A DNA stretch of 64,000 bases from Devosia sp. Lineage in GTDB: Bacteria; Pseudomonadota; Alphaproteobacteria; Rhizobiales; Devosiaceae. The notes below the pieces were generated by a model that searched no databases, was not told the DNA's origin, and saw only the letters and a list, made by a program, of their open reading frames with translations. Location: assembly GCF_014860165.1 (NCBI RefSeq), contig NZ_JACZKG010000051.1, positions 1 to 64,000 of the forward strand. Direction: 5' to 3'. The position numbers and the translations under genes were made by a program. Shown here piece by piece: positions 1 to 64,000 of the stretch (positions within the stretch are counted from its first letter, which is position 1; each line of letters starts with the position of its first letter).

Positions 1-6
1 CCCCAA

Positions 7-29
7 CCCTCCCCCTCAAGGGGGGAGGG
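7..29. repeat. GC-rich hairpin repeat upstream of cobL
   Basis: A perfect inverted repeat: CCCTCCCCC (7-15), loop TCAA, then GGGGGGAGGG (20-29). It lies 22 bp before the cobL start. The same CCCCAACCC/CCCTCCCC style of sequence recurs at 58086-58193, so it looks like a member of a dispersed intergenic palindrome family. It could also act as a terminator or attenuator for whatever lies upstream of the window, but no T-run follows. Confidence 0.55.
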
Positions 30-50
30 AGCTAGGTCTCGCGGAGTCCG

Positions 51-1259
51 ATGATGAGCTGGCTCTCCATTGTCGGCATCGGCGAAGACGGCCTCGCAGC
101 ACTCGGCGAAGCGGCCAAGGCCGCCATTGCCAGGGCAGACCATGTCTTCGGCGGCACGCGCCATCTCGACTTGGCCGCGCCGCTCATCAACGGCTCGGCC
201 CATCCTTGGCTCTCGCCCTTTTCCGCCTCCATCGACGCGATCCTCGCCCTCAAGGGCCAGGCCGTCTGCGTCCTCGCCTCGGGCGATCCGTTCCACCACG
301 GCGTCGGCGCGACGCTGACCCGCCATATCGACGCCGCCCAGATGCAGGTCTATCCGCATCCATCCTCGTTCAGCCTCGCCGCCGCCCGGCTCGGCTGGCC
401 GCTGCAGGATGTATTGACGCTCTCGCTGCATGGCCGTCCGCTCGACCTTATCCGGCCGCACCTCCATCCCGGCGCCCGCATCCTGGCACTGACTTCGGAT
501 GAGCATGGGCCGGGTATGTTAGCCAAGCTGCTCACCGAGGCCGGCTTCGGCATTTCCATCGTCACCGTCCTCGAAGCCCTGGGCGGTCCCAGCGAAATCA
601 TCCGCTCTCACGTCGCGATGAGCTTTGCGCTTGCCGATATCAATCCGCTGAACATCTGCGCCATCAGCGTCGTCGCCCTGCCCGGCGCCCGCATATTGCC
701 GCTGACGCCGGGGCTCGACGATGGCTTGTTCGAGCATGACGGGCAGATCACCAAGCGCGAAATCCGGGCGCTCACCCTCTCGGCGCTAGCGCCACGGCGC
801 GGCGAGACGCTGTGGGATATCGGCGCCGGCTCTGGCTCGGTCGCCATTGAGTGGATGCTGGCCGATCCGAGCCTCAAGGCCGTTTCCATCGAGGCCAATG
901 CCGAGCGCGCCGCTCGCATTGCCCGCAACGCCACCCGCTTCGGCGTTCCCGACCTGACGGTTGTTGTTGGCTCCGCTCCGCAAGCCCTCGAAGGCCTCGA
1001 GCCGCCCCATGCCATCTTCGTCGGCGGCGGCGGCTCCGATGCCGGCGTGCTCGATGCCGCCATCGCCGCCCTGCGCCCGGGCGGGCGGCTAGTTGCCAAT
1101 GCGGTGACGCTGGAGTTCGAGGCCCTCCTTCTCGCCAAACACGCCGAACGCGGCGGCAGCCTCACCCGCCTTTCAGTGGACCGTGCCGACGCTGTCGGCA
1201 GCATGACCGCCTGGCGGCCCGCCATGCCGATCGTGCAATGGGTGTGGAGCAAGCCATGA
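51..1259 (+). CDS. cobL: Precorrin-6Y C5,15-methyltransferase (decarboxylating), CobL
   Basis: Bifunctional enzyme of aerobic cobalamin synthesis. It methylates C5 and C15 of precorrin-6Y and decarboxylates the C12 acetate, giving precorrin-8. The 402-residue product has the expected CbiE-CbiT fusion: an N-terminal tetrapyrrole methylase domain (about residues 1-200, opening with a VGIGEDG glycine loop) and a C-terminal Rossmann methyltransferase domain with the SAM loop [13 protein letters not shown] near residue 257. Length matches the family. The start may be either of two consecutive ATGs (51 or 54). It overlaps cobM by ATGA, so the two are translationally coupled. Other cob genes are presumably to the left of the window. 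Confidence 0.93.
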
Positions 1260-2014
1260 CCGTCCACTTCATCGGCGCCGGCCCCGGCGCGGCCGATCTC
1301 ATCACTGTGCGGGGCATGAAACTGCTGCAGTCGTGCCCAGTCTGCCTCTATGCCGGCTCCATCGTGCCGCCGGAGATGCTGGCATGGTGTAGTCAAGATA
1401 CGCGTCGTGTCGATACTGCGCCGATGTCGCTCGACGAAATCGAGGCCGAATATGTGCGCGCCCATGCCGCCGGGCAGGATGTGGCACGGCTGCATTCCGG
1501 CGACCTCTCGGTCTGGAGCGCGGTCGCCGAGCAGATGCGCCGGCTCGACCGTCTCGGCATCCCCTATTCGCTCACCCCCGGCGTCCCCGCCTTCGCCGCC
1601 GCCGCCGCCGCTTTGGGCCGCGAGCTGACCATTCCAGCGGAAGCGCAAAGCCTGGTGCTGACCCGCATCTCCGGCCGCGCCTCGCCCATGCCATCAGGCG
1701 AAACGCTGGCCGCCTTCGGGGCCACCCGGGCCACGCTGGCCATTCACCTGGCCATCCATGCGCTCGATCGCGTCGTTGCCGAACTCACCCCGCTCTACGG
1801 CGCCGACTGCCCGGTCACCATCGTCTTCCATGCCAGCTGGCCGGACGAAAAGATCATCCGCGGCACGCTTGGCGACATCGAGGCACGCTTTGCCGCCGAC
1901 CCAGTCGAGCGCACCGCGATCATCTTCGTCGGCAAGGGCCTTGGCGCAGACGATTTCCGCGAAAGCTCGCTCTACGATCCGGACTATCAGCGGCGGTTCC
2001 GGGATCGGACCTAA
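1256..2014 (+). CDS. cobM: Precorrin-4 C11-methyltransferase, CobM
   Basis: SAM-dependent tetrapyrrole methylase that methylates precorrin-4 at C11 to give precorrin-5. The 252-residue protein starts [20 protein letters not shown], the typical CobM/CbiF N-terminus with the GAGPGA SAM loop, and contains the family's YAGSIVPPE segment and an LHSGDLSVW loop. A longer in-frame ORF exists upstream, but the ATG at 1256 overlaps the cobL stop (ATGA) and gives the family length. Its TAA stop overlaps the TAG stop of the convergent lacI-type gene within four bases (CTAA, 2011-2014). Confidence 0.92.
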
Positions 2015-3024
2015 CGTCCCCCACTACTCGCCCGCACTACCAGTTCCGGCTCGATCAACGTAATCTCCACTTCCGGCAGGCCATCGGCCCGGATCAGTGC
2101 GATCAGCCGGTCCACCGCCAGCTCGGTCACCCGATCCACAGCATAGTCGATGCTGCTGATCGGGGTCGCCGCATGCTCGGCGAATTCGATATTGTCGAAT
2201 CCGACAATGGCCATATCCTGGGGCACGCGCAAACCATGCTGCTGGGTCCAGCGCAGGGCGCCGAGCGCCATGGAATCGGTGGCGGCCAGCACGGCGGTCA
2301 TGCCGTTGTCACGCGCCATCAGTTCGGCCATGGCCTCGTATCCCGCCATCACCGAATGCGCCGCCGGCACGGCATGCAGCGCCGCGTCCCAGGCAATCCC
2401 GGCATCGGCCAGGGCCCTGATATAACCATCCTGCTTTTCCAGATTGCCGCGCTGCTGCCCGCCATCGATCAGGCCGATGCGGCTATGGCCGCGCTCGATC
2501 AGGTGCCGCACCGCCTTGTAGCCGCCCAGCCTCGCATCCATGCTCACCACGTCGACTTCAGCATCGGTATCACCCACCAGCAGCACGACCGGGTAACCGG
2601 CGAGGCGCAGCCGGCGGATATGGTCCAGCTCGCGATGGCCGCGCGGATAGATCAGCATGCCGTCCACCTGGCGCGAGCGGAACATCTCGATGACCTTCTT
2701 TTCGTCCTGATGATCACCATTGGAGGTCGCAAAGAGGGTCAGGTAGCCGCGTTCGGCCAGCCGCAATTCGATGGCCTGGGCCACCCGCGTCAGGATGGGA
2801 TTGGTGATCGAGGTCAGCACCAGGCCGATGGTCCTCGTCTCGCGGCTCACCAGCGATTTGGCGATGTGGTTGGGCAGGTAGTTCAGCGCTTCTGCCGCCT
2901 GCTGGATCATCAGCCGGGTATCCTGGGGGATGCGCGGGCTGTCGCGCAAAGCCAGCGACACGGTGTTCACCGAAAACCCGGTCTTGTCCGCGATATCCTT
3001 CAGCCGAACGATCGGTCTGCCCAT
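2011..3024 (-). CDS. LacI-family transcriptional regulator (divergent from SDR gene)
   Basis: Predicted sugar-responsive repressor. From the ATG at 3024 the 337-residue protein begins [20 protein letters not shown], a LacI helix-turn-helix followed by the [12 protein letters not shown] hinge-side segment. A periplasmic-binding-protein-like effector domain follows from about residue 60 to the end ([11 protein letters not shown], the [16 protein letters not shown] region and the ELVVRASS C-terminus). An extended ORF reaches 3081, but its extra N-terminus does not look like LacI and would cover the promoter. It is divergent from the SDR at 3093. A 10-bp palindrome between them is its likely operator. 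The effector is unknown. Confidence 0.9.
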
Positions 3025-3033
3025 GCCGGTCCC

Positions 3034-3062
3034 TTGTATTAGCGCTAACAGCCTCCTATCAC
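3034..3062 (+). promoter_or_regulatory. Predicted sigma70-type promoter of the SDR gene
   Basis: TTGTAT (3034-3039), a 17-bp spacer, then TATCAC (3057-3062), about 30 bp before the SDR start. The spacer contains the palindromic LacI-type operator at 3039-3048, which would place a bound repressor directly under RNA polymerase. Assigned from box similarity and spacing only. Confidence 0.45.
3039..3048. promoter_or_regulatory. Palindromic LacI-type operator TTAGCGCTAA
   Basis: A perfect 10-bp palindrome with a central CG step, the hallmark of LacI/PurR-class operators. It lies 15 bp upstream of the lacI-type ATG (3024) and in the -35/-10 spacer of the divergent SDR promoter. One site could therefore control both genes (autoregulation plus target repression). 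Confidence 0.6.
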
Positions 3063-3092
3063 TTCGCAGGTCCATCACCAAGCGAGGCCAAC

Positions 3093-3866
3093 ATGACCCA
3101 GCTCACCATCCCCGATCTCGCCGGCAAGGCTGTGCTGGTCACCGGCGCCTCCACCGGCATCGGCGCGGCTCTAGCCAAGGCGCTGGGCGCCCAGGGCGCC
3201 ATGGTCGGCGTGCATTACAATTCCAGCAAGGACGCCGCCGAGGCTGTAGCGAGCGCCGTCAAGGATGCGGGCGGCCAGGCCTTCCTCGTCCGCGCCGATG
3301 CCTCGCGCTCGGGCGAAATTGCCCGCGCCGTGGAAGATACCGCCGCTGCCTTCGGCCGGCTGGACGGGCTGGTCAACAATGCGGGAGGCATGGTCGGCCG
3401 CATGGCCTATGCCGATATGGACGACGCCTATTACGACAAGGTCATGGACCTCAACGGCCGCTCGGTGATTGCCGCGTCACGCGCCGCCATCCCCCATCTC
3501 AAGCGCCAGGGCGGGTTTATCATCAACACCAGCTCGATCGCCGCCCGCAATGGCGCCAGCAATGGCGCGGGGCTCTATGGCTCGTCCAAGGCGCTGGTCA
3601 GCAACATCACCCGCGGCATGGCCAAGGAACTGGTCGGCTTCGGCATCCGCGTCAACGCCGTCGCACCCGGCGTCATCGACACGCCCTTTCACGAGCGCTA
3701 TTCCACCGAGGCGCAGCTCAAGGCCAATGTCGCCACCGTGCCGATGGGCCGCGTGGGTACGCCGGAGGAATGCGTGGGCGCCTACCTGTTCCTCGCCTCC
3801 GAGAGCCTCTCCAGCTACATCATCGGCCAGGTCATCGAGGTCAATGGCGGCCAACTGATGCCGTAG
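3093..3866 (+). CDS. SDR-family NAD(P)-dependent oxidoreductase
   Basis: Classical short-chain dehydrogenase of 257 residues. Visible are the cofactor motif TGASTGIG (17-24), NNAG near residue 97, the catalytic Tyr-X3-Lys (YGSSK, Y162 and K166) with the preceding serine in NTSSIAARNG, and the C-terminal EVNGGQLMP typical of the family. The start is preceded by a GAGG Shine-Dalgarno. It is probably controlled by the divergent LacI regulator, which suggests a sugar or polyol substrate, but the substrate cannot be read from the sequence. It ends convergently against the phosphonate operon. Confidence 0.88.
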   Translation: MTQLTIPDLAGKAVLVTGASTGIGAALAKALGAQGAMVGVHYNSSKDAAEAVASAVKDAGGQAFLVRADASRSGEIARAVEDTAAAFGRLDGLVNNAGGMVGRMAYADMDDAYYDKVMDLNGRSVIAASRAAIPHLKRQGGFIINTSSIAARNGASNGAGLYGSSKALVSNITRGMAKELVGFGIRVNAVAPGVIDTPFHERYSTEAQLKANVATVPMGRVGTPEECVGAYLFLASESLSSYIIGQVIEVNGGQLMP

Positions 3867-3878
3867 GCGGCAGCCTAC
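3863..3878. terminator. Hairpin spanning the stop codons of two convergent genes
   Basis: GTAGGC (3863-3868), loop GGCA, GCCTAC (3873-3878). The stem contains both the TAG of the SDR gene and, on the other strand, the TAG of the hexapeptide transferase gene. It may act as a short bidirectional terminator. There is no clear T-run on either side, so termination is an inference from position. Confidence 0.35.
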
Positions 3879-4486
3879 TCGTACTTCTCAAGGAACGCCT
3901 CGATCCCCAGCTTGCGGAAATCGGGCAGCGCCTGGTGCAGCCTGTCGTGGCTCCAGTCCCACCAGGCCAGGGCGTCGAGGCGGCTCGCCACATCGTCGCT
4001 GAAGCGCTGGCGGATCGTCCTGGCCGGCACGCCGACAGCAATGGCGAAGTCGGCCACATCCTTGGTCACCACGGCGTTCGACCCGATGATGGCGCCATTG
4101 CCGATCGTCACGCCGGGCATGATGACCGCGCCGTGCCCGATCCAGGTATCGTGGCCGATGCTGATGGGCGTGCTTTCACGCCAATCGAAAAAGCTTTGAT
4201 CGTCCTCTTCACCCTCGAAATACTGGGCGGAGCGGTATGTGAAATGGTGCAACGAGGCGCGGCCCATCGGATGCATGCTGGCATAGATGCGAACATGGGC
4301 GGCGATGTTGGCGAACTTGCCGATGGTGGAATAGGCGATCTGGGTATTGCTGACGCAGTAGGAATAGTCGCCCAGCGTGGAATGCGACACCGCGCAGCCG
4401 GCGCCGACCTCGGTATAGCGGCCGAGGATCGATTCCCGGACCTTGGCGGTGGGATGGATGGAGGGCTCGGGGCCAAGGGATTTCAT
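3875..4486 (-). CDS. Hexapeptide-repeat transferase of the phosphonate (phn) operon
   Basis: A 203-residue left-handed beta-helix protein of the phosphonate-metabolism acyltransferase type often found at the end of rhizobial C-P lyase operons. Hexapeptide rungs are visible around residues 10-60 (LGRYTEVGAGCAVSHSTLGD) and 110-150 (ISIGHDTWIGHGAVIMPGVT). The C-terminal WWDWSHDRLHQALPDFRK is characteristic of this phn-linked group. It overlaps phnL by ATGA. Its acyl donor and acceptor are not established. Acetylation of an aminophosphonate, as PhnO does in enterics, is one possibility. Confidence 0.82.
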   Translation of the reverse strand: MKSLGPEPSIHPTAKVRESILGRYTEVGAGCAVSHSTLGDYSYCVSNTQIAYSTIGKFANIAAHVRIYASMHPMGRASLHHFTYRSAQYFEGEEDDQSFFDWRESTPISIGHDTWIGHGAVIMPGVTIGNGAIIGSNAVVTKDVADFAIAVGVPARTIRQRFSDDVASRLDALAWWDWSHDRLHQALPDFRKLGIEAFLEKYE

Positions 4487-5190
4487 GCGGCGATCCTCGG
4501 GGCAAAGGCCGTGACATCGACGATGCGATCGGCGACCTGCGCCCGCACCTCCTCGTCGTGGAAGATACCCAGCAGGGCCACGCCGGACGCCTTCTTCTCT
4601 GATATCATGGCGACGACGACAGCACGGTTTGTGGCGTCGAGCGAGGCGGTGGGCTCATCGAGCAGCAGCACCGGATGCTCGGTGATGAAGCCGCGGGCGA
4701 TGTTTACGCGCTGCTGTTCGCCGCCCGAAAAGGTCGCCGGCGGCAGGCTCCACAGCCGCTCGGGCAGGTTCAGGCGTGCCAGGAGATTTCTTGCGGTTTG
4801 CTGGCTTTCAGCCCGGTCCTTGCCGCGGATCAGCAGCGGTTCAGCCACCACGTCGAGTGCCGAGACGCGCGGCACGGTGCGGAGGAACTGGCTGACATAG
4901 CCGATAGAGTCGCGCCGCAAGGTGAGTACCGTACGCGGATCGGCGGTGGCCAGATCGACTGCCTCGCCGTGATGCTGCAGGGTGATGGAACCCGCATCGA
5001 CGCCATAATTGCCATAGACCATCTTGAGGATGGAAGACTTGCCCGCCCCCGATGGTCCGCCGAGCACGACGCATTCGCCCGAGTGGACCTCGAAATTCAC
5101 ATTCTCCACCACGGGGAGGATTACGCCGTCACGCAGATGCATGGTGAAGGTCTTGGCGAGGTTTTGGACGGAGAGTGCCGCCATGGTCAC
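4483..5190 (-). CDS. phnL: C-P lyase system ABC-type protein PhnL
   Basis: ATP-binding cassette protein of the C-P lyase complex, required for phosphonate breakdown but not part of a membrane transporter. The 235-residue product has Walker A GGPSGAGKSS (about 44-53), signature FSGGEQQRVNIARG, and Walker B VLLLDEPTASLD. Length matches PhnL. A GTG at 5190 overlaps the phnK stop (GTGA). An ATG six bases further in (MAALSVQNL) is an alternative start. Gene order phnK-phnL-transferase is conserved in this group. Confidence 0.93.
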   Translation of the reverse strand: MTMAALSVQNLAKTFTMHLRDGVILPVVENVNFEVHSGECVVLGGPSGAGKSSILKMVYGNYGVDAGSITLQHHGEAVDLATADPRTVLTLRRDSIGYVSQFLRTVPRVSALDVVAEPLLIRGKDRAESQQTARNLLARLNLPERLWSLPPATFSGGEQQRVNIARGFITEHPVLLLDEPTASLDATNRAVVVAMISEKKASGVALLGIFHDEEVRAQVADRIVDVTAFAPRIAA

Positions 5191-5960
5191 ACCTGCAAAA
5201 ACGAGGAAACGAGGAGCTGCGTATAGGGCTCGCGCGGATCATCCAGCACGCGGTCGGTCAGACCGGCCTCGATGACATAGCCATCCTTCATCACCATCAT
5301 CCGGTGGCTCAGGAGCCGGGCTACGGCGAGGTCGTGGGTCACCACGATGGCCGCCAGCCCGAGTTCGCCCACCAGCCCGCGCAACAGGTCGAGCAGGCGG
5401 GCTTGCACGGACACATCGAGGCCGCCAGTCGGCTCATCCATGAAGACGAGGCGCGGGCCGGTGACGAGGTTGCGGGCAATCTGCAGGCGCTGGCGCATGC
5501 CGCCGGAGAAGGCGCGCGGCTGGTCGTCGATGCGGTCCGCCGCGATTTCCACGCGCCCCAGCCAGTCGAGCGCGGTCTCGCGGATGCGGCCATAATGCCG
5601 GTCGCCCACCGCCATCAGCCGCTCGCCGACATTGGCGCCGGCCGATACGGTCATGCGCAGCCCATCGGCCGGGTTCTGGTGCACGAAGCCCCAGTCGGTG
5701 CGGACGAGGAAGCGGCGTTCCGCCTCACTCAGCTCATAGATGTTGCGCCATTGCCCATCGCGCATGCGGTAGAGGGTCCGGCCCGAGCTCGGCTCCAGCG
5801 TGGCTGACAGGGAGTTCAGCAACGTGGTCTTGCCCGAGCCGGATTCCCCCACAATGGCCAGCACTTCGCCGGGCCAAAGCTCGAAACTTACATCGGCACA
5901 GCCGAGGCGGCTGCCGTAATATTTGGTCAGGTTGTCGACGCGGAGAAGGGGTTCAGACAT
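5187..5960 (-). CDS. phnK: C-P lyase system ABC-type protein PhnK
   Basis: ATP-binding cassette subunit that docks on the PhnGHIJ core in E. coli. From the ATG at 5960 it is 257 residues, close to the usual 252, and starts MSEPLLRVDNLTKYYGSRLG. Walker A GESGSGKTT, signature FSGGMRQRLQIARN and Walker B LVFMDEPTGGLD are present. An in-frame extension to 6020 runs into the inverted repeat upstream and is unlikely to be translated. It is separated from phnJ by 162 bp that hold a long hairpin, an unusual break in an otherwise coupled operon. Confidence 0.93.
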   Translation of the reverse strand: MSEPLLRVDNLTKYYGSRLGCADVSFELWPGEVLAIVGESGSGKTTLLNSLSATLEPSSGRTLYRMRDGQWRNIYELSEAERRFLVRTDWGFVHQNPADGLRMTVSAGANVGERLMAVGDRHYGRIRETALDWLGRVEIAADRIDDQPRAFSGGMRQRLQIARNLVTGPRLVFMDEPTGGLDVSVQARLLDLLRGLVGELGLAAIVVTHDLAVARLLSHRMMVMKDGYVIEAGLTDRVLDDPREPYTQLLVSSFLQV

Positions 5961-6014
5961 GGCGCTGCTCCATGGATTCGCGTGTTCGAGTGCCAGCGTC
6001 GACCCAAGCTCGAT

Positions 6015-6100
6015 CGTCACCCTCGGGCTTGACCCGAGGGCTCTTCACTTGCTGAGCGTCCGTTAAGTACAGAGCCCTTGGGTCAGGCCCGAGGGTGACG
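6015..6100. repeat. Long inverted repeat between phnK and phnJ
   Basis: Two 30-bp arms (6015-6044 and 6071-6100) are reverse complements with only two mismatches, separated by 26 bp. The arms read CGTCACCCTCGGGCTTGACC and onward. This is the style of an extragenic palindrome common in Hyphomicrobiales genomes. In the leftward phn transcript it would form a very stable hairpin between the phnJ stop (6123) and the phnK start (5960). It could stabilise the upstream phnGHIJ message or reduce expression of phnKL. Confidence 0.85.
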
Positions 6101-6122
6101 CGCGGTGATTGGGACGAGAGCA

Positions 6123-6998
6123 TCATTCCGCCGCCTCTTTCACGCCCAGGTCGCCGACATGCCCGGCCGCGCGCCGTTCCTCGCAATGGTCGGTGTCCGA
6201 GCAGACATACATATGCCCGCCCCGGTCATCGAGGATGACCTCGTCGAGATAGACCTGTTCGGCACCGCAGAGGGCGCAGGGCTGCTCGAAATGCTGGATA
6301 GCAAAGGGGTGGTCCTCGAAGTCGAGGCTCACCACTTCGGTATGGGGCGGCACGGCATAGATGCGGTGCTCGCGCCCGGCGCCGAACAATTGCAGCGCCT
6401 CGCTCATATGCATCTTGGGATTGTCGAATTTCGGCGTCGGGCTGGGGTCCATCACATAGCGGCCCTCGACCTTGACCGGATAGGCATAGGTGGTGGCGAT
6501 GCGGCCGTGGCGGGCGATGTCCTCGTAGAGCTTGACATGCATCAGCCCGTATTCCTCGAGCGCGTGCATCTTGCGCGTCTCGGTCTCGCGCGGTTCGAGA
6601 AAGCGAAGCGGCTCGGGAATCGGCACCTGATAGACCAGGACCTGCCCCTTGCTCAGCGCCTTTTCGGGAATGCGATGGCGAGTCTGGATGATGGTGGCGT
6701 CTGACGTGTGCGTGGTCGTTTCCACCTGCGCCACCTTGGCGAAGAAGGCGCGGATCGACACCGCATTGGTGGTGTCGTCGGCCCCCTGGTCGATGACCTT
6801 GAGCACGTCGTCCGGGCCGATGATCGAGGCCGTCACCTGCACCCCACCCGTGCCCCAGCCATAGGGCATGGGCATTTCGCGGGAGCTGAACGGCACCTGA
6901 TAGCCGGGAATGGCGATGGCCTTGAGAATGGCCCGCCGGATCATCCGCTTGGTCTGCTCGTCGAGATAGGCAAAGTTGTATTGCGGCAGGGTGGTCAT
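6123..6998 (-). CDS. phnJ: Alpha-D-ribose 1-methylphosphonate 5-phosphate C-P lyase, PhnJ
   Basis: Radical SAM enzyme that breaks the carbon-phosphorus bond, releasing methane (or another alkane) and 5-phosphoribosyl 1,2-cyclic phosphate. The 291-residue sequence keeps the four conserved cysteines at 241, 244, 266 and 272 (CALC and CSDTDHC), the same numbering as E. coli PhnJ, which ligate the Fe-S cluster and supply the thiyl radical. It also keeps Gly32 (IPGYQVPF), the proposed glycyl radical site. The start is coupled by ATGA to a 34-codon ORF upstream. All residues needed for activity are present. Confidence 0.97.
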   Translation of the reverse strand: MTTLPQYNFAYLDEQTKRMIRRAILKAIAIPGYQVPFSSREMPMPYGWGTGGVQVTASIIGPDDVLKVIDQGADDTTNAVSIRAFFAKVAQVETTTHTSDATIIQTRHRIPEKALSKGQVLVYQVPIPEPLRFLEPRETETRKMHALEEYGLMHVKLYEDIARHGRIATTYAYPVKVEGRYVMDPSPTPKFDNPKMHMSEALQLFGAGREHRIYAVPPHTEVVSLDFEDHPFAIQHFEQPCALCGAEQVYLDEVILDDRGGHMYVCSDTDHCEERRAAGHVGDLGVKEAAE

Positions 6999-7099
6999 GG
7001 TGTCTGCTCCCAGCGGATGAAGAGGTGCACGATCTCACCCGCCCCCAGATCGTCACGCGGCGGGTGGAAGGACGATGAAGGGGAATCCAGCCGCATCAT
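6995..7099 (-). CDS. Candidate 34-residue ORF coupled between phnI and phnJ
   Basis: A reading frame that exactly fills the phnI-phnJ gap. Its first ATG (7099-7097) overlaps the phnI stop as ATGA, and its TGA (6997-6995) overlaps the phnJ start as ATGA. It encodes 34 residues beginning MMRLDSPSSS and ending GEIVHLFIRWEQTP. There is no signal peptide, cysteine pair or known motif. The double coupling suggests it is translated, at least to carry ribosomes into phnJ. Whether the peptide has a function is unknown. It could be a chance frame, since 34 open codons are not rare at this GC. Confidence 0.45.
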   Translation of the reverse strand: MMRLDSPSSSFHPPRDDLGAGEIVHLFIRWEQTP

Positions 7100-8184
7100 T
7101 CCGCCGCCTCCTTCATCTCACTCGCCTCGTGCTCGGCCCGCATGCGCCGGATCAGGTCGAGCTCGGCCTGGAAATCCACGTAGTGGGGCAGCTTCAGGTG
7201 CTCCACAAACCCTGTCGCCTGCACGTTGTCGGAGTGCGAAATGACGAATTCCTCGTCCTGCGCTGGCGCCACGATGTCCTCGCCGAATTCGCGCGCGCGC
7301 AGCGCCCGGTCGACCAGCGACATGGCCATGGCCTTGCGCTCGGCCTGGCCGAAGACCAGGCCATAGCCGCGGGTGAACTGCGGCGGCACCTTGGCCGAGC
7401 CCTTGAACTGGTTGACCATCTGGCACTCGGTGACGCGGATGCGACCGAGGCTGACCGCGAAGCCGAGTTCGGGGACGTCGAATTCCACCTCAACTTCGCC
7501 GATGCGGATTTCGCCGACAAACGGGTGGCTTCGCCCATAGCCGCGCTGGGTGGAATAGCCGAGTGCGAGCAGGAAGCCTTCGTCCCCGCGCGCTAGGGCC
7601 TGGAGACGCAGGTCACGGTCGAGCGGGAAATCCAGCGGTTCGCGGGTCAGGTCGCCGACCTCGCGCTCCGGATCGGTCTCGCCATCGGGCTCCATCAGGC
7701 CCTGCCGGCCCAGCAGGTCGGTGACGCGCGGCGCCGGTTCGGCGTCGGCCTCGCGCAGCAGCGGCGCCGCAACGTCGCCGGTGACGATGCCCGGGTCGAG
7801 CAGGCGGTGCGTGTAGTCGAAAGTCGGCCCCAGCATCTGGCCGCCGGGAAGGTCCTTGAACGTCGCCGAAATGCGTCGCTCGATCAGCATGGCGCCGGTA
7901 TCGACCGGGCTGGAATAGCCGAAGCGCGGCAGTGTCGTGCGATAGGCGCGCACCAGGAAGATCGCCTCGATCAGGTCGCCGCGGGCCTGCAGCAGCGCAA
8001 GGGCCGCCAGTTCCTTGTCATAGAGCGAGCCTTCGCCCATGGTGCGATCGACCGCCAGGCCGAGTTGTTCGACGATCTGGTCGAGGCGCAAGGCCGGCAC
8101 CGTGCGGTCGCCACGGCGACGGTCGGCGAGGAGGGCATGGGCATTGGCAATGGCGGCCTCACCGCCTTTGACGGCTACATACAT
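7096..8184 (-). CDS. phnI: C-P lyase core subunit PhnI
   Basis: Subunit of the PhnGHIJ core. With PhnG, H and L it transfers the phosphonate to C1 of ribose of ATP, displacing adenine, and it shows nucleosidase activity alone. The 362-residue product starts MYVAVKGGEAAIANAHALLA and has the typical PhnI segments GYSSPVDTGAMLIERRISAT and LGYSTQRGYGRSHPFVGE. Length matches the family. It begins two bases after the phnH stop (TGATATG) and ends overlapping the 34-codon ORF. Confidence 0.96.
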   Translation of the reverse strand: MYVAVKGGEAAIANAHALLADRRRGDRTVPALRLDQIVEQLGLAVDRTMGEGSLYDKELAALALLQARGDLIEAIFLVRAYRTTLPRFGYSSPVDTGAMLIERRISATFKDLPGGQMLGPTFDYTHRLLDPGIVTGDVAAPLLREADAEPAPRVTDLLGRQGLMEPDGETDPEREVGDLTREPLDFPLDRDLRLQALARGDEGFLLALGYSTQRGYGRSHPFVGEIRIGEVEVEFDVPELGFAVSLGRIRVTECQMVNQFKGSAKVPPQFTRGYGLVFGQAERKAMAMSLVDRALRAREFGEDIVAPAQDEEFVISHSDNVQATGFVEHLKLPHYVDFQAELDLIRRMRAEHEASEMKEAAE

Positions 8185-8185
8185 A

Positions 8186-8785
8186 TCAGTGTCCTTCCGC
8201 TATGCGCGTCGAGCGCGGCAGGCCCAGCACGGCCCCTTCGGCCACCAGCAGGAGGTCAATGCCGCGCGGGAACAGTTCGCGATTGGCCGACCACTGGCCG
8301 ATGAAATCCTCGGGCAAGCCAACCGGGCTGATACGGCCATGGTCCTTGATGCCGGGACCGCGGATGATCAGGTCCGGGCCGCCGGTCAGTGCGGGCACCG
8401 CCAGGACGATGGTGGTCGAGCGATCGGGGTATTCCTGGGTGCCGAGATTGAACTGGTCGAAGCGCGGCAGGTGTTCGGCACCGGCTGCAAAGGCGAAGGC
8501 CGCCCTGCCCGGCTCGCGCACCACGGGGGCGCCGGTGTGAAAGCTGACGAATTGGAGGACCGCGCTGTCAGCCCGCAGTGAATCGTCCAGCCAGATGCTG
8601 GTGTCGTGATCGCTCAAGGTTAGCAATGTGCTCACCAATTCGGGGGGGATGCTGCTGGTCGGCGAACCCGGCGCGACCAGCCTTTGCACCGCGCCGGGAT
8701 TGGCCAGCGCATCCATGATGGCGCGAAAGGCCGTCTGCGACTGCAGTACGGGATCGGCGAATCCGCCGTCGAGACCAAGGTCCAT
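8186..8785 (-). CDS. phnH: C-P lyase core subunit PhnH
   Basis: Pyridoxal-enzyme-like fold subunit of the PhnGHIJ core with no known catalytic residues of its own. From the ATG at 8785 it is 199 residues (MDLGLDGGFADPVLQSQTAF), the usual length. Family features include ALANPGAVQRL near residue 30 and GIDLLLVAEG near the C-terminus. The longer ORF to 8935 overlaps phnG and is rejected. The start abuts the phnG TAA stop. Confidence 0.95.
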   Translation of the reverse strand: MDLGLDGGFADPVLQSQTAFRAIMDALANPGAVQRLVAPGSPTSSIPPELVSTLLTLSDHDTSIWLDDSLRADSAVLQFVSFHTGAPVVREPGRAAFAFAAGAEHLPRFDQFNLGTQEYPDRSTTIVLAVPALTGGPDLIIRGPGIKDHGRISPVGLPEDFIGQWSANRELFPRGIDLLLVAEGAVLGLPRSTRIAEGH

Positions 8786-8786
8786 C

Positions 8787-9242
8787 TTAGTTGTCTCCCC
8801 GTACCATGGTGAAGAAGTCGACCCTGGTCGCCGCCGACTCGTCGCGGCGTTTCTGGTCGGCAGCTGCGGCAAGTGCCTGGAGTGGCTGGATGATTTCGGC
8901 CTCGACCCGATCAGGATCGCGCTGCCACATGGCATCGATGATGGCGATGACCTCGGCTTTGGCCATGTCGCGGCCCAGACTATACCCGTGCCCCACTTCG
9001 CCGGTTACAATGCGGACGCTGGCCCGGCTGACCGTGGCCTCGCCCAGATTGAACGGAGCGCCACCGCCGCCGGCGCGACCACGGATCATCACGAGCCCAA
9101 TTTCGGGACCGCGCACCCTGGTGTGGCCGGGCTTGTCGGCCCAGCGGTCCCAGAGTTCGGCGAGGGCCTTGGCCGGGGCCGCCGCCAGAGTGTCCAGTAC
9201 GGCCTTTCGCGCCCTGACGTCGATGGAGGATGCAGTCTGCAT
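8787..9242 (-). CDS. phnG: C-P lyase core subunit PhnG
   Basis: First gene of the C-P lyase core operon, encoding a 151-residue protein (family about 150). Recognisable segments are LRGPEIGLVMIRGRAGGGGAPFNLGE (in part) and GEVGHGYSLGRDMAKAEVIAIIDA. PhnG acts with PhnH, I and L in making the ribose 1-phosphonate triphosphate intermediate. A GAGG ribosome binding site precedes the ATG. The PhnF-type operator lies 13 bp upstream of the start. Confidence 0.95.
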   Translation of the reverse strand: MQTASSIDVRARKAVLDTLAAAPAKALAELWDRWADKPGHTRVRGPEIGLVMIRGRAGGGGAPFNLGEATVSRASVRIVTGEVGHGYSLGRDMAKAEVIAIIDAMWQRDPDRVEAEIIQPLQALAAAADQKRRDESAATRVDFFTMVRGDN

Positions 9243-9254
9243 GCTTGCCTCTAT

Positions 9255-9274
9255 TTGTCTAATACACTAGACAA
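9255..9274. promoter_or_regulatory. PhnF-type palindromic operator between phnG and phnF
   Basis: A perfect 7-bp inverted repeat with a 6-bp spacer, TTGTCTA-N6-TAGACAA, in the 76-bp region between divergent phnG and phnF. It is the right size and symmetry for a dimeric GntR/HutC-type regulator such as PhnF, whose known sites also centre on TCTAGA-like half-sites. It lies 13 bp before the phnG start and 45 bp before phnF, so it could repress both genes. Confidence 0.7.
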
Positions 9275-9318
9275 CTTATGTCCTGAGTCCGCTCCTACGC
9301 CCCCTATGTGAAAAAGCA

Positions 9319-10044
9319 ATGACAATCACACGAGATGTGGCCCGGGGCATAGCCCTCTGGCGCCAGATTGCCGATGCCATCCGCCTCGATATCGTTGGCG
9401 GCAAGCTTGCGGAAGGCGACCGGCTGCCGACGGAAGCCCTTCTGGCAGAACGGTTTTCCGCCAACCGCCACACCGTGCGACGGGCGCTCGCCGTGCTGGC
9501 CGATGAGGGCGTTGTCGGTGCGGAACAGGGTCGCGGCACCTTCGTCCGAAGCGCCCGCAGGCTCAGCTATCCTATCGGCAAACGCACGCGCTTTTCGGAG
9601 GGCCTCGCGGGCCAGGCGCGCGCGCTCGCCACCCAGCATCTGGGCGATCGCATCGAGAATGCGAGCGCTACGGTTGCTGCGGCCCTGGGTATCAAGCCTG
9701 GCACCAAGGTGGTCCGCATCGAGGGCGTCTCCTCGGCCGATGGCCGGCCGCTGTCACGCGCCACGACCTGGCTGCCCTATCGCCGCTTTGCCGATTTTGC
9801 CCAGAGAGTCATCGAACGGCGCTCGTTCACTGCAGTCTTTGCCAGCTACGGCATTGCCGACTATGTCCGTTCGAGCACCCGCATTTCGGCGCGCCACGCC
9901 GATGTGGAGGAAACCAAGCTGCTGGACCTGGCGCCCGGGGCGATCCTGCTGGTGTCGGAGGCTATCGACGTGGATGCCGAGGGAACCCCGATCTCCTATG
10001 CCCTCAGCCGCTTCCCGGCGGAGCGGATGGAGCTGGTGGTCTAG
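9319..10044 (+). CDS. phnF: Phosphonate-operon GntR-family regulator PhnF
   Basis: HutC-subfamily GntR regulator of 241 residues. A winged helix covers residues 1-75 (ALWRQIADAIRLDIVGGKLA, LLAERFSANRHTVRRALAVL, QGRGTFV) and a UTRA ligand-binding domain about 90-235 (TTWLPYRRFADF, VSEAIDVDAEGTPISYALSR). It is divergent from phnGHIJKL with a perfect palindrome between them, so it probably represses that operon. Its TAG stop overlaps the phnN stop on the other strand in the four bases CTAG (10041-10044). Confidence 0.92.
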   Translation: MTITRDVARGIALWRQIADAIRLDIVGGKLAEGDRLPTEALLAERFSANRHTVRRALAVLADEGVVGAEQGRGTFVRSARRLSYPIGKRTRFSEGLAGQARALATQHLGDRIENASATVAAALGIKPGTKVVRIEGVSSADGRPLSRATTWLPYRRFADFAQRVIERRSFTAVFASYGIADYVRSSTRISARHADVEETKLLDLAPGAILLVSEAIDVDAEGTPISYALSRFPAERMELVV

Positions 10045-10604
10045 GCTCGCTCGGTCAATCCGGCGGCATCCTGCAGCAGTCGGGTGAACTGCGACCCCGC
10101 CACGTCCAATGCGCCGGAATTGTCGATCTGCACCTTGCTGGCGGGCAGACGTTCGCTCACGCTGCGATCGAGTCGCCGCTGGATGGATTCCGCGGTTTCC
10201 CGCCCGCGGCCGGCCAGCCGCCTGGCGATGATGTCCCGATCCGCCGTCACCGAAACCACCAGCGCCTCCGGATAGCGCGCCATCAGGGCGGGGATCACGG
10301 CGCGCGACAGGTTTGCCACCACCACCCGTCCGGCCCCCAGATCGGCCTCCAGCGCAATCGGCAGGCCATAGCGCAGGCCATGCGCCGCCCAGCTCAGCGC
10401 AAACTGTCCGGATGCCTCAGCCTGGGCAAAGGCTGCTTCGTCCAAGCTGTCATGATCTTCGCTGCCGGCATCGGCGGACCGGGTCACCACCCGGCGAACG
10501 AAGACAACGCGTCCGCTTGCCGCCAGCCGAGCGCGGGCAAAGCCGATCAGGCTGTCCTTGCCGACGCCGCTTGCGCCGACGACCGCGACGAAGGTTCCGC
10601 TCAT
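10041..10604 (-). CDS. phnN: Ribose 1,5-bisphosphate phosphokinase PhnN
   Basis: Kinase that converts ribose 1,5-bisphosphate to PRPP, recycling the sugar released by C-P lyase. From the ATG at 10604 the protein is 187 residues (MSGTFVAVVGASGVGKDSLI), with Walker A GASGVGKDS near residues 10-18 and a guanylate-kinase-like lid region (RRVVTRSADAGSEDHDSL). ATGA overlap with phnM supports this start over the longer ORF to 10628. The last gene of its leftward unit. Confidence 0.93.
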   Translation of the reverse strand: MSGTFVAVVGASGVGKDSLIGFARARLAASGRVVFVRRVVTRSADAGSEDHDSLDEAAFAQAEASGQFALSWAAHGLRYGLPIALEADLGAGRVVVANLSRAVIPALMARYPEALVVSVTADRDIIARRLAGRGRETAESIQRRLDRSVSERLPASKVQIDNSGALDVAGSQFTRLLQDAAGLTERA

Positions 10605-11749
10605 ATCACCCGCCGGCCCTGGCGCCACACCGTGAGCACGATGGGAATGCCGTCCTCGACCCGAACATGCACGAAATCGGCGCGCTTGCCGACGGCGATC
10701 TCGCCGCGGTCCGCAAGGCCCGCCGCCTCGGCGGGGCGCTTGGTGACCAGCTGGATCGCCCTGGACAGGCTGATCCCCTCCACATTGTCGGCCAGCGAGA
10801 ACGCCGATTGCAGCATGGAGAAGGGAATGTAGTCCGAGGACAGGATGTCGAGCAGGTCGGCCTCGGCCAGCGCCCGCGCCGACACATTGCCGGAATGGGA
10901 TCCGCCGCGCACCACATTGGGGCCGCCCATCAGGATGGCCATGCCGGCCTGGCGGGAAGCCCTGGCGGCCTCCATGGTGGTGGGGAACTCGGCGACTTCG
11001 GTGCCCAGGGCCACGGCTTCCTCGACATGGTCGCGGGTCGCGTCGTCATGGCTGGCCAGCACAATGCCGAGATCGTGGCAGGCCGCCGCAATGGCGCGAC
11101 GGTGCGGGCCGGCATAGGCCACCGATTCGGCGTTGCGACGCTGGGTGAAATCCTCCAGCGCGGCGTCGCTCATCTTGAGCTTGCCCTGATAATAGGTCTT
11201 GTAGGCGTCCATGCTGGCGAACTGCCGCTGGCCGGGTGCGTGGTCCATCAGCGATGCCAGGCGCACCTGCGGATCGTCCTTGAGCATGAGAAAGCTCTCA
11301 AGACAATCGGGCGCCGAGACCTCGCAACGCAGATGGATATGGTGCTCGGCGCGCAGCCGCCCCGCCTTGGTGCCGGCGGCGATGGCATTGGCGAGGGTCT
11401 GCATCTCGGTGGCACCCATGTCGGAATGCTCGTCGAGGCCGACGCGGATGGCGTCGAAGACGGTGGTTATGCCCGAGGCCGCGATCTGGGCGTCATGCGC
11501 CTGCACGGCCGCGACGGGGTTCCAGCGCACCCGGGGGCGCGGCGCATAGTGGGTCTCGAGATGATCGGTATGCAGCTCGACCAGGCCCGGGATCAGATAG
11601 TCCCCGTCCAGATCGGTGCCCATGCGGCTGGGGGCGCCGATATCGGTGATGATGCCCCCATCCACGCGCAAGGAGCCTTCCACTACCTCATTGGCCAGGA
11701 CCATCCGGGCATTGGTCAGGACGAGTTCCCCAAGGGCGATGGTGTTCAT
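10601..11749 (-). CDS. phnM: Alpha-D-ribose 1-methylphosphonate 5-triphosphate diphosphatase PhnM
   Basis: Amidohydrolase-superfamily enzyme that removes pyrophosphate from the ribose 1-phosphonate 5-triphosphate intermediate before PhnJ acts. The 382-residue protein has the metal-binding HTDHLE motif (H60, H63) after a short N-terminal beta domain, later LASHDDAT and SDYIPFSMLQ segments, and a C-terminal return to the beta domain (GKRADFVHVRV). Length matches the family. It heads a phnM-phnN unit separate from the phnG operon and has a possible PHO box 55 bp upstream. Confidence 0.95.
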   Translation of the reverse strand: MNTIALGELVLTNARMVLANEVVEGSLRVDGGIITDIGAPSRMGTDLDGDYLIPGLVELHTDHLETHYAPRPRVRWNPVAAVQAHDAQIAASGITTVFDAIRVGLDEHSDMGATEMQTLANAIAAGTKAGRLRAEHHIHLRCEVSAPDCLESFLMLKDDPQVRLASLMDHAPGQRQFASMDAYKTYYQGKLKMSDAALEDFTQRRNAESVAYAGPHRRAIAAACHDLGIVLASHDDATRDHVEEAVALGTEVAEFPTTMEAARASRQAGMAILMGGPNVVRGGSHSGNVSARALAEADLLDILSSDYIPFSMLQSAFSLADNVEGISLSRAIQLVTKRPAEAAGLADRGEIAVGKRADFVHVRVEDGIPIVLTVWRQGRRVI

Positions 11750-11803
11750 GGAAGGGCCGTTTCTAAGTTCGTGAGGCTGCGCGATCGCCCTGCGCTAGCC
11801 GAA

Positions 11804-11825
11804 TTTGATGACAGTTTGGCGACCG
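11804..11825 (-). promoter_or_regulatory. Possible PHO box upstream of phnM
   Basis: On the minus strand, two adjacent 11-bp direct repeats CGGTCGCCAAA and CTGTCATCAAA match at 8 of 11 positions. The second is a good fit to the CTGTCAT half-site of the alphaproteobacterial PhoB box. Position (55 bp before phnM) and 11-bp period are right for PhoB, the first half is weak. Confidence 0.4.
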
Positions 11826-11931
11826 GGGCCGGGTCATTCAAGCGTCAGCGAACTGTCGGGCAATCGTCATCAACCTGCAAGGGAACCGTCGGTGTTGCCC
11901 CACAGAAGCCGCCTCGGCGTCACTACGGGGG

Positions 11932-12678
11932 TCAGTAGGTTGTGCGACCGCCCGACAGGTCGAAGACGCTGGCGGTGGTGAAGCTGTTTTCCTTGCTAAC
12001 CAACCAGGCGACCATCGCCGCCGCCTCATCCACCTCGAGGAAGCGGCCGCGCGGAATGCGCACCAGCATGTAGTCGATGAATTCCTTGGTCAGCGTATCG
12101 AGAATGCGCGTCTTGGCAGTCGCCGGCGTGATGGCATTGACCGCGATGTCGAACTTGGCCAGTTCCTTGCCCAGGGACTTGGTCAGGCCAATGACGCCCG
12201 CCTTGGCCGCCGAATAGGCCGAGAGGTTGGGATTGCCCTCCTTCCCCGCCACCGAGGAGATGTTGACGATGCGCCCGTAGTTGCGCGCCTTCATCGACGG
12301 GATCACCACCTTGTTGACGTAGAACGTGCCGTTGAGATTGATCTCGACCACCCGCCGCCATTCATCCGGATCATAATCCTCCAGCGAGGCATTTTGCCCG
12401 GCCACGCCGGCCGAATTAACCAGGATCGACACCGGGCCCACTTCGGCCTCGACCTCGCCATGCACACGCTGCAGTCCGGCCAGATCAGTTATATCCACCA
12501 GCTTGCTGGAGGCCGCGGGCCCCAGATTGTCCAGCGCCAACGCCAATGCCTCGGCATTCGTGTCCCAAAGGCTCACCCGCGCACCCGAGGCAATCAACCG
12601 CCGGGCAATGGCAAACCCGATCCCCTGCGCCCCGCCGGTGATGACGGCGATCTGGTCGTGAAGGTCGATGGCGTTCAT
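11932..12678 (-). CDS. SDR-family NAD(P)-dependent oxidoreductase
   Basis: Classical short-chain dehydrogenase of 248 residues from the ATG at 12678 (MNAIDLHDQIAVITGGAQGI). TGGAQGIG spans 14-21, NSAG lies near 88, and the catalytic residues are in NISSVAG (S141/S142), Y155 and K159 (YSAAK). It resembles sugar-acid or 3-oxoacyl reductases of the FabG type. No substrate can be assigned. It is on the same strand as phnM but separated by 182 bp that include a possible PHO box, so it is probably not part of that unit. The longer ORF to 12744 has a non-SDR N-terminus. Confidence 0.85.
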   Translation of the reverse strand: MNAIDLHDQIAVITGGAQGIGFAIARRLIASGARVSLWDTNAEALALALDNLGPAASSKLVDITDLAGLQRVHGEVEAEVGPVSILVNSAGVAGQNASLEDYDPDEWRRVVEINLNGTFYVNKVVIPSMKARNYGRIVNISSVAGKEGNPNLSAYSAAKAGVIGLTKSLGKELAKFDIAVNAITPATAKTRILDTLTKEFIDYMLVRIPRGRFLEVDEAAAMVAWLVSKENSFTTASVFDLSGGRTTY

Positions 12679-12820
12679 GGGGTGGACTCTGGGTGCAGTG
12701 GGGACACTGCGCCAAGCTAACAGCATCCGCTGATCGAGAGCCATGGGTTATGCATATGGGGGCGACAGGTCCGCCCACCCGCGCTTGCCATCTCGGGCGA
12801 TCAACAGGAGCGCGGCACGC

Positions 12821-13045
12821 TCAGGATTGCCCGGCGGGCGGCATTGGTGTCGAGTGCCGAGGCGCCAGCTCCGGCACCAGACGAAATTTCGCGGGGGGCG
12901 ACGACCAGTCAAAAGGTATGGGCAGAACGAGGGTGCACGTTGTTAGCAGACTTTGCGCCTCAGAATTGACCACCTCAAACACGTAACCGGGACGCTGCAT
13001 GGTGGTGCATTCCTCCCAGCGCGAAAAGTCGATCCATTCTGACAC
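12821..13045 (-). CDS. Small conserved-looking protein of unknown function
   Basis: A 74-residue ORF starting at GTG (13045) with a clear AGGAG ribosome binding site six bases upstream. The product begins MSEWIDFSRWEECTTMQRPG and contains VFEVVNSEAQSLLT and LPIPFDWSSPP. It is acidic to neutral, with no signal peptide, membrane span or known domain. The balanced composition looks coding, unlike shadow frames. I recall similar short proteins in Hyphomicrobiales but cannot confirm this here. Function unknown. Confidence 0.5.
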   Translation of the reverse strand: MSEWIDFSRWEECTTMQRPGYVFEVVNSEAQSLLTTCTLVLPIPFDWSSPPAKFRLVPELAPRHSTPMPPAGQS

Positions 13046-13136
13046 TTCGGACTCCTAGGCGCTGACGAACTGTGCTTTGCGCACCGACCGGCCCTCAACG
13101 GAAGTCCGGGCTTCGCACCGGCCGCTCCGTCACCAC

Positions 13137-15122
13137 TCACACGAAAAAGAAGTCGGACCCAGTGAGGTGGTTGACGCCGGTGAGCGTGGCAATCGTGACT
13201 GCCTCTCCCGCCCCCGCGCCATCGGCGTCAAATGACAAGACGGAGGTAAGCGTATCGAACAGCATCGCGCCTAGATAGGCGTGTACTGCGGCGCCGGTAA
13301 TTCCGACGCCCTGGAAGAACCTCACTTCTCCGCCGCCCGCGTCGGCGCCGCCAAAGAAGTAATGGGCCAAGCCGAGACTATCGTATCCCGAGACGAAATC
13401 GCCGATCACGTCGGAATTGGCTGCATTGATCTGGGTGTCGAAGATGAAGCGGTCCCTGCCGGCCTCACCGAACAGGGTGTCATGGCCTTCCATGCCGTAG
13501 AGCGTGTCGTTGCCGCCGCGCCCATAGATGTAATTGTCCCCGGTATTGCCATAAGCGACATCGCTGCCTGAGCCGAGCACAAAGCTCTCGATACCGATAA
13601 ACGTATCGCCCGCAGCAGCACCCGTATTGGCCACCTGACCGCCCAGGGCGATTATGAAATCGGCATAGTTGGCATCGTCGTAGCGCACGTAGTCAAAGCC
13701 ACTGCCACCCTGGAGCAGGTCGGCGCCCAACCCGCCAAACAGATGATCATGGCCGTCGTCGCCCATCAGGTTGTCGTCGCCATCCTGGCCAAACAGAAAG
13801 TCCTGTTCGCCAAAGCCAAAGACGGTGTCGTGTCCGCTGCCGCTGTAGATGTAGTTGCTGGCGGCATCGCCATAGGCCACGTCGCTGGCCGATCCCAGGA
13901 GCAGGCCTTCGATGCCGGCATAGCTGTCGCCAGCCGCGACGCCAGTATTCCAGCCGGCATAGTGCAGCGAAACCGTCATGGCCGTGGCTACGCCGCTGTA
14001 ATCCACATAGTCGAGGCCGGAGCCGCCGTCCATATGATCGCTTCCGTCCTCGCTGAAGAAGAAATCATTTCCCTCCATGCCAAAGAGGCTGTCGTTGCCG
14101 CTATTTCCGCGTAGCAAGTTGGCAGCGGCATTGCCGATGATCGTGTCGTGCCCGCTGCCACCGATCGCGTTTTCAATCAGCGAACTTGGATCACCATTGT
14201 ATTGGAGCGCGTTGGCGATGTTGCCCTCGGCGACCTGGCTGCCAGTGTAGTGGAGGTTTGCCAGTTGCGCGCTCGAGGTCGTGGTCCACGCGCCAGGCCG
14301 CAGGTCGACAGTCAGATTGGTGGTGTAGTTGGAAAAGTCATAGGTGTCGTTCCCACCACCATCCCAGACCGTCTGGAATATCTTGTTGCCGCCCGCAGGC
14401 CCCTGGCCGACGCCGTTGACCGACAACTCGCCGGTGGTCGGGCTCCAGGAATAGGTCGTGTTGCCGTTGTTGGTGGAGAAATTGGCGCCGTACATCTGCT
14501 GCACTGCAGCGATGTCATACATCATCAGCGACTGCGCATATCCCCACGTCTCGTTGGTATAGCCGCTGGTCGTCGATGCTCCGATATAGGACCGGTAGGT
14601 CATCACGGAGTATTCCATGGAATCGCGGTCGTAGGGCATGCCGTTCTGGTGGGGATGATCGAGCCCCAGCGCGTGGCCGATTTCGTGGATGAAGGTGGCG
14701 TAGGCGTAGTTGCCCTTGATGGGATTGTTGTAGTCCGACTTGTTGAACCAGGCGTCACCACCCTCGGCTATCGTATTGGGAAAGTAGGCCCACGCCGTGC
14801 CTGGAGCATTCGACATGGCAAGCCGCAAGGTGGCGTTGGCGACGTCGCCGCCCGTCAGTTCAGTGAAGGTGACGTTGGCGACAGCCGCGTAGTTGGCGAA
14901 TGCCGCCTCAGCAGCATTCTGCTGCGTCGCATTCAGCGCCAAGATGCTATTTGGCTCGTTCTGGTAGTAGGGCGAGTTGTAAGCCGCGGAGCTTGTCGGG
15001 AAGCTATAAGTCAGGTTCCCCGATGCCCATTTGTAATCACCCAGCAGGGCGTTCGTGTACGGATCGGATGGACGGACAACAGAAGCAATGGCGGCCAACG
15101 AAAACTCCCAGGTCGCAAACAC
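13137..15122 (-). CDS. Serralysin-type (M10) metalloprotease with RTX repeats
   Basis: Predicted secreted zinc protease of 661 residues. The catalytic motif HEIGHALGLDHP lies at residues 146-157 (three His ligands and catalytic Glu), followed by the Met-turn SVMTY (M174). From about residue 320 to 560 there are three blocks of calcium-binding nonapeptides (GGSGHDTIIG, GNSGNDSLFG, GRGGNDTLYG). There is no Sec signal, and the C-terminus DFFFV is typical of type I secretion substrates. The start is GTG at 15122 with GAGG directly against it, so the exact start is uncertain. No type I secretion genes or inhibitor gene lie nearby. Confidence 0.9.
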   Translation of the reverse strand: MFATWEFSLAAIASVVRPSDPYTNALLGDYKWASGNLTYSFPTSSAAYNSPYYQNEPNSILALNATQQNAAEAAFANYAAVANVTFTELTGGDVANATLRLAMSNAPGTAWAYFPNTIAEGGDAWFNKSDYNNPIKGNYAYATFIHEIGHALGLDHPHQNGMPYDRDSMEYSVMTYRSYIGASTTSGYTNETWGYAQSLMMYDIAAVQQMYGANFSTNNGNTTYSWSPTTGELSVNGVGQGPAGGNKIFQTVWDGGGNDTYDFSNYTTNLTVDLRPGAWTTTSSAQLANLHYTGSQVAEGNIANALQYNGDPSSLIENAIGGSGHDTIIGNAAANLLRGNSGNDSLFGMEGNDFFFSEDGSDHMDGGSGLDYVDYSGVATAMTVSLHYAGWNTGVAAGDSYAGIEGLLLGSASDVAYGDAASNYIYSGSGHDTVFGFGEQDFLFGQDGDDNLMGDDGHDHLFGGLGADLLQGGSGFDYVRYDDANYADFIIALGGQVANTGAAAGDTFIGIESFVLGSGSDVAYGNTGDNYIYGRGGNDTLYGMEGHDTLFGEAGRDRFIFDTQINAANSDVIGDFVSGYDSLGLAHYFFGGADAGGGEVRFFQGVGITGAAVHAYLGAMLFDTLTSVLSFDADGAGAGEAVTIATLTGVNHLTGSDFFFV

Positions 15123-15431
15123 CCTCGGCCCGGCCGATTAACACCTCGTTAATCCGGACTCGCAGCGTGACCATAACGGGGGCGGCGGCGGTCAACAAGT
15201 CGTGTGGAGACGTAGGCATCCTACGTATCATGTTGCTGGCGCCCACTTTGTGTCCCAAGGACACCTCGACAGGCCCCAAAGAGACCGGCTCCAGGCTCCC
15301 GCTTGCCGCCACGCCCGAGGGGGCCGAGCCGGCCAGGAGCCCCGCCTCTCGGCGGATTTGGACACGCAATGGTTGACCTTGGCAACTCATCCGACAATAA
15401 GGAGGCGTTCCCAAAGGTTCAGAAGCTGATC
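15123..15431. other. 309-bp intergenic region between protease and polysaccharide locus
   Basis: No convincing gene. It separates the leftward protease from the rightward polysaccharide cluster and should hold promoters for both. The only clear structure is the palindrome at 15210-15226. An upstream in-frame extension of the next gene (from 15303) has a low-complexity Pro/Arg/Gly translation and is not credible. Confidence 0.6.
15210..15226. promoter_or_regulatory. Perfect palindrome, candidate operator
   Basis: ACGTAGG-CAT-CCTACGT, two 7-bp arms and a 3-bp spacer. It lies 88 bp upstream of the protease start and about 206 bp upstream of the wbpB-like start. No matching known regulator site comes to mind. 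It could bind a dimeric regulator of either divergent unit. Confidence 0.35.
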
Positions 15432-16493
15432 ATGTTACGATTCTCGTTGGTGGGCTGCGGTCGCATCGCAAAACGCCATTCCGAATTGCTGGGCAATGGC
15501 GCCATTGAGGGCGCGAAGCTCGTCGCCGTGTGCGACATCAACCTCGCCAAGGCCGAGGCGATCTCGTCCCAGTTTGGCGTACCGGCGTTTGCCGACTTCC
15601 ACGACATGATGCGGACCGTCGACTGCGATGTCGTGGTCGTGCTTACCGAGAGCGGGCACCACGCGGAACATGTCGTGGCGCTGGCCCCTTATGGCCGGCA
15701 CATTGTGGTCGAGAAGCCGATGGCGCTCACGCTGGAGAGCGCCGACGCCATGATCGCCGCATGCACCGATGCCGGGATCCAGTTGTTCGTGGTCAAGCAG
15801 AACCGCTTCAACGTACCCGTGGTCAAGCTGCGCGAGGCTGTGGACCAGAACCGCTTTGGCAAGCTGACGATGGGGACCGTCAGGGTGCGCTGGAGCAGGG
15901 ACCAGCGCTACTACGACCAGGATCCCTGGCGGGGAACCTGGGCTCTCGACGGCGGCGTACTGACCAACCAGGCCAGTCACCACGTCGATCTGCTTGAATG
16001 GATGATGGGGCCGGTGGAGAGCGTGTTCGCGCATTCAACCAGGGCGCTGGCCAAGATAGAGACTGAGGACACCGCCGTTGTCGTGCTGCGGTTCAAGAAC
16101 GGGGCCCTTGGCGTCATCGAGGCCACGACCGCTATTCGTCCGAAGGATCTCGAGGGATCGATTTCCATCCTGGGCGAGACTGGATCGGTCGAGATCGGCG
16201 GCTTTGCAGTCAATCAGATGAAGGTGTGGAACTTTGTCGACCCGCAGCCAGACGACGAGGAGGTGATGACCCGTTTTTCGGTCAATCCCCCAAACGTCTA
16301 CGGTTTTGGTCACCAAGCCTATTACGACCACATCGTATCCTGCCTGCGGCATGGCGTGCCGCCTTCGGTGGACGGCCATGAGGGCCGAAAGAGCCTCGAA
16401 CTCATCAACGCCATCTACGAATCGATCGAGACCGGCAAAGAGGTGCGTGTCGGCGCCGTGCGCCACTCAACGCGCCTGGGCCGTCGCGACTGA
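15432..16493 (+). CDS. wbpB: Gfo/Idh/MocA oxidoreductase, WbpB/WlbA-like UDP-sugar 3-dehydrogenase
   Basis: Predicted to oxidise C3 of UDP-N-acetylglucosaminuronic acid, first step toward a 2,3-diamino-uronic acid. From the ATG at 15432 it is 353 residues. The Rossmann motif is VGCGRIAKRH (7-16). VVEKPMALTLESAD carries the Gfo/Idh catalytic Lys, and NQASHHVDLLEWMMGPV is the His-bearing helix typical of WlbA/WbpB. The next two genes are the matching acetyltransferase and aminotransferase, overlapping by one and four bases. The UDP-GlcNAc 6-dehydrogenase (WbpA) needed to make the substrate is not in the window. Confidence 0.82.
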   Translation: MLRFSLVGCGRIAKRHSELLGNGAIEGAKLVAVCDINLAKAEAISSQFGVPAFADFHDMMRTVDCDVVVVLTESGHHAEHVVALAPYGRHIVVEKPMALTLESADAMIAACTDAGIQLFVVKQNRFNVPVVKLREAVDQNRFGKLTMGTVRVRWSRDQRYYDQDPWRGTWALDGGVLTNQASHHVDLLEWMMGPVESVFAHSTRALAKIETEDTAVVVLRFKNGALGVIEATTAIRPKDLEGSISILGETGSVEIGGFAVNQMKVWNFVDPQPDDEEVMTRFSVNPPNVYGFGHQAYYDHIVSCLRHGVPPSVDGHEGRKSLELINAIYESIETGKEVRVGAVRHSTRLGRRD

Positions 16494-16957
16494 TGACCGG
16501 TACCTTGCGCCAGGTCGGCATCGTCGACGTCACAATGGGCACGGGTGTCACGATCACCGAGCCTGCCAATCTTTATGGCTGCGTGCTCGGAGACGATGTT
16601 TTCGTGGGCCCCTTCGTCGAAATACAGAAGCAGGTGAGCATTGGGGCCCGCACCCGCGTCCAGTCGCACAGCTTCATTTGCGAGTTCGTGACGATCGGCA
16701 CCGATTGCTTTGTTGGCCATGGCGTCATGTTCATCAACGACACCTTTGCATCGGGCGGACCCGCTCGGGGCGACCGGTCCAAGTGGCGATCGACAAATAT
16801 CGGCGACGGCGTGTCCATCGGCAGTAACGCAACCATCATGCCGGTATCCATCTGCAGCGGCGTCGTTATCGGTGCGGGCGCCGTCGTCACGCGCGACATC
16901 AAAGAACCCGGAATCTATGCGGGCAACCCCGCGCGAAAGCTGAGGGCGCTAACTTGA
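16493..16957 (+). CDS. wbpD: WbpD/WlbB-like UDP-amino-sugar N-acetyltransferase
   Basis: Left-handed beta-helix acetyltransferase of 154 residues. Hexapeptide rungs run through most of the protein (VGPFVEIQKQVSIGARTRVQ, IGDGVSIGSNATIMP, GVVIGAGAVVT), with a loop FINDTFASGG that matches the WbpD/WlbB type. It is predicted to acetylate the 3-amino group of UDP-2-acetamido-3-amino-glucuronate made by the adjacent aminotransferase. The start (16493) shares a base with the preceding stop (TGATG). Confidence 0.8.
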   Translation: MTGTLRQVGIVDVTMGTGVTITEPANLYGCVLGDDVFVGPFVEIQKQVSIGARTRVQSHSFICEFVTIGTDCFVGHGVMFINDTFASGGPARGDRSKWRSTNIGDGVSIGSNATIMPVSICSGVVIGAGAVVTRDIKEPGIYAGNPARKLRALT

Positions 16958-18054
16958 TCAAATTCCTCGACCTGCATGCCCAATACCTTTCAATCAAGGA
17001 CGAGATGGACGCCGCCATCGCCGAGGTGATTGCCACTTCGGCCTTTATCGGTGGCCCGGCCGTGCGGAATTTCGAAGCCAGCTTCGGAGCCTGGGTGGGA
17101 TCACCTTACTGTATCGGCGTGGGCAATGGCACCGATGCCCTCGAAATCGCCCTTGAAGCCCTGGCGCTGCCAGCGGGATCAGAGGTCATCCTGCCCGCCA
17201 ACAGCTTCATCGCGACATCGGAGGCTGTGGGACGCTCTGGCCTGAAGGTCGTGTTCGCCGATGTGGACCAGGATACCTACGTGCTGGACCCCGAATCCGT
17301 GCGCCAGCTTATTACGGACAGGACCAGCGCCATCATACCGGTGCATCTCTATGGCCATCCCTGCGACATGCCGGCGCTGATGACGATTGCGCGCGAGCAC
17401 AACCTCAAGGTCATCGAGGATAGCGCACAGGCCCATGGCGCTGTTATCGACGGGCAAACCGTCGGTACGATCGGCGATTTTGGCACCTTCAGCTTCTATC
17501 CGGGTAAAAATCTCGGCGCATATGGCGACGCCGGCGCCATCACCTGCGGGGATGAGGCGCTTGCCAGGCGCGCACGCATGATTGCCAATCACGGTCGGGT
17601 GGCCAAGTACGACCATGAGTTTGAAGGCCGCAACTCGCGCCTCGACGGATTGCAGGCCGCCATATTGTCCACAAAGCTGCCCCACCTCGACGGCTGGATC
17701 GAGCGGCGCATCGCCGTGGCCGACCGCTATGCAGACCGCCTCTCTGGCATTCCCGGCCTGACGCTGCCGCACCGCGGCAACCGGGCCAGGCATGCCTATC
17801 ACCTCTATGTGGTGCGAACCGCACAGCGGGATGCCCTGGCAAATCACCTCAAGGCGAGAGGGATCGAGACGGGCGTGCATTATCCGGTCGCGCTGCCCCG
17901 GCTGGCTGCCTATGCCAGCCACCCCCAGGCGCAGGTAGACTTCTTTGCGGCCCGCATGGGTGCCGAGGTGCTCAGCCTGCCCATCGGCGAGCATCTCGAC
18001 ATGGACCAGGTCGATGAGGTCTGCTCGGCCGTCCGGGATTTCTTCGCCTCATGA
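16954..18054 (+). CDS. wbpE: WbpE-like DegT/DnrJ/EryC1 aminotransferase
   Basis: PLP-dependent sugar aminotransferase of 366 residues, predicted to aminate the 3-keto-uronate produced by the WbpB-like enzyme. The Schiff-base lysine is K185 in FYPGKNLGAYGDAGA. NGTDALEIAL (58-67) binds cofactor phosphate, and EDSAQAHGA carries the Asp that contacts the pyridine. The start is TTG at 16954, overlapping the previous stop, since no ATG or GTG fits the conserved MIKFLDL N-terminus. Length matches WbpE. Confidence 0.86.
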   Translation: MIKFLDLHAQYLSIKDEMDAAIAEVIATSAFIGGPAVRNFEASFGAWVGSPYCIGVGNGTDALEIALEALALPAGSEVILPANSFIATSEAVGRSGLKVVFADVDQDTYVLDPESVRQLITDRTSAIIPVHLYGHPCDMPALMTIAREHNLKVIEDSAQAHGAVIDGQTVGTIGDFGTFSFYPGKNLGAYGDAGAITCGDEALARRARMIANHGRVAKYDHEFEGRNSRLDGLQAAILSTKLPHLDGWIERRIAVADRYADRLSGIPGLTLPHRGNRARHAYHLYVVRTAQRDALANHLKARGIETGVHYPVALPRLAAYASHPQAQVDFFAARMGAEVLSLPIGEHLDMDQVDEVCSAVRDFFAS

Positions 18055-19322
18055 GCGGCGCGCGGACCATTCTTGGTCCCGCACTGATCTATGTGGTCGC
18101 CAACATGCTGACGGCGGCAATACCCCTGTTGTTGCTGCCGCTCTTCACGCGCGTCCTGTCGCCCGAGGACTATGGCCGCATAGCCATGTTCGGCGTCGTG
18201 GTGCAACTCCTTGGCGCCTTGGCCGGGCTGAGTGTGCATGGCGCAATTGGCGTGCGCTTCTTCGACCGGGAAACCATAGATTTTCCGCGTTTCGTGGGCT
18301 CCTGCCTGGCGGTGCTGGCAGGCAGCCTGCTGTTGGTGCTGGCCGTCGTACTCATCACATTGCCCCTCCTTGAGACCTTCACCAAGCTGCCTGGGCCATG
18401 GCTGCTTATCGCGGTGGCCGTGTCGGGCGCCAACTTCGTCGTCCAGTCACAACTGGCCATCTTTCAGTCGGCGGGGCAGCCGATCCGCTTCGGCGCCCTG
18501 CGGCTGACGCAGGCGACGTTGGACCTAGGGCTGTCGCTGGTCCTGGTGCTGAGCTTGGGTCTGGCGTGGCAGGGGCGGGCGGCCGGCGTGACCCTAGCCG
18601 CGGCCGCAGCGGCGTTGCTGGCCCTGGCGATGATGCGATCCGGGGGGTGGCTGCGGTTGCCAGGAACGCGGGACTATGCCCGGCAGGCACTCAGGTTCGG
18701 ACTGCCCTTGGTGCCCCATGCAATAGGCGGGTTGCTTATTGCCTCCGTCGACCGCTTCATGATCAGCAATATCCTCGATGTCGGCAGTGCCGGCATATAC
18801 CTGGTCGCCATCCAGATCGGCCTGGTGCTGAACCTGGTCACCGATGCCGGCAATCGCGCCTTTGCCCCCTGGCTGATGCGATCGCTCAAGCAAAATGATC
18901 CCAACCTGGACCTGGCGGTCGTTCGCCTGACCTATCTCGGCTTTGGCATGCTCTTGTTGTTGGGCGTGGCTATGGGGCTGGCGGCACCCGCCCTGCTGTC
19001 CGTCCTGGTTGGCGAGGAGTTTCGCTCGGCGGGGCCGGTCATCATCTATGTCACTATCGGGCAAGCCTTTGGGGGCATGTACCTTCTGGTCACGAACTAT
19101 GTCTTCTTCGCCGGTAAGACCGGCAGGCTTGCGGCGGTGTCACTGACCTGCGGGCTGCTCAATGTCGGCCTGTCCTATATCCTGCTGACGACGCGAGGTC
19201 TGGAGGGGGCAGCGCAAGCCTTCATGTGTGCACAGCTGCTGCAGTTTCTGGGTACATGGTGGCTGGCCTCCCGCGCTCATCCAATGCCCTGGGGCCTGCA
19301 ACCGAGCGCGCATGCCAGGTGA
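18051..19322 (+). CDS. wzx: Wzx-type oligosaccharide flippase
   Basis: Polytopic membrane protein of 423 residues in the MATE-like polysaccharide-exporter superfamily. It starts with ILGPALIYVVANMLTAAIPL and the family-typical LPLFTRVLSPEDYGRIAMF, followed by about twelve hydrophobic segments. It should flip undecaprenyl-linked repeat units across the inner membrane. ATGA overlap with the aminotransferase. A second flippase candidate, an ABC half-transporter, lies at 29889-31733. Confidence 0.82.
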   Translation: MSGARTILGPALIYVVANMLTAAIPLLLLPLFTRVLSPEDYGRIAMFGVVVQLLGALAGLSVHGAIGVRFFDRETIDFPRFVGSCLAVLAGSLLLVLAVVLITLPLLETFTKLPGPWLLIAVAVSGANFVVQSQLAIFQSAGQPIRFGALRLTQATLDLGLSLVLVLSLGLAWQGRAAGVTLAAAAAALLALAMMRSGGWLRLPGTRDYARQALRFGLPLVPHAIGGLLIASVDRFMISNILDVGSAGIYLVAIQIGLVLNLVTDAGNRAFAPWLMRSLKQNDPNLDLAVVRLTYLGFGMLLLLGVAMGLAAPALLSVLVGEEFRSAGPVIIYVTIGQAFGGMYLLVTNYVFFAGKTGRLAAVSLTCGLLNVGLSYILLTTRGLEGAAQAFMCAQLLQFLGTWWLASRAHPMPWGLQPSAHAR

Positions 19323-19415
19323 TCGTCACCAGCCCGTTGCAGGACACCGCACAATCAAGGTAAACCGCGCACGCATCCCTACCCCTGCCCGCGTTCTAGC
19401 GTCTTGGAGCAAACA

Positions 19416-20366
19416 GTGACCAATATCAAAGTGGCGTTCGTCGGTGCGGGCTATATGACCACCGAGCACATCAAGGCCTTTGCCAGCCTGCCGGACGTGA
19501 CGATAGCCGGTATCTTCAGCCGTTCGGCCGATCGCGCAGCGCCGCTTGCTGCGCCGCATCGCGCCATTGTGGCCTCGTCGGTGGACGACCTGTATGAAAA
19601 GACCAAGGCCGACCTGGTCGTGGTGAGCGTGCCGGAACTGGCAATGGCAGAGATTGCCGGACAGTGCTTCGCGCATCCCTGGCAGGTCCTGCTGGAAAAG
19701 CCGGCCGGGTACAACCTTCCCGATGCTCAGCGCATCCGGGACGCGGCGCGATCGGGGGGCGCGACGGTCCATGTCGCATTCAACCGGCGCGCCTATTCCA
19801 GTACGCGTTCCGCCCTTGCGCAGCTTTCGGACGCCGACGGCAAGCGATTCATCAAGGTGCTGGACCAGCAGGACCAGGTTGCGGCCCGCATTCATCACGG
19901 ACAGCCGGAGCTGGTGGCGCAGAACTACATGTTCGCAAACTCCATCCACGTGATCGATTATTTCCGGGTGTTCGGCCGCGGCAGCATTGTTGCGGTAACC
20001 CCCGTAGTGGCATGGAACCCGGATGCGCCGGGACTGGTCGTCGCGAAGGTGGAGTTTTCAAGCGGCGACATCGGGATCTACGAAGGCATCTGGGACGGCC
20101 CCGGCCCTTGGGCCGTGTCCGTCTCGACGCCGGCAAAGCGCATAGAAATGCGCCCCCTGGAGCAGGGCGCGGTTCAATTGCGCGATACCCGCGCGCAGAT
20201 TCCCCTGGAGCTGAGCGACGACGACAAGACCTACAAGCCCGGTCTACGTTACCAGGCGGAACAGGCCCTGCTGTCGGTGCGCGGGGAGCCGGCTCAGCTG
20301 GCCGATATCGACGACTCCCTGCAGTCGATGAAGCTGGTCGCCGATATTTTCGGCTTGGCGGGATGA
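19416..20366 (+). CDS. Gfo/Idh/MocA-family oxidoreductase, second copy
   Basis: NAD(P)-dependent sugar oxidoreductase of 316 residues from the GTG at 19416, which has GGAG seven bases upstream. A TTG at 19404 is an alternative start. The Rossmann motif VAFVGAGYMTTEH is near the N-terminus, and LLEKPAGYNLPDA carries the catalytic Lys-Pro. FANSIHVIDYFRVFG resembles the substrate-side His helix. It is only distantly like the WbpB-type copy. Its substrate is unknown, perhaps a UDP-sugar or free sugar of this locus. It overlaps the next gene by ATGA. Confidence 0.78.
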   Translation: MTNIKVAFVGAGYMTTEHIKAFASLPDVTIAGIFSRSADRAAPLAAPHRAIVASSVDDLYEKTKADLVVVSVPELAMAEIAGQCFAHPWQVLLEKPAGYNLPDAQRIRDAARSGGATVHVAFNRRAYSSTRSALAQLSDADGKRFIKVLDQQDQVAARIHHGQPELVAQNYMFANSIHVIDYFRVFGRGSIVAVTPVVAWNPDAPGLVVAKVEFSSGDIGIYEGIWDGPGPWAVSVSTPAKRIEMRPLEQGAVQLRDTRAQIPLELSDDDKTYKPGLRYQAEQALLSVRGEPAQLADIDDSLQSMKLVADIFGLAG

Positions 20367-21802
20367 CGGCCGGCAAGGCCATCCTGGCCGAACCGGAGAT
20401 CTCAGCCAGGATCCAGGAGTTTGAACAGCGCTACGACGCGTTCTCCATCGTCGAGGGTGGCGTGTCGTTGTGGCGGCTGATGCGATTTGAGACATCGGTG
20501 CAGTTGCAGAATCTGGAGCTCAAGCGCGCACCGATCCCCCGCTCGCGGCTTCTGCTGTCGCTGCCTCGGGCCGCCTGGCAGTTTGCGACGGCCCAACAGG
20601 GCTATCGCTACATCTGCAAGACGTCCAATTCAGGCCTGCGCGATCGGCGGAACGGCACCTATCGCGATGTGTATTTCGACGACCTGATCGACGCGGTGCC
20701 TGGCGGCGCTCTGTTTTCTTCGATCGATGCTGCTGGATTCGAAAATCCGAGCCGCCGGGCACACCGCCAACCAGTCTTTGACGATACCGCCCTTGTCGTG
20801 GCCAGCGCCGTCATGGGGCGTTTTCTGGGACAGCGGCCGCCCTCGTCCTCCAGCACGCGCCTGTCCCAGGCGATCACCGAAGGCCTGGGCCTGCCTGATT
20901 TCACGCCGCGCCGGGTGCAGCGGAAATACGATGTGTTTCGATACCGCGCGGCCCTGTATCGAAGCGTGCTCCGGCGCTTCAAGCCCGAAAGTGTACTGGC
21001 GGCAAATACAGGTCTGCACTCGCTGATCGCCGCGTCACGTGCCCTTGGCATTCCCTATGTGGAGATCCAGCACGGCGATTTTGGCGTGCATCATCCGGAA
21101 TCCATTCCGGCATCGGCGCTTGCAGCGGATCCGTCCAGCCTGTTGCTGCCGGACCGATTGGCGGTGTTTGGCCAACGTGACGTCGACCGCCTGTCTGCCA
21201 CCGCCCTGGGTCGGTTGGGACGGTTACGGGTAACCGGCGCTCCGGCAATTGCCGCCGGACGAGCCCTGCGGGAGACCCGCTTTCGGCCAGACCACGCGCT
21301 ACCTGTGGTCACCTTCACCTCACAGGGTTTTGCCCGTGAACTGGTGGACCGGTTCATCACCGATTTCCTGTCCGCCTATCGGGAACCGGTGCGCTTCGTG
21401 GTCCGCCTCCATCCAGGATATGATGGCGATGGTGCCAATTACCAAGCCATCGCCGCGCATGATCCGCGACTGGTCGTGATGGCCGGTGACGCGATACCCC
21501 CCACGCACGAGATCATCGCCCTTTCCGACCTGCACCTGAGCATATCGTCGACCTGTCACTATGACGCGCTGGGCATCGGAACGCCGACGGCGGTTCTTGG
21601 TCTGCCGGGGCACGCAAGCATGGCCGAACTGGTGGACACGGGGGTCGCGCCGCTCGTAGGGTCACCCGAACAACTGGCCATCATGTTGAGGGAGCGCCGC
21701 TGGGGCGTGGTCACGCCGGAGCAATCAAGCTACTTCTTCGGACCCGGATATATACAGAACATGCTTGAATTGCTGCAGGAGCGGGATATCGAAACGCCAT
21801 GA
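20363..21802 (+). CDS. Unknown protein, possible GT-B-like surface-carbohydrate transferase
   Basis: A 479-residue protein I cannot assign to a named family. From about residue 200 it has a pattern like capsule or CDP-glycerol/polysialyltransferase GT-B proteins: a first half with LRRFKPESVLAANTG and VEIQHGDFGVHHP, and a second half with TFTSQGFARELVD, FVVRLHPGYDG, and the acidic/Ser-rich SDLHLSISSTCHYDALGIG. No signal peptide or membrane span. It overlaps both neighbours by four bases, so it belongs to the operon. The protein at 31744-33534 shares the VVRLHPG/IVRPHPR style of motif. It could transfer the diamino-uronate or nonulosonate. Confidence 0.6.
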   Translation: MTAGKAILAEPEISARIQEFEQRYDAFSIVEGGVSLWRLMRFETSVQLQNLELKRAPIPRSRLLLSLPRAAWQFATAQQGYRYICKTSNSGLRDRRNGTYRDVYFDDLIDAVPGGALFSSIDAAGFENPSRRAHRQPVFDDTALVVASAVMGRFLGQRPPSSSSTRLSQAITEGLGLPDFTPRRVQRKYDVFRYRAALYRSVLRRFKPESVLAANTGLHSLIAASRALGIPYVEIQHGDFGVHHPESIPASALAADPSSLLLPDRLAVFGQRDVDRLSATALGRLGRLRVTGAPAIAAGRALRETRFRPDHALPVVTFTSQGFARELVDRFITDFLSAYREPVRFVVRLHPGYDGDGANYQAIAAHDPRLVVMAGDAIPPTHEIIALSDLHLSISSTCHYDALGIGTPTAVLGLPGHASMAELVDTGVAPLVGSPEQLAIMLRERRWGVVTPEQSSYFFGPGYIQNMLELLQERDIETP

Positions 21803-22416
21803 TCACGATCATTGATTACGGCACCAGCAACCTGGGCTCGATGACCAATATGCTGCGCAAGATCGGCCAGGTCTCGCGCATCGCTTCGGCGCCGCGGGAC
21901 CTCGAGGATGCCACCAAGATCATCGTTCCCGGCGTGGGCTCCTTTGACGCCGGGATGCGAAAGCTGACGGAGTCCGGCATGATTCCGCTGCTCACCCGCA
22001 AGGTGCTCGAGGAACGCGTGCCCACGCTGGGCGTTTGCCTGGGCATGCACCTTATGACGCGCGGCAGCGAGGAAGGTGACCTTCCCGGCCTTGGATGGCT
22101 TGCGGCCCAAACCGTGCGCTTCGATCAGAAGGCGGACCCGACCCTGCGGGTGCCGCATATGGGTTGGAATGAGGTGACGGCCGTCAAGGAGAGTGCAGTC
22201 ACTGCCGACATGGCAGAAGAGACCCGCTTCTACTTCGCGCATTCCTACTTCGTGCAGCCAGACAGTGTATCCGATGTGCTGCTGGAAGCCCGCTACGGGG
22301 CCACGAGCTTTGCGGCAGCCGTGGCACGGGACAATATCGTGGCCGGTCAGTTTCACCCCGAAAAGAGCCATAGGTTCGGGATGTGGCTGCTCAAGAACTT
22401 TGCGGAGCGTTTCTAA
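21799..22416 (+). CDS. wbuY: HisH-like glutamine amidotransferase for sugar amidation, set 1
   Basis: Class I glutaminase of 205 residues that should release ammonia from glutamine. The catalytic triad is intact: C80 in GVCLGMH, H186 and E188 in QFHPEKS. Start MITIIDYGTSNLGSM is typical HisH. It is followed with a one-base overlap by a HisF-like protein and, after a polymerase gene, by the amidotransferase. This arrangement matches wbuXYZ of E. coli or hisH2-hisF2-wbpG of Pseudomonas aeruginosa O-antigen loci, where the set installs an acetamidino group. It is unlikely to serve histidine synthesis. Confidence 0.87.
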   Translation: MITIIDYGTSNLGSMTNMLRKIGQVSRIASAPRDLEDATKIIVPGVGSFDAGMRKLTESGMIPLLTRKVLEERVPTLGVCLGMHLMTRGSEEGDLPGLGWLAAQTVRFDQKADPTLRVPHMGWNEVTAVKESAVTADMAEETRFYFAHSYFVQPDSVSDVLLEARYGATSFAAAVARDNIVAGQFHPEKSHRFGMWLLKNFAERF

Positions 22417-23171
22417 TGCTCAAGACGCGAGTCATCCCCACCTTGCTGCTGCGCGAAGGGGGCCTGGTCAAGACCACGGCATTCCGGGCACCCAAGTATG
22501 TCGGCGACCCCATAAACGCGATCAAGATATTCAACGACAAGGAAGTCGATGAACTCATCCTGCTCGATATCACCGCCACGACAGCTTCCAAGGGGCCTGC
22601 CTTCGACACGATTGCCGATATTGCCGGTGAGTGCTTCATGCCCGTGGCCTATGGCGGCGGCATCAGCACCATCGAGCAAATGCGCCGTATCCTGGGCATC
22701 GGCATCGAGAAGGTGGTGATCAACTCGGCCGCCATTGCGAGCCCTGACCTGATTGCCGCGGCGGCGCGTGAGTTCGGCAGCCAGGCGGTGGTGGTGTCGA
22801 TCGACGTCAAGAAGACACTGTTCGGGCGCTATGAAGTGCGCAGTCATTCGGGAACCAGGGGCACCGGGCTGGATCCCGCGACATGGGCGCGCAAGGTGCA
22901 GGACATGGGCGCTGGCGAGATCATGCTGACCAGCATCGAACGCGACGGCACGATGGCCGGGTATGACCTTGACCTGATCCGGAGCGTCGCGGCGGTGGCC
23001 AACGTTCCCCTCATCGCTGCCGGCGGCGCGGGCAAGATCGCCGACTTCGGCGCGGCGGTCGCCAGCGGCGCCGATTCAGTAGCGGCCGGCGCCATGTTCG
23101 TATTTCACGGCCCGCACCGCGCCGTACTGATCACCTACCCGTCACGCGGCGACCTCAAGGCGGTGATCTGA
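22416..23171 (+). CDS. wbuZ: HisF-like ammonia-channel protein for sugar amidation, set 1 (D11 lost)
   Basis: TIM-barrel protein of 251 residues aligned without gaps to HisF at its ends. Of the two catalytic aspartates of true HisF, D11 is replaced by leucine (IPTLLLREGGLVKT) while D130 is kept (VVVSID). IPTLLL..GGLVKT is the signature of the WbuZ glycosyl-amidation subfamily. It should channel ammonia from the HisH-like subunit to the amidotransferase instead of making imidazole glycerol phosphate. The start at 22416 overlaps the previous stop (TAATG). A longer ORF from 22383 is rejected. Confidence 0.88.
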   Translation: MLKTRVIPTLLLREGGLVKTTAFRAPKYVGDPINAIKIFNDKEVDELILLDITATTASKGPAFDTIADIAGECFMPVAYGGGISTIEQMRRILGIGIEKVVINSAAIASPDLIAAAAREFGSQAVVVSIDVKKTLFGRYEVRSHSGTRGTGLDPATWARKVQDMGAGEIMLTSIERDGTMAGYDLDLIRSVAAVANVPLIAAGGAGKIADFGAAVASGADSVAAGAMFVFHGPHRAVLITYPSRGDLKAVI

Positions 23172-24406
23172 TGCCGTTTCGGTATATCGTCGCCTTCTGC
23201 TTCGTAGCGCCGCTGATCGGCGTCATGGCGATGGAAGGTGGTACCTACGGCGCCTCGGTCATGCAGAAGGGCTACGCTAATCACGCCACCATCGCCTTCT
23301 GCGCCGGGATTGTCGCTTTCCTGGCCACGTTGCTCCTGACACGGGAGTTCAGCGTCTTTCGGTTCGACTGGCTTCGCGCGCGCGCTGCCCAGCTGCCCAG
23401 TGATCGCGTCTGGATCCTGGCCACGGCATCCCTGGTGGCCATGGCCCTGTTCACCCTGTTCGTTTCGGGTGGAATCAACGTGGTCCTGCGCACCGTCGGG
23501 CGGGGTGACTTTCGCAGCGCGCTGGGCGACACAGGCGCCCTCAGTTACCTCATTCTCAAATACTACTCCCCGGCCATACTCGCCTATCTGGCGCTGATCT
23601 ATTCGCGGCGGCCATGGTACGACGCCATGATTCCGCTGGCCGTTCCCGCGATTGTCGTCGCGCTCATTGCGCTGTCGTTCGGCTTCAAATCCGGGGTTGT
23701 GCTGGCATTTCTGCCGGCAGTTGTGGTCTATTTCTGGCGCGTTTCGGGCTGGCTTCTGGTTCCCCTGTCTGGGGCTGCCCTGGGGGGGATCGCCCTCGGC
23801 TACCGTTTCTTTGACGGCTTGTCCGACCCGATGGTCATACTGGGCCGGTTGTTCTACCGGCTGACGGTGCTGCAAGGCGACGTCGCCTGGAAGATATGGG
23901 ACCTGCATCTGCGCGGCGAAGACCTGCCCGGCTATCTCTCGCAGCTGCCCGCGATCTTCGGGGACCGCGTATTCACGCTGGTGACCGGCATCGATCGCAG
24001 CATGCAGTTGGACTGGGTCCTCACCCATTTCGGCCTGCTGACCACCTACTTGTCCGGCTATCCGATCAATATCATCATGGCGGGGCACAATAATACCGCC
24101 ACAATCTTCTCTGAAGGCGTGCTGCTGGGCGGATTGAGCGGGGTGCTCGCGATCTCGGTGCTGGCTGGGCTGCTCACGGCGGCCCTTTATCGGTTCATCG
24201 ACGTGTGCCTGTCGCGCCATCGCTATGTCGAAGCCTCGCTGGCGTCGAGCTACTTCGTGTTCGCGCTCATGGCATGGTTGCTGGGCGGCGGGATCACGGC
24301 GATCCTGCACATTTCCATTCTTGTCGGGCTCGTGACGGGTTACTTCCTGCTCAAATTCATCGAAGGGCGGCGTCTGGATGCCAGCGCCGAAATCTATGCA
24401 ACATAA
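23171..24406 (+). CDS. wzy: Polytopic membrane protein, probable Wzy polysaccharide polymerase
   Basis: A 411-residue integral membrane protein with roughly ten to eleven hydrophobic segments and a larger soluble loop near the middle to C-terminal third (about residues 235-310, GDVAWKIWDLHLRGEDLP to GYPINIIMAGHNNT). This layout is typical of Wzy polymerases, whose sequences are poorly conserved. It sits between the HisF-like and amidotransferase genes, overlapping both. A ligase-family protein at 50157 is the other candidate for polymerisation. Confidence 0.6.
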   Translation: MPFRYIVAFCFVAPLIGVMAMEGGTYGASVMQKGYANHATIAFCAGIVAFLATLLLTREFSVFRFDWLRARAAQLPSDRVWILATASLVAMALFTLFVSGGINVVLRTVGRGDFRSALGDTGALSYLILKYYSPAILAYLALIYSRRPWYDAMIPLAVPAIVVALIALSFGFKSGVVLAFLPAVVVYFWRVSGWLLVPLSGAALGGIALGYRFFDGLSDPMVILGRLFYRLTVLQGDVAWKIWDLHLRGEDLPGYLSQLPAIFGDRVFTLVTGIDRSMQLDWVLTHFGLLTTYLSGYPINIIMAGHNNTATIFSEGVLLGGLSGVLAISVLAGLLTAALYRFIDVCLSRHRYVEASLASSYFVFALMAWLLGGGITAILHISILVGLVTGYFLLKFIEGRRLDASAEIYAT

Positions 24407-25508
24407 GACCTGTACGCGCTGCATCATGGATACCACGGACCCGGACATCACCTTCGATGCCGACGGGGTCTGCAGCCACTGCCACCGTTACGACCGTGTT
24501 GCCGGGCAGCGCCTCGTGCCGCTGGAGCAGCGCAAGGAAAAGCTGGCGGAGCTGGTGGCCGAGATCAAGGCGGCCGGCAAGGGCAAGAAATACGACTGCG
24601 TCATCGGCGTCAGCGGGGGCGTCGACAGCACCTATGTCGCCTATATCGTCAAGGAACTCGGCCTTCGGCCGCTGGCGATCCATCTGGACAATGGATGGAA
24701 TTCCGAGCTGGCCGTGGCCAACATCCAGAAAACGCTGGAGACGCTGGGCATCGACCTGCACACCCACGTCATTGACTGGATGGAGTTCCGCGACCTGCAG
24801 CTTTCCTTCCTCAAGGCGGCTACCCCTGACGGAGAGGTGCCGACCGACCATGCGATCTTCGCCCTGCTCTATGAAATGGCGGCCAAGCACAATCTCAAGC
24901 ACGTCATTACAGGGACCAATGTGGTGTCGGAGGCGATTCTGCCGGAGAAGTGGGGCTACGGCTACTTCGACTGGACCTATATCAAGGATGTCCACAAGCG
25001 CTTTGGCACCTCCCGACTGGCGAGCTACCCGCATTTCTCATTAGCGCGGCTGGGCTACTACGTGTTCCTGCGCAAGATACGGCTCGTTTCCATCCTGAAC
25101 TTCGTCGACTACGACAAGAAAGTGGCGATGGACGTGCTGCAGAACGAGCTGGGCTGGGTCTATTACGGCGGCAAGCACTACGAGTCGATCTACACGCGCT
25201 TCTACCAAGCCTACCTGCTGCCGCGAAAATTCGACATCGACAAGCGGAAGGCCCATTATTCGAACCTGGTGCTTTCGGGCCAGATGACACGTGAGCAGGC
25301 CCTGGCTGCCATGCAGGAGCCGGTCTATCCGGAAAACCTGCTGGTTGAGGACCGCGATTACGTGACCAAGAAGCTGGGCTTGAAGGCTGACGATCTTGCA
25401 GCCATCGTGGCTTCTCCCAACAAGACCTTCGAGGACTACAAGACCAGCCATAGCCTGTTCGAGACCGCCAAGCGGCTGGTCAATGCGACCCGCCGGTATA
25501 TTGGCTGA
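24396..25508 (+). CDS. wbpG: N-acetyl sugar amidotransferase, WbpG/WbuX-like, set 1
   Basis: ATP-dependent enzyme predicted to turn an N-acetyl group of a UDP-sugar into an acetamidino group, using ammonia from the HisH/HisF-like pair. From the ATG at 24396 it is 370 residues, close to WbpG. Two CxxC pairs (C6/C9 and C26/C29) suggest a zinc site. The PP-loop SGGVDS lies at 73-78. Another ATG at 24378 would add six residues and lengthen the overlap with the previous gene. Its neighbourhood with wbpB/D/E-like genes suggests a 2,3-diamino-uronate substrate, as in P. aeruginosa O5. Confidence 0.88.
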   Translation: MQHKTCTRCIMDTTDPDITFDADGVCSHCHRYDRVAGQRLVPLEQRKEKLAELVAEIKAAGKGKKYDCVIGVSGGVDSTYVAYIVKELGLRPLAIHLDNGWNSELAVANIQKTLETLGIDLHTHVIDWMEFRDLQLSFLKAATPDGEVPTDHAIFALLYEMAAKHNLKHVITGTNVVSEAILPEKWGYGYFDWTYIKDVHKRFGTSRLASYPHFSLARLGYYVFLRKIRLVSILNFVDYDKKVAMDVLQNELGWVYYGGKHYESIYTRFYQAYLLPRKFDIDKRKAHYSNLVLSGQMTREQALAAMQEPVYPENLLVEDRDYVTKKLGLKADDLAAIVASPNKTFEDYKTSHSLFETAKRLVNATRRYIG

Positions 25509-25514
25509 CCCTTC

Positions 25515-27506
25515 ATGCGTTATCGCGCAGACATCGATGGTCTGCGGGCGGTTGCAGTTGGCGGCGTGCTCGCATTTCATTTCGGCTTGTCATTCGGTGA
25601 TGCGCGGGCCTTGCCGAGCGGCCTGCTCGGTGTCGACGTCTTCTTTGTTATCTCGGGCTACCTGATCACCCGGCACCTGCTCGAGCAGGACATCAGCGCC
25701 GGTGTGGTACTTGATTTCTATCGCCGCAGGGCGCGGCGTCTGCTGCCAGCCCTCTATCTAGTATGCGCGGCCACGTTGCTTGGCGGCTTCCTTATCCTCC
25801 CGCCGGAGGCGCTGCTGGCCCTGGCGCACAGTGCGCTGGCGGGTCTGCTCTTTGTCTCCAATCTCTACTTCTACTGGACGACCAACTACTGGTCCGAGGC
25901 CGCGGACCTCACGCCCCTCATTCATCTCTGGTCGCTGTCCGTCGAGGAGCAGTTTTACCTGCTCTACCCGCTAGCACTGTTTCTCCTCGGCAGGAGCAGG
26001 CGCCTACTGCTTATCGGCCTGGCGCTTGGCCTGGCCGTTTCGCTCACGGCGGCGCTGGTTATGGGAGCTGAGTCACCAGCGGTCTTCTATTTGGTTGTTT
26101 TTCGCATGTGGCAGCTTCTGGCCGGCGCGCTCGTCGCCTTGCTGCATGTGCGGCTCTCCGCACCGATGACCTTCAGGGGCCAGGGTGCCCTGCCAGCTCT
26201 GGGCCTTGCGCTGATCGTCGGAGCCTTTGCGCTGGGCGGAAATTATGGCGCCAATGTCGCCGCTGTGTCTGGATCGGTCCTGGTGATAGCTTTTCGCCGT
26301 AGCGGCGGGCTCGCCACGCGCATCCTGTCCTCGCAGCCGTTCGTGGCTGTCGGCCTTATCTCTTATCCGCTTTACCTTTGGCATCAACCGGTGCTGGCCC
26401 TTGCGCGCCAATACTCCCTCATCGATCTCGATGGCTTCAGCCGAACGGGCCTTTTGGCCCTGTGTCTGGTGCTTGCCGGCCTCACCTGGCGATTCATCGA
26501 AATGCCCGTTCGCCGCGGCAGGACATTGTCGCCGAAAGCCTGGATTGATGTGGCCCTGGCCAGCAGCGCGCTCATCATTGTGTGTCTGGGGATTGTTGCC
26601 TTCCGTGGTTTGCCACAGCGTTACAATGAGGAGCAACAACTGTTGCTGCAGGCAGCAGCAGAGCGCGGCACGACCGTGCTGGCTAACCAGGATTGCCAGA
26701 ACCGCTCGATCGAAAAGCCATGCCTGATCGGCGCAACCGGGGCCCCCGTGACATGGGCGGTGCTTGGTGACAGCCATGCAGAAACCTTGGCAGACGCTTT
26801 GTCAGCCCTGCTGTCCGACAACGGGATTGCTGCACAATTCCTGACCTATCCCGGCTGCCCCTTCGTCATTGGCGTGGAGCCCGTCTTCGGCACCGACGAA
26901 TGCGCGGACTTTGCCGCCGCTGTGCTTGCCAGGTTGCGTGCGGAGCAGGTCAAAACCGTTATCATCCATGATCGTGGCACAGCCTATTTCGTCGGCACGC
27001 GGTTCGATAATGGCGAAGGCGGTGTCGAACCAGGTGAACCGTTTGCAATGCAGCCAGCGGGCATGCCTGGCCTGGACGACGCGACGCGCATCGCCCGCGT
27101 CAACGCGCTCTGGGACAAGACGATCACCACGCTGCTCGAGAACGACATAGCCGTCATCTACGTCGCGCCAGTACCCGAGGTGGGGTGGCATGTTCCGCGC
27201 ATAGCGGCACGCTTGGCTGCTCGAGGCGGTGTTCCACTCACCACGAGCCGGGCGCGCTATCTCGAACGTCATCACGACCTTCTGGCCATGGTGCGGGAAC
27301 ATGATAGCCAGGGAGGTTTCATCGCAATCTATCCCGAAGCGGTATTTTGTGACGCAGGCGATGGGCGTTGTCAGACGCAGCAAAATGGCCAACTGCTCTA
27401 CACCGATACCGATCACCTGAGCCGGGCGGGCGGGAAGAAGCTTGTCGATGCCATCGGCAATGACATGAAAGTGCGCAACCTGATGAACGCGAGCCGCCAG
27501 CAATGA
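25515..27506 (+). CDS. OafA/YrhL-type acyltransferase with C-terminal SGNH domain
   Basis: A 663-residue membrane O-acyltransferase. Residues 1-340 form an acyltransferase-3 domain starting RYRADIDGLRAVAV with HFG near residue 22, GVDVFFVISGYLIT and about ten membrane spans. Residues from about 380 form a periplasmic SGNH domain with GDSHAE (about 417-422) and the matching TDHLS near 632. Such fusions O-acetylate lipid-linked or mature polysaccharide. It is likely to decorate the repeat unit of this locus. It starts six bases after the amidotransferase stop. Confidence 0.87.
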   Translation: MRYRADIDGLRAVAVGGVLAFHFGLSFGDARALPSGLLGVDVFFVISGYLITRHLLEQDISAGVVLDFYRRRARRLLPALYLVCAATLLGGFLILPPEALLALAHSALAGLLFVSNLYFYWTTNYWSEAADLTPLIHLWSLSVEEQFYLLYPLALFLLGRSRRLLLIGLALGLAVSLTAALVMGAESPAVFYLVVFRMWQLLAGALVALLHVRLSAPMTFRGQGALPALGLALIVGAFALGGNYGANVAAVSGSVLVIAFRRSGGLATRILSSQPFVAVGLISYPLYLWHQPVLALARQYSLIDLDGFSRTGLLALCLVLAGLTWRFIEMPVRRGRTLSPKAWIDVALASSALIIVCLGIVAFRGLPQRYNEEQQLLLQAAAERGTTVLANQDCQNRSIEKPCLIGATGAPVTWAVLGDSHAETLADALSALLSDNGIAAQFLTYPGCPFVIGVEPVFGTDECADFAAAVLARLRAEQVKTVIIHDRGTAYFVGTRFDNGEGGVEPGEPFAMQPAGMPGLDDATRIARVNALWDKTITTLLENDIAVIYVAPVPEVGWHVPRIAARLAARGGVPLTTSRARYLERHHDLLAMVREHDSQGGFIAIYPEAVFCDAGDGRCQTQQNGQLLYTDTDHLSRAGGKKLVDAIGNDMKVRNLMNASRQQ

Positions 27507-28723
27507 AGGTCCTCTATATCCACATGATCGGTGCCTTCGGTGGTGCCTCAAGGAGTCTCTCCGAAGCCATAGGCGCCTTCCCACCCGGCACGGTCGAGCC
27601 CCGGTTCGTGACCGCAAGAGGCAGTGTGGAGCGCTTTTTTGGCGCTCTTGGACCGGTCATCAGCGCACGCGGCATCACGCAGTTCGACAACACGCGCTAC
27701 AGTTACTACCGCGGCCTGCGCTGGCTGGTCATGCTCAGGGAACTGGCCTATCTGCCATCAACTATTGTCGCATTATATCGAGCCCGATCGCAGTGGCCGG
27801 ATATAGATCTCATCCACGTCAACGAATTCACGGGGCTCGTTCCCTGGCTCATTGCGCGGCGCTTGTTCAAGGTGCCGACCATCGTGCATGTGCGCTCGGT
27901 GGCGCGAGGCGGCCAGTCCTGGCGCACACGCATGATCTCGGCCCTGCTGTCGCGGCAGGCCGAGGCGGTGGTGGCCATCGACGAAACCGTGCGCGAGAGC
28001 CTGCCGGCCGACCTGCCCGTCACAGTCATCCACAACGCCTTCTCGCCGAAGAACGTGCCGATCGATGCGCCCCCGCTCGTCATGCCTCAGGCCTTGCGCC
28101 CCGACACATTCAAGGTTGGCTTCGTGGGCAACTTGCTCAAGGTCAAGGGCATAGGCGAACTGATCGAGGCGGCGGGCATGCTAGCCCGACGCGGCCACGA
28201 CCTGGAGTTTCTGATTGTCGGTGACGATGCTGCGCCGTCCAGAGGTCTCAAGGCCCGCCTGCTGAACTCCCTGGGTCTGGGGCAAAACATGAAGGCCGAG
28301 GTGCTCGCGGAGATTGACCGGCTGGGCATAAAGGAAAATATTCACATGCTCGGCTTCAGTCCGCGCATCGCAGAAGCCTATGAACAGATGGACGCCCTGT
28401 GCTTTCCCTCGCATTTCGACGCTCCCGGCAGGCCCATATTCGAGGCCGCGTTCGCTGGTGTGCCTTCCATCGTCGCCCTGCGCGCACCCAAGCCTGATAC
28501 TCTGGTGAATGGCGTCACCGGCCTTGCGGTGCCGCCACGAGACGCTGCTGCGCTCGCCGACGCCATTGCGCGTCTGGCGGAGGACCCACAACTCGCCAAG
28601 ACCATGGGCGCTGCCGCTCGAGCGATGGCGCATCGGAATTTTGACCCTCGCACCAATGCGGCGCTGCTGCTCAATGTCTACAGGTCCGTGCTGACTGTGG
28701 CCGCGGGCCAATCAAGGCAGTAA
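27503..28723 (+). CDS. Glycosyltransferase family 4 protein
   Basis: GT-B glycosyltransferase of 406 residues, cytoplasmic. N-terminal acceptor domain MKVLYIHMIGAFGGASRSLS, donor half with VGFVGNLLKVKGIGELIEA and FLIVGDDA, and the GT4 nucleotide-sugar motif FDAPGRPIFEAAFAGVPSIV near residue 310. ATGA-type overlap with the acyltransferase. Donor and acceptor cannot be read from sequence. Confidence 0.86.
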   Translation: MKVLYIHMIGAFGGASRSLSEAIGAFPPGTVEPRFVTARGSVERFFGALGPVISARGITQFDNTRYSYYRGLRWLVMLRELAYLPSTIVALYRARSQWPDIDLIHVNEFTGLVPWLIARRLFKVPTIVHVRSVARGGQSWRTRMISALLSRQAEAVVAIDETVRESLPADLPVTVIHNAFSPKNVPIDAPPLVMPQALRPDTFKVGFVGNLLKVKGIGELIEAAGMLARRGHDLEFLIVGDDAAPSRGLKARLLNSLGLGQNMKAEVLAEIDRLGIKENIHMLGFSPRIAEAYEQMDALCFPSHFDAPGRPIFEAAFAGVPSIVALRAPKPDTLVNGVTGLAVPPRDAAALADAIARLAEDPQLAKTMGAAARAMAHRNFDPRTNAALLLNVYRSVLTVAAGQSRQ

Positions 28724-28843
28724 ACGCGCTCGCCTTGGCCGCGAAACCGCGTCTCTGCCCTTTGCCCGAGCGGCTTGCATACGCCCGGCAATGCAGATAC
28801 CTCCTCCCGACAAATACGTTGTCGTTTCGAGGCGAGTTTTCGG

Positions 28844-29869
28844 ATGTCCCAGGCTAGGGTAGCAATCATCGGCGTCGGCCGCATGGGTATGCGGCATGCA
28901 TCGGTAGTGGGGGATCTCGGGCTGTCGCTGGAAGCGGTAAGCGATATCCTCCCCGATGCGCTGAGCGCGGCGGGAACGAAGCTCGGGCTTGGCGCCGACC
29001 GGCAGTATACCGACCCCTTCAGACTTATCGATGAGGTCAGGCCGGAGGTGTTGATTGTCAGCACCACGGCCCCGACGCATCGCGACCTGGTGGTGCATGC
29101 GGCACGGTCGGGCGTGCGGGCCGTGCTGTGCGAAAAGCCAGCGGCAACGTCCATCGCTGCCTGCGACGCGATGATCGAGGCCTGTCTCGACAGCGGTACT
29201 AGGCTGGCCATCAATCACCAGATGCGCTTCATGGAGCAGTATCAGAAGCCAAGGGATCTGGTGAACAGCCCGGCCTATGGCGGCCTGGGCAGCGTGATCG
29301 TCAGCGCCGGAAATTTCGGCATGGCCATGAATGGAACGCATTACTTCGAGATGTTCAGGTACCTGACCGACGAAGCCCCAGTGAGTGTCAATGCCTGGTT
29401 CTCACCCGAGGCGCTGCCGAACCCGCGCGGTCCGCAATTCATCGATGCCGCGGGGTCGGTGCGAATGACCACCGCCTCGGGCAAACGCTTCTATCTGGAT
29501 TGTTCGCCCGACCAGGGTCATGGCATGTTCGTCACATACAACTGCCGCAATGGTCGGATCGATATCGATGAACTGAGTGGGCAGATGACAATGACGGTGC
29601 GCGATCAGGAACATCGAGATCAACCAACGACGCGCTATGGCATGCCCTACTCCGTCACGGTTGCGGCAATCACCCCCGCCGACGCCGTAGCTCCCACCCG
29701 CTCCGTGCTGGAAGCGTTGCTGGCTGGTGCAAACTACCCCACGGGCGAGGACGGTCGGCTGGCCATGCAGGCACTGGTAGCGGCGCATATTTCCAACAAA
29801 CGAGGCGGTTCGACAGTCCGACTGGACGATCCGGAAATCGCCTCCTACGGCGACCTTCCCATTGCCTAA
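28844..29869 (+). CDS. Gfo/Idh/MocA-family oxidoreductase, third copy
   Basis: Sugar oxidoreductase of 341 residues from the ATG at 28844 (MSQARVAIIGVGRMGMRHAS). The Rossmann motif IGVGRMG is near residue 10 and VLCEKPAATSIAACD holds the catalytic Lys. NGTHYFEMFRYLTDE aligns with the family's substrate-side His helix. An upstream ATG at 28775 would add 23 residues outside the fold. It is preceded by a 120-bp gap, so it may start a new transcript. Substrate unknown. Confidence 0.8.
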   Translation: MSQARVAIIGVGRMGMRHASVVGDLGLSLEAVSDILPDALSAAGTKLGLGADRQYTDPFRLIDEVRPEVLIVSTTAPTHRDLVVHAARSGVRAVLCEKPAATSIAACDAMIEACLDSGTRLAINHQMRFMEQYQKPRDLVNSPAYGGLGSVIVSAGNFGMAMNGTHYFEMFRYLTDEAPVSVNAWFSPEALPNPRGPQFIDAAGSVRMTTASGKRFYLDCSPDQGHGMFVTYNCRNGRIDIDELSGQMTMTVRDQEHRDQPTTRYGMPYSVTVAAITPADAVAPTRSVLEALLAGANYPTGEDGRLAMQALVAAHISNKRGGSTVRLDDPEIASYGDLPIA

Positions 29870-29888
29870 TTCAGATCGCGCACCAGCA

Positions 29889-31733
29889 ATGCCATTCCTC
29901 GGTCACCTGCGCAGGCTGGCTTTCGGCTGGATCGACGGCCTCTTGCAGACCATCCACAATGCGCGCCTGACCTTCCGGCTGTCGCGCAGCAACTGGTCGA
30001 TGATGGCAGGGTTCATCGTCCTGGCGCTGCTCAATGCGCTCACCGACAGCTTCTCGGTCATGCTGATCGTGCCCTTGCTGCAGTCGTTCTCCGTCGACTC
30101 CGTATTTGGCGGTGTGCCGTTTCTCGAGCAGATCGGGGCGCTGCTCCAGCCACTAGATCCAACCAGCAGGCTTCGATGGGTTGCCCTGCTCATCCTGTTC
30201 ATCCTGGTGGCCAAGGGTATCCTGCAATACCTGCTCGACGTCATTGTCTACATCATGCCCCTGCGGGTCGAGCGGGACCTGCGCATCCGCGCTTTCATGG
30301 CGATCATGGAGAGCCGGCTGTCGTTTGCCGAGTCGCTGACTTCGGGCGAAACCGGTAACTTCACCGCCTCGTTCCCCGCACGAGCCGGCATCGCTGCACG
30401 TTTCCTGATGCAGTTGATTGCCGCGGTCATGACGATTGTCCTTATCCTGGGGCTGTTGCTGGCCATCACACCGACCGCACTGATGGGACTGGCTGCATTT
30501 GCCATCGTTGCCTCCGCATTGTTCCGCGCCATTACCGGGCCATTGTCGCGCCGGCTCGATACCCAGCTCACGGAAAGCCAGGAGCGCTTTACCCAGGCGT
30601 ATTTCGAGGCGGTGAATAACAAGCGCACCATCCGCATCTTCAATGCGACCGAGATATTTTTGGGTCGCATCCGCAAGCTTCTCGAGACCCTGCGCACGGT
30701 GCAGGCACAAACCATCGCCGTGCAGAACGCCACCTATCCGTTCTTTTCGGTCCTTGCCGGGTTGCTGGTCTGCCTGGCTGTTTTGGTCGCATCTTTCTAC
30801 CAGCCGGAAACCTCGCAATCGCTTCTGGGCATCCTGCTGGTCTTTCTGGTTGCCGCCACGCGGTTGCTCGGGCCGTTCAGCATCCTGCACATTGCCAACA
30901 TGCACTTTGCCATTCACTCCGAGGCCGTGGTTCAGATGACCCGCTTCCTGGATCAGGCCGCGGCCAATGTGGACACAGACGGCGTGCTGCCGCTGCCATC
31001 GGATCGTCCGCGGATCGAGTTCCGCGATGTCAGCTTTGCCTATCCGGGGTCGGAGACGGGTGTCCGCGATCTGTCCCTCACGATCAATCCATCCGAGTTC
31101 GTCGCCATCGTCGGGCCCTCCGGCGCTGGCAAGTCGACCATTTTCCATCTGATATCGCGCCTGCATCGCCCGTCATCGGGGCAGATACTGATCGACGACG
31201 TTCCGCTGGACGATCTGGCGGTGCGCAACTGGTGGGACTGTATCTCGATCGTGAGCCAGGACGTCCCGATCTTCAACGCGACCGTGCGCGACAACATCCA
31301 GTTTGGTGTCGATGAGGAGCCCGACGACCGGCGAATCATGGAGGCGCTGGCGCTGGCTTCGGCCGACGAGTTCGTCAGCCGGATGCCAGATGGTCTTGAG
31401 ACCCGGCTTGGCGAATTCGGCTCGGTCCTGTCTGGCGGTGAGCGCCAGCGCCTGGCGCTCGCCCGCGCTTTCTACCATCGCAAACCAATCGTCATGCTGG
31501 ACGAGGTGACAAGCCAGCTCGATGCTATCACCGAGCAGCGGGTGGCCGAAAGCATCAGGCGACTGCATGCCGACGGCTGCACTATCATCGCGATCGCCCA
31601 CCGTTATTCGACGGTTCGACAGGCAGATCGTCTCCTCGTCCTGGACAAGGGGCAGTTGGTGGATGCCGGCACGCCTGGGGATTTGACTCAGCGGAACGAA
31701 TTCGTGCAGGCCATGGCGCACGGCACCGCCTAG
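29889..31733 (+). CDS. ABC half-transporter, PglK/MsbA-like exporter
   Basis: Fused permease-ATPase of 614 residues from the ATG at 29889. A TTG at 29862, overlapping the previous stop region, would add nine residues. Six membrane spans occupy about residues 30-330. The ATPase domain from about 375 has Walker A GPSGAGKST, signature LSGGERQRLALARA and Walker B IVMLDEVTSQLD. Half-transporters in glycan loci can flip lipid-linked oligosaccharides, as PglK does. It could instead export another molecule. A Wzx is also present in this locus. Confidence 0.85.
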   Translation: MPFLGHLRRLAFGWIDGLLQTIHNARLTFRLSRSNWSMMAGFIVLALLNALTDSFSVMLIVPLLQSFSVDSVFGGVPFLEQIGALLQPLDPTSRLRWVALLILFILVAKGILQYLLDVIVYIMPLRVERDLRIRAFMAIMESRLSFAESLTSGETGNFTASFPARAGIAARFLMQLIAAVMTIVLILGLLLAITPTALMGLAAFAIVASALFRAITGPLSRRLDTQLTESQERFTQAYFEAVNNKRTIRIFNATEIFLGRIRKLLETLRTVQAQTIAVQNATYPFFSVLAGLLVCLAVLVASFYQPETSQSLLGILLVFLVAATRLLGPFSILHIANMHFAIHSEAVVQMTRFLDQAAANVDTDGVLPLPSDRPRIEFRDVSFAYPGSETGVRDLSLTINPSEFVAIVGPSGAGKSTIFHLISRLHRPSSGQILIDDVPLDDLAVRNWWDCISIVSQDVPIFNATVRDNIQFGVDEEPDDRRIMEALALASADEFVSRMPDGLETRLGEFGSVLSGGERQRLALARAFYHRKPIVMLDEVTSQLDAITEQRVAESIRRLHADGCTIIAIAHRYSTVRQADRLLVLDKGQLVDAGTPGDLTQRNEFVQAMAHGTA

Positions 31734-31743
31734 CCGCACCGGG

Positions 31744-33534
31744 ATGGATCATCCGATGCGAATACTGGTCTATCTCGATACCCCCCGCCAGCGCTCCTAC
31801 GTCGCAAGTGTCAAGGTTGCGGTCTCCGGCCTGGAGAACGCCCGGGTATTGGCGGGCGGCCCCGGCGCGACAGAAGGCTACTTCGAGCTTGCCGACGACG
31901 CCGACCTCTCCCTGGTCGCCAAAGGGCCACACGTGTCCTTGGCTACCCGGATTCGGCGCGCCTTGCGAGATGGATGGATCGGGCGGCACGTCGGCTATAC
32001 CCAGCTCCTGGAGGCGACACGAGCCACACGGCGACGCCTGCGAGCTGCGGCAAAGGGGCGAGGCACGACCATCAAGTCCCTTCGGCGGCGGCTGGTGATG
32101 GCGTTGCGCCCGGTCTGGGAAGCCTTGATGGTGGCTGCCCCTGTGATCAAACGGCCAGGCCAAGCCATTCAGACCGCCCTGCGGCGTTATGCGCGTGCCG
32201 TCCGGGGCATCAGCCCCATCCGACTGTTGCAGAAGCAGCATCAGCGGCTCCGGGCCCTGCCATCACCAATGCGGCAGATCGCCATGTTTTGGTCCCGTGC
32301 GACGTTCGCAATCGCCGCCGTCGGCACCATCGCCCTGAATTCGTTCGGTATTTCCCGGCAGGTACTGCAGCGCCGTATCCATATCCACGAAGCGACACAG
32401 CTGATCGAGCGCGCGCGTCCGCACGTAATCGTGGTGATGGAGGATAATGCGGAGGGTCTGACCGGGGTGATGACCTTCGCGGCGAGGCGAGCCGGCATCC
32501 CCTTTGTCGTGCTGCCCGACTACATTCCCAACCCCATCGAGCCGGCAACCTACTACTGGGACTCGCGGGCTCATCAGGTTCGTACCGTGCTCGACTGGCT
32601 GGTGGCGACTGCCTATCCCAAATGGGCCTACACCCATAGCGGCCGCAGGATGATCCGGCTGCCCTCCCCCACGATACTGGCCTACCACCTGTTGGGATGC
32701 GATCCCCCCGCCCCATGGATACTCAACTCCGGCTATGCAAACGCCATTGGCCTCGACAGCACGGCCATGTGGACGCACTATCACAGTCTCGGCTTCCGCG
32801 AGGACAAGCTCAGGATCATCGGCACGGCGCAGGATGATCGACTTCACGCCCGTTTCAGCCAGCGGGCTGAATTGCGAGCGGCGCTGATGCGCGATCTGGG
32901 CCTGCCGGCGGATCGTCCTGTCCTATTGTGTGCATTTCCGCCGGACCAGTATGCCAGTTCCGACACCGGCAGCTTCGAGTATCGAAGTTACGCCGACCTG
33001 GTGGCGGCATGGTTCGCCGAACTCGCGGCGATTTCTGACCGCGCGAATGTGATAGTGCGGCCGCATCCGCGCACCGAACCCGGTTTCCTGGAACAAGCCT
33101 GCCCCCCCGGGGTCCGCGTCATATGGACACCGACCGAGGACCTGATCCCAATCTGCGACCTTTATGTCGCCTCGGTTTCGACCACCATACGCTGGGCGCT
33201 GGGGCTGGGCCTGCCGGTGCTGAACTATGATTGCTACCGCTACTCCTATGGCGACTTTTCCGCGGCCAAGGGCGTTCGGGAATGCACCGACAGGTCAGCC
33301 TTTTCGAGGAATCTGCAGGACTTGGCCCACGACACCACTGAGTTGGCAGCGCGATCGCTGTCCGATCGTCATGCCTGGGGACAGGTCGATGGCCAATTCG
33401 CCAGTCGCCTGAGACACCTGCTGGAGGAAGCGTCCGAGGACGTCTCCAAGCCCGAACCTACGCACACGGTGCCGCAGGTGTCGGGCGCGACGCATATACG
33501 CGCCGTCCTCGCCCGGCTGCGATCACAACGCTGA
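31744..33534 (+). CDS. Large unknown protein, possible GT-B-like glycosyltransferase
   Basis: A 596-residue protein of no family I can name. An ATG at 31756 (MRILVYLDTPRQR) is an alternative start. Residues 95-200 are very rich in Arg and Ala and probably helical. From about residue 215 a two-domain pattern appears: RARPHVIVVMEDNAEGLTG, FVVLPDYIPNPIEPA, then PVLLCAFPPDQYASSD, VIVRPHPRTEPGF and DLYVASVSTTIRWALGLGLP. These resemble the C-terminal half of capsule-type GT-B enzymes. It follows the ABC exporter by 10 bp. Candidate transferase for a nonulosonate or other rare sugar. Confidence 0.55.
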   Translation: MDHPMRILVYLDTPRQRSYVASVKVAVSGLENARVLAGGPGATEGYFELADDADLSLVAKGPHVSLATRIRRALRDGWIGRHVGYTQLLEATRATRRRLRAAAKGRGTTIKSLRRRLVMALRPVWEALMVAAPVIKRPGQAIQTALRRYARAVRGISPIRLLQKQHQRLRALPSPMRQIAMFWSRATFAIAAVGTIALNSFGISRQVLQRRIHIHEATQLIERARPHVIVVMEDNAEGLTGVMTFAARRAGIPFVVLPDYIPNPIEPATYYWDSRAHQVRTVLDWLVATAYPKWAYTHSGRRMIRLPSPTILAYHLLGCDPPAPWILNSGYANAIGLDSTAMWTHYHSLGFREDKLRIIGTAQDDRLHARFSQRAELRAALMRDLGLPADRPVLLCAFPPDQYASSDTGSFEYRSYADLVAAWFAELAAISDRANVIVRPHPRTEPGFLEQACPPGVRVIWTPTEDLIPICDLYVASVSTTIRWALGLGLPVLNYDCYRYSYGDFSAAKGVRECTDRSAFSRNLQDLAHDTTELAARSLSDRHAWGQVDGQFASRLRHLLEEASEDVSKPEPTHTVPQVSGATHIRAVLARLRSQR

Positions 33535-33542
33535 CCCGTTCG

Positions 33543-34370
33543 TCAGGCCCGGCGGCCAAAGCTGAAGGCGCGGCTGAGTCTCCGGAGCTTTTCCGCCCCT
33601 GAAGTGGTGCGGGCGGCGCGGCGAACAGCTTCGCGCCCGAATGCAAAGCAGAGCACCAGGAAGATGGCCCCTCCCACGCTGGCCACCATGACGGCCCTCA
33701 GGCTCTGGGGGATTGGCGCTGTCGGCAGGCTCGGCGCGGAAACGACAATTCCGCCGCTCCCCGCCAACTTGGATTCGACGTCCAGCAGTTCAGCCTCACG
33801 CTTTGCCTGCTCATCGAGCAGCAAGACGACAGACCGCGCGTAGAGCTCGCTTTCGGCACCTGGAAGGGTGCCATCCGCCTCCTGCGCCAGCTTGGTGCTG
33901 ATCAGCTCGAGGTTTTCCAGAGCCTTGATGATGCGCTCCCTTGAGCGCTGGAGAATTTCGGTTCCGGTGGCATCGGGTGCAACCTCGGCCATGAAGGCCT
34001 TGATCACGGCATCGAGGCCAGCCTGGGCCGCCGGCGGCGACTCGGCCCGGAACGAGACAGAGTATGGCTGCGTGGGCTCCAGCGCAGGTTCGGCATGGGT
34101 CAGGTCAAGGTTCCACATCGCGCTGTCGACCCCCGTTCGCTCCAGGAAATCGGGAGCCGAGAAAAGGGCCAATTGCGCGGCATCCAGCGATACGATGGCA
34201 TTGGATTGATAGATCTTTGGCTGCAGCTGAAAATAGCCAAAGCCCGCCAGCACCGCGAGGATGCAGGCGATGGCAAGCATTTTCCAGGCCTCGGCAACGA
34301 CGACGATGGCGTCCAGCAAGCCAAAGTACGCATCGGACGGGGCCGGCTGTGTCTCACTGTCGTTGTTCAA
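33543..34370 (-). CDS. Wzz-like polysaccharide chain-length determinant
   Basis: Inner-membrane co-polymerase of 275 residues with the two-span Wzz layout: a first membrane span at about residues 31-48 (LAIACILAVLAGFGYF), a long periplasmic domain with helix-rich KALENLELISTKLAQE, and a second span near residues 225-245 (VMVASVGGAIFLVLCF). I choose the TTG at 34370 because GGGAGG lies six to seven bases upstream. The longer ORF to 34499 has a non-conserved Arg-rich N-terminus. It is the only leftward gene in the first half of the locus and is convergent with the gene at 31744. Confidence 0.72.
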   Translation of the reverse strand: MNNDSETQPAPSDAYFGLLDAIVVVAEAWKMLAIACILAVLAGFGYFQLQPKIYQSNAIVSLDAAQLALFSAPDFLERTGVDSAMWNLDLTHAEPALEPTQPYSVSFRAESPPAAQAGLDAVIKAFMAEVAPDATGTEILQRSRERIIKALENLELISTKLAQEADGTLPGAESELYARSVVLLLDEQAKREAELLDVESKLAGSGGIVVSAPSLPTAPIPQSLRAVMVASVGGAIFLVLCFAFGREAVRRAARTTSGAEKLRRLSRAFSFGRRA

Positions 34371-34577
34371 TGCAAACCTCCCAGGCGAGCCATCAGCGAT
34401 CTCGCCAGCCAAAAACGTCGATCGCACCGTTAGCGTGATCCTTCGCGGGGGTACAGACCCGTTCGGCATTTGTGCCTTTTTTCGATCCCGAGTGGCCAAA
34501 AACCGTTTTCATGGTAATGGGAACCGCGCCCATTCAAGCGGGCTAAACGATTTGAACTCCGACCAGGACACAGCATA

Positions 34578-35615
34578 GTGGCGGACATCTTCCAGGACTC
34601 GTGCCTGATGGTTACGGGCGGTACGGGCTCATTTGGCGATGCAGTTCTCCGTCGCTTCCTTGATTCGTCCGTACGCGAAATTCGCATCTTCAGCCGCGAC
34701 GAGAAGAAGCAGGATGACCTGCGCAAGCTCTACGCCAGCGACAAGCTCAAGTTCTATCTCGGCGACGTGCGTGACCCGCAAAGCCTGCTTGCAGCAACAA
34801 GGGGCGTCGACTTCATCTTTCACGCCGCGGCGCTCAAGCAGGTTCCGTCCTGCGAATTCCACCCGATGGAAGCGGTCAAGACCAACGTCCTGGGCACCGA
34901 AAACGTGCTGGAGGCCGCCATCGCCAATGGCGTCAAGCGCGTTGTGTGCCTCTCGACCGACAAGGCAGTCTATCCCATCAATGCCATGGGCATTTCCAAG
35001 GCGCTGATGGAAAAGGTGATGGTGGCGAAGTCGCGGGAGCTTGGCCAAGGCCAGACCGTGCTCTGCGGAACACGCTACGGCAATGTCATGGCGTCGCGCG
35101 GGTCCGTCATCCCCCTGTTTGCCGAACAGATCAGCAGTGGGCGGCCCATCACCATTACCGACCCGCAGATGACTCGCTTCATGATGAGCCTGGATGAGGC
35201 GGTCGAACTGGTCATCTATGCCTTCATCAACGGGCAGAACGGCGACATTTTCGTACAGAAGGCGCCGGCGGCAACCATCGGAACTCTTGCCACGGCCATG
35301 GTTCAGATGCTGGGTGTGCCCGAGCACCCGATCGACGTGATCGGCACCCGCCACGGCGAGAAGCTGTTCGAGACCCTGCTTAGCCGCGAAGAAATGGCCG
35401 GCGCCATGGACCTGGGGGAGTATTATCGGATCCTCCCTGACCTGCGGGATCTCAACTACGCCAAATATGTCGATGTGGGGGAGGCCCGTATCGCCGAAGC
35501 TGCCGAGTACAACTCGCACAATACGCGCCGTCTCGACCTGCCCGCCATGAAGAGCCTTCTGGGGAGCCTCGACTATATGCAGGAGCTACTCGCGCAGCGC
35601 GGAGCGTCCACATGA
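34578..35615 (+). CDS. fnlA: UDP-GlcNAc 4,6-dehydratase/5-epimerase, FnlA/CapE/WbjB
   Basis: First enzyme of UDP-N-acetyl-L-fucosamine synthesis, an inverting 4,6-dehydratase of the extended SDR family. The 345-residue product has TGGTGSFG near residues 13-20, SRDEKKQDDLR, and the FAAALKQVPSCE-type (HAAALKQVPSCEFHP) and STDKAVYPINAMGISKALMEK segments diagnostic of this group. The start is GTG at 34578. It is followed by fnlB- and fnlC-like genes with four-base overlaps. Confidence 0.93.
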   Translation: MADIFQDSCLMVTGGTGSFGDAVLRRFLDSSVREIRIFSRDEKKQDDLRKLYASDKLKFYLGDVRDPQSLLAATRGVDFIFHAAALKQVPSCEFHPMEAVKTNVLGTENVLEAAIANGVKRVVCLSTDKAVYPINAMGISKALMEKVMVAKSRELGQGQTVLCGTRYGNVMASRGSVIPLFAEQISSGRPITITDPQMTRFMMSLDEAVELVIYAFINGQNGDIFVQKAPAATIGTLATAMVQMLGVPEHPIDVIGTRHGEKLFETLLSREEMAGAMDLGEYYRILPDLRDLNYAKYVDVGEARIAEAAEYNSHNTRRLDLPAMKSLLGSLDYMQELLAQRGAST

Positions 35616-36727
35616 CTGTTGTGGCCGTCACAGGCGCCAGCGGCTTCATTGGACGCAACCTGGTCCTGCGGCTGCGCGAGCTGAACCACAAGGTGGTGAG
35701 CATTCCGCACCAGGCCGATGATGCCGCCCTGCTCGCCGCACTGGGCGGCGCGGAAGTCGTGTTCCACCTGGCTGGGGTCAATCGGCCGGAGACCACGGGA
35801 GAATACGAAACCGGCAATGTGGGCATGACGGACCGTTTGGTCGCTGCCATGCGCCAACTGCCCACGCCGCCTCCCGTCGTCTACGCATCCTCGATCCAGG
35901 CCGCAGCAGACAATCCCTATGGTCGCTCCAAAAGGGAGGCCGAGGCGCTGATCACGGGCTATGCGCAGCAGACCTCGGTCCCCGGCTGGATCTTTCGGCT
36001 GCCCAACGTCTTCGGCAAGTGGTGCCGACCGAACTACAACTCGGTCGTGGCGACCTTCTGCCACAATGTATCGCGCGGCCTGCCGCTGACCATCATCGAT
36101 CCGGCCGCAATTCTGAAGCTGGTCTATATCGACGATGTCGTCGAGCATTTCGCCGCCATAGCGGCGGCGCCGCTGGACAGTACGATCGCGTCGGAAATTG
36201 CCCCGATATACGAAACGACAGTGGGCGATCTGGCACAGCAGCTCCAGATCTTCCGCGACAGCCGGACGACCCTGCTGACCGGGGCGGTCGGGACCGGTTT
36301 CCTGCGGGCCCTGCACGCCACCTATGTCAGTTATCTCGAGCCGGCCAATTTCGCCTATCCGCTCAAGGCCCATAGCGACCCGCGCGGCATGTTCGTCGAG
36401 ATGCTGCGGACCCCCGACAGTGGCCAGTTCTCCTTCTTCACGGCACATCCCGGCATTACGCGCGGGGGCCATTACCATCACAGCAAGACGGAAAAGTTCC
36501 TGGTCGTACAAGGACATGCCCGATTTGGCTTCCGCCATGTGCTGACCGACGAGGTCTTTACGCTCGAGACTTCAGGCGAAACCCCCACCGTCGTCGAAAC
36601 CGTGCCGGGCTGGTCCCACGACATCACCAATATTGGGCAGGAAACGCTGCTGGTGATGCTGTGGGCGAATGAACTCTTCGACCCGCAGCGCCCGGATACC
36701 GTTCCCGCGAAAGTCCTGCCCGAATGA
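35612..36727 (+). CDS. fnlB: UDP-sugar C4-reductase FnlB/CapF/WbjC (SDR plus cupin)
   Basis: Bifunctional reductase-epimerase of 371 residues in UDP-L-FucNAc synthesis. The N-terminal SDR domain has VTGASGFIGRNL (6-17) and NPYGRSKREAE with the catalytic Tyr/Lys. The C-terminal cupin domain (about 250-371) has the metal-binding pattern GGHYHHSKTEKFLVVQG. It overlaps fnlA and fnlC by four bases. Confidence 0.92.
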   Translation: MTVVAVTGASGFIGRNLVLRLRELNHKVVSIPHQADDAALLAALGGAEVVFHLAGVNRPETTGEYETGNVGMTDRLVAAMRQLPTPPPVVYASSIQAAADNPYGRSKREAEALITGYAQQTSVPGWIFRLPNVFGKWCRPNYNSVVATFCHNVSRGLPLTIIDPAAILKLVYIDDVVEHFAAIAAAPLDSTIASEIAPIYETTVGDLAQQLQIFRDSRTTLLTGAVGTGFLRALHATYVSYLEPANFAYPLKAHSDPRGMFVEMLRTPDSGQFSFFTAHPGITRGGHYHHSKTEKFLVVQGHARFGFRHVLTDEVFTLETSGETPTVVETVPGWSHDITNIGQETLLVMLWANELFDPQRPDTVPAKVLPE

Positions 36728-37857
36728 AGAAGCTCAAGGTCATTACCGTCGTTGGCACACGCCCGGAAATCATCCGGCTGTCCCGGGTCATTGCCCGCCT
36801 CGACAGCGCCTGCGAACATGTTCTCGTCCATACCGGACAGAACTATGACTACGAACTCAATGGCATATTCTTTGCCGATCTGGGCATCAGGCAACCCGAC
36901 ATATTCCTTGAGGCAGCTGGCGGCGGCGCCGCCGAAACCATTGGCAAGATCATCATCGCCTTCGACAAGGTGCTGGCCGAGCAGCAGCCTGACGCGGTGT
37001 TGATCCTGGGGGACACCAACAGCTGCCTGGCGGCCATACCGGCCAAGCGTCGCAAGGTCCCCATCTTCCACATGGAAGCAGGCAATCGCTGCTTCGACCA
37101 GCGGGTGCCCGAGGAGACCAATCGGCGCATCGTCGACCACACCGCCGACATCAACATGCCCTATTCCGACATTGCGCGCGAATACCTGCTGCGCGAAGGC
37201 CTGCCGCCCGACAGGATCATCAAGACGGGCTCGCCGATGTTCGAGGTGATCAACCACTATCGGGCGGCCATCGAGGCCTCGACAGCGCGCGAGGACCTGG
37301 GTCTCGCGCCTGGTGGCTACGTCGTGGTGAGCGCGCACCGCGAAGAGAACATCGATTCCGAGATCAACTTCGCCAAGCTGGCCGCGGTCCTCAATGGCGT
37401 GGCGGCGCAATGGGACCTGCCCGTGATCGTCTCAACGCATCCGCGGACGCAGAAGCGGATCGACGCCGCCGGGACCACCTTCCACCCCAATGTCCGGCTG
37501 CTCAAGCCAATGGGGTTCACCGACTATGTGCATCTGCAGATGCATGCGCAGGTCGTGCTGTCCGATAGCGGTACGATCACCGAGGAGTCGTCCATCCTGA
37601 ACTTCCCGGCGGTCAACATCCGCGAAGCCCATGAGCGGCCGGAAGGCATGGAGGAGGGAGCGGTCATGATGACAGGCCTGGACCTCGAGCGTATCCTGCA
37701 GGCGATGAGCATTCTCAAGAGCCAAGGGCGCGGCGAGCAGCGCACGCTGCGCCAGGTGGCCGACTATTCCATGCCGCAGGTGTCCGAGAAGGTCGTTCGG
37801 ATCATTCACAGCTACCGCGACTACGTGATGCGGACCGTTTGGCGGCAGACGGTCTGA
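36724..37857 (+). CDS. fnlC: UDP-GlcNAc 2-epimerase family, FnlC/CapG/WbjD
   Basis: Non-hydrolysing UDP-sugar 2-epimerase of 377 residues that gives UDP-L-FucNAc. Visible motifs are VVGTRPEIIRLSRV (10-23), HTGQNYD, ILGDTNSCLA, HMEAGNRCFDQRVPEETNRR and DSGTITEESS, all characteristic of this family. With the two preceding genes it completes the pathway from UDP-GlcNAc. Confidence 0.93.
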   Translation: MKKLKVITVVGTRPEIIRLSRVIARLDSACEHVLVHTGQNYDYELNGIFFADLGIRQPDIFLEAAGGGAAETIGKIIIAFDKVLAEQQPDAVLILGDTNSCLAAIPAKRRKVPIFHMEAGNRCFDQRVPEETNRRIVDHTADINMPYSDIAREYLLREGLPPDRIIKTGSPMFEVINHYRAAIEASTAREDLGLAPGGYVVVSAHREENIDSEINFAKLAAVLNGVAAQWDLPVIVSTHPRTQKRIDAAGTTFHPNVRLLKPMGFTDYVHLQMHAQVVLSDSGTITEESSILNFPAVNIREAHERPEGMEEGAVMMTGLDLERILQAMSILKSQGRGEQRTLRQVADYSMPQVSEKVVRIIHSYRDYVMRTVWRQTV

Positions 37858-37860
37858 TCC

Positions 37861-39108
37861 ATGCGATTGCTCGTCGTCAGCCAGTATTTCTGGCCTGAGA
37901 ATTTTCGCATCAACGATCTGGTGGCCGAGCTTGTCCGACGCGGACACCAGGTCACGGTGCTGACGGGCGAGCCGAATTATCCGGCCGGCGAGATTTTCTC
38001 AGAGTATCGCAGCGACAAGGGCGCCTTCGCGAGCTTTGCGGGTGCCGAGGTGATTCGCGTGCCGCTTCGCCCCCGGCACAAAGGCAATTTCAACCTGGCA
38101 CTGAACTATCTCAGCTTCGTGGTATCAGCGAGCCTGTGGGGGCCCTTGAAGCTGCGCGGGCGCCGTTTCGATGCCATGTTCGTCTATCAGCCGTCGCCCG
38201 TCACCGTCGGCATCCCGGCCATGTTGATCAAGGCGATCAAACGGGTGCCCGTGGCCATGTGGGTGCTCGACCTGTGGCCACAATCGCTGTCCGCGGTTGG
38301 CGTCACGCAGTCGAGCGTCATTCTGGGCTTGGTGGACGCACTGGTGCGCGTGATCTATCGCAGCGTCGACCTGATCCTGGTCCAGTCCCGCAGCTTTGTC
38401 GCGGAAATCTCGCGACAGGCGGGCGGCGCGGAGAAGATCGCCTATTTTCCCAGTTGGTCCGACGACCCGGGATCGGAAGCACCTGTCGAGCCAGCGACCG
38501 AGGTTCCAGCTTCGGAGGGCCGGTTCTCAATCATGTTCACCGGCAATGTTGGTGACGCCCAGGACTTCCCGGCAATCCTCGATGCTGCGGAACTGCTGCG
38601 CGACGAGCCCGTGCGTTGGCTGATCGTGGGAGATGGCCGCCGGTCCGAGTGGCTTGCCGACGAAATCGCTCGCCGCAACATGGAGGACCGGATCCTGCTG
38701 CTCGGCCGTCACCCGCTCGATCGCATGCCATCCTTCCTGCTGCATGCCGATGCCGCGCTCGTGGCCCTGCGCCAGGAGCCAGCCTTTGCCATGACGATAC
38801 CGGGCAAGGTGCAGACGTATCTGGCAGCCGGCAAGCCCATCCTGGCGATGATCGATGGTGAAGGGGCCGAGGTGGTTCGCATGGCCGGTGCTGGGTTTGC
38901 CGCACCGGCCGGCGATGCTGCGGCCCTCGCCAGGGCGGTTCGGCAGATGATGGCAATGCCCGCCGAGCAGCGCATCAGCATGGGCCGTAGCGGCCGGGAT
39001 TTTGCGCGCCGCGAGTTCGATCGCGATACTCTGGTCGACCGTCTGGAAAGCCAGCTCAAGCAACTGGTGGACAGCAGCGGAAGGCGCGATGGCGTTGCAG
39101 GAACGTGA
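37861..39108 (+). CDS. Glycosyltransferase family 4, WbuB-like, probable L-FucNAc transferase
   Basis: GT-B glycosyltransferase of 415 residues starting MRLLVVSQYFWPENFRINDL, the N-terminus typical of WbuB/WcaI-type enzymes. The donor half has FTGNVGDAQDFPAIL, WLIVGDGRRSEWLADE and GKVQTYLAAGKPILAMIDGEGAE. Enzymes of this type commonly follow fnlABC, and it starts three bases after fnlC, so L-FucNAc transfer is the likeliest role. Confidence 0.85.
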   Translation: MRLLVVSQYFWPENFRINDLVAELVRRGHQVTVLTGEPNYPAGEIFSEYRSDKGAFASFAGAEVIRVPLRPRHKGNFNLALNYLSFVVSASLWGPLKLRGRRFDAMFVYQPSPVTVGIPAMLIKAIKRVPVAMWVLDLWPQSLSAVGVTQSSVILGLVDALVRVIYRSVDLILVQSRSFVAEISRQAGGAEKIAYFPSWSDDPGSEAPVEPATEVPASEGRFSIMFTGNVGDAQDFPAILDAAELLRDEPVRWLIVGDGRRSEWLADEIARRNMEDRILLLGRHPLDRMPSFLLHADAALVALRQEPAFAMTIPGKVQTYLAAGKPILAMIDGEGAEVVRMAGAGFAAPAGDAAALARAVRQMMAMPAEQRISMGRSGRDFARREFDRDTLVDRLESQLKQLVDSSGRRDGVAGT

Positions 39109-39278
39109 GGGCTGGCACGATTGCCACTCTGCGCAGAATTCGCCTTCCAGCCCCGGGCAAATTATGATTAACGGTGGCACGGTTCATTGCGGCCTGCCCG
39201 AATTCGAGGTAGCGCCAACCAGATGTTTCGCTGGCACCCGGGCCGGCCATGCTTTTGTGACTGAAGAAGGAACCTTGA

Positions 39279-40595
39279 ATGGAACGGATCCCATCGCCGC
39301 GCGGAGTTGACAAGAGTCAGTTTTCGGCCGACCTCACCGACCCCGGCACGATGTACGGACTCCCGCAGGAAGTCGTGTTCTGCAAGCGCTGCGTTATTTC
39401 CAACCAGCGCCCCAATTCGGCGGTTGAGTATCAGCACACCAAGGCCTCCAAGAAGAAGACGATCCATTTTGACGAAGAGGGCATTTGCGACGCCTGCCGC
39501 TTCGCCGAGCGGAAGAACCAGGTCATCGACTGGCAGGAGCGCGAGCGCGCTTTGGTCGAAGTCTGCAACCAGCATCGCAGCAAGGACGGCAGCTATGACT
39601 GCATCGTCCCGGGCTCCGGCGGCAAGGACAGCTTCTACGCGTCCCACATCCTGCGCACCAAGTATGGCATGCACCCGCTGACCGTTACCTGGGCGCCCCA
39701 TATCTATACCGATTGGGGCTGGAAGAACTTCCAGAGCTGGATTCACGCTGGCCACGACAACATGCTGATGACGCCCAATGGCCGCGTGCATCGCCTGCTG
39801 ACCCGCCTGGCCGTGGATCTGCTGTTCCACCCGTTCCAGGCCTTCATGTTCGGCCAGAAGTCGCTAGCGCCCAAGATGGCGCTGCTGCACAAGATTCCGC
39901 TGGTCTTTTATGGCGAGAACGAAGCCGAATACGGCAATCCGATTGCCGACACCGAGACCGCCAAGCGCGACTGGTCCTATTTCACGGCGGCCGACCAATC
40001 CAAGGTGCATCTGGGCGGCGTATCAGTGACCGACCTCAAGAGCCAGTTTGGCGTCGTCCATCAGGACCTGCTGCCCTATCTGCCGGCCGATCCCAACCAG
40101 ATCGAGGAGCAGAAGGTCGAGGTGCATTACCTCGGTTACTATCTCAAGTGGCACCCGCAAAGCGCTTACTACTACGCCGTGGAACATGGCGGCTTCATTC
40201 CCTCGCCGGAGCGCACGCCGGGTACATATTCGAAGTATAACAGCATCGATGACCGCATCGATGACTTCCACTACTACACCACCGGCACCAAGTTCGGCCT
40301 GGGCCGCGCCAGCTATGATGCGGCGCAGGAAATCCGCTCGGGCGACATCGACCGGGACGAAGGCGTGGCGCTGGTGAAGCGCTTCGACCACGAGTTCCCC
40401 GAACGTTTCGCTGACGAGATCTTCCGCTATCTCAGCATTCCGGAAAACGAGTTCCCCGAAGCGAGCAAGATGTTCGAGGAACCCATCATGGACCGCGACT
40501 ACTTCACCCGGCTGACCGACACCTTCCGCTCGCCGCATCTGTGGAAGTGGCAGGACGACAAGTGGCAGCTTCGCCACGCCGTCTGGCACCAGTAA
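39279..40595 (+). CDS. N-acetyl sugar amidotransferase, set 2 (long form)
   Basis: PP-loop enzyme of 438 residues, about 65 longer than the set 1 copy. It has two CxxC pairs (C35/C38 and C70/C73) and a variant PP-loop SGGKDS at 113-118 in place of SGGVDS. A GAAGGA ribosome binding site lies seven bases before the ATG. A 170-bp gap upstream suggests its own promoter. It is followed by HisF- and HisH-like genes and then by nonulosonate genes. A similar linkage is known from Legionella legionaminic acid and PseA-type systems, so it probably forms an acetamidino group on the nonulosonate or its precursor. Confidence 0.86.
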   Translation: MERIPSPRGVDKSQFSADLTDPGTMYGLPQEVVFCKRCVISNQRPNSAVEYQHTKASKKKTIHFDEEGICDACRFAERKNQVIDWQERERALVEVCNQHRSKDGSYDCIVPGSGGKDSFYASHILRTKYGMHPLTVTWAPHIYTDWGWKNFQSWIHAGHDNMLMTPNGRVHRLLTRLAVDLLFHPFQAFMFGQKSLAPKMALLHKIPLVFYGENEAEYGNPIADTETAKRDWSYFTAADQSKVHLGGVSVTDLKSQFGVVHQDLLPYLPADPNQIEEQKVEVHYLGYYLKWHPQSAYYYAVEHGGFIPSPERTPGTYSKYNSIDDRIDDFHYYTTGTKFGLGRASYDAAQEIRSGDIDRDEGVALVKRFDHEFPERFADEIFRYLSIPENEFPEASKMFEEPIMDRDYFTRLTDTFRSPHLWKWQDDKWQLRHAVWHQ

Positions 40596-40653
40596 GCGGC
40601 CCCGGAATTGCCTGCCGCCTCCACCGGAGCGGCAGGCATGGAAGTGAGATCGA

Positions 40654-41415
40654 ATGAGCAATCTGCGCATAATTCCCCGCCTGGACATCAAGGGAAAGAA
40701 CCTGATCAAGGGTGTCCAGCTCGAGGGCCTGCGCGTCATGGGCGACCCCAACGAGTTCGCGCTGCGCTACTACGAGGCTGGTGCGGACGAGTTGGTCTTC
40801 ATGGACATCGTGGCCAGCCTCTATGGCCGCAACAACCTGTCCGACATCATCTCGCGCGCCGCCGACCAGGTTTTTATCCCGATCACTGTTGGCGGGGGCA
40901 TCCGCTCGACCGACGACGCGCGCCATATCCTGCGCTCGGGCGCGGACAAGGTGGCGATCAACACCGCCGCGGTCGCCCGCCCTGCCCTGATCTCCGAAAT
41001 TGCCCACCATTTCGGCTCCCAGGCCATGGTCCTCTCCATCGAGGCCAAGCAGGTTGCGCCTGGCCGGTGGGAGGTTTTCACGGATAATGGCCGAGAACGC
41101 ACAGGCCTGGACGTGCTCGAATGGGCGGTCCAGGGCGTTTCGCTGGGCGCCGGTGAAATCCTGCTGACCTCTGTCGATCGCGAGGGCACCCGGAAGGGTT
41201 TCGACGTGGACCTCATTCGCAAGGTCAGCGATGCGGTGACGGTTCCCGTGATTGCCAGCGGCGGAATGGGAACGCTGGACCACTTCGTGGCGGCTGCGAC
41301 AACGGGGCGCGCCGACGCTGTCTCGATGGCCCATGTGCTCCACTACAAGACCCTGGCCTTGGGTGAAATTCGCGCGCGCGCGTTATCCGAAGGCCTGGGA
41401 GTAAGGCAGATATGA
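40654..41415 (+). CDS. HisF-like ammonia-channel protein, set 2 (D130 replaced by E)
   Basis: TIM-barrel HisF relative of 253 residues. Here D11 is kept (IIPRLDIKGKNLIKG), but the second catalytic position, D130 of HisF, is glutamate (MVLSIEAKQ). The N-terminal LDIKG..LIKGVQLEGLRVMG signature differs from both true HisF and the WbuZ copy at 22416. It is likely an ammonia conduit between the HisH-like protein and the 438-residue amidotransferase. It overlaps the HisH-like gene by ATGA. Confidence 0.86.
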   Translation: MSNLRIIPRLDIKGKNLIKGVQLEGLRVMGDPNEFALRYYEAGADELVFMDIVASLYGRNNLSDIISRAADQVFIPITVGGGIRSTDDARHILRSGADKVAINTAAVARPALISEIAHHFGSQAMVLSIEAKQVAPGRWEVFTDNGRERTGLDVLEWAVQGVSLGAGEILLTSVDREGTRKGFDVDLIRKVSDAVTVPVIASGGMGTLDHFVAAATTGRADAVSMAHVLHYKTLALGEIRARALSEGLGVRQI

Positions 41416-42065
41416 CCACCTCCCGCAGCGTTACCCTGCTCGACTACGGCATGTGCAACATGCTCAACGTTGCTCGCGCCTTCGAACGGGCCGGCGCGGA
41501 CCTCAAGGTCACAGACGACCCGCGCGACGCGGCAGTGGCCGACCGGCTGGTCGTCCCCGGTGTCGGCGCCTTCGCCGACAGCATGGTTGAAGTGACGCGT
41601 CGGGGCCATGGCGACGCGATCAGGGCTTTTGCCGAAACCGGTCGGCCGCTCTTTGGCATCTGCGTCGGCATGCAGATCCTGTTCGAGGGCAGCGAAGAGT
41701 TTGGCGACAGCCCCGGCCTGGGCGTCATCGCGGGCCGCGTCATGGCGGTGCCCGCGCAGACGACAGCTGGTGTCCCGCAGCGCGTGCCGCATATCGGCTG
41801 GAACGAGTTGCTCATTCCGCCGTCCCGCAACACCTGGGACGGTACCATCATGCAATCCCACGTGTCGAAGGCCCCGGCGGTCTACTTCGTCCACTCCTTT
41901 GTCCCGCACCCGGCGGACCCCAGGGACAGGCTGGCCGATTTCGACTATGGCGGGCATCGCCTGTGCGCGGCGATCAAGCGGGACAATATCACCGCGACGC
42001 AGTTCCACCCGGAACGCAGCGGCGATGTGGGGCTCGCCTTGCTGGGCAGCTTCATTGGCTCCTGA
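41412..42065 (+). CDS. HisH-like glutamine amidotransferase, set 2
   Basis: Class I glutaminase of 217 residues with an intact triad: C84 in GICVGMQ, H199 and E201 in QFHPERS. DYGMCNMLNV near the N-terminus replaces the DYG.GN.. motif of true HisH with an extra Cys. Supplies ammonia for the set 2 amidotransferase. It ends three bases before the CMP-sugar synthetase gene, tying amidation to the nonulosonate pathway. Confidence 0.86.
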   Translation: MTTSRSVTLLDYGMCNMLNVARAFERAGADLKVTDDPRDAAVADRLVVPGVGAFADSMVEVTRRGHGDAIRAFAETGRPLFGICVGMQILFEGSEEFGDSPGLGVIAGRVMAVPAQTTAGVPQRVPHIGWNELLIPPSRNTWDGTIMQSHVSKAPAVYFVHSFVPHPADPRDRLADFDYGGHRLCAAIKRDNITATQFHPERSGDVGLALLGSFIGS

Positions 42066-42068
42066 GAT

Positions 42069-42770
42069 ATGAGAACGCTGGCAATCATACCTGCCCGGGG
42101 CGGTTCTAAGCGATTGCCCGGCAAGAACATCAAGCCCTTCGGCGGTGTCCCCCTGATCGGCTGGTCGATCCGTTTCGCGGTCGGCTACCCGGGTTTCGAC
42201 CACGTTGTGGTGTCGACGGACTCTGCCGAGATCGCGGCGGTGTCGAGAGCCGAAGGGATCGAGGTTCCGCGGCTGCGACCGGCCCATCTTGCCACGGATA
42301 CGGCGGCCACCATCGACGCGATCCTTGACGTCATCGACGCCGAGGCGGCCAGTGGCCGCCAGTTCGATGCCGTTGCCTTGTTGCAGCCGACCTCCCCCAT
42401 GCGCCTCTCCGAGCGGTGGGACGCGGCGCGAGCGCTGCTGGATGATAGCGCGATAGACGCCGTAGTTGGGGTTGCGCCTGCCCGCACCCACCCGTTCCAC
42501 ACCTTTTCGCTGGGTGACCGGGGCGAGCTGGCGCCGATGCATGACCCTGCAAAGCTGAAGCTGCGCGGTCAGGATCTTCCGCCGGCAGTTGCAGTGGCCG
42601 GCAACCTTTATCTGGCTCGTACGGCTGCCTTGCAGCAGTATCGCACCTTCTTTCCCGAACGGATCGCCGGTGTATTGTGCGACCAGCCGTTCGAAGCCAC
42701 CGACATAGACGACGAACTCGATTGGCTCATCGCCGAAACCATCGCCACCAAATATGGGATCACACCGTGA
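42069..42770 (+). CDS. neuA: CMP-nonulosonate cytidylyltransferase (NeuA/LegF-like)
   Basis: Activates a nine-carbon sialic-acid-like sugar with CTP. The 233-residue protein starts MRTLAIIPARGGSKRLPGKN, the CMP-sugar synthetase nucleotide loop, and has STDSAEIA, LLQPTSPMR and the DIDDELDW acidic motif near the C-terminus. Context (NeuC-, NeuB-, NeuD-like, aminotransferase, dehydratase) suggests CMP-legionaminic acid and not CMP-Neu5Ac. Overlaps the next gene by GTGA. Confidence 0.9.
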   Translation: MRTLAIIPARGGSKRLPGKNIKPFGGVPLIGWSIRFAVGYPGFDHVVVSTDSAEIAAVSRAEGIEVPRLRPAHLATDTAATIDAILDVIDAEAASGRQFDAVALLQPTSPMRLSERWDAARALLDDSAIDAVVGVAPARTHPFHTFSLGDRGELAPMHDPAKLKLRGQDLPPAVAVAGNLYLARTAALQQYRTFFPERIAGVLCDQPFEATDIDDELDWLIAETIATKYGITP

Positions 42771-43798
42771 GCACGTTCATAATCGCCGAAGCTGGTGTCA
42801 ATCACGATGGAGACCCCGAGCGGGCCATCCAACTCGTCGAGGTGGCGGCACAGAGCGGTGCCGATGCCGTGAAGTTCCAGACATTCTCGGCGGACAAGCT
42901 CACGCGCAAGGGCGCCGAGAAGGCCGAGTACCAGAAGAAGATGACCGGCGACGGCGATCAGCACGCCATGCTGGCCAGGCTGGAAATGTCCGACGAGCTG
43001 CACCACGCGCTGGTGAAACGCAGCGCCGAACTCGGTATCGAATTCATGTCGACAGCATTTGATGCCGACGCGCTCGATTTCCTGGTGTCGGTCGGCATCC
43101 GCCGGATCAAGGTGCCATCAGGCGAAATCACCAACCTGCCATTCCTGGCACATATGGCGTCCAAGGACCTGCCGATCATCGTCTCTACCGGCATGGCCGA
43201 CATGGCTGAAGTCAAGGGCGCCGTGGACGCGATACGCGCCGAGCGGAACCGCTTGGGCTTTACCGAGCCGCTGGAAGACATCGTCACCATCCTTCACTGC
43301 ACTTCCAACTACCCCGCCGCGGCTAGCGATGTGAACCTGCGGGCCATGCTGAGCATGGCCGATGAGATCGGCCTGCCCGTGGGTTACTCGGATCACACGC
43401 TGGGTATCGCGATCTCCACGGCTGCCGTTGCCATGGGCGCCACGGTCATCGAGAAGCACTTCACGCTGGACAAGACGTTGCCCGGCCCCGACCACTCTGC
43501 TTCGCTGGAGCCGCATGAGCTCAATGCCCTGGTCCGCAGTATTCGTGACGTAGAGGCCGCGAGGGGCGACGGTATCAAGGCGCCGACGGCATCCGAGCTT
43601 CCGGTGCGCGCGCTAGTCAGGCGCAGCGTGACCACAGTGCGTGACATTGCGGCTGGCGCGGCGCTGACAGCCGATGACGTCGCGCTGCTGCGGCCGGGAA
43701 CCGGCATCCCTCCGGCTGAGTTCCAATCGGTGCTGGGCAAGCGCACCAGGCAAGCCATACCGGCGGGCCAGACGATACAGTGGACCGATCTGCAGTGA
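42767..43798 (+). CDS. neuB: Nonulosonate synthase (NeuB/LegI-like)
   Basis: Condenses a six-carbon 2-acetamido sugar with phosphoenolpyruvate to form a nonulosonic acid. From the GTG at 42767 (overlapping the neuA stop) it is 343 residues. The TIM-barrel domain has IIAEAGVNHDGD (4-15), VKFQTFSADKL, STAFDADALDFL, KVPSGEITN, GYSDHT and EKHFTLDK. A C-terminal antifreeze-like SAF domain (about 285-343, RRSVTTVRDIAAGAALT) completes the family layout. Confidence 0.93.
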   Translation: MSTFIIAEAGVNHDGDPERAIQLVEVAAQSGADAVKFQTFSADKLTRKGAEKAEYQKKMTGDGDQHAMLARLEMSDELHHALVKRSAELGIEFMSTAFDADALDFLVSVGIRRIKVPSGEITNLPFLAHMASKDLPIIVSTGMADMAEVKGAVDAIRAERNRLGFTEPLEDIVTILHCTSNYPAAASDVNLRAMLSMADEIGLPVGYSDHTLGIAISTAAVAMGATVIEKHFTLDKTLPGPDHSASLEPHELNALVRSIRDVEAARGDGIKAPTASELPVRALVRRSVTTVRDIAAGAALTADDVALLRPGTGIPPAEFQSVLGKRTRQAIPAGQTIQWTDLQ

Positions 43799-44934
43799 AG
43801 CCGCGGCGCCGCATCCTCTATGTGACCGGCACCCGCGCAGATTTCGGCCTCATGCGATCGACGCTGGAGCGCATTGACCGGGATGCGCGACTGTCGCTCG
43901 ACGTCGTCGTCACCGGGATGCACCTCGACAGTGCCTACGGCCTCACCGTGAGCGAAATCGAACAAAGCGGGCTGGCGATAAGCGCGCGCGTGTCGGTGGA
44001 ACCGGGCGTACCCAGCGGCGCCCTCATGGCGGCAAATGTGGGGCGCATGATCACTGGCTTCGTGCCGGCCATCGAGGCCTCGGCGCCCGACATCGTTATG
44101 TTGCTGGGGGACCGGGGCGAGATGCTTGCCGGCGCCATTGCGGCCCTGCATCTCAATGTGCCAATAGCCCATATTCACGGCGGCGAGAGATCCGGCACCG
44201 TGGACGAGCCCGTCCGGCATGCCATCTCCAAGCTTTCAAATCTGCACCTGGTGGCCACGCAGGAGAGCCGCACCCGTTTGATCGCCATGGGTGAAGCGCC
44301 CTCGGGCATCCACGTGGTCGGTGCCCCCGGGCTGGATGGGCTTCGGGAACTGCCTCAGCGCGACCGGACCCAACTGGCGACCGATTACGGGCTGGATGCG
44401 GACCGGCCAATGGCCCTGCTGGTCTATCATCCGGTGGTGCAGGAAGCGGCCGCCGCCGGCGAGCACATCACGGCCATCGTCGAGAGCCTTTTGGCGGCGC
44501 AGGTGCAGATCGTTGCCCTCAAGCCGAACTCGGACGCCGGCAGCGCCGAGGTTCGCACCGTTCTGGAGGAGCGCGAAGCGGCCGGCCAGATTCATCTGTT
44601 TACTCACTTGCCCCGCGTAGCATTCGCAGAATTCATGGCCGTTGCCGATCTGATGGTGGGCAATTCCAGCAGCGGCATCATCGAGGCGGCAAGCTTCGGC
44701 ACGCCGGTGGTGAACATCGGCTCACGCCAGAACCTGCGGGAACGAAATGCCAATGTGGTCGATGTCGGCGTCATTGGCGACGATATCAAGAAGGCCCTGG
44801 TTTCGGTACTCAGCAGCCCCCGATACGCGCGCGCCAACGTATATGGCGACGGCCATGCCGGCGAGCGTATCGTGAACATCCTGGCGGAGGTGGACTTGGG
44901 GCCACTATCATCCGGCAAGACCAATGCCTACTGA
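43795..44934 (+). CDS. neuC: Hydrolysing UDP-sugar 2-epimerase (NeuC/LegG-like)
   Basis: Removes UDP and epimerises C2 to give the free mannosamine-type sugar used by the NeuB-like synthase. I take the GTG at 43795, which overlaps the neuB stop (GTGA), giving 379 residues. An in-frame GTG at 43780 is possible. Motifs: LYVTGTRADFGLMRSTL, VTGMHLD, LGDRGEMLA, HIHGGERSGTVDEPVRHAISK and GNSSSGIIEAASFGTP, all typical of NeuC/LegG. The expected substrate here is UDP-N,N'-diacetylbacillosamine. Confidence 0.9.
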   Translation: MKPRRRILYVTGTRADFGLMRSTLERIDRDARLSLDVVVTGMHLDSAYGLTVSEIEQSGLAISARVSVEPGVPSGALMAANVGRMITGFVPAIEASAPDIVMLLGDRGEMLAGAIAALHLNVPIAHIHGGERSGTVDEPVRHAISKLSNLHLVATQESRTRLIAMGEAPSGIHVVGAPGLDGLRELPQRDRTQLATDYGLDADRPMALLVYHPVVQEAAAAGEHITAIVESLLAAQVQIVALKPNSDAGSAEVRTVLEEREAAGQIHLFTHLPRVAFAEFMAVADLMVGNSSSGIIEAASFGTPVVNIGSRQNLRERNANVVDVGVIGDDIKKALVSVLSSPRYARANVYGDGHAGERIVNILAEVDLGPLSSGKTNAY

Positions 44935-45553
44935 AATGATCCACCTCATCGGGTCGGGCGGACACGCCCGCGTAGTGCTGGACAGTCTGGCCGCGCTCGG
45001 CTTGCCTGCACAATCCATCGCCGTTTTCGACCAGAACCCCGACCGGATCGGCGGCAAGATCGGCAGTCACACGATACAGGGCTTCGACGCGGTCCAACTG
45101 TCCCACAGCAGCGTCCATATCTGCATTGGCGACAACCGGGCCAGGGCAAACGTGGCTGCGGCACTCGAGGAGGTCGGCTGCACCCTGCGGACCATCGTGG
45201 ATCCGCGCGCGATAGTATCGGCGAGCGCAACTATCGGGGCGGGCACCTTTGTGGCGGCTGGCGCAATCGTCGCTACCGGCGCAACGACGGGCAGAGGCTG
45301 CATCATAAATCACGGGGCGATCGTTGATCATGAGTGCGTGCTGGCCGATTTTGTGCATATTGCGCCTGGAGCAACGCTGGCAGGGTCCGTCGCCATAGGG
45401 CAAGGAACGCTTGTCGGGGCTGGCGCCAATGTCCTGCCGGGCATTTCGGTGGCATCAAACGCAATTGTGGGCGCCGGGGCGGTCGTCATTGACGACGCAG
45501 CCGACCCGTCGGTCTACGTTGGCGTGCCTGCAAGGAAAGTTGAGAGACGATGA
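44924..45553 (+). CDS. NeuD/PglD-like sugar O- or N-acetyltransferase
   Basis: Two-domain acetyltransferase of 209 residues: an N-terminal Rossmann-like half starting IHLIGSGGHARVVLDSL and a C-terminal left-handed beta-helix (about 90-209, ASATIGAGTFVAAGAIVATG). GCIINHGAIVDHECVLADFVHIAPGATLAG (in part) has the catalytic His region of PglD/NeuD. In this setting it probably N-acetylates C4 of UDP-4-amino-4,6-dideoxy-GlcNAc (LegH/PglD role). A start at the ATG at 44936 is also possible. Confidence 0.83.
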   Translation: MPTEMIHLIGSGGHARVVLDSLAALGLPAQSIAVFDQNPDRIGGKIGSHTIQGFDAVQLSHSSVHICIGDNRARANVAAALEEVGCTLRTIVDPRAIVSASATIGAGTFVAAGAIVATGATTGRGCIINHGAIVDHECVLADFVHIAPGATLAGSVAIGQGTLVGAGANVLPGISVASNAIVGAGAVVIDDAADPSVYVGVPARKVERR

Positions 45554-47016
45554 CGGTAAACCTCGACACAATCAGCTTGCAGCGTAGTTCGACGATCCGC
45601 GACGCTCTTGCAGCGCTCGATAGGTCGGCCATGGGCATCTTGTTGCTGGTGGACGCCCAGGGGCGCTTCGAGCGTACCGTCACGGACGGGGACCTGCGCA
45701 GGATGCTGCTGGACGGCAAGACCCTGAACGACGATCTCACCACCCTGCCGGCGCGCACGTCGGTGGTGCTGCAGAGCGGCTACACGCGGCGCCAGGCCCT
45801 AGCGTTGATGCAGGAAGCGGTGATCAACCATATTCCCATCCTCGACGAAGACGGGCGGGCGATCGACCTCATCGAACGCGCCAAGATCGACCAGCAGGTG
45901 CTGCTCTCGACGCCCCATATGGGTGAGGCCGAGCTCGAATATGTTGCCGAGGCCTTTCGCACGAACTGGATTGCCCCGCTCGGACCGAACGTTGACGCCT
46001 TCGAGACCGAGATCGCGGCCATGGTCGGCGTCAAGCACGCAGTCGCCCTCAGCTCGGGCACGGCGGCCATACACATCGCATTGCGCTTGCTCGACGTTGG
46101 CGTGGGCGACGTTGTCTTCTGCTCCACCCTGACCTTCATCGCCAGCATCAATCCGGCCATCTATCAGGGTGCCCGGCCGGTCTTCATCGACTCTGAGCCG
46201 GAGAGCTGGAACATGTCGCCCCGGGCCCTGGAACAGGCCCTGCTCGCCGCGAAAGCGGCCGGCCAGTTGCCGAAGGCCGTGATCGTCGTGTGCCTTTACG
46301 GGCAGAGCGCCGACATGGACCCCATTGTCGCCTTGTGTGACCGGTTCGGCGTGCCCCTGGTGGAAGATGCAGCCGAGTCGCTGGGCGCGAAATATCGCGG
46401 GCGTGCCTCTGGCACTTTCGGCAAGCTTGGCATCTACTCGTTCAACGGGAACAAGATCATCACCACGTCCGGCGGGGGCATGCTGGTGACTGACTCAGCA
46501 GAGTTGGCCGAACGCGCCAGGTTCCTTGCTACTCAAGCGCGCGATCCGGCGCCGCATTACCAACACAGCGTGATCGGCTACAATTACCGCATGAGCAACG
46601 TGCTGGCAGGCGTCGGACGCGGCCAGCTCAAGGTGCTGGACGAACGCGTGGCCGCCCGCCGACGGGTCTTTGAAACCTACAAATCCGAGCTCGCGTCAAT
46701 AGACTGGCTGGAGTGGATGCCCGAGCCGGAGTGGAGCTTCTCCACCCACTGGCTCGCGGCCTGTGTCATCAAGCCCGATGCCCCGATAACCGTCGACAAG
46801 CTCATCCGGGCGCTCTCGGACGAGTTCATCGAGGCGCGGCCCATGTGGAAGCCGATGCATCTGCAGCCCATTTTTGCCGATGCCGAATACTATCGACACG
46901 GCAATGAATCGGTGTCGGACGGCCTGTTTGAACGGGGTATCTGCCTGCCCTCGGGGTCCAATCTGACCGATGGCCAGATTGGGCGCGTTATCGAGACGAT
47001 CCAGAAGCTGCAGTAG
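45550..47016 (+). CDS. CBS-domain/DegT aminotransferase fusion (LegC/PglE-like)
   Basis: A 488-residue fusion. Residues about 8-112 form a CBS pair (STIRDALAALDRSAMGILLL, TVTDGDLRRMLLDG, INHIPILDEDGRAIDLIER) like that of PtmE-type sugar nucleotidyltransferases. Residues 120-488 are a PLP-dependent sugar aminotransferase with ALSSGTAAIHIAL, VEDAAESLGAKYRG and the Schiff-base lysine K302 (SFNGNKIITTSGGG). The predicted reaction is amination of UDP-4-keto-6-deoxy-GlcNAc. Normal LegC/PglE enzymes are about 380 residues and lack the CBS part, which may bind a nucleotide or CMP-sugar for feedback control. Confidence 0.85.
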   Translation: MTVNLDTISLQRSSTIRDALAALDRSAMGILLLVDAQGRFERTVTDGDLRRMLLDGKTLNDDLTTLPARTSVVLQSGYTRRQALALMQEAVINHIPILDEDGRAIDLIERAKIDQQVLLSTPHMGEAELEYVAEAFRTNWIAPLGPNVDAFETEIAAMVGVKHAVALSSGTAAIHIALRLLDVGVGDVVFCSTLTFIASINPAIYQGARPVFIDSEPESWNMSPRALEQALLAAKAAGQLPKAVIVVCLYGQSADMDPIVALCDRFGVPLVEDAAESLGAKYRGRASGTFGKLGIYSFNGNKIITTSGGGMLVTDSAELAERARFLATQARDPAPHYQHSVIGYNYRMSNVLAGVGRGQLKVLDERVAARRRVFETYKSELASIDWLEWMPEPEWSFSTHWLAACVIKPDAPITVDKLIRALSDEFIEARPMWKPMHLQPIFADAEYYRHGNESVSDGLFERGICLPSGSNLTDGQIGRVIETIQKLQ

Positions 47017-47023
47017 GCTACTG
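47011..47023. repeat. Short palindrome over two convergent stop codons
   Basis: CAGTAG-G-CTACTG. The left TAG ends the aminotransferase gene and the right CTA is the stop of the leftward dehydratase gene. Facing TAG stops give three base pairs by themselves, and the extra three make it weakly notable. The one-base loop argues against a hairpin terminator. Confidence 0.3.
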
Positions 47024-48922
47024 GATAAAATCGAAGAGTATGCGGCGGACTTCGGGTTCGTTGCCTCGTTCCAGAGCCTCGCGCAGGTTGACCAGGGCCT
47101 GCTCGACCCGATCGCTTTCCACCACGCCGAGAGCCCGCATGATCTTGGGATGCTTGGTCTTTCTGGCGGTGGAGACGTCGTAGAACAGCTCTTCGTACAT
47201 CTTCTCACCGGGCCGCTTGCCCGTGACGACCAGTTCGATGTCGCCGCGAGGATTGTTTTCGCTGCGAACGCTGAACCCAGCCAGGCGAATCATGTTTTCG
47301 GCCAGGGTCTTGATCAGGATCGGGTTGCCCATTTCCAAGAGGAATACGTCACCGCCCTTGGACAAGGCGCCCGCCTGGACGATCAGCTCGGCCGCCTCGT
47401 GGATGGACATGAAATAGCGCGTCATTTCCGGGTCGGTGAGCGTCACCGGTCCGCCGCGCGCAATCTGCTCCTTGAACAGCGGGACCACTGATCCGTTCGA
47501 CCCGAGAACGTTGCCGAACCGAACCGCCGTGAAGCGCTGACCTGTCTGCTGCTTTGCCGCAGCGGCAGCCATGTGCCCCACGATGAACTCGGCCCACCGT
47601 TTGGTCGCACCCATGACGTTGGTGGGACGAACGGCCTTGTCGGATGAGATGAGCACGAAGGTCTCGACACCCAGTTCAAACGAGAGACTGGCTATCGAGA
47701 GCGTGCCCAGGACGTTGTTGCGCACTCCCTCGAGCACGTTTGCCTCAACCAGCGGCACATGCTTGTGCGCCGCGGCGTGGAAGACCACCTGGACGTTGTT
47801 GTCCTGCAGGGTCCGACGAACACAGGCGCCATCCGTTATCGAACCGAGGACAGGCACGATGATGATGTTCTTGAACTCGGAGAGTTCCCGCTCGATCGTA
47901 TAGAGGGCGAATTCGTTGGCTTCGAACAGCACCAGGCGCTGTGGCAACGACTTCGCGACAAGCCGACAAAGTTCGGACCCAATGGAGCCGCCAGCGCCCG
48001 TGACCATGATCGACCGGCCCTCGATCATGTCGGCAATGAGCGCGGGATCGGCCGGCACCGAGGATCGACCCAGCAGGTCGTCGATGTCGATCTCCCTGAT
48101 CTGGTTGATGGTGTACTTGCCACTCACCAGATCGGTTATCGACGGAAGGGTGCGGATCTTGAGGCCAAATCCGCCGATCTGATCGACAATCTCCTGGCGC
48201 CGTGTCGCGGTCAGCGAGGGGATCGAAAGGACCACTTCCTGCACCCCATACTTCTCCCTTAGCGTGGACAAGTAGCTGGGGGAAAAAACTCGAATGCCGG
48301 CGACATCCCTGCCCTGCACCCGCGGGCTGTCATCGAGAAAGCCAACGACGAACATCCCGCCCTGGCGAGCTATGGCCGCCGCAAGCTGAGCTCCCGCATT
48401 GCCGGCGCCGTAAATCAGGATTGGCCGGCGCGCTCCGGACGCCTCTTCCCTTGGCCAGAGCAGCTTCTTGGCGGCGAAGCGGCTACCACCGATGAGGATC
48501 GTGCCCAGTGCCCAATAGAGTATCGGCACGGAGCGCGGGACGACGCCACGTCCTGACATCTCGATCAGGAAAACCAGCACAACCCAGCAGACGGTGGCAA
48601 TGGTCATGGCCTGGATGATCGTCCACATCGCCCTTTCGGGCAGATAGCGGACCACAGCCCGATAGAGCCCCAGCCGCACGAAGATCGGAATCGCCACGGC
48701 GGGGGCGGTCAGAACCGTTACGAACTGGTCGATCGTGTTGGGTGGGGTCCAGTTTCCGAAGCGCAAGGCGAAACTCGCCCATAGCGCAAACGAGAGCGCA
48801 ACCGCATCAAAGGCGAGCAGAATGGCTCGTTTCCAAAACCGGGGTATGTTTCCGATGCGCCCAAGGAGCTGCTGGTACAATCCGATGGTAATCAATTTGT
48901 CTCTGTCATTTCGTTGCAACAT
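47018..48922 (-). CDS. Membrane-bound UDP-GlcNAc 4,6-dehydratase, PglF/WbpM/FlaA1 family
   Basis: Makes UDP-4-keto-6-deoxy-GlcNAc, the entry to bacillosamine and legionaminic acid. From the ATG at 48922 it is 634 residues: four membrane spans in about 20-140, a CoA-binding-like Rossmann domain (LIYGAGNAGAQLA), then the catalytic SDR domain (VTGAGGSIGSEL, FHAAAHKHVPLVE, ISSDKAVRPTNVMGATKR). The Tyr of the catalytic triad is replaced by Met, as usual for this family. A start at 49018 would add 32 residues. Leftward and divergent from the WecA-like gene. No other gene in the window supplies this step. Confidence 0.92.
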   Translation of the reverse strand: MLQRNDRDKLITIGLYQQLLGRIGNIPRFWKRAILLAFDAVALSFALWASFALRFGNWTPPNTIDQFVTVLTAPAVAIPIFVRLGLYRAVVRYLPERAMWTIIQAMTIATVCWVVLVFLIEMSGRGVVPRSVPILYWALGTILIGGSRFAAKKLLWPREEASGARRPILIYGAGNAGAQLAAAIARQGGMFVVGFLDDSPRVQGRDVAGIRVFSPSYLSTLREKYGVQEVVLSIPSLTATRRQEIVDQIGGFGLKIRTLPSITDLVSGKYTINQIREIDIDDLLGRSSVPADPALIADMIEGRSIMVTGAGGSIGSELCRLVAKSLPQRLVLFEANEFALYTIERELSEFKNIIIVPVLGSITDGACVRRTLQDNNVQVVFHAAAHKHVPLVEANVLEGVRNNVLGTLSIASLSFELGVETFVLISSDKAVRPTNVMGATKRWAEFIVGHMAAAAAKQQTGQRFTAVRFGNVLGSNGSVVPLFKEQIARGGPVTLTDPEMTRYFMSIHEAAELIVQAGALSKGGDVFLLEMGNPILIKTLAENMIRLAGFSVRSENNPRGDIELVVTGKRPGEKMYEELFYDVSTARKTKHPKIMRALGVVESDRVEQALVNLREALERGNEPEVRRILFDFIQ

Positions 48923-49042
48923 GCCCCTGACGACAACAGCGCGATCATCTCGACCAACGGGACCGGTAGAGGGTTGGTTGTGGCCTTGCAAGTGATAATC
49001 AGATGCTGACCCCTGCAACAGAATGGCATGAAGCGGCTAAAG

Positions 49043-49064
49043 GCCCGGCGCCGCCTCGCCGGGC
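49043..49064. repeat. GC-rich inverted repeat in the divergent promoter region
   Basis: GCCCGGCG (49043-49050), six-base loop, CGCCGGGC (49057-49064). It lies in the 206-bp gap between the dehydratase (start 48922) and the WecA-like gene (start 49129). No T-run follows, so it may be a leader hairpin or a protein-binding site. I see nothing else definite in this gap. Confidence 0.4.
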
Positions 49065-49128
49065 AAGTTCCATCTTTGCCGCCCGATAAATTTCGCGCTA
49101 TTGGAAGCTGCCCAAGCGCGGATCGTCC

Positions 49129-50160
49129 ATGACCATCTTCTATTATCTCTTTCTTGTTGCCGGCGCTTTCCTGGCTGGATGGGTTACGTCCTTTGCGGTT
49201 CGGCGGGCAGCCCTGCGCCTGGGATTGGTGCAGGTGCCAAATGCCCGATCGTCCCACTCCATACCCACCCCGCAAGGTGGCGGCATCGCCATCGCCGCCG
49301 TCTCACTTGCGGGTGCCTTGATTGCCTCCACCACCGACAGCGGTTTCCTGGCGATCGCTGCATTGACGGCAGTCGTCGCCGCATTCGGTCTCGCCGATGA
49401 CATTCTTGACCTGCCCGCCCCCTTGCGCTTCCCCGTTCAAGGGCTGGTTCTGTGGGCACTGCTGGCATGGGTCGGGCCGCTGCCGGACATTTCCTTGCCG
49501 CTCGGCCTCACCATTGGCGGCTGGGGCCTGCCGGTGCTTGTCTGGTTCGGTGCTCTGTGGTGGCTCAACCTCTTCAATTTCATGGACGGCATCGACGGGA
49601 TTGCGGCCAGCGAGACGGTTATTATCCTGCTGGGGGGCCTGATCATTGCGGTCTCTGTGCACCCCCCGATGCTGGCCACGCCTATGGCATTGCTGGCTCT
49701 GATCACAGCGGCCGGCACCGCAGGATTCCTGGTCATGAACTGGGCCCCCGCCCGCATCTTCATGGGCGACGCGGGATCCAACACGCTGGCCGTGCTGATA
49801 CTCGCCATCGCCCTGAATACCGTTCAACACGGACTGGTCGGGTATCCGTCCTGGCTTATCCTGATGTCGCCCTTTGTCGCTGACGCAACCGTGGCGTTGC
49901 TCCGTCGAACGGCCCGTGGCGAACTGCCCTGGCGCGCGCATCGGCGCCATGCCTACCAGCAGCTCGCCCGCCAATGGAGCCACGCGCGCGTGACCTTGCT
50001 CTATGCGGGCTTCACCGGGTTGGTGGCGCTGCCCATGGCGGCCGTGGCGCAGTACAGGCCCATGGCGTCCTGGTGGCTGGTGGGGCTGATATACGCCTTG
50101 CTTGTTGTCTTCATGGTCTGGGCCGGATCCGGCTCCGCAGCTGAGCGCAGTCGAGAATGA
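49129..50160 (+). CDS. Undecaprenyl-phosphate sugar-1-phosphate transferase, WecA/WbpL-like
   Basis: Initiating glycosyltransferase of the MraY/WecA superfamily, 343 residues and about ten membrane spans. Catalytic motifs are GLADD (D90, D91), NFMDGIDG (D153, D156), RIFMGDAGS (D214) and the cytoplasmic HRRHAYQQL loop, which is nearest to WbpL-type enzymes. It should load GlcNAc-1-P, QuiNAc-1-P or a related sugar phosphate on undecaprenyl phosphate to start the repeat unit. Overlaps the next gene by four bases. Confidence 0.9.
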   Translation: MTIFYYLFLVAGAFLAGWVTSFAVRRAALRLGLVQVPNARSSHSIPTPQGGGIAIAAVSLAGALIASTTDSGFLAIAALTAVVAAFGLADDILDLPAPLRFPVQGLVLWALLAWVGPLPDISLPLGLTIGGWGLPVLVWFGALWWLNLFNFMDGIDGIAASETVIILLGGLIIAVSVHPPMLATPMALLALITAAGTAGFLVMNWAPARIFMGDAGSNTLAVLILAIALNTVQHGLVGYPSWLILMSPFVADATVALLRRTARGELPWRAHRRHAYQQLARQWSHARVTLLYAGFTGLVALPMAAVAQYRPMASWWLVGLIYALLVVFMVWAGSGSAAERSRE

Positions 50161-51395
50161 GCACGGCAAGGTCGATACCGCGCGCCGGCTCGCTTGCCAG
50201 TGCGCTCCTGCTCATTGCCATCTGCTCGGCCATCCTGCCGCCGGGCTATGGCGCCTATATCGGCGCCTATCTAGCCCTGGTTGCGAGCATCGTGGCTTTG
50301 GCCATCTACGGGTGGTCCGAACGCACTGTCGTCAGGCATCCCACATCGCTGGCCATCCTGGTCGCCATTGCGCTTGTGGCGGTGACTTTGCCCTTCGTCT
50401 ACCGCGGCAGTCAGGACCTTCTCGCGCCAGTGCTTGTCCTGCCGATGCTGGCGACGATCGCAATGGGACTGTTAGTGCGCCCGGCCCGCTGGGTCCCTGG
50501 CGTGCCCACCTTCGCGCTGGTCTGCTGCACGGCATCGGCGATAGCGCTTATCGGCGGCGCCTACCAGCATTTCGGCCTGGGCATCTATCGACCCGGGCTG
50601 GGGAACAATCCCATCCACTATGGATCGCTGGCAGTGATGGCTGGAGGCCTGGCACTGGTGGGCGTTGCCACCGGCACATCGTCCTGGCGGTATTTGTTTC
50701 TGCTCGGCCCGGTGTTTGGATTGGCTGCGGCCGTGATTTCGGATTCGCGCGGGCCGATGCTTGGAGCGTTGGCGATGGGTGGCGTTGGCATTGTCACGCT
50801 GTTCGTCTGGCTCCGCCACGACCGCTGGTTCCAAGTCGCTGCAGCTGCTGGCGTCGTCCTGGCAGTGACCATCGTCATCTATCTTGTCGGCAGTGGCAAC
50901 GCGCGAATAGCCGGTATTCTGCACAGCGGCCTCGACATTTTTCGGTTTTCCGGCGGAACTGACGACATAAGGGCGGCGCTTTATGCCTCGGCTGTCGAGA
51001 TGTTGCGGACCTCGCCCGTCGTCGGCGTGGGCCTCGGCCAGATCATGGTGACGGCCGAGACCTTGTTCCCGCAGCAGGTCGCGGGGACCGGCCTCGAGAA
51101 CCTTCACGCCGATTGGGCCAACTTTGGCGCCATGGCCGGCGGACTGGGCCTGCTGGCGTGGCTGCTCCTGTTGGCCGCACCGTTACTACTATTGCTGGAC
51201 GCCCGCATCCGATCTGATCGGCCGACACTATTGGGAGCGATCCTGCTCACCACTGGGCAATTCACCCTGGGGATAAGCAACGCCACCTTCGGCATTCTGC
51301 CGCAAACGACGATCTACGCGGTCGGGTTGGGTTACTTTCTGGCAAGAGCACGGCGCATCGCGCTGGAGGCCACGGAAACATCGCCACTATCGTGA
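50157..51395 (+). CDS. O-antigen ligase/polymerase family membrane protein
   Basis: A 412-residue polytopic protein with about eleven spans and the Wzy_C/WaaL-type layout. DSRGPMLGALAMGG near residue 195-210 holds the conserved Arg/Gly segment, and the large periplasmic loop contains RAALYASAVEMLRTSPVVGVGLGQ and ENLHADWANFGAMAGG with the family's key His. It may be the ligase that joins glycan to lipid A core, or a second polymerase. Last rightward gene of the polysaccharide locus. Confidence 0.75.
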   Translation: MSTARSIPRAGSLASALLLIAICSAILPPGYGAYIGAYLALVASIVALAIYGWSERTVVRHPTSLAILVAIALVAVTLPFVYRGSQDLLAPVLVLPMLATIAMGLLVRPARWVPGVPTFALVCCTASAIALIGGAYQHFGLGIYRPGLGNNPIHYGSLAVMAGGLALVGVATGTSSWRYLFLLGPVFGLAAAVISDSRGPMLGALAMGGVGIVTLFVWLRHDRWFQVAAAAGVVLAVTIVIYLVGSGNARIAGILHSGLDIFRFSGGTDDIRAALYASAVEMLRTSPVVGVGLGQIMVTAETLFPQQVAGTGLENLHADWANFGAMAGGLGLLAWLLLLAAPLLLLLDARIRSDRPTLLGAILLTTGQFTLGISNATFGILPQTTIYAVGLGYFLARARRIALEATETSPLS

Positions 51396-51618
51396 TCCAC
51401 ACCCCATTTTGGGTCTGGTTGCTTTACGCCGCATTGCTGAACCGCATCGTCCCTCGATCTGCCGCTAACAGAATGACTGCTATGAGCAATAGCTGTCTGT
51501 TCTTCAATGACTGCAATGGGGGTCGGAAGCGGCCGATTGAGTCCGTTTTCTCCTTTGGCCATTTCTGCTCGAGCTGCCTGTCTGGCCGTGGCTAGCCCGG
51601 CACTGTAGTGTCCCGGTC
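51396..51618. other. Intergenic region at the right edge of the polysaccharide locus
   Basis: 223 bp between two convergent genes. Short ORFs here (for example a 76-codon frame on the minus strand overlapping the ligase gene end) have no ribosome binding site or family features. I see no strong terminator hairpin with a T-run. Confidence 0.5.
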
Positions 51619-52437
51619 TCAGGTCTGGGACATAACGGCACGCGCTCGGGCAATAATGGGAGCGTCGATCATTTTACCGTCCAATTCAAAGGCTCCTTCG
51701 CCGGCAGCGGCACGTTCCAACACGCGCTTGGCCCAGGCCTGTTCCTCTGCGCTTGGTGCAAAGGCGGCGTTGAGCAGCGGCACGACGGCTGGATGAACGC
51801 AGGTGGCCCCATCGAAGCCATGCGCCCTTGCCTCGCGGGCTGCCGCGGTGATGGCAGCCACGTCGGAGTAGTCGGCCACGCTGCGCAGCAGGCCAAGCGA
51901 GAGCAGTCCCGCGGCCTTTGCCGCGTAGTGCACCAGCAGCTTGGGCAGGCGCAGCACGTCGGGGGTGGGCCGGGCACCGAGCGCCAGCGCAAGGTCTTCG
52001 CCGCCCAGCGAGAGCGCAATAAGGCGCGGTGCCTTCGCTATTGCGCTGGCACTGAGCACAGCTGCCGGGTCTTCGAGCAAGGCGACAAGACTCATTGGCG
52101 CCCTGCCCGCCTGTGCCTCCACACCTTCCAGCACTGACGCCAGCGCGCCGAGGTCTTCGGCACTCCGAACTTTAGGCACGTAGAGCGCATCGGCCCCGGC
52201 ACGGCAGGCAGCGAGCGCATCCTCGGGCTGCCGTTCGCCGCTATTGACACGGACCATCACTGTCGCGCCGCCCCGGCGCACCATGGTCACAGCGTCGGCA
52301 AGGCTGAGGCGCGCCTGATCTTTGGCATCTTTGGGTACCGAGTCCTCAAGATCAAGGATAATGGCGTCGGCCCCGCGCTCATGCGCCTTGGCAACGAAGC
52401 GTTCGGAATGCGCCGGAACGTAGAGGAGAGAGCGCAT
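51619..52437 (-). CDS. CitE/HpcH-family CoA-ester lyase
   Basis: TIM-barrel lyase of 272 residues from the ATG at 52437, sharing one base with the preceding stop (TGATG). Features are RSLLYVPAHSERFVAKA, DAIILDLEDSVPKDAK with the metal-binding Asp, MVRVNS, LYVPKVRSAED, LSLGGEDLALALG with the conserved Glu/Asp, and GATCVHPAVV. Family members cleave malyl-, citramalyl- or citryl-CoA to acetyl-CoA plus a keto acid. Coupled to a CaiB-type CoA-transferase, it probably finishes breakdown of a hydroxy-dicarboxylic acid. Confidence 0.86.
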   Translation of the reverse strand: MRSLLYVPAHSERFVAKAHERGADAIILDLEDSVPKDAKDQARLSLADAVTMVRRGGATVMVRVNSGERQPEDALAACRAGADALYVPKVRSAEDLGALASVLEGVEAQAGRAPMSLVALLEDPAAVLSASAIAKAPRLIALSLGGEDLALALGARPTPDVLRLPKLLVHYAAKAAGLLSLGLLRSVADYSDVAAITAAAREARAHGFDGATCVHPAVVPLLNAAFAPSAEEQAWAKRVLERAAAGEGAFELDGKMIDAPIIARARAVMSQT

Positions 52438-53635
52438 CAAGTGGCCCCGATCCTGATGGACTGGGGATCGATCCCGGCTGCCAGCAGCACTTCGTCATTG
52501 TGCTGGCCAAGTTCGGGCGCCGGCAGCCGCCATGTTCCGGGCGTCGCGGAAAGGCGCGGCACGATATTGTGCATCGGCAAGGTGCCGAAGGTGGCGTCTT
52601 CGACATCGACGATGATCTGGCGCGCCTCGAAATGTGGATCGGCCATAGCGTCGGCAATGTTGAAGATGGGGCCCACCGTTGCGCCGGATTTGCGCATGGT
52701 TTCCAGAGCTTCTGCGCTGTTGTGTCTGGCAAACCAGGCACCCACCGCCTCGTCGACCAGCGCGCGATGCTTCACCCGGTCGGAATTGGTGGCAAAACGC
52801 GGGTTCTCGTTCATGTCCGAACGTCCGATGACCTCAAAGATACGGCGCGCCACGGCCGGCGTCGAACCGGATAGCGCCAGGAACTTGCCATCGGCGCATT
52901 TATAGACGTTGCGCGGTGAGGCCGTATTGGAAGCGCTGCCGACGCGCTGCTTGATCTTGCCGGTGATTGCGTGGATCGACGCTTCCGGTCCCAACACCGA
53001 AAACATCGGCTCAAGCAGCGACAGGTCGATCACCTGCCCGCGTGCCCTGCCCGTCTGGCGCGCGAACAGCGCCATCATCGTGGCCGAGGCGCCATAGATG
53101 CCCGCAATCATGTCGGCAAGCGCCAGGGGCGGCAGCACCGGCTCGCGATCGGGAAACCCAGTGCGATCGGCAAAGCCGCTCATCGCCTCGACAATGGTGC
53201 CGAATCCAGGAAACTGCGCATAGGGGCCCGTCTGTCCGAAGCCGGAAATCCGCACCACGATCAGGTCCGGATTGCGTTCGAGCAAACTTTCGGGCGCCAG
53301 CCCCATCGCCTCCAGCGTCCCGGGCCGGTAGTTCTCGATGAACACATCAGCCGTCTCGATCAGCGCCCACAGCGCCGCCATTGCCGGCGCCTGCCGCAGG
53401 TTCAACACCACCGAGCGCTTGTTCCGGCCATAGGTTTTCCAGAACAGGGAATGCCCGTCGTCCTTCCAGTCGCGCAGCGGATCGCCCTCGGGCGGCTCGA
53501 TCTTGATGACATCGGCGCCGAAGTCGGCCAGTTGCAGGCTCAGCATGTTGCCCGCCATCAGACGCGACAGGTCGAGCACACGGATGCCCTCGAGCGGCCC
53601 GGTCCCGGCAGGGTCGAAGGACTTGCGGGCGTGGC

Positions 53636-53639
<4 letters not shown>
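52437..53639 (-). CDS. CaiB/BaiF family III CoA-transferase
   Basis: CoA-transferase of 400 residues. The N-terminal [33 protein letters not shown] (in part) is diagnostic of family III, and the catalytic Asp lies in [29 protein letters not shown] binds CoA. It overlaps the ABC ATPase gene upstream by ATGA and the CitE-type gene downstream by one base, so all are one operon. The likely acceptor is a dicarboxylic or hydroxy acid passed on to the CitE-type lyase. Confidence 0.88.
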
Positions 53640-54694
<1,055 letters not shown>

Positions 54695-54712
54695 GCTGGT
54701 CTCCTTGGTGGC

Positions 54713-56812
54713 CTAAACCGTTTCGACGATCTCGATACGCCCCACGCTCATGCGGCCCGCGGAGGCCAGGCGAATGCCGGCCATGCCATGGGCGTAGCTG
54801 GCATCGGTGGTGTTCAACAGGGGCACCCCGTCGACGGCCAGGCTGAGCGCTGTGCCCGTCAGGGTGAAGGCCAACTGATAGCTCTTCCCCGTCTCCACCC
54901 TGAACGGTGCCCGCGCCAGGACCGTGCTGCCGAAATCCTCCCTTGTTATCACGACCTCGTCGCCCTCGAAGCCCGCCGCATAGAACCGCCCGGTGCCCTG
55001 CACGCGGGCCGTGACCAGTTGCGACACCCCCGCCAGCCGCCGCATATCGGCCGTCACCACCACGTCCCGCGCATAGTAATGCCCGGTCCACATGTCGGCA
55101 TCGCCCGCCGTATGGCCGTGGATGCGGCCATCCTGTTTCGTCCAGTGCCCGCGATTGTAGGTAAACCGCGTGATCGCGCCCCATTCCTGCGTCTCGGTCT
55201 TGGGCTCGATCACCGTGTGACCGGCGCCTTCGACCCTGAAGTCTGCCAGGAACAGCCGCCCGAGAAACTTCAGCCGCCCGAAATATTCGATCGAGATGCC
55301 GATCTCGTCGATCGCCTCGACCCCCTCGGGCACGACGAAGCTGTAATCCTGCCATCCCGCCGCCGAGGGCACATTCCACGCGCCAGTCTCCTCGATGGCC
55401 CCACTCATGGTTCGCCGCACATAGGGCGCGACGCGCAGGTTGCCGTCGCCATTCCAGGGGTCGAGCCACAGCTTGAAGCTGACCGTCTGCCCGCCATCCA
55501 CCACCGGGGTGAACATGGGCCGGTAGCGTTCGTCGTCAAAATCGCTGCGGCGGTAGAACGGCTTCCAGAACACCCGTCCGCCCTGCCCGCGCTCCAACCG
55601 GTCGAGCTGGATTTCCAGCGACCCGCGCGAGCCCTCGACATGGCGCTCGGCGGAGTGGCGCAGTGAAATCTGGTTGAAGCCCTCGGTACGGAGACCATGG
55701 GTGGAGCCCGGCAGGTCAAAATCGAACCGCAGCCCACGACGGGTAAAATCCTCCAGCCAGAGCTGTGGCACGTCACGCCCCGCCAGCTGCAGCGCCAGTA
55801 CCGTCAGCTCGCGGGCAAAGCTGGGAATGTCGACAATGTTGATCGACCCCACAATGCCCGAGGCCACCAGGAAGTCATTGATCGGCTTGCGATATTTTTC
55901 CCAACCTTCATGCAGCCCCTGGAACGTGGCAACGATCGCCGCCGCATTGCCCGCATTGCAGTCGGTATCCCAGCCCGCCATGGTGGCGATCTCGGCGGTG
56001 CGCGGCAGGTCGCCCTTGCCATAAAGGATAGCCATGATGGTCACCCCCGCATTGGGGATGATGTGGCAGACGCCCGGATAGCGGTCATAGCCCCACTCCG
56101 CTTCCAGCATGTCGCGGCAGGCGCGCCAGTCGTCCGGACTGGCCTTGTGGAAATCGATCACCGCCCGGCAGACCCGCGCATAGGTCGAACCGGCGTCGAT
56201 CGTCCCCATCGCTGTCTCGATGATCTCGCCTATGCTCTTCGCTTCAAACGCAGCTGCAATCGCGGCGGCGCAGAAGCGCGCGCCGTTGAGGCCGTCACCA
56301 TCGTGGGCGACGCTGGCGGCCATGGCCGACATGTCCGCGGCCCGCTGCGGATTGCCCGGGTTCACCCAGCCCCAGCTGTCGATGAAGATCTGCCCGCCGA
56401 TCTGCTCGGCCACGGTGGTGCCGTTCTGGGCGATGGAGCCCGATTGCGGCGCGGGAATGCCGGCGCGCAGGTTGCGGTAGGCGGTGTGCTCGGTCGATAC
56501 GCCGAAACCGCCCCACCAATACATGCCATGCTCTTCGGCGGCGTAGTTGAGCCACGTCCTGCCCACGTCTTCGGCGGTCGCATCCAGTCCGTAGTCGCGC
56601 AGCGCGCGGATGAAATAGACCGGCCCGTTGGTATCGTCATCGGCGGCAAAGTTCTTGAAATCCCGCAGGTACTGCGTCACCTCGCCATAGGTCTTCTGGA
56701 TGCGTTCATAGCTCCAGATGGTCGGCTCGACGGGGGCGCCCAGGCGCACACCGATCGCCTTGCCGATAAAGCCGGCATAGATCTTTTCGAGGATTTGGAT
56801 TTCGGAGAGCAT
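54713..56812 (-). CDS. ADP-ribosylglycohydrolase-family protein with large C-terminal domain
   Basis: A 699-residue cytoplasmic protein from the ATG at 56812. Residues 1-about 340 form an ADP-ribosylglycohydrolase fold with the N-terminal GFIGKAIGVRLGAPVE, a DDDT metal motif (58-61) and a second one in GWDTDCNAGN near residue 280. The remaining 350 residues look beta-rich (RVFWKPFYRRSDFDDERY, VVPEGVEAIDEIGISIEYFG, GKSYQLAFTLTGTALSLAVD) and resemble a carbohydrate-binding or concanavalin-like jelly roll. Domain families known to hydrolyse N-glycosidic or O-ribosyl bonds suggest a glycoside or nucleoside-like substrate. Confidence 0.8.
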   Translation of the reverse strand: MLSEIQILEKIYAGFIGKAIGVRLGAPVEPTIWSYERIQKTYGEVTQYLRDFKNFAADDDTNGPVYFIRALRDYGLDATAEDVGRTWLNYAAEEHGMYWWGGFGVSTEHTAYRNLRAGIPAPQSGSIAQNGTTVAEQIGGQIFIDSWGWVNPGNPQRAADMSAMAASVAHDGDGLNGARFCAAAIAAAFEAKSIGEIIETAMGTIDAGSTYARVCRAVIDFHKASPDDWRACRDMLEAEWGYDRYPGVCHIIPNAGVTIMAILYGKGDLPRTAEIATMAGWDTDCNAGNAAAIVATFQGLHEGWEKYRKPINDFLVASGIVGSINIVDIPSFARELTVLALQLAGRDVPQLWLEDFTRRGLRFDFDLPGSTHGLRTEGFNQISLRHSAERHVEGSRGSLEIQLDRLERGQGGRVFWKPFYRRSDFDDERYRPMFTPVVDGGQTVSFKLWLDPWNGDGNLRVAPYVRRTMSGAIEETGAWNVPSAAGWQDYSFVVPEGVEAIDEIGISIEYFGRLKFLGRLFLADFRVEGAGHTVIEPKTETQEWGAITRFTYNRGHWTKQDGRIHGHTAGDADMWTGHYYARDVVVTADMRRLAGVSQLVTARVQGTGRFYAAGFEGDEVVITREDFGSTVLARAPFRVETGKSYQLAFTLTGTALSLAVDGVPLLNTTDASYAHGMAGIRLASAGRMSVGRIEIVETV

Positions 56813-56837
56813 AGTCCGTCTTTCTCGGCAATGGTGG

Positions 56838-58025
56838 TCAGGAAACCAGCGCCTGGGCTGGTGCGATAAGCGCAGCGCGGGCGGCGTCGCGCTTGGTGGC
56901 AATCGCGCGGTCGCTGGCGAAGATGTCGCTCACCGTGCGCGTAAAGGCATCGGCGGAAGCCAGCAGGTCGAGGCGGTTGGCAGCGTCGATCTGGGCACGA
57001 TCAGCGGCATCGATGACACTCTCGCCATGCAGCGCACCCAGGATTGCGCCGGCCATCACCCCAATGGAATCGGTGTCACGGCCCGAATTGATGCCGTCCT
57101 CGATTGAACGCCGGAAATTGCCGTCATTGAGCAAGCAGAAGCCCAGCGCGAGAGGCAGTTCTTCGATGGCCTGCAAGCGGCTCGGGCGGTAGGCATCGGT
57201 GGGTCGCCCCACCTTTTCGGGCATGTGATTGACGTCGTCGCCCATCACAGAATAGCGGGCAATCACGCTGTGGAAGGCGTCGCAGGCGCTGGCGTGGTCG
57301 GTGCCGCTGGCGCGCAGGGCACGCGCCGTCTCGGCTATGGCAACGATGGCAGTGCGCGTACCGTCCTTGGCGAGCCCGATGACGGTGTCCACGATCGCGT
57401 CGATCGTTGCGCCAGGCACGAAAGCCGCGGCAACGGCAGCGGCCATTACCCCGGCAGCCTCGAGGCCATAGCTCTCCTGATGGCCGGCCGCAAAGGCGAT
57501 GGCCTCGTCATAGGCCGCCTTCGGATCGGCGGCGTTCACCACGCCGACCGGGGCGATATACATCGCGGCCCCGCAGTTGACCATGTTGCCGATGCCGCCC
57601 TGGCGGGGGTCGCAACTGGAAAGCTGGTGGCGCTGGAAAATCCATTTTTCGGGATAGAACAGGCGGTCGATCAGCATCACTTCGCGTTGCAGCTCGGGCA
57701 CCCACCGCTTGATCCAGGCGATCTGGCGCACCATGCCGTCGGCCATGTCCCAGGCGTCAAGATGCCGGCGCGTATCGGCATAGATGTCCATCATCGCCAG
57801 CGTCATCAGCGTATCGTCGGTGACGATGCCGTCGCCCCGCACGCGGTGGTTTCGCTGCTCGGGCGGCAGGTCCATCTTGTGCCAGCGCGTCATGACCGAT
57901 GTCACCCGGCCGTAGCGCTCGCGGATCTGGGCGGCGGAGAGCTTTTCCACCGGCGCACCGAGCGCATCACCCAGCGCAATGCCATGCAACATGCCGCGGA
58001 CACGAGATTGGAGGGATTGGGTCAT
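56838..58025 (-). CDS. ADP-ribosylglycohydrolase-family protein
   Basis: A 395-residue single-domain member of the family, from the ATG at 58025. GIALGDALGAPVEKL (15-29), TDDTLMTL (69-76) and GRDTDSIGVMAGAILGALHG near residue 316 supply the acidic residues that bind the two metal ions. It differs from its 699-residue neighbour in lacking the C-terminal domain. Two such enzymes in a sugar ABC operon suggest release of a sugar from an imported conjugate. The ADP-ribose reaction itself is unlikely to be the role here. Confidence 0.85.
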   Translation of the reverse strand: MTQSLQSRVRGMLHGIALGDALGAPVEKLSAAQIRERYGRVTSVMTRWHKMDLPPEQRNHRVRGDGIVTDDTLMTLAMMDIYADTRRHLDAWDMADGMVRQIAWIKRWVPELQREVMLIDRLFYPEKWIFQRHQLSSCDPRQGGIGNMVNCGAAMYIAPVGVVNAADPKAAYDEAIAFAAGHQESYGLEAAGVMAAAVAAAFVPGATIDAIVDTVIGLAKDGTRTAIVAIAETARALRASGTDHASACDAFHSVIARYSVMGDDVNHMPEKVGRPTDAYRPSRLQAIEELPLALGFCLLNDGNFRRSIEDGINSGRDTDSIGVMAGAILGALHGESVIDAADRAQIDAANRLDLLASADAFTRTVSDIFASDRAIATKRDAARAALIAPAQALVS

Positions 58026-58085
58026 GACGCTTCGACTTTCATTCCGGTTGTGCCATCGGGCCTGTGGACGATGGTCCAGTCGATA

Positions 58086-58193
58086 CCCTCCCCTTGCATG
58101 GAGGGATCTGGGGGATGGGGGTTCCGGCCTCTCCACCGTTGGGAGATCGAGGATGGTTCAGAACCCCCATCCCAACCCCTCCCCAAGGAGGGG
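58086..58193. repeat. Compound GC-rich palindrome downstream of the binding-protein gene
   Basis: A perfect 13-bp stem, GGGATGGGGGTTC (58111-58123) with its complement at 58161-58173, flanked on each side by a small hairpin (CCCTCCCCTTGCATGGAGGG at 58086-58105 and CCCCTCCCCAAGGAGGGG at 58176-58193). It lies in the operon between the solute-binding protein stop and the next gene. It may stabilise the binding-protein mRNA and raise its level over downstream genes, a usual pattern for importers. Confidence 0.65.
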
Positions 58194-58208
58194 TTTTAGG
58201 CCCTTGCC

Positions 58209-59642
58209 CTAGTCGCCCAGCACAGTCGCCGCGTATTCGGCCATGCGCTGGCCACCAGCGGCGTTGTACTCGCTCACGAACGCGTCCCACTGGTCGAGCG
58301 AGGCCTCGCCGGTGATGAACCTGGCCACCCAGGAGCGATAGACCTGCTCGGCCGCGTCCACATCGGCTGCGTATTCGGCCGGCCAGACGAAGGCATTGTC
58401 GGCCACGAAATTGGCCTTGATCGTGTCGAGAGCAGACTGCGCAGTCGGGCTCAGCAGCGGGGTCGGCGGGGTCCAGTTAGCGGCGTTGAAGAACCGCGCA
58501 TACCAGGTGGAGATCTGGTCGGTGAAGGTCACCGTGCCATCGGCGCCCACCGTGTGGTGCACATCCACAAAACCCATGCGGTCGATATCCTGGCCTTCCT
58601 TGGAGGCCATGAAGTCGAGGACGGCAAAGGCCTCTTCCTTGTGCTCGGAGAGCGACGACATGGCCCAGCCGCGTGACTCCTTGGACACGTCGACTGCCGC
58701 GAGCCCCTGGCCACCAGGGCCGGATGGGACGGGCAACAGGGCCAACTCGATGTCTTCGCCGGGATGGGCCTGACGCATCTTGCCGGCATAGATGTCGATG
58801 ACTTCCGGCGACGAGCCGAAGATCACGCCAGCCTTGCCGGTGTAGAACTTGTCTTCCTTCACGTCGAACGTGTTGGTCACATATTCCTTGTCGTAGAGAC
58901 CCTTCTCAGCCAGCCGGGCGTAAAACTCGATCTTGGCCTTTTCCGCATCGGTGACGCGGGCGTTGACCCAGGCCCCATCGGCATTCTTCATCCAGGTGCC
59001 CGTGATGCCGAAGGCCTGGTTGAACACGGAATCGAGCTCGGTGGTGTTGCCAAAGCCGGTCAGGCCGAGAGTGTTGCCGGTCGTGCCGTCGCCATCGAGG
59101 TCGGCGTCGTGGATGGCCTGGAACAGGGCCTCGTATTCTTCCACCGTCGTCGGGGCAGCAAGACCCAGCTGGTCCAGCCAATCCTTGCGCATCACCGGCT
59201 GCGGCGCACGCGGCGGATAGACGTAGAGGAGGTAAGGATAGTTGGCGAGACGCTCCACGTTATGCGGCCACAGCGCCGCTTTGATGTGCTCGGACTTCTC
59301 GATCCAGGGATTGAGGTCTTCGAGGATGCCCTGCTCGGCCATCTTCTGGTCACCGCCCTGGAAGTAGATGATGTCGGGAATATCGCCCGACAGCAGCATC
59401 ACGCCGAGCGCATCGACATAGGCCGACGTGCCGCCCGGCAGGTCGATGGTCTGGATATCGATGTCGTGGCCCTGGGCCTTGAGCGCGGCCTCGATGGCCT
59501 CGATCTCCTTGACATCGTCAGGGTTGGTGGTGAGCAGGTCCTTGCTGACCAGCCGGATCGTGGTCTGGGCGAAAGCCGGTGCGGCAAGCGCCCCCAGCGT
59601 AGCGATGGCGGTTGTCGCCAGCAGCAGTTTCTTCAGCGTCAT
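58209..59642 (-). CDS. ABC transporter extracellular solute-binding protein (CUT1-type)
   Basis: Periplasmic substrate-binding protein of 477 residues. The ATG at 59642 has an AGGAGGAG ribosome binding site and opens a clear signal peptide (MTLKKLLLATTAIATLGALA, cleavage after AFA near residue 25). IPDIIYFQGGDQKMAEQGIL and PQPVMRKDWLDQLGLAAPTT are typical of sugar/oligosaccharide-binding family 1 proteins of the LipO/YtcQ type. An in-frame ATG at 59768 overlaps the permease stop but would bury the signal peptide, so I reject it. The substrate is not evident. Confidence 0.92.
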   Translation of the reverse strand: MTLKKLLLATTAIATLGALAAPAFAQTTIRLVSKDLLTTNPDDVKEIEAIEAALKAQGHDIDIQTIDLPGGTSAYVDALGVMLLSGDIPDIIYFQGGDQKMAEQGILEDLNPWIEKSEHIKAALWPHNVERLANYPYLLYVYPPRAPQPVMRKDWLDQLGLAAPTTVEEYEALFQAIHDADLDGDGTTGNTLGLTGFGNTTELDSVFNQAFGITGTWMKNADGAWVNARVTDAEKAKIEFYARLAEKGLYDKEYVTNTFDVKEDKFYTGKAGVIFGSSPEVIDIYAGKMRQAHPGEDIELALLPVPSGPGGQGLAAVDVSKESRGWAMSSLSEHKEEAFAVLDFMASKEGQDIDRMGFVDVHHTVGADGTVTFTDQISTWYARFFNAANWTPPTPLLSPTAQSALDTIKANFVADNAFVWPAEYAADVDAAEQVYRSWVARFITGEASLDQWDAFVSEYNAAGGQRMAEYAATVLGD

Positions 59643-59764
59643 TCTAGTCTCCTCCTTGGTTTCTTGGTCTTGGTCGTCCACCGCTTGCGCGGAATGCTTG
59701 TTCACCTCGCCCCCGACGGGCAACGGCACGACTGAGGCCGCCATTGGTGTGGTCGTCTGCGCTC

Positions 59765-60664
59765 TCATCCCTTGAGCGCTCCCGACATCGTTCCCTTGGT
59801 GAAGAACTTCAGGATCAGCGGGTAGATCGCCAGGATCGGCAGGATGGTGATGAAGATCATCCCGGCCTTGAGCGCGCGGATGTTGATCTGGGCCAGGCCG
59901 ATATTGTTGTTGGCATTGTTGGCGCCGACGATGGCGATCTTGTCGCCTTCGATGACGAACTGCCGGAGCACCACCTGCAGCGGCCACTTGCTCTGGTCGT
60001 TCAGGTAGATCATCGAGCGGAAGAACTCGTTCCAGTGCAGCACGAGATAGAACAGCGCGATGGTGGCGAGCGCCGGCTTGGCCAGCGGCAGCACGACCAT
60101 CCAGAAGGTCTGGAACGGGTTGGCGCCATCGAGTTCGGCCGCTTCCAGCAATTCCTTGGGAATTTCCTCGAAGAAGCGGATCAGGATGATCAGGTACCAG
60201 GCGCTGATCGCCTTATACATGATCACCGACCAGGGCGTGTTGAGCAGGCCCAGCCGCTTCATCAGGAAGTAGTCCGGAATGATGCCGGGCTCGAAGACGA
60301 TGGTCACCAGCACCAGGATGAAGATCAGCCGGCGCCCCGGCAGGCCGGGTCGCGACATGCCCCAGGCCATCAGCGCCGTACCGAAGACCCCGATGCACAC
60401 GCTGGTGGCGGTCATCCAGATCGAGTTGAACAGGCCGCGCTGCACATTGGGATGCTGCAGCAACAGGGCCCAGACATCGATCGAAACCCCGTCGGGAATG
60501 ATCGACAGACCCGAGAAGCCTGGGACTTTGCTGGGGTCGGTGAACGACAGGGCCAGCAGATTGAGCAGGGGCTGCAGGGTGAACAGCACCAGCAGCAGCA
60601 GCGTCGAGACGATCAGCACATATTCGACCCGCTCGAGCGGCGTCCGGCGCGATTGGCTGGCCAT
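59765..60664 (-). CDS. Carbohydrate ABC transporter permease (MalG-like)
   Basis: Inner-membrane permease of 299 residues with six spans. The EAA loop that contacts the ATPase reads KELLEAAELDGANPFQTFWMV (in part, near residue 190). It starts at the ATG at 60664, sharing a base with the upstream permease stop (TGATG). Family-typical C-terminus FVIEGDK to YPLILKFFTKGTMSGALKG (in part) matches the LplC/YtcP group. Confidence 0.92.
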   Translation of the reverse strand: MASQSRRTPLERVEYVLIVSTLLLLVLFTLQPLLNLLALSFTDPSKVPGFSGLSIIPDGVSIDVWALLLQHPNVQRGLFNSIWMTATSVCIGVFGTALMAWGMSRPGLPGRRLIFILVLVTIVFEPGIIPDYFLMKRLGLLNTPWSVIMYKAISAWYLIILIRFFEEIPKELLEAAELDGANPFQTFWMVVLPLAKPALATIALFYLVLHWNEFFRSMIYLNDQSKWPLQVVLRQFVIEGDKIAIVGANNANNNIGLAQINIRALKAGMIFITILPILAIYPLILKFFTKGTMSGALKG

Positions 60665-61677
60665 CACCACACCCCCTTGCCGGTCAGGCGCTTGCTGACG
60701 AGATGGGAGGTAACGACGAGGATCATGCCGATCACCGCCTTGAACAGGCCCGCGGCCGTCGCCAGCGCGTATTCGCCCGTCGACAACCCCATCCGGTAGA
60801 CGTAGGTGTCGAGGATATCGATGACCGAGGCGTTGACGTCGTTCTGGAAGTTGATGACCTGGTTGAGGTCGGCGCTGAGGAACATGCCCATGTTGAGGAT
60901 GAACAGCGTCGCAATGGTGGGGATGATGCCCGGAATTGTGACGTGCCAGATCTTCTGCCAGCGACTGGCACCATCCATCTCGGCGGCCTCGTAAAGCGCC
61001 GGATCGATGGCAAAGATGGCTGCGAGGTACAACAGGCTGTCCCATCCAGCCGAGCGCCAGATTTCCGAGATCACCAGCACCCAGCGGATCGTGCCGGTAT
61101 TGGTCAGGTAATTGGTCGTGCCAAAGCCCATCGCCTGCTGCACCTGGTTGACGGCGCCATCGGTCGGCGACAGCAGCGCGATGAAGACGCCCGCGATCAC
61201 CACCCAGGACAGGAAGTGCGGCAGGTAGATCGCTGACTGGATGACGCCGCGCAGCTTGCCATTGCGCACTTCGTTGAGCAGCAGCGCCACCATGATCGGG
61301 ACCGGGAAGACGAAGAGAATCTTCATGCCCGAAATGATCAGGGTGTTGGCCAGCACCTGGTAGAAGATCGGCGACGAGAACAGTTGCTGGAAGTTCTTCA
61401 GCCCGACCCAGATATTGGGCGGAATGATCCTGACCTGCTCGAAGGCCATCTTGGCTTCCCAGATCGGCACATAGTGCCAGATGAAGAAGAACAGCAGGCC
61501 CGGCGCCATCATGGCGTAGTAGGGCCACCATTGGCGGACGGCACGCAGAAAGCCACCAGCTTGCTGCAAGCTATCTGCAGGCAAACCGCCGGCATGCTGA
61601 CCGCGCTGCCTGTCATCGGCGGGAACGTTCCCATCCGATAGCGCAGCAGCAACCCGTTGTCCGTCACTGGCAACCAT
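60664..61677 (-). CDS. Carbohydrate ABC transporter permease (LplB-like)
   Basis: Permease of 337 residues with six spans after a soluble N-terminal stretch of about 45 residues. RAVRQWWPYYAMMAPGLLFF begins the first span. The EAA loop is LYEAAEMDGASRWQKIWHVT near residue 240. It starts two bases after the lacI-type stop and overlaps the next permease, so regulator and transporter are co-transcribed. Confidence 0.92.
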   Translation of the reverse strand: MVASDGQRVAAALSDGNVPADDRQRGQHAGGLPADSLQQAGGFLRAVRQWWPYYAMMAPGLLFFFIWHYVPIWEAKMAFEQVRIIPPNIWVGLKNFQQLFSSPIFYQVLANTLIISGMKILFVFPVPIMVALLLNEVRNGKLRGVIQSAIYLPHFLSWVVIAGVFIALLSPTDGAVNQVQQAMGFGTTNYLTNTGTIRWVLVISEIWRSAGWDSLLYLAAIFAIDPALYEAAEMDGASRWQKIWHVTIPGIIPTIATLFILNMGMFLSADLNQVINFQNDVNASVIDILDTYVYRMGLSTGEYALATAAGLFKAVIGMILVVTSHLVSKRLTGKGVW

Positions 61678-61679
61678 GG

Positions 61680-62735
61680 TCAGACCCTCCCTGCCCCCGC
61701 AACGCGTTTGGGGGACTCAGCCGACAGATCGGCGAGTGAGCCTCGCTCCATCAGTCGACACGGCATGTAGATGCGCCGGTGTTCCGGCTTGTGTTGTATT
61801 TCGTCGAACAGGCTTTCGACGGCCCTCTCGCCGATATCCCGGCCTGGCTTGGCCACCGTCGTCAAACCCGGCCAGGCGAATTCGCCCGATGGAATGCCGT
61901 CGAAGCCCAGAATGGAAACATCGCGCGGGCAATCGAGCCCGACATCGCGCACGGCCATCATCGCGCCCAGCGCCATCATGTCGTTCGCGGCGAACACGGC
62001 AAGGTGGCCGACCCGCGGTTGGTCGAGCAACCGGCGCATCGCCAGGCGACCACCTTCGACGGTATATTCGCCATCTTCGATGGCAAGGATGGCCGGATCG
62101 ACATCGCGCTCGATGCAGTGCTCATGCACCGCCCGCAGGAAGCGGGCCCGCGCCAGGCGCGACTTGGGCCCCAGGATCAGCGCCGGCGCCATGTGCCCCT
62201 TGGCCACAAGATGGTCGAGCCCCAGCCGCACAGCCTGGGCAATGTCCGATCCGACGCTCGAAACATCGGGAAAGCGCTCGGCGCTCGAGCCGATGAAAAC
62301 GCAGGGCAAGCCGAACCGGTCCAGGTCGTCGAAATTGTCGGACACCGGATTGACGATGGCGCCATCGACCCGCGCCCGGCGCAGCGTCTTGAGGTGCGTC
62401 GCCTCGGCCTCGGGGTCCCAATCGGACGAAAACACCAGCAGCGATGCCCCGGCTCGCGCCGCCCGGTCCTGGGCCCCGCGCGCCACATCGGCCCAGAATG
62501 GGTTGGTAATATCGGGGATCACTAGTCCCAGCATGCCGCTGCGGCCCGAACGCATCCCGACGGCCAGGTGATTGCGCTCGTAGCCCACCGCAGTCGCGGC
62601 GGCGACCACACGCTCCCGCGTCTCGTCGGTAATATTGGACGAACCGGCCAAAGCCCGCGCCGCGGTGCTCTTGGACACCCCCGCGCGCTCGGCAACATCA
62701 ATAATGGTGGGCCGACGTGTCCGGCTCTGTCCCAT
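61680..62735 (-). CDS. LacI-family transcriptional regulator of the ABC operon
   Basis: Predicted repressor of 351 residues from the ATG at 62735. N-terminal HTH RPTIIDVAERAGVSKSTAAR and hinge NITDETRERVVAAATAVGYE are classical LacI. The effector domain follows with GLVIPDITNPFWADVARGAQ and ILGFDGIPSGEFAWPGLTTV. It is the first gene of its own operon, and two GGGAACGTT-type operators overlap and flank its promoter, so autoregulation is likely. The inducer is probably the transported compound or a breakdown product. Confidence 0.92.
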   Translation of the reverse strand: MGQSRTRRPTIIDVAERAGVSKSTAARALAGSSNITDETRERVVAAATAVGYERNHLAVGMRSGRSGMLGLVIPDITNPFWADVARGAQDRAARAGASLLVFSSDWDPEAEATHLKTLRRARVDGAIVNPVSDNFDDLDRFGLPCVFIGSSAERFPDVSSVGSDIAQAVRLGLDHLVAKGHMAPALILGPKSRLARARFLRAVHEHCIERDVDPAILAIEDGEYTVEGGRLAMRRLLDQPRVGHLAVFAANDMMALGAMMAVRDVGLDCPRDVSILGFDGIPSGEFAWPGLTTVAKPGRDIGERAVESLFDEIQHKPEHRRIYMPCRLMERGSLADLSAESPKRVAGAGRV

Positions 62736-62775
62736 GATCCATCCCAAGACGTCGGCCGCAATCAGCCCACATCAT

Positions 62776-62787
62776 GGGAACGTTACC
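62776..62787 (-). promoter_or_regulatory. LacI operator 1
   Basis: GGGAACGTTACC, an inverted repeat with one mismatch and a central CG. It lies 41 bp upstream of the lacI-type start and overlaps the predicted -10 box. It shares GGGAACGTT with operator 2. Confidence 0.65.
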
Positions 62788-62807
62788 GCGAATGCTAAAT
62801 TTGTCAA
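62779..62807 (-). promoter_or_regulatory. Predicted sigma70-type promoter of the LacI/ABC operon
   Basis: Reading leftward: TTGACA (62807-62802), a 16-bp spacer, TAACGT (62785-62780). The -35 box is a perfect consensus match and the -10 box is weak and inside operator 1. This is the best-looking promoter in the window and fits repression by steric block. Confidence 0.55.
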
Positions 62808-62827
62808 CTGACACCCGTTTGAAAACT

Positions 62828-62839
62828 CGAACGTTCCCG
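62828..62839 (-). promoter_or_regulatory. LacI operator 2
   Basis: CGAACGTTCCCG, containing the perfect palindrome GAACGTTC (62829-62836). On the minus strand it reads CGGGAACGTTCG and shares GGGAACGTT with operator 1. The two centres are 51 bp apart, close to five helical turns, which would allow DNA looping by a tetrameric or paired repressor. Confidence 0.6.
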
Positions 62840-63028
62840 AACAAAGGGTGGCATCGGCATCGTCAACCAGTGGCCGGCCACTCGGGATACACCGCTTCTG
62901 CGGAGAACTACCCAACAGCCTATCCGTGCCGCCCGCGAGTGCGGGTCGAACGTCCGCTATCGCACATCGGCCGCCCAAAGCTGCCATTCCGTTATCGGCC
63001 CGGGAACTGCGTTTCGACAACGCATAGG

Positions 63029-64000
63029 TCAGACCAGTGTTACGATCAGTCGAAATTCGACCGTCCCCTGCCACCACATGGGAAAGTTCGTGCCCCATTT
63101 GTTGTTGTAGAGATTGACACTAATCCCTGCGCCAAAGTCCGGGATCTCACTCCGGAAAGGCATGAAATCTGCCGAGGCGGGGCCGATAAGGCCAGCATCA
63201 AGCATACGGATTTCCAACGCGCCCGCCGCAGTCATTGTCCGCACCGCCTCCACCGCCTGCAGCTGGCCGCCGCCGCGACGGACGATGTTGCTGCCGTCGT
63301 GCCAAAGGCCCATCTTCAGAAGAGACCAATTCCTTGCCTGGGCCGGAGTGAAGCAAAAGAAACCGGCCTCAGGCATCCGGTTGGCGGGCTTGTCGCGCAA
63401 CACAAGAGCGACTTCGACCCGGTGCGCATCGAGCCCCCGAATTGAAAGTTCATGGCGATCCGGCCCCCCAAGCAAGGCCCGCGCATCTTCGGGCAGCCGG
63501 GCGACGGCGGTGCGCCCGTCGAGTCCGACACCCCCGTGGACCGGCGCGAAAACGGCAGTTCGTGCGGTGCGGGCATGGGCCAGACCGGGCTTGTCGTGGT
63601 CGAGAATGGCCCATTCGTCGCGATGCTGCAGGTAGCTGTCGAGATGGCGCTGCAACTCGGTCCAGTCGTAGCTTTCGTGTCGATAGCCGAGCAGCGACCC
63701 GGCCGCTCCATCGATGGCCTGGCCGCCGGGCGCGATGAGCCGGACGATGTCGCCGCTGACGGCGTCGAGTTCGGCCGTCCAGCCATTGTCGCGCAGGGTG
63801 GTGCCGGGCACGGGTTCGGCCGGCGCGGCCGGGGCGAGTTCGGCCAGCACGGCATCCGCCGCCAGGCGGTCGGCGGGGTCGAGGACTTCGAGCGCGGTCG
63901 CGATATAGCCCCGCTGTTCGGCCCAGGACTGTTCGGTATAGGTGAAGCGATAGTCGCTGCGGCGGGCGGCCTCGAAATCGGGGCGGTCCCAGGCGGTCTC
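63029..64000 (-). CDS. DUF5054-like protein, possible GH38-type glycosidase (5' end outside window)
   Basis: The frame is open from the right edge of the window to the stop at 63029, giving the last 323 residues of a larger protein. Visible segments are ETAWDRPDFEAARRSDYRFT at the edge, SWAEQRGYIATALEVLDPAD, and a C-terminus with GISVNLYNNKWGTNFPMWWQ. The latter resembles the C-terminal part of DUF5054 proteins, which are large enzymes related to family 38 glycosidases. It lies upstream of the LacI operon on the same strand with a 293-bp gap. Assignment is from memory of the family and tentative. Confidence 0.6.
   Translation of the reverse strand, partial: ETAWDRPDFEAARRSDYRFTYTEQSWAEQRGYIATALEVLDPADRLAADAVLAELAPAAPAEPVPGTTLRDNGWTAELDAVSGDIVRLIAPGGQAIDGAAGSLLGYRHESYDWTELQRHLDSYLQHRDEWAILDHDKPGLAHARTARTAVFAPVHGGVGLDGRTAVARLPEDARALLGGPDRHELSIRGLDAHRVEVALVLRDKPANRMPEAGFFCFTPAQARNWSLLKMGLWHDGSNIVRRGGGQLQAVEAVRTMTAAGALEIRMLDAGLIGPASADFMPFRSEIPDFGAGISVNLYNNKWGTNFPMWWQGTVEFRLIVTLV

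Follow-up and report, generated by a model that had tools for sequence, protein, structure and literature searches.

Here we report that one surface-sugar gene cluster carries two HisH-HisF-amidotransferase sets, read from the open reading frame (ORF) translations of a 64,000-nt stretch of DNA (the window). It is probable (roughly 0.7) that the sets are separate amidine-forming modules, each acting on a different sugar of the same surface polysaccharide. Within a module HisH would hydrolyse glutamine, the ammonia would travel through a HisF barrel lacking cyclase chemistry, and a zinc/PP-loop amidotransferase would use ATP to turn the N-acetyl group of a sugar into an acetamidino group. We infer the ammonia flow, the substrates, the position of the amidine and the single polymer from sequence. 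Single sets of this kind are already known, and the pairing of two sets recurs in other bacteria.

Layout of the gene cluster

The features of the cluster are as follows:

15303..16493, + strand: Gfo/Idh/MocA oxidoreductase, WbpB/WlbA-like (set 1 sugar pathway); best solved relatives 3q2k and 3q2i (340 and 312 bits)
16493..16957, + strand: N-acetyltransferase of the hexapeptide families, WbpD-like by position and type (without a match to a WbpD model)
16954..18054, + strand: DegT aminotransferase, WbpE-like (WbpE 3nyu, 248 bits)
18051..19322, + strand: Wzx-type flippase (PF01943, 57 bits)
19404..20366, + strand: second Gfo/Idh oxidoreductase (PF01408, 67 bits)
20363..21802, + strand: glycosyltransferase-like protein, 479 aa, no family assigned (weak glycosyltransferase matches only, 14 and 16 bits)
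21799..22416, + strand: set 1 HisH glutaminase, triad intact, 205 aa (translation, family matches, motifs)
22416..23171, + strand: set 1 HisF, AglZ/HisF2 family (NF038364), 251 aa; Leu11, Asp130; R5, E46 and K99 kept
23171..24406, + strand: oligosaccharide repeat-unit polymerase-like protein (Wzy; TIGR04370, 32 bits, under the cut-off of 40)
24396..25508, + strand: set 1 N-acetyl sugar amidotransferase, WbpG/WbuX family (TIGR03573), without lid insert
29862..31733: ABC exporter of the MsbA/HepA/PglK kind, second possible exporter of the cluster
34578..37857, + strand: fnlA-fnlB-fnlC-like genes for UDP-L-FucNAc (TIGR04130, NF047837, TIGR00236)
39279..40595, + strand: set 2 N-acetyl sugar amidotransferase, LpNASAT-like with lid insert, 438 aa (8wex, 776 bits)
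40654..41415, + strand: set 2 HisF, legionaminate-linked type, 253 aa; Arg9, Asp11, Glu130; R5, E46 and K99 kept
41412..42065, + strand: set 2 HisH glutaminase, triad intact, 217 aa (translation, family matches, motifs)
42069..47016, + strand: nonulosonate genes, namely PseF-like CMP-transferase, NeuB, NeuC, NeuD and LegC aminotransferase (profile matches)
47018..49018, - strand: WbpM/PseB-like 4,6-dehydratase (profile match)

The translations bear out both sets where a preliminary description of this DNA had placed them, and all six module genes are open reading frames with their motifs kept. The set 1 amidotransferase starts at 24396 (370 aa) or at 24378 (376 aa) and ends at 25508. The likely start of the glycosyltransferase-like protein is an internal Met within the ORF that begins at 19664, and its homolog in genome G023 has 478 aa. 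When the aminotransferase at 16954..18054 was compared with solved structures, four hits scored above WbpE 3nyu, all of them other sugar aminotransferases. The fnl-like genes gave 601 bits with TIGR04130 (under the cut-off of 730) and 521 and 226 bits with NF047837 and TIGR00236 (both over). The LegC aminotransferase bears a CBS-type region at its N-terminus, and the 4,6-dehydratase likely catalyses the first step to the legionaminate precursor. Both HisH proteins carry the glutaminase motifs PGVG, GVCLGM or GICVGM, and QFHPE; the Cys-His-Glu triad is therefore intact in both, as first described.

Genuine HisH, HisA and HisF lie together on another contig, and that HisF has both of the Asp residues considered below. 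The preliminary description had named a genome lacking any other hisH and hisF as a case in which one set would serve histidine synthesis; given the separate his gene group, that objection fails and such a role is ruled out for either set.

Two HisF subfamilies

By residue count, positions 11 and 130 of HisF, which we take to be the catalytic Asp pair, are Leu and Asp in set 1 (P0002) and Asp and Glu in set 2 (P0005), in agreement with the preliminary description. For comparison 184 HisF ORFs were matched, of which 163 were left once identical and short ones had been removed; 12 of these were HisA (4 used as outgroup), leaving 151 HisF. Four actinobacterial Leu/Asp rows that matched set 2 best were reassigned to set 1 (two of them fall in the set 1 tree clade, the other two were thinned out); otherwise the groups were assigned by best match and source. 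After this move Leu11 and Asp130 are found in 43/43 set-1-type sequences (39/39 by best match alone) and Glu130 in 79/85 set-2-type sequences (79/89 by best match alone), and both Asp are present in 23/23 genuine HisF. Asp11 is thus lost in 43/43 set-1-type HisF and Asp130 in 82/85 set-2-type HisF, with Asp130 retained in three (L097, L099 and L103). The HisF of the Legionella loci that were fetched (L075, the same as L144, and L076) has Glu130 as well. These residue changes are marks of two HisF subfamilies, beyond chance, and an oddity of a single locus is ruled out among the HisF compared.

The ammonia gate, which we assume to consist of R5, E46, K99 and the E167 equivalent, is retained in every compared HisF except one sequence: R5 in 43/43 set-1-type and 84/84 set-2-type, E46 in 43/43 and 84/85, and K99 and the E167 equivalent in 43/43 and 85/85. 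Judged by their residues, the two HisFs seem to act as conduits and to have no cyclase chemistry. Set 1 HisF scores 355.3 bits with NF038364, the AglZ/HisF2 acetamidino modification family (cut-off 310), and differs from genuine HisF by Leu11 and by a TIGR00735 score of 215 bits versus the cut-off of 294.55. Set 2 HisF is barely over the cut-off of the same genuine-HisF model (295.1 versus 294.55), but it lacks the two-Asp pair of genuine HisF through Glu130 and groups apart in the tree. TIGR00735 fails to separate set 2 HisF here; the signature of Leu11 versus Glu130/Arg9 would let annotators tell both subfamilies from genuine HisF. The WbuZ equivalog cut-off (TIGR03572, 299.7) is reached by neither (set 1 HisF 288.4 bits, set 2 HisF 285.5 bits).

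Set-1-type and set-2-type HisF form separate clades, the set-2 clade with support of 100/99, in a 63-row tree that omits long-branched and near-identical rows and whose bootstrap had not settled. An AU test of one recruitment of HisF against two gave p 0.43 and 0.48, favouring neither. An independent derivation of the two systems, as originally suggested, is hence not upheld, although the clades are separate. A quick 128-row tree that grouped both HisF types at 88 is distrusted, because it scored 96.7 log units below a tree constrained to join genuine HisF and set 2. The residue losses of the two HisF groups are clearly different.

Amidotransferases and sugar pathways

The two amidotransferases differ as previously noted, with SGGVDS in set 1 and SGGKDS in set 2. 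Both carry the four Cys and the PP-loop (CxxC...CxxC and SGGxDS) and exceed the TIGR03573 cut-off of 203.2 (set 1 306.2 bits, set 2 387.5 bits). The best solved relative of the set 2 enzyme is that of L. pneumophila, 8WEX, at 776 bits. An extra segment between the Cys pairs is present in the set 2 enzyme (P0004) and missing in L017 and L018; by its presence it marks the LpNASAT type. Such a lid segment is, according to the authors who described LpNASAT, absent from other members. The insert is long in 84/90 ORFs near an Asp11-type HisF and in 0/28 near a Leu11-type, counted over the 118 of 150 labelled ORFs with a matching Cys pattern, gene copies from overlapping loci included. A quick tree was built from the amidotransferase ORFs that have a HisF within 2.5 kb (24 of 174 were without one and were dropped), thinned to 82 rows; along it the class of the neighbouring HisF switches twice, against a shuffled mean of about 19 (0/500 shuffles as low). 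Not all partners of Leu11-type HisF fall into one clade; of 22 rows, 15 cluster with the enzyme of the window and the other 7, which have long branches, are placed on the side of set 2. The classes of HisF and of amidotransferase largely co-segregate.

Set 1 resembles the P. aeruginosa O5 locus for ManNAc3NAmA, whose order we take to be wbpB-D-E/hisH2-hisF2/wbpG. Homologs of WbpB, WbpD and WbpE (WbpD by type only) stand beside HisH, an AglZ/HisF2-family HisF over cut-off and a WbpG-family amidotransferase; the WbpB homology rests on the WlbA relative, WlbA being presumably the name of 3q2k/3q2i. In contrast to O5, the cluster holds a second, different module and WbpA was found neither in the locus nor in the genome: the 64-kb window contains no PF03721-type dehydrogenase, and a PF03721 search of the draft genome (87 contigs) gave two full-length members, WecC-like and UDP-glucose-dehydrogenase-like, and no WbpA-like UDP-GlcNAc 6-dehydrogenase. 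The set 1 sugar may therefore not be a uronate. Of the diamino-uronate setting first proposed, the WbpB/D/E-like neighbours hold, but for the dehydrogenase step no gene was found in this draft genome. By analogy with WbpG in P. aeruginosa O5, the product of set 1 would most likely be a 3-acetamidino derivative of a 2,3-diamino-hexose.

Set 2 resembles the L. pneumophila locus for the legionaminate O-chain (Leg5Am7Ac) in its LpNASAT-like amidotransferase with lid insert and in its place beside NeuB, NeuC and a CMP-transferase. Genes of the Legionella-type pathway (NeuB, NeuC, acetyltransferase, LegC, CMP-transferase) adjoin it, with the NeuB, NeuC and NeuD models over cut-off and LegC (371 versus 420) and the PseF-like transferase (147 versus 206) under. 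The description of set 2 as lying among nonulosonate genes is right for one flank, but the other holds the L-FucNAc genes (34578-37857). Two Legionella genomes carry set 2, and the HisF model finds nothing but the set-2-type HisF in L. worsleiensis. Unlike in Legionella, several sugar pathways share the locus here. The product of set 2 would most likely be, as in Legionella, 5-acetamidino-7-acetamido legionaminic acid. The 5-acetamidino sugar is present on Legionella LPS, and the O-chain is described there as a homopolymer of this sugar (PMC3766260).

Distribution of the paired modules

The pairing had been thought to lack a parallel. It does not: both sets are paired in at least 3/75 genomes of the genus, a check for a second HisF that left out the 12/75 with a single amidotransferase over cut-off, and in at least 12/80 named loci from several phyla, which is a lower bound because the stretches end 10 kb to each side or at contig ends. 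These 80 loci were retrieved with the set 2 amidotransferase as query. L054 and L056 each accommodate the two modules together with the pathway genes of both in about 20 kb, and G023 has a closely similar two-module cluster whose sets are 80-98% identical to those described here. The pairing is thus not unique, and we found no paper in the literature describing paired HisH-HisF-amidotransferase sets.

Discussion

Since fnlABC also adjoin set 2, its product could be L-FucNAm, made as by the amidotransferase-HisF-HisH set of E. coli O145, whose order we take to be wbuXYZ; the nonulosonate neighbourhood would then be accidental. This was our first idea for the target of set 2. Immediately upstream of set 2 are fnlA-fnlB-fnlC and a gene for a WcaI-type glycosyltransferase, L-FucNAc is given as the substrate of O145 WbuX (PMC10607449), and the order of Fnl, glycosyltransferase and set 2 amidotransferase is repeated in L042 and L079. 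The synteny of relatives, however, ties set 2 to nonulosonate genes. In genomes G063 (amidotransferase 85% identical) and G015 (42%) it occurs with CMP-transferase, NeuB and NeuC, and FnlABC were not found in the 19 kb fetched around it; among the 80 named loci NeuB is present in 61, NeuC in 62 and a LegC-like gene in 60, but FnlB in 4 and FnlC in 3. As the closest solved relative is the Legionella enzyme and set 2 HisF stays under the WbuZ cut-off (though set 1 HisF does likewise), we regard L-FucNAc as an unlikely target.

It might also be possible that each set feeds a glycan of its own, say one an O-antigen and the other a further polymer or the glycan of a glycoprotein, the two being mere neighbours in a recombination-prone locus. 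The cluster holds an ABC exporter in addition to the Wzx flippase, so that two polymers are possible, and set 2 stands alone in 60/72 loci with an Asp11-type HisF, in stretches spanning 10 kb each side. Yet the two-module cluster returns closely similar in G023, and five loci (L054, L056, L113, L114 and L116) bring both modules together in a single stretch, where one Wzx-like gene was detected, which makes separate glycans somewhat improbable. Still less do we expect one set to be a redundant copy, with either HisH-HisF able to serve both amidotransferases. Two amidotransferases with one HisH-HisF were indeed detected in L195 and L196, and two HisF with one HisH in L094, L095, L096 and L101, but the six intact genes, the conservation of both sets in G023 and the matched HisF and amidotransferase classes speak against it.

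We therefore return to two modules for two sugars of one polysaccharide. The earlier proposal of two acetamidino sugars in one polymer stands as far as two non-histidine modules with different partner pathways go; the sugars and the polymer are what we infer. In Campylobacter two amidotransferases are presumably served by one HisH-HisF pair. The pse-ptm flagellar region of C. coli and C. jejuni (PseAm, Leg5Am7Ac) likewise involves two amidino sugars but, unlike here, both are nonulosonates on flagellin; for C. coli two amidino nonulosonates on one flagellin, with their genes in one region, are described (PMC3958885). In Sphingomonas, insertions in WbuX, HisF2-family and HisH genes change colony form (PMC11340318).

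Tentatively, at a little less than even odds, we propose that the HisF cyclase became a pure ammonia conduit by two routes, one replacing Asp11 by Leu, the other Asp130 by Glu and Cys9 by Arg, with the base gate left intact. The resulting modules would be orthogonal, and each would dock only with amidotransferases of its own class; a single cell could then run two insulated ammonia deliveries and build a type of polysaccharide, spread horizontally, that has two amidino sugars. Outside flagellin we found no literature report of surface glycans with two amidino sugars, and it is to such glycans that the pairing points. If the modules are insulated, the same cytoplasm would hold two naturally occurring, mutually orthogonal substrate channels, and these would offer a natural test of the reduction of a TIM-barrel enzyme to a tunnel.

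Two modules with intact genes

All six genes lie where the preliminary description had placed them, each translating as an intact reading frame:

21799-22416, plus strand: HisH, set 1
22416-23171, plus strand: HisF, set 1
24396-25508, plus strand: amidotransferase, set 1 (start perhaps 24378)
39279-40595, plus strand: amidotransferase, set 2
40654-41415, plus strand: HisF, set 2
41412-42065, plus strand: HisH, set 2

Residue counts on the translations likewise agree with Leu11/Asp130 in the set 1 HisF and Asp11/Glu130 in the set 2 HisF; we take Asp11 and Asp130 to be the cyclase acid/base pair of HisF. By motif search both HisH proteins retain PGVG, GxCxGM and QFHPE, and both amidotransferases retain two CxxC pairs and SGGxDS. 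Against the NCBIfam models, the set 1 and set 2 amidotransferases score 306 and 387.5 bits with TIGR03573, whose cut-off is 203. The set 1 HisF, with 355 bits over a cut-off of 310, belongs to the AglZ/HisF2 acetamidino family. The set 2 HisF lies barely above the cut-off for genuine HisF (295.1 versus 294.55) though it is without Asp130, and automatic annotation would likely name this gene (40654-41415) a histidine enzyme despite the missing residue.

The genome (GCF_014860165.1) holds four HisA/HisF-type genes above the Pfam cut-off. Two belong to the window; the other two are on a different contig, in a group made up of HisA, HisH and a HisF with both Asp11 and Asp130. Since these separate genes exist, the genome is not one without another hisH or hisF, the case in which the preliminary description would have assigned one set to histidine synthesis. 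Both TIGR03573 matches of the genome lie inside the window. A serralysin-like metalloprotease with RTX-type repeats (13137-15122, minus strand) adjoins the cluster, and a Wzz-like chain-length protein (33543-34499, minus strand; PF02706 21 bits, below cut-off) lies in the gap between its halves.

HisF residue classes and their origin

HisF-type ORFs gathered from fetched loci (L handles) were aligned and assigned to groups according to their best match and source. At positions 11/130 genuine HisF has Asp/Asp in 23/23 rows and set-1-type HisF, by best match, Leu/Asp in 39/39. The 89 set-2-type best matches comprise 78 Asp/Glu, four Leu/Asp, three Asp/Asp, two Asp/Gln, one truncated row with Gln and one Glu/Glu. 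All four Leu/Asp rows come from actinobacteria (L094, L095, L096, L101), and the two of them present in a quick HisF tree both fall within the set-1 clade. The changes at 11 and 130 thus mark subfamilies. In L097, L099 and L103 set-2-type HisF carries both Asp residues, nested inside the Glu130 clade, as reversals or survivors.

In a conservation table that counts all four actinobacterial rows as set 1 (43 set-1-type and 85 set-2-type rows), Arg5, Glu46, Lys99 and the Glu167 equivalent are the same residues as in genuine HisF, in 43/43 set-1-type rows each and in 84/84, 84/85, 85/85 and 85/85 set-2-type rows, respectively. We assume that these four form the ammonia-tunnel gate at the base of the barrel. 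The equivalent of Cys9, present in 23/23 genuine HisF, is Arg in 83/84 set-2-type rows and Lys in 1/84. A literature search on the roles of gate and cyclase residues gave nothing on point.

The main HisF tree (63 rows, bootstrap not settled) recovered set-2-type HisF (support 100/99) and set-1-type HisF (98/89) each as a single clade, and did not recover genuine HisF as one. The best tree joins genuine HisF with set 2 without support (50/34); grouping set 1 with set 2 (AU p 0.43) or with genuine HisF (AU p 0.48) was not rejected. Of the earlier proposal that the two systems were independently derived, the different kinds of residue loss hold up, and the tree fits either two recruitments or a single one with later divergence, since neither grouping is rejected.

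Modules as units

A quick tree was built from 82 amidotransferases, which remained of 174 ORFs after 24 with no HisF nearby had been left out and the rest thinned. Along this tree the class of the neighbouring HisF switches twice, compared with about 19 switches for shuffled labels and 0/500 shuffles as low. The sole discordant row (L101_10487) is the third amidotransferase of its locus. Fifteen of the 22 rows beside a Leu11-type HisF form one clade including the set 1 enzyme; the other seven, several of them long-branched, belong to the set-2 side, where they stand below the Asp11 clade or next to it. Leu11-type HisF thus serves more than one lineage of amidotransferase. The two Cys pairs are separated by a long segment in 84/90 counted ORFs beside Asp11-type HisF versus 0/28 beside Leu11-type, and the Legionella structure paper describes an extra segment over the substrate pocket that is absent from other members (PMC10607449). 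The modules largely move together.

Predicted products

Upstream of set 1 lies a Gfo/Idh enzyme whose nearest structures are those of WlbA, 3q2k and 3q2i (340 and 312 bits). It is accompanied by a hexapeptide acetyltransferase and by an aminotransferase matching WbpE with 248 bits, behind other sugar aminotransferases. A long ORF at 19664 conceals two genes, a second Gfo/Idh enzyme (19404-20366, another frame) and a glycosyltransferase-like protein (start probably 20363, to 21802). The upstream pattern matches that of P. aeruginosa O5, where WbpG is described as making the amidino group at C-3 in ManNAc3NAmA (PMC10607449). Because the genome has only two full-length UDP-sugar dehydrogenases, one WecC-like and one UDP-glucose-dehydrogenase-like, either the set 1 sugar is a non-uronate, or it starts from UDP-ManNAcA made by WecB-WecC, or a contig is missing. 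With these two as queries, no UDP-sugar dehydrogenase was found in the window and 14 others of 21 stretches searched; six hold one match (L056, L036, L025, L027, L119, L191), which in L056 is a fragment immediately upstream of a WbpB-like gene and in L036 (sibling genome G023) a UDP-glucose-dehydrogenase-like gene, downstream.

The set 2 amidotransferase matches 8wex, the solved Legionella pneumophila enzyme, with 776 bits across residues 1-435. Stretches in the locus survey were at most 21 kb and some were short, so counts are lower bounds: the best 80 named loci include NeuB in at least 61, NeuC in at least 62, a LegC-like gene in at least 60 and a CMP-transferase in at least 64. Legionella LPS contains 5-acetamidino-7-acetamido legionaminic acid (Leg5Am7Ac), and the amidotransferase gene is there termed a ptmG homolog with CMP-Leg5Ac7Ac as substrate (PMC3766260). 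In the 3.1 Mb assembly of Legionella worsleiensis the sole HisF-model match is a set-2-type HisF. From the 8wex match, the nonulosonate neighbours and the Legionella sugar we read the set 2 product as Leg5Am7Ac or an epimer. The product might instead be L-FucNAm, a rival that we keep alive, as fnlABC adjoin at 34578-37857. Among the same 80 loci FnlB occurs in at least four and FnlC in at least three (the FnlA label, in 40/80, was disregarded, as generic dehydratases satisfy it at low identity). The order set 2 amidotransferase-HisF-HisH-CMP-transferase-NeuB-NeuC is shared by two genomes of the genus, G063, whose amidotransferase is 85% identical, and G015, with 42% identity, and FnlABC is absent from the 19 kb fetched around set 2 in both. 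At its N terminus the LegC aminotransferase (45550-47016) has a CBS-type region (weak CBS match, KpsF/GutQ-like tail); unlike PtmE, which we take to carry one, it lacks a nucleotidyltransferase domain.

Recurrence of the pair

In the genus sample 19/75 genomes have an amidotransferase above cut-off and 7/75 have two, always on the same contig and at most 18 kb apart. Three of the seven (G000, G023, G036) pair Leu11-type with Asp11-type HisF and two (G017, G033) pair two Leu11-type HisF; in G003 (L029) and G041 (L028) two amidotransferases and one HisH lie near NeuB, with no HisF detected within 19 kb. Among 398 genomes of the phylum sample, 41 have one amidotransferase above cut-off, 11 have two, and six have two less than 15 kb apart on one contig; Leu11 and Asp11 types are paired in G000, G458 and G361, and in G431 and G416 (L195, L196) two amidotransferases adjoin a single HisH-HisF.

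The 80 named loci include Asp11-type HisF in 72 and both types in 12 (L054, L056, L094, L095, L096, L101, L113, L114, L116, L118, L119, L120), by record titles from Burkholderiales, Rhizobiales, Neisseriaceae, a gammaproteobacterium, an unplaced proteobacterium, Gemmatimonadales and actinobacteria (Acidimicrobiaceae, Ferrithrix). As in each of L054, L056, L113, L114 and L116 one stretch contains both modules together with WbpB/D/E-like genes and one Wzx-like gene, a single repeat unit with both sugars would be plausible. The actinobacterial L094, L095, L096 and L101 have two or three amidotransferases, both HisF types and one HisH detected; possibly one glutaminase is shared by two barrels.

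Discussion

The observation and core reading of the preliminary description are sound; the pairing is less singular than proposed there, as it recurs across phyla. Titles and abstract openings searched described neither paired HisH-HisF sets nor the difference between classes at Asp11/Asp130. Campylobacter coli VC167 flagellin is reported to bear PseAm and Leg5Am7Ac (PMC3958885), a Vibrio vulnificus group is described as having both a pse cluster with PseA and a pathway to ManNAc3NAmA (PMC11676643), and three V. vulnificus amidotransferases are aligned in the Legionella structure paper (PMC10607449). Aliivibrio salmonicida LPS contains an amidino legionaminic acid epimer (PMC7371886), and those marine O-antigens of PMC3210612 that were considered here have a single amidino sugar per repeat. 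In Sphingomonas LM7, insertions in WbuX, AglZ/HisF2-family and HisH genes change colony form (PMC11340318), the nearest we found to genetic proof of a set-1-type module acting in surface polysaccharide. As far as could be found, several points are new: residues that act as class-wide signatures, a gate that has stayed intact, modules whose parts segregate together, and a pair that recurs in several phyla. The pattern in both HisF classes is what a barrel retained as an ammonia conduit would show once cyclisation had been lost.
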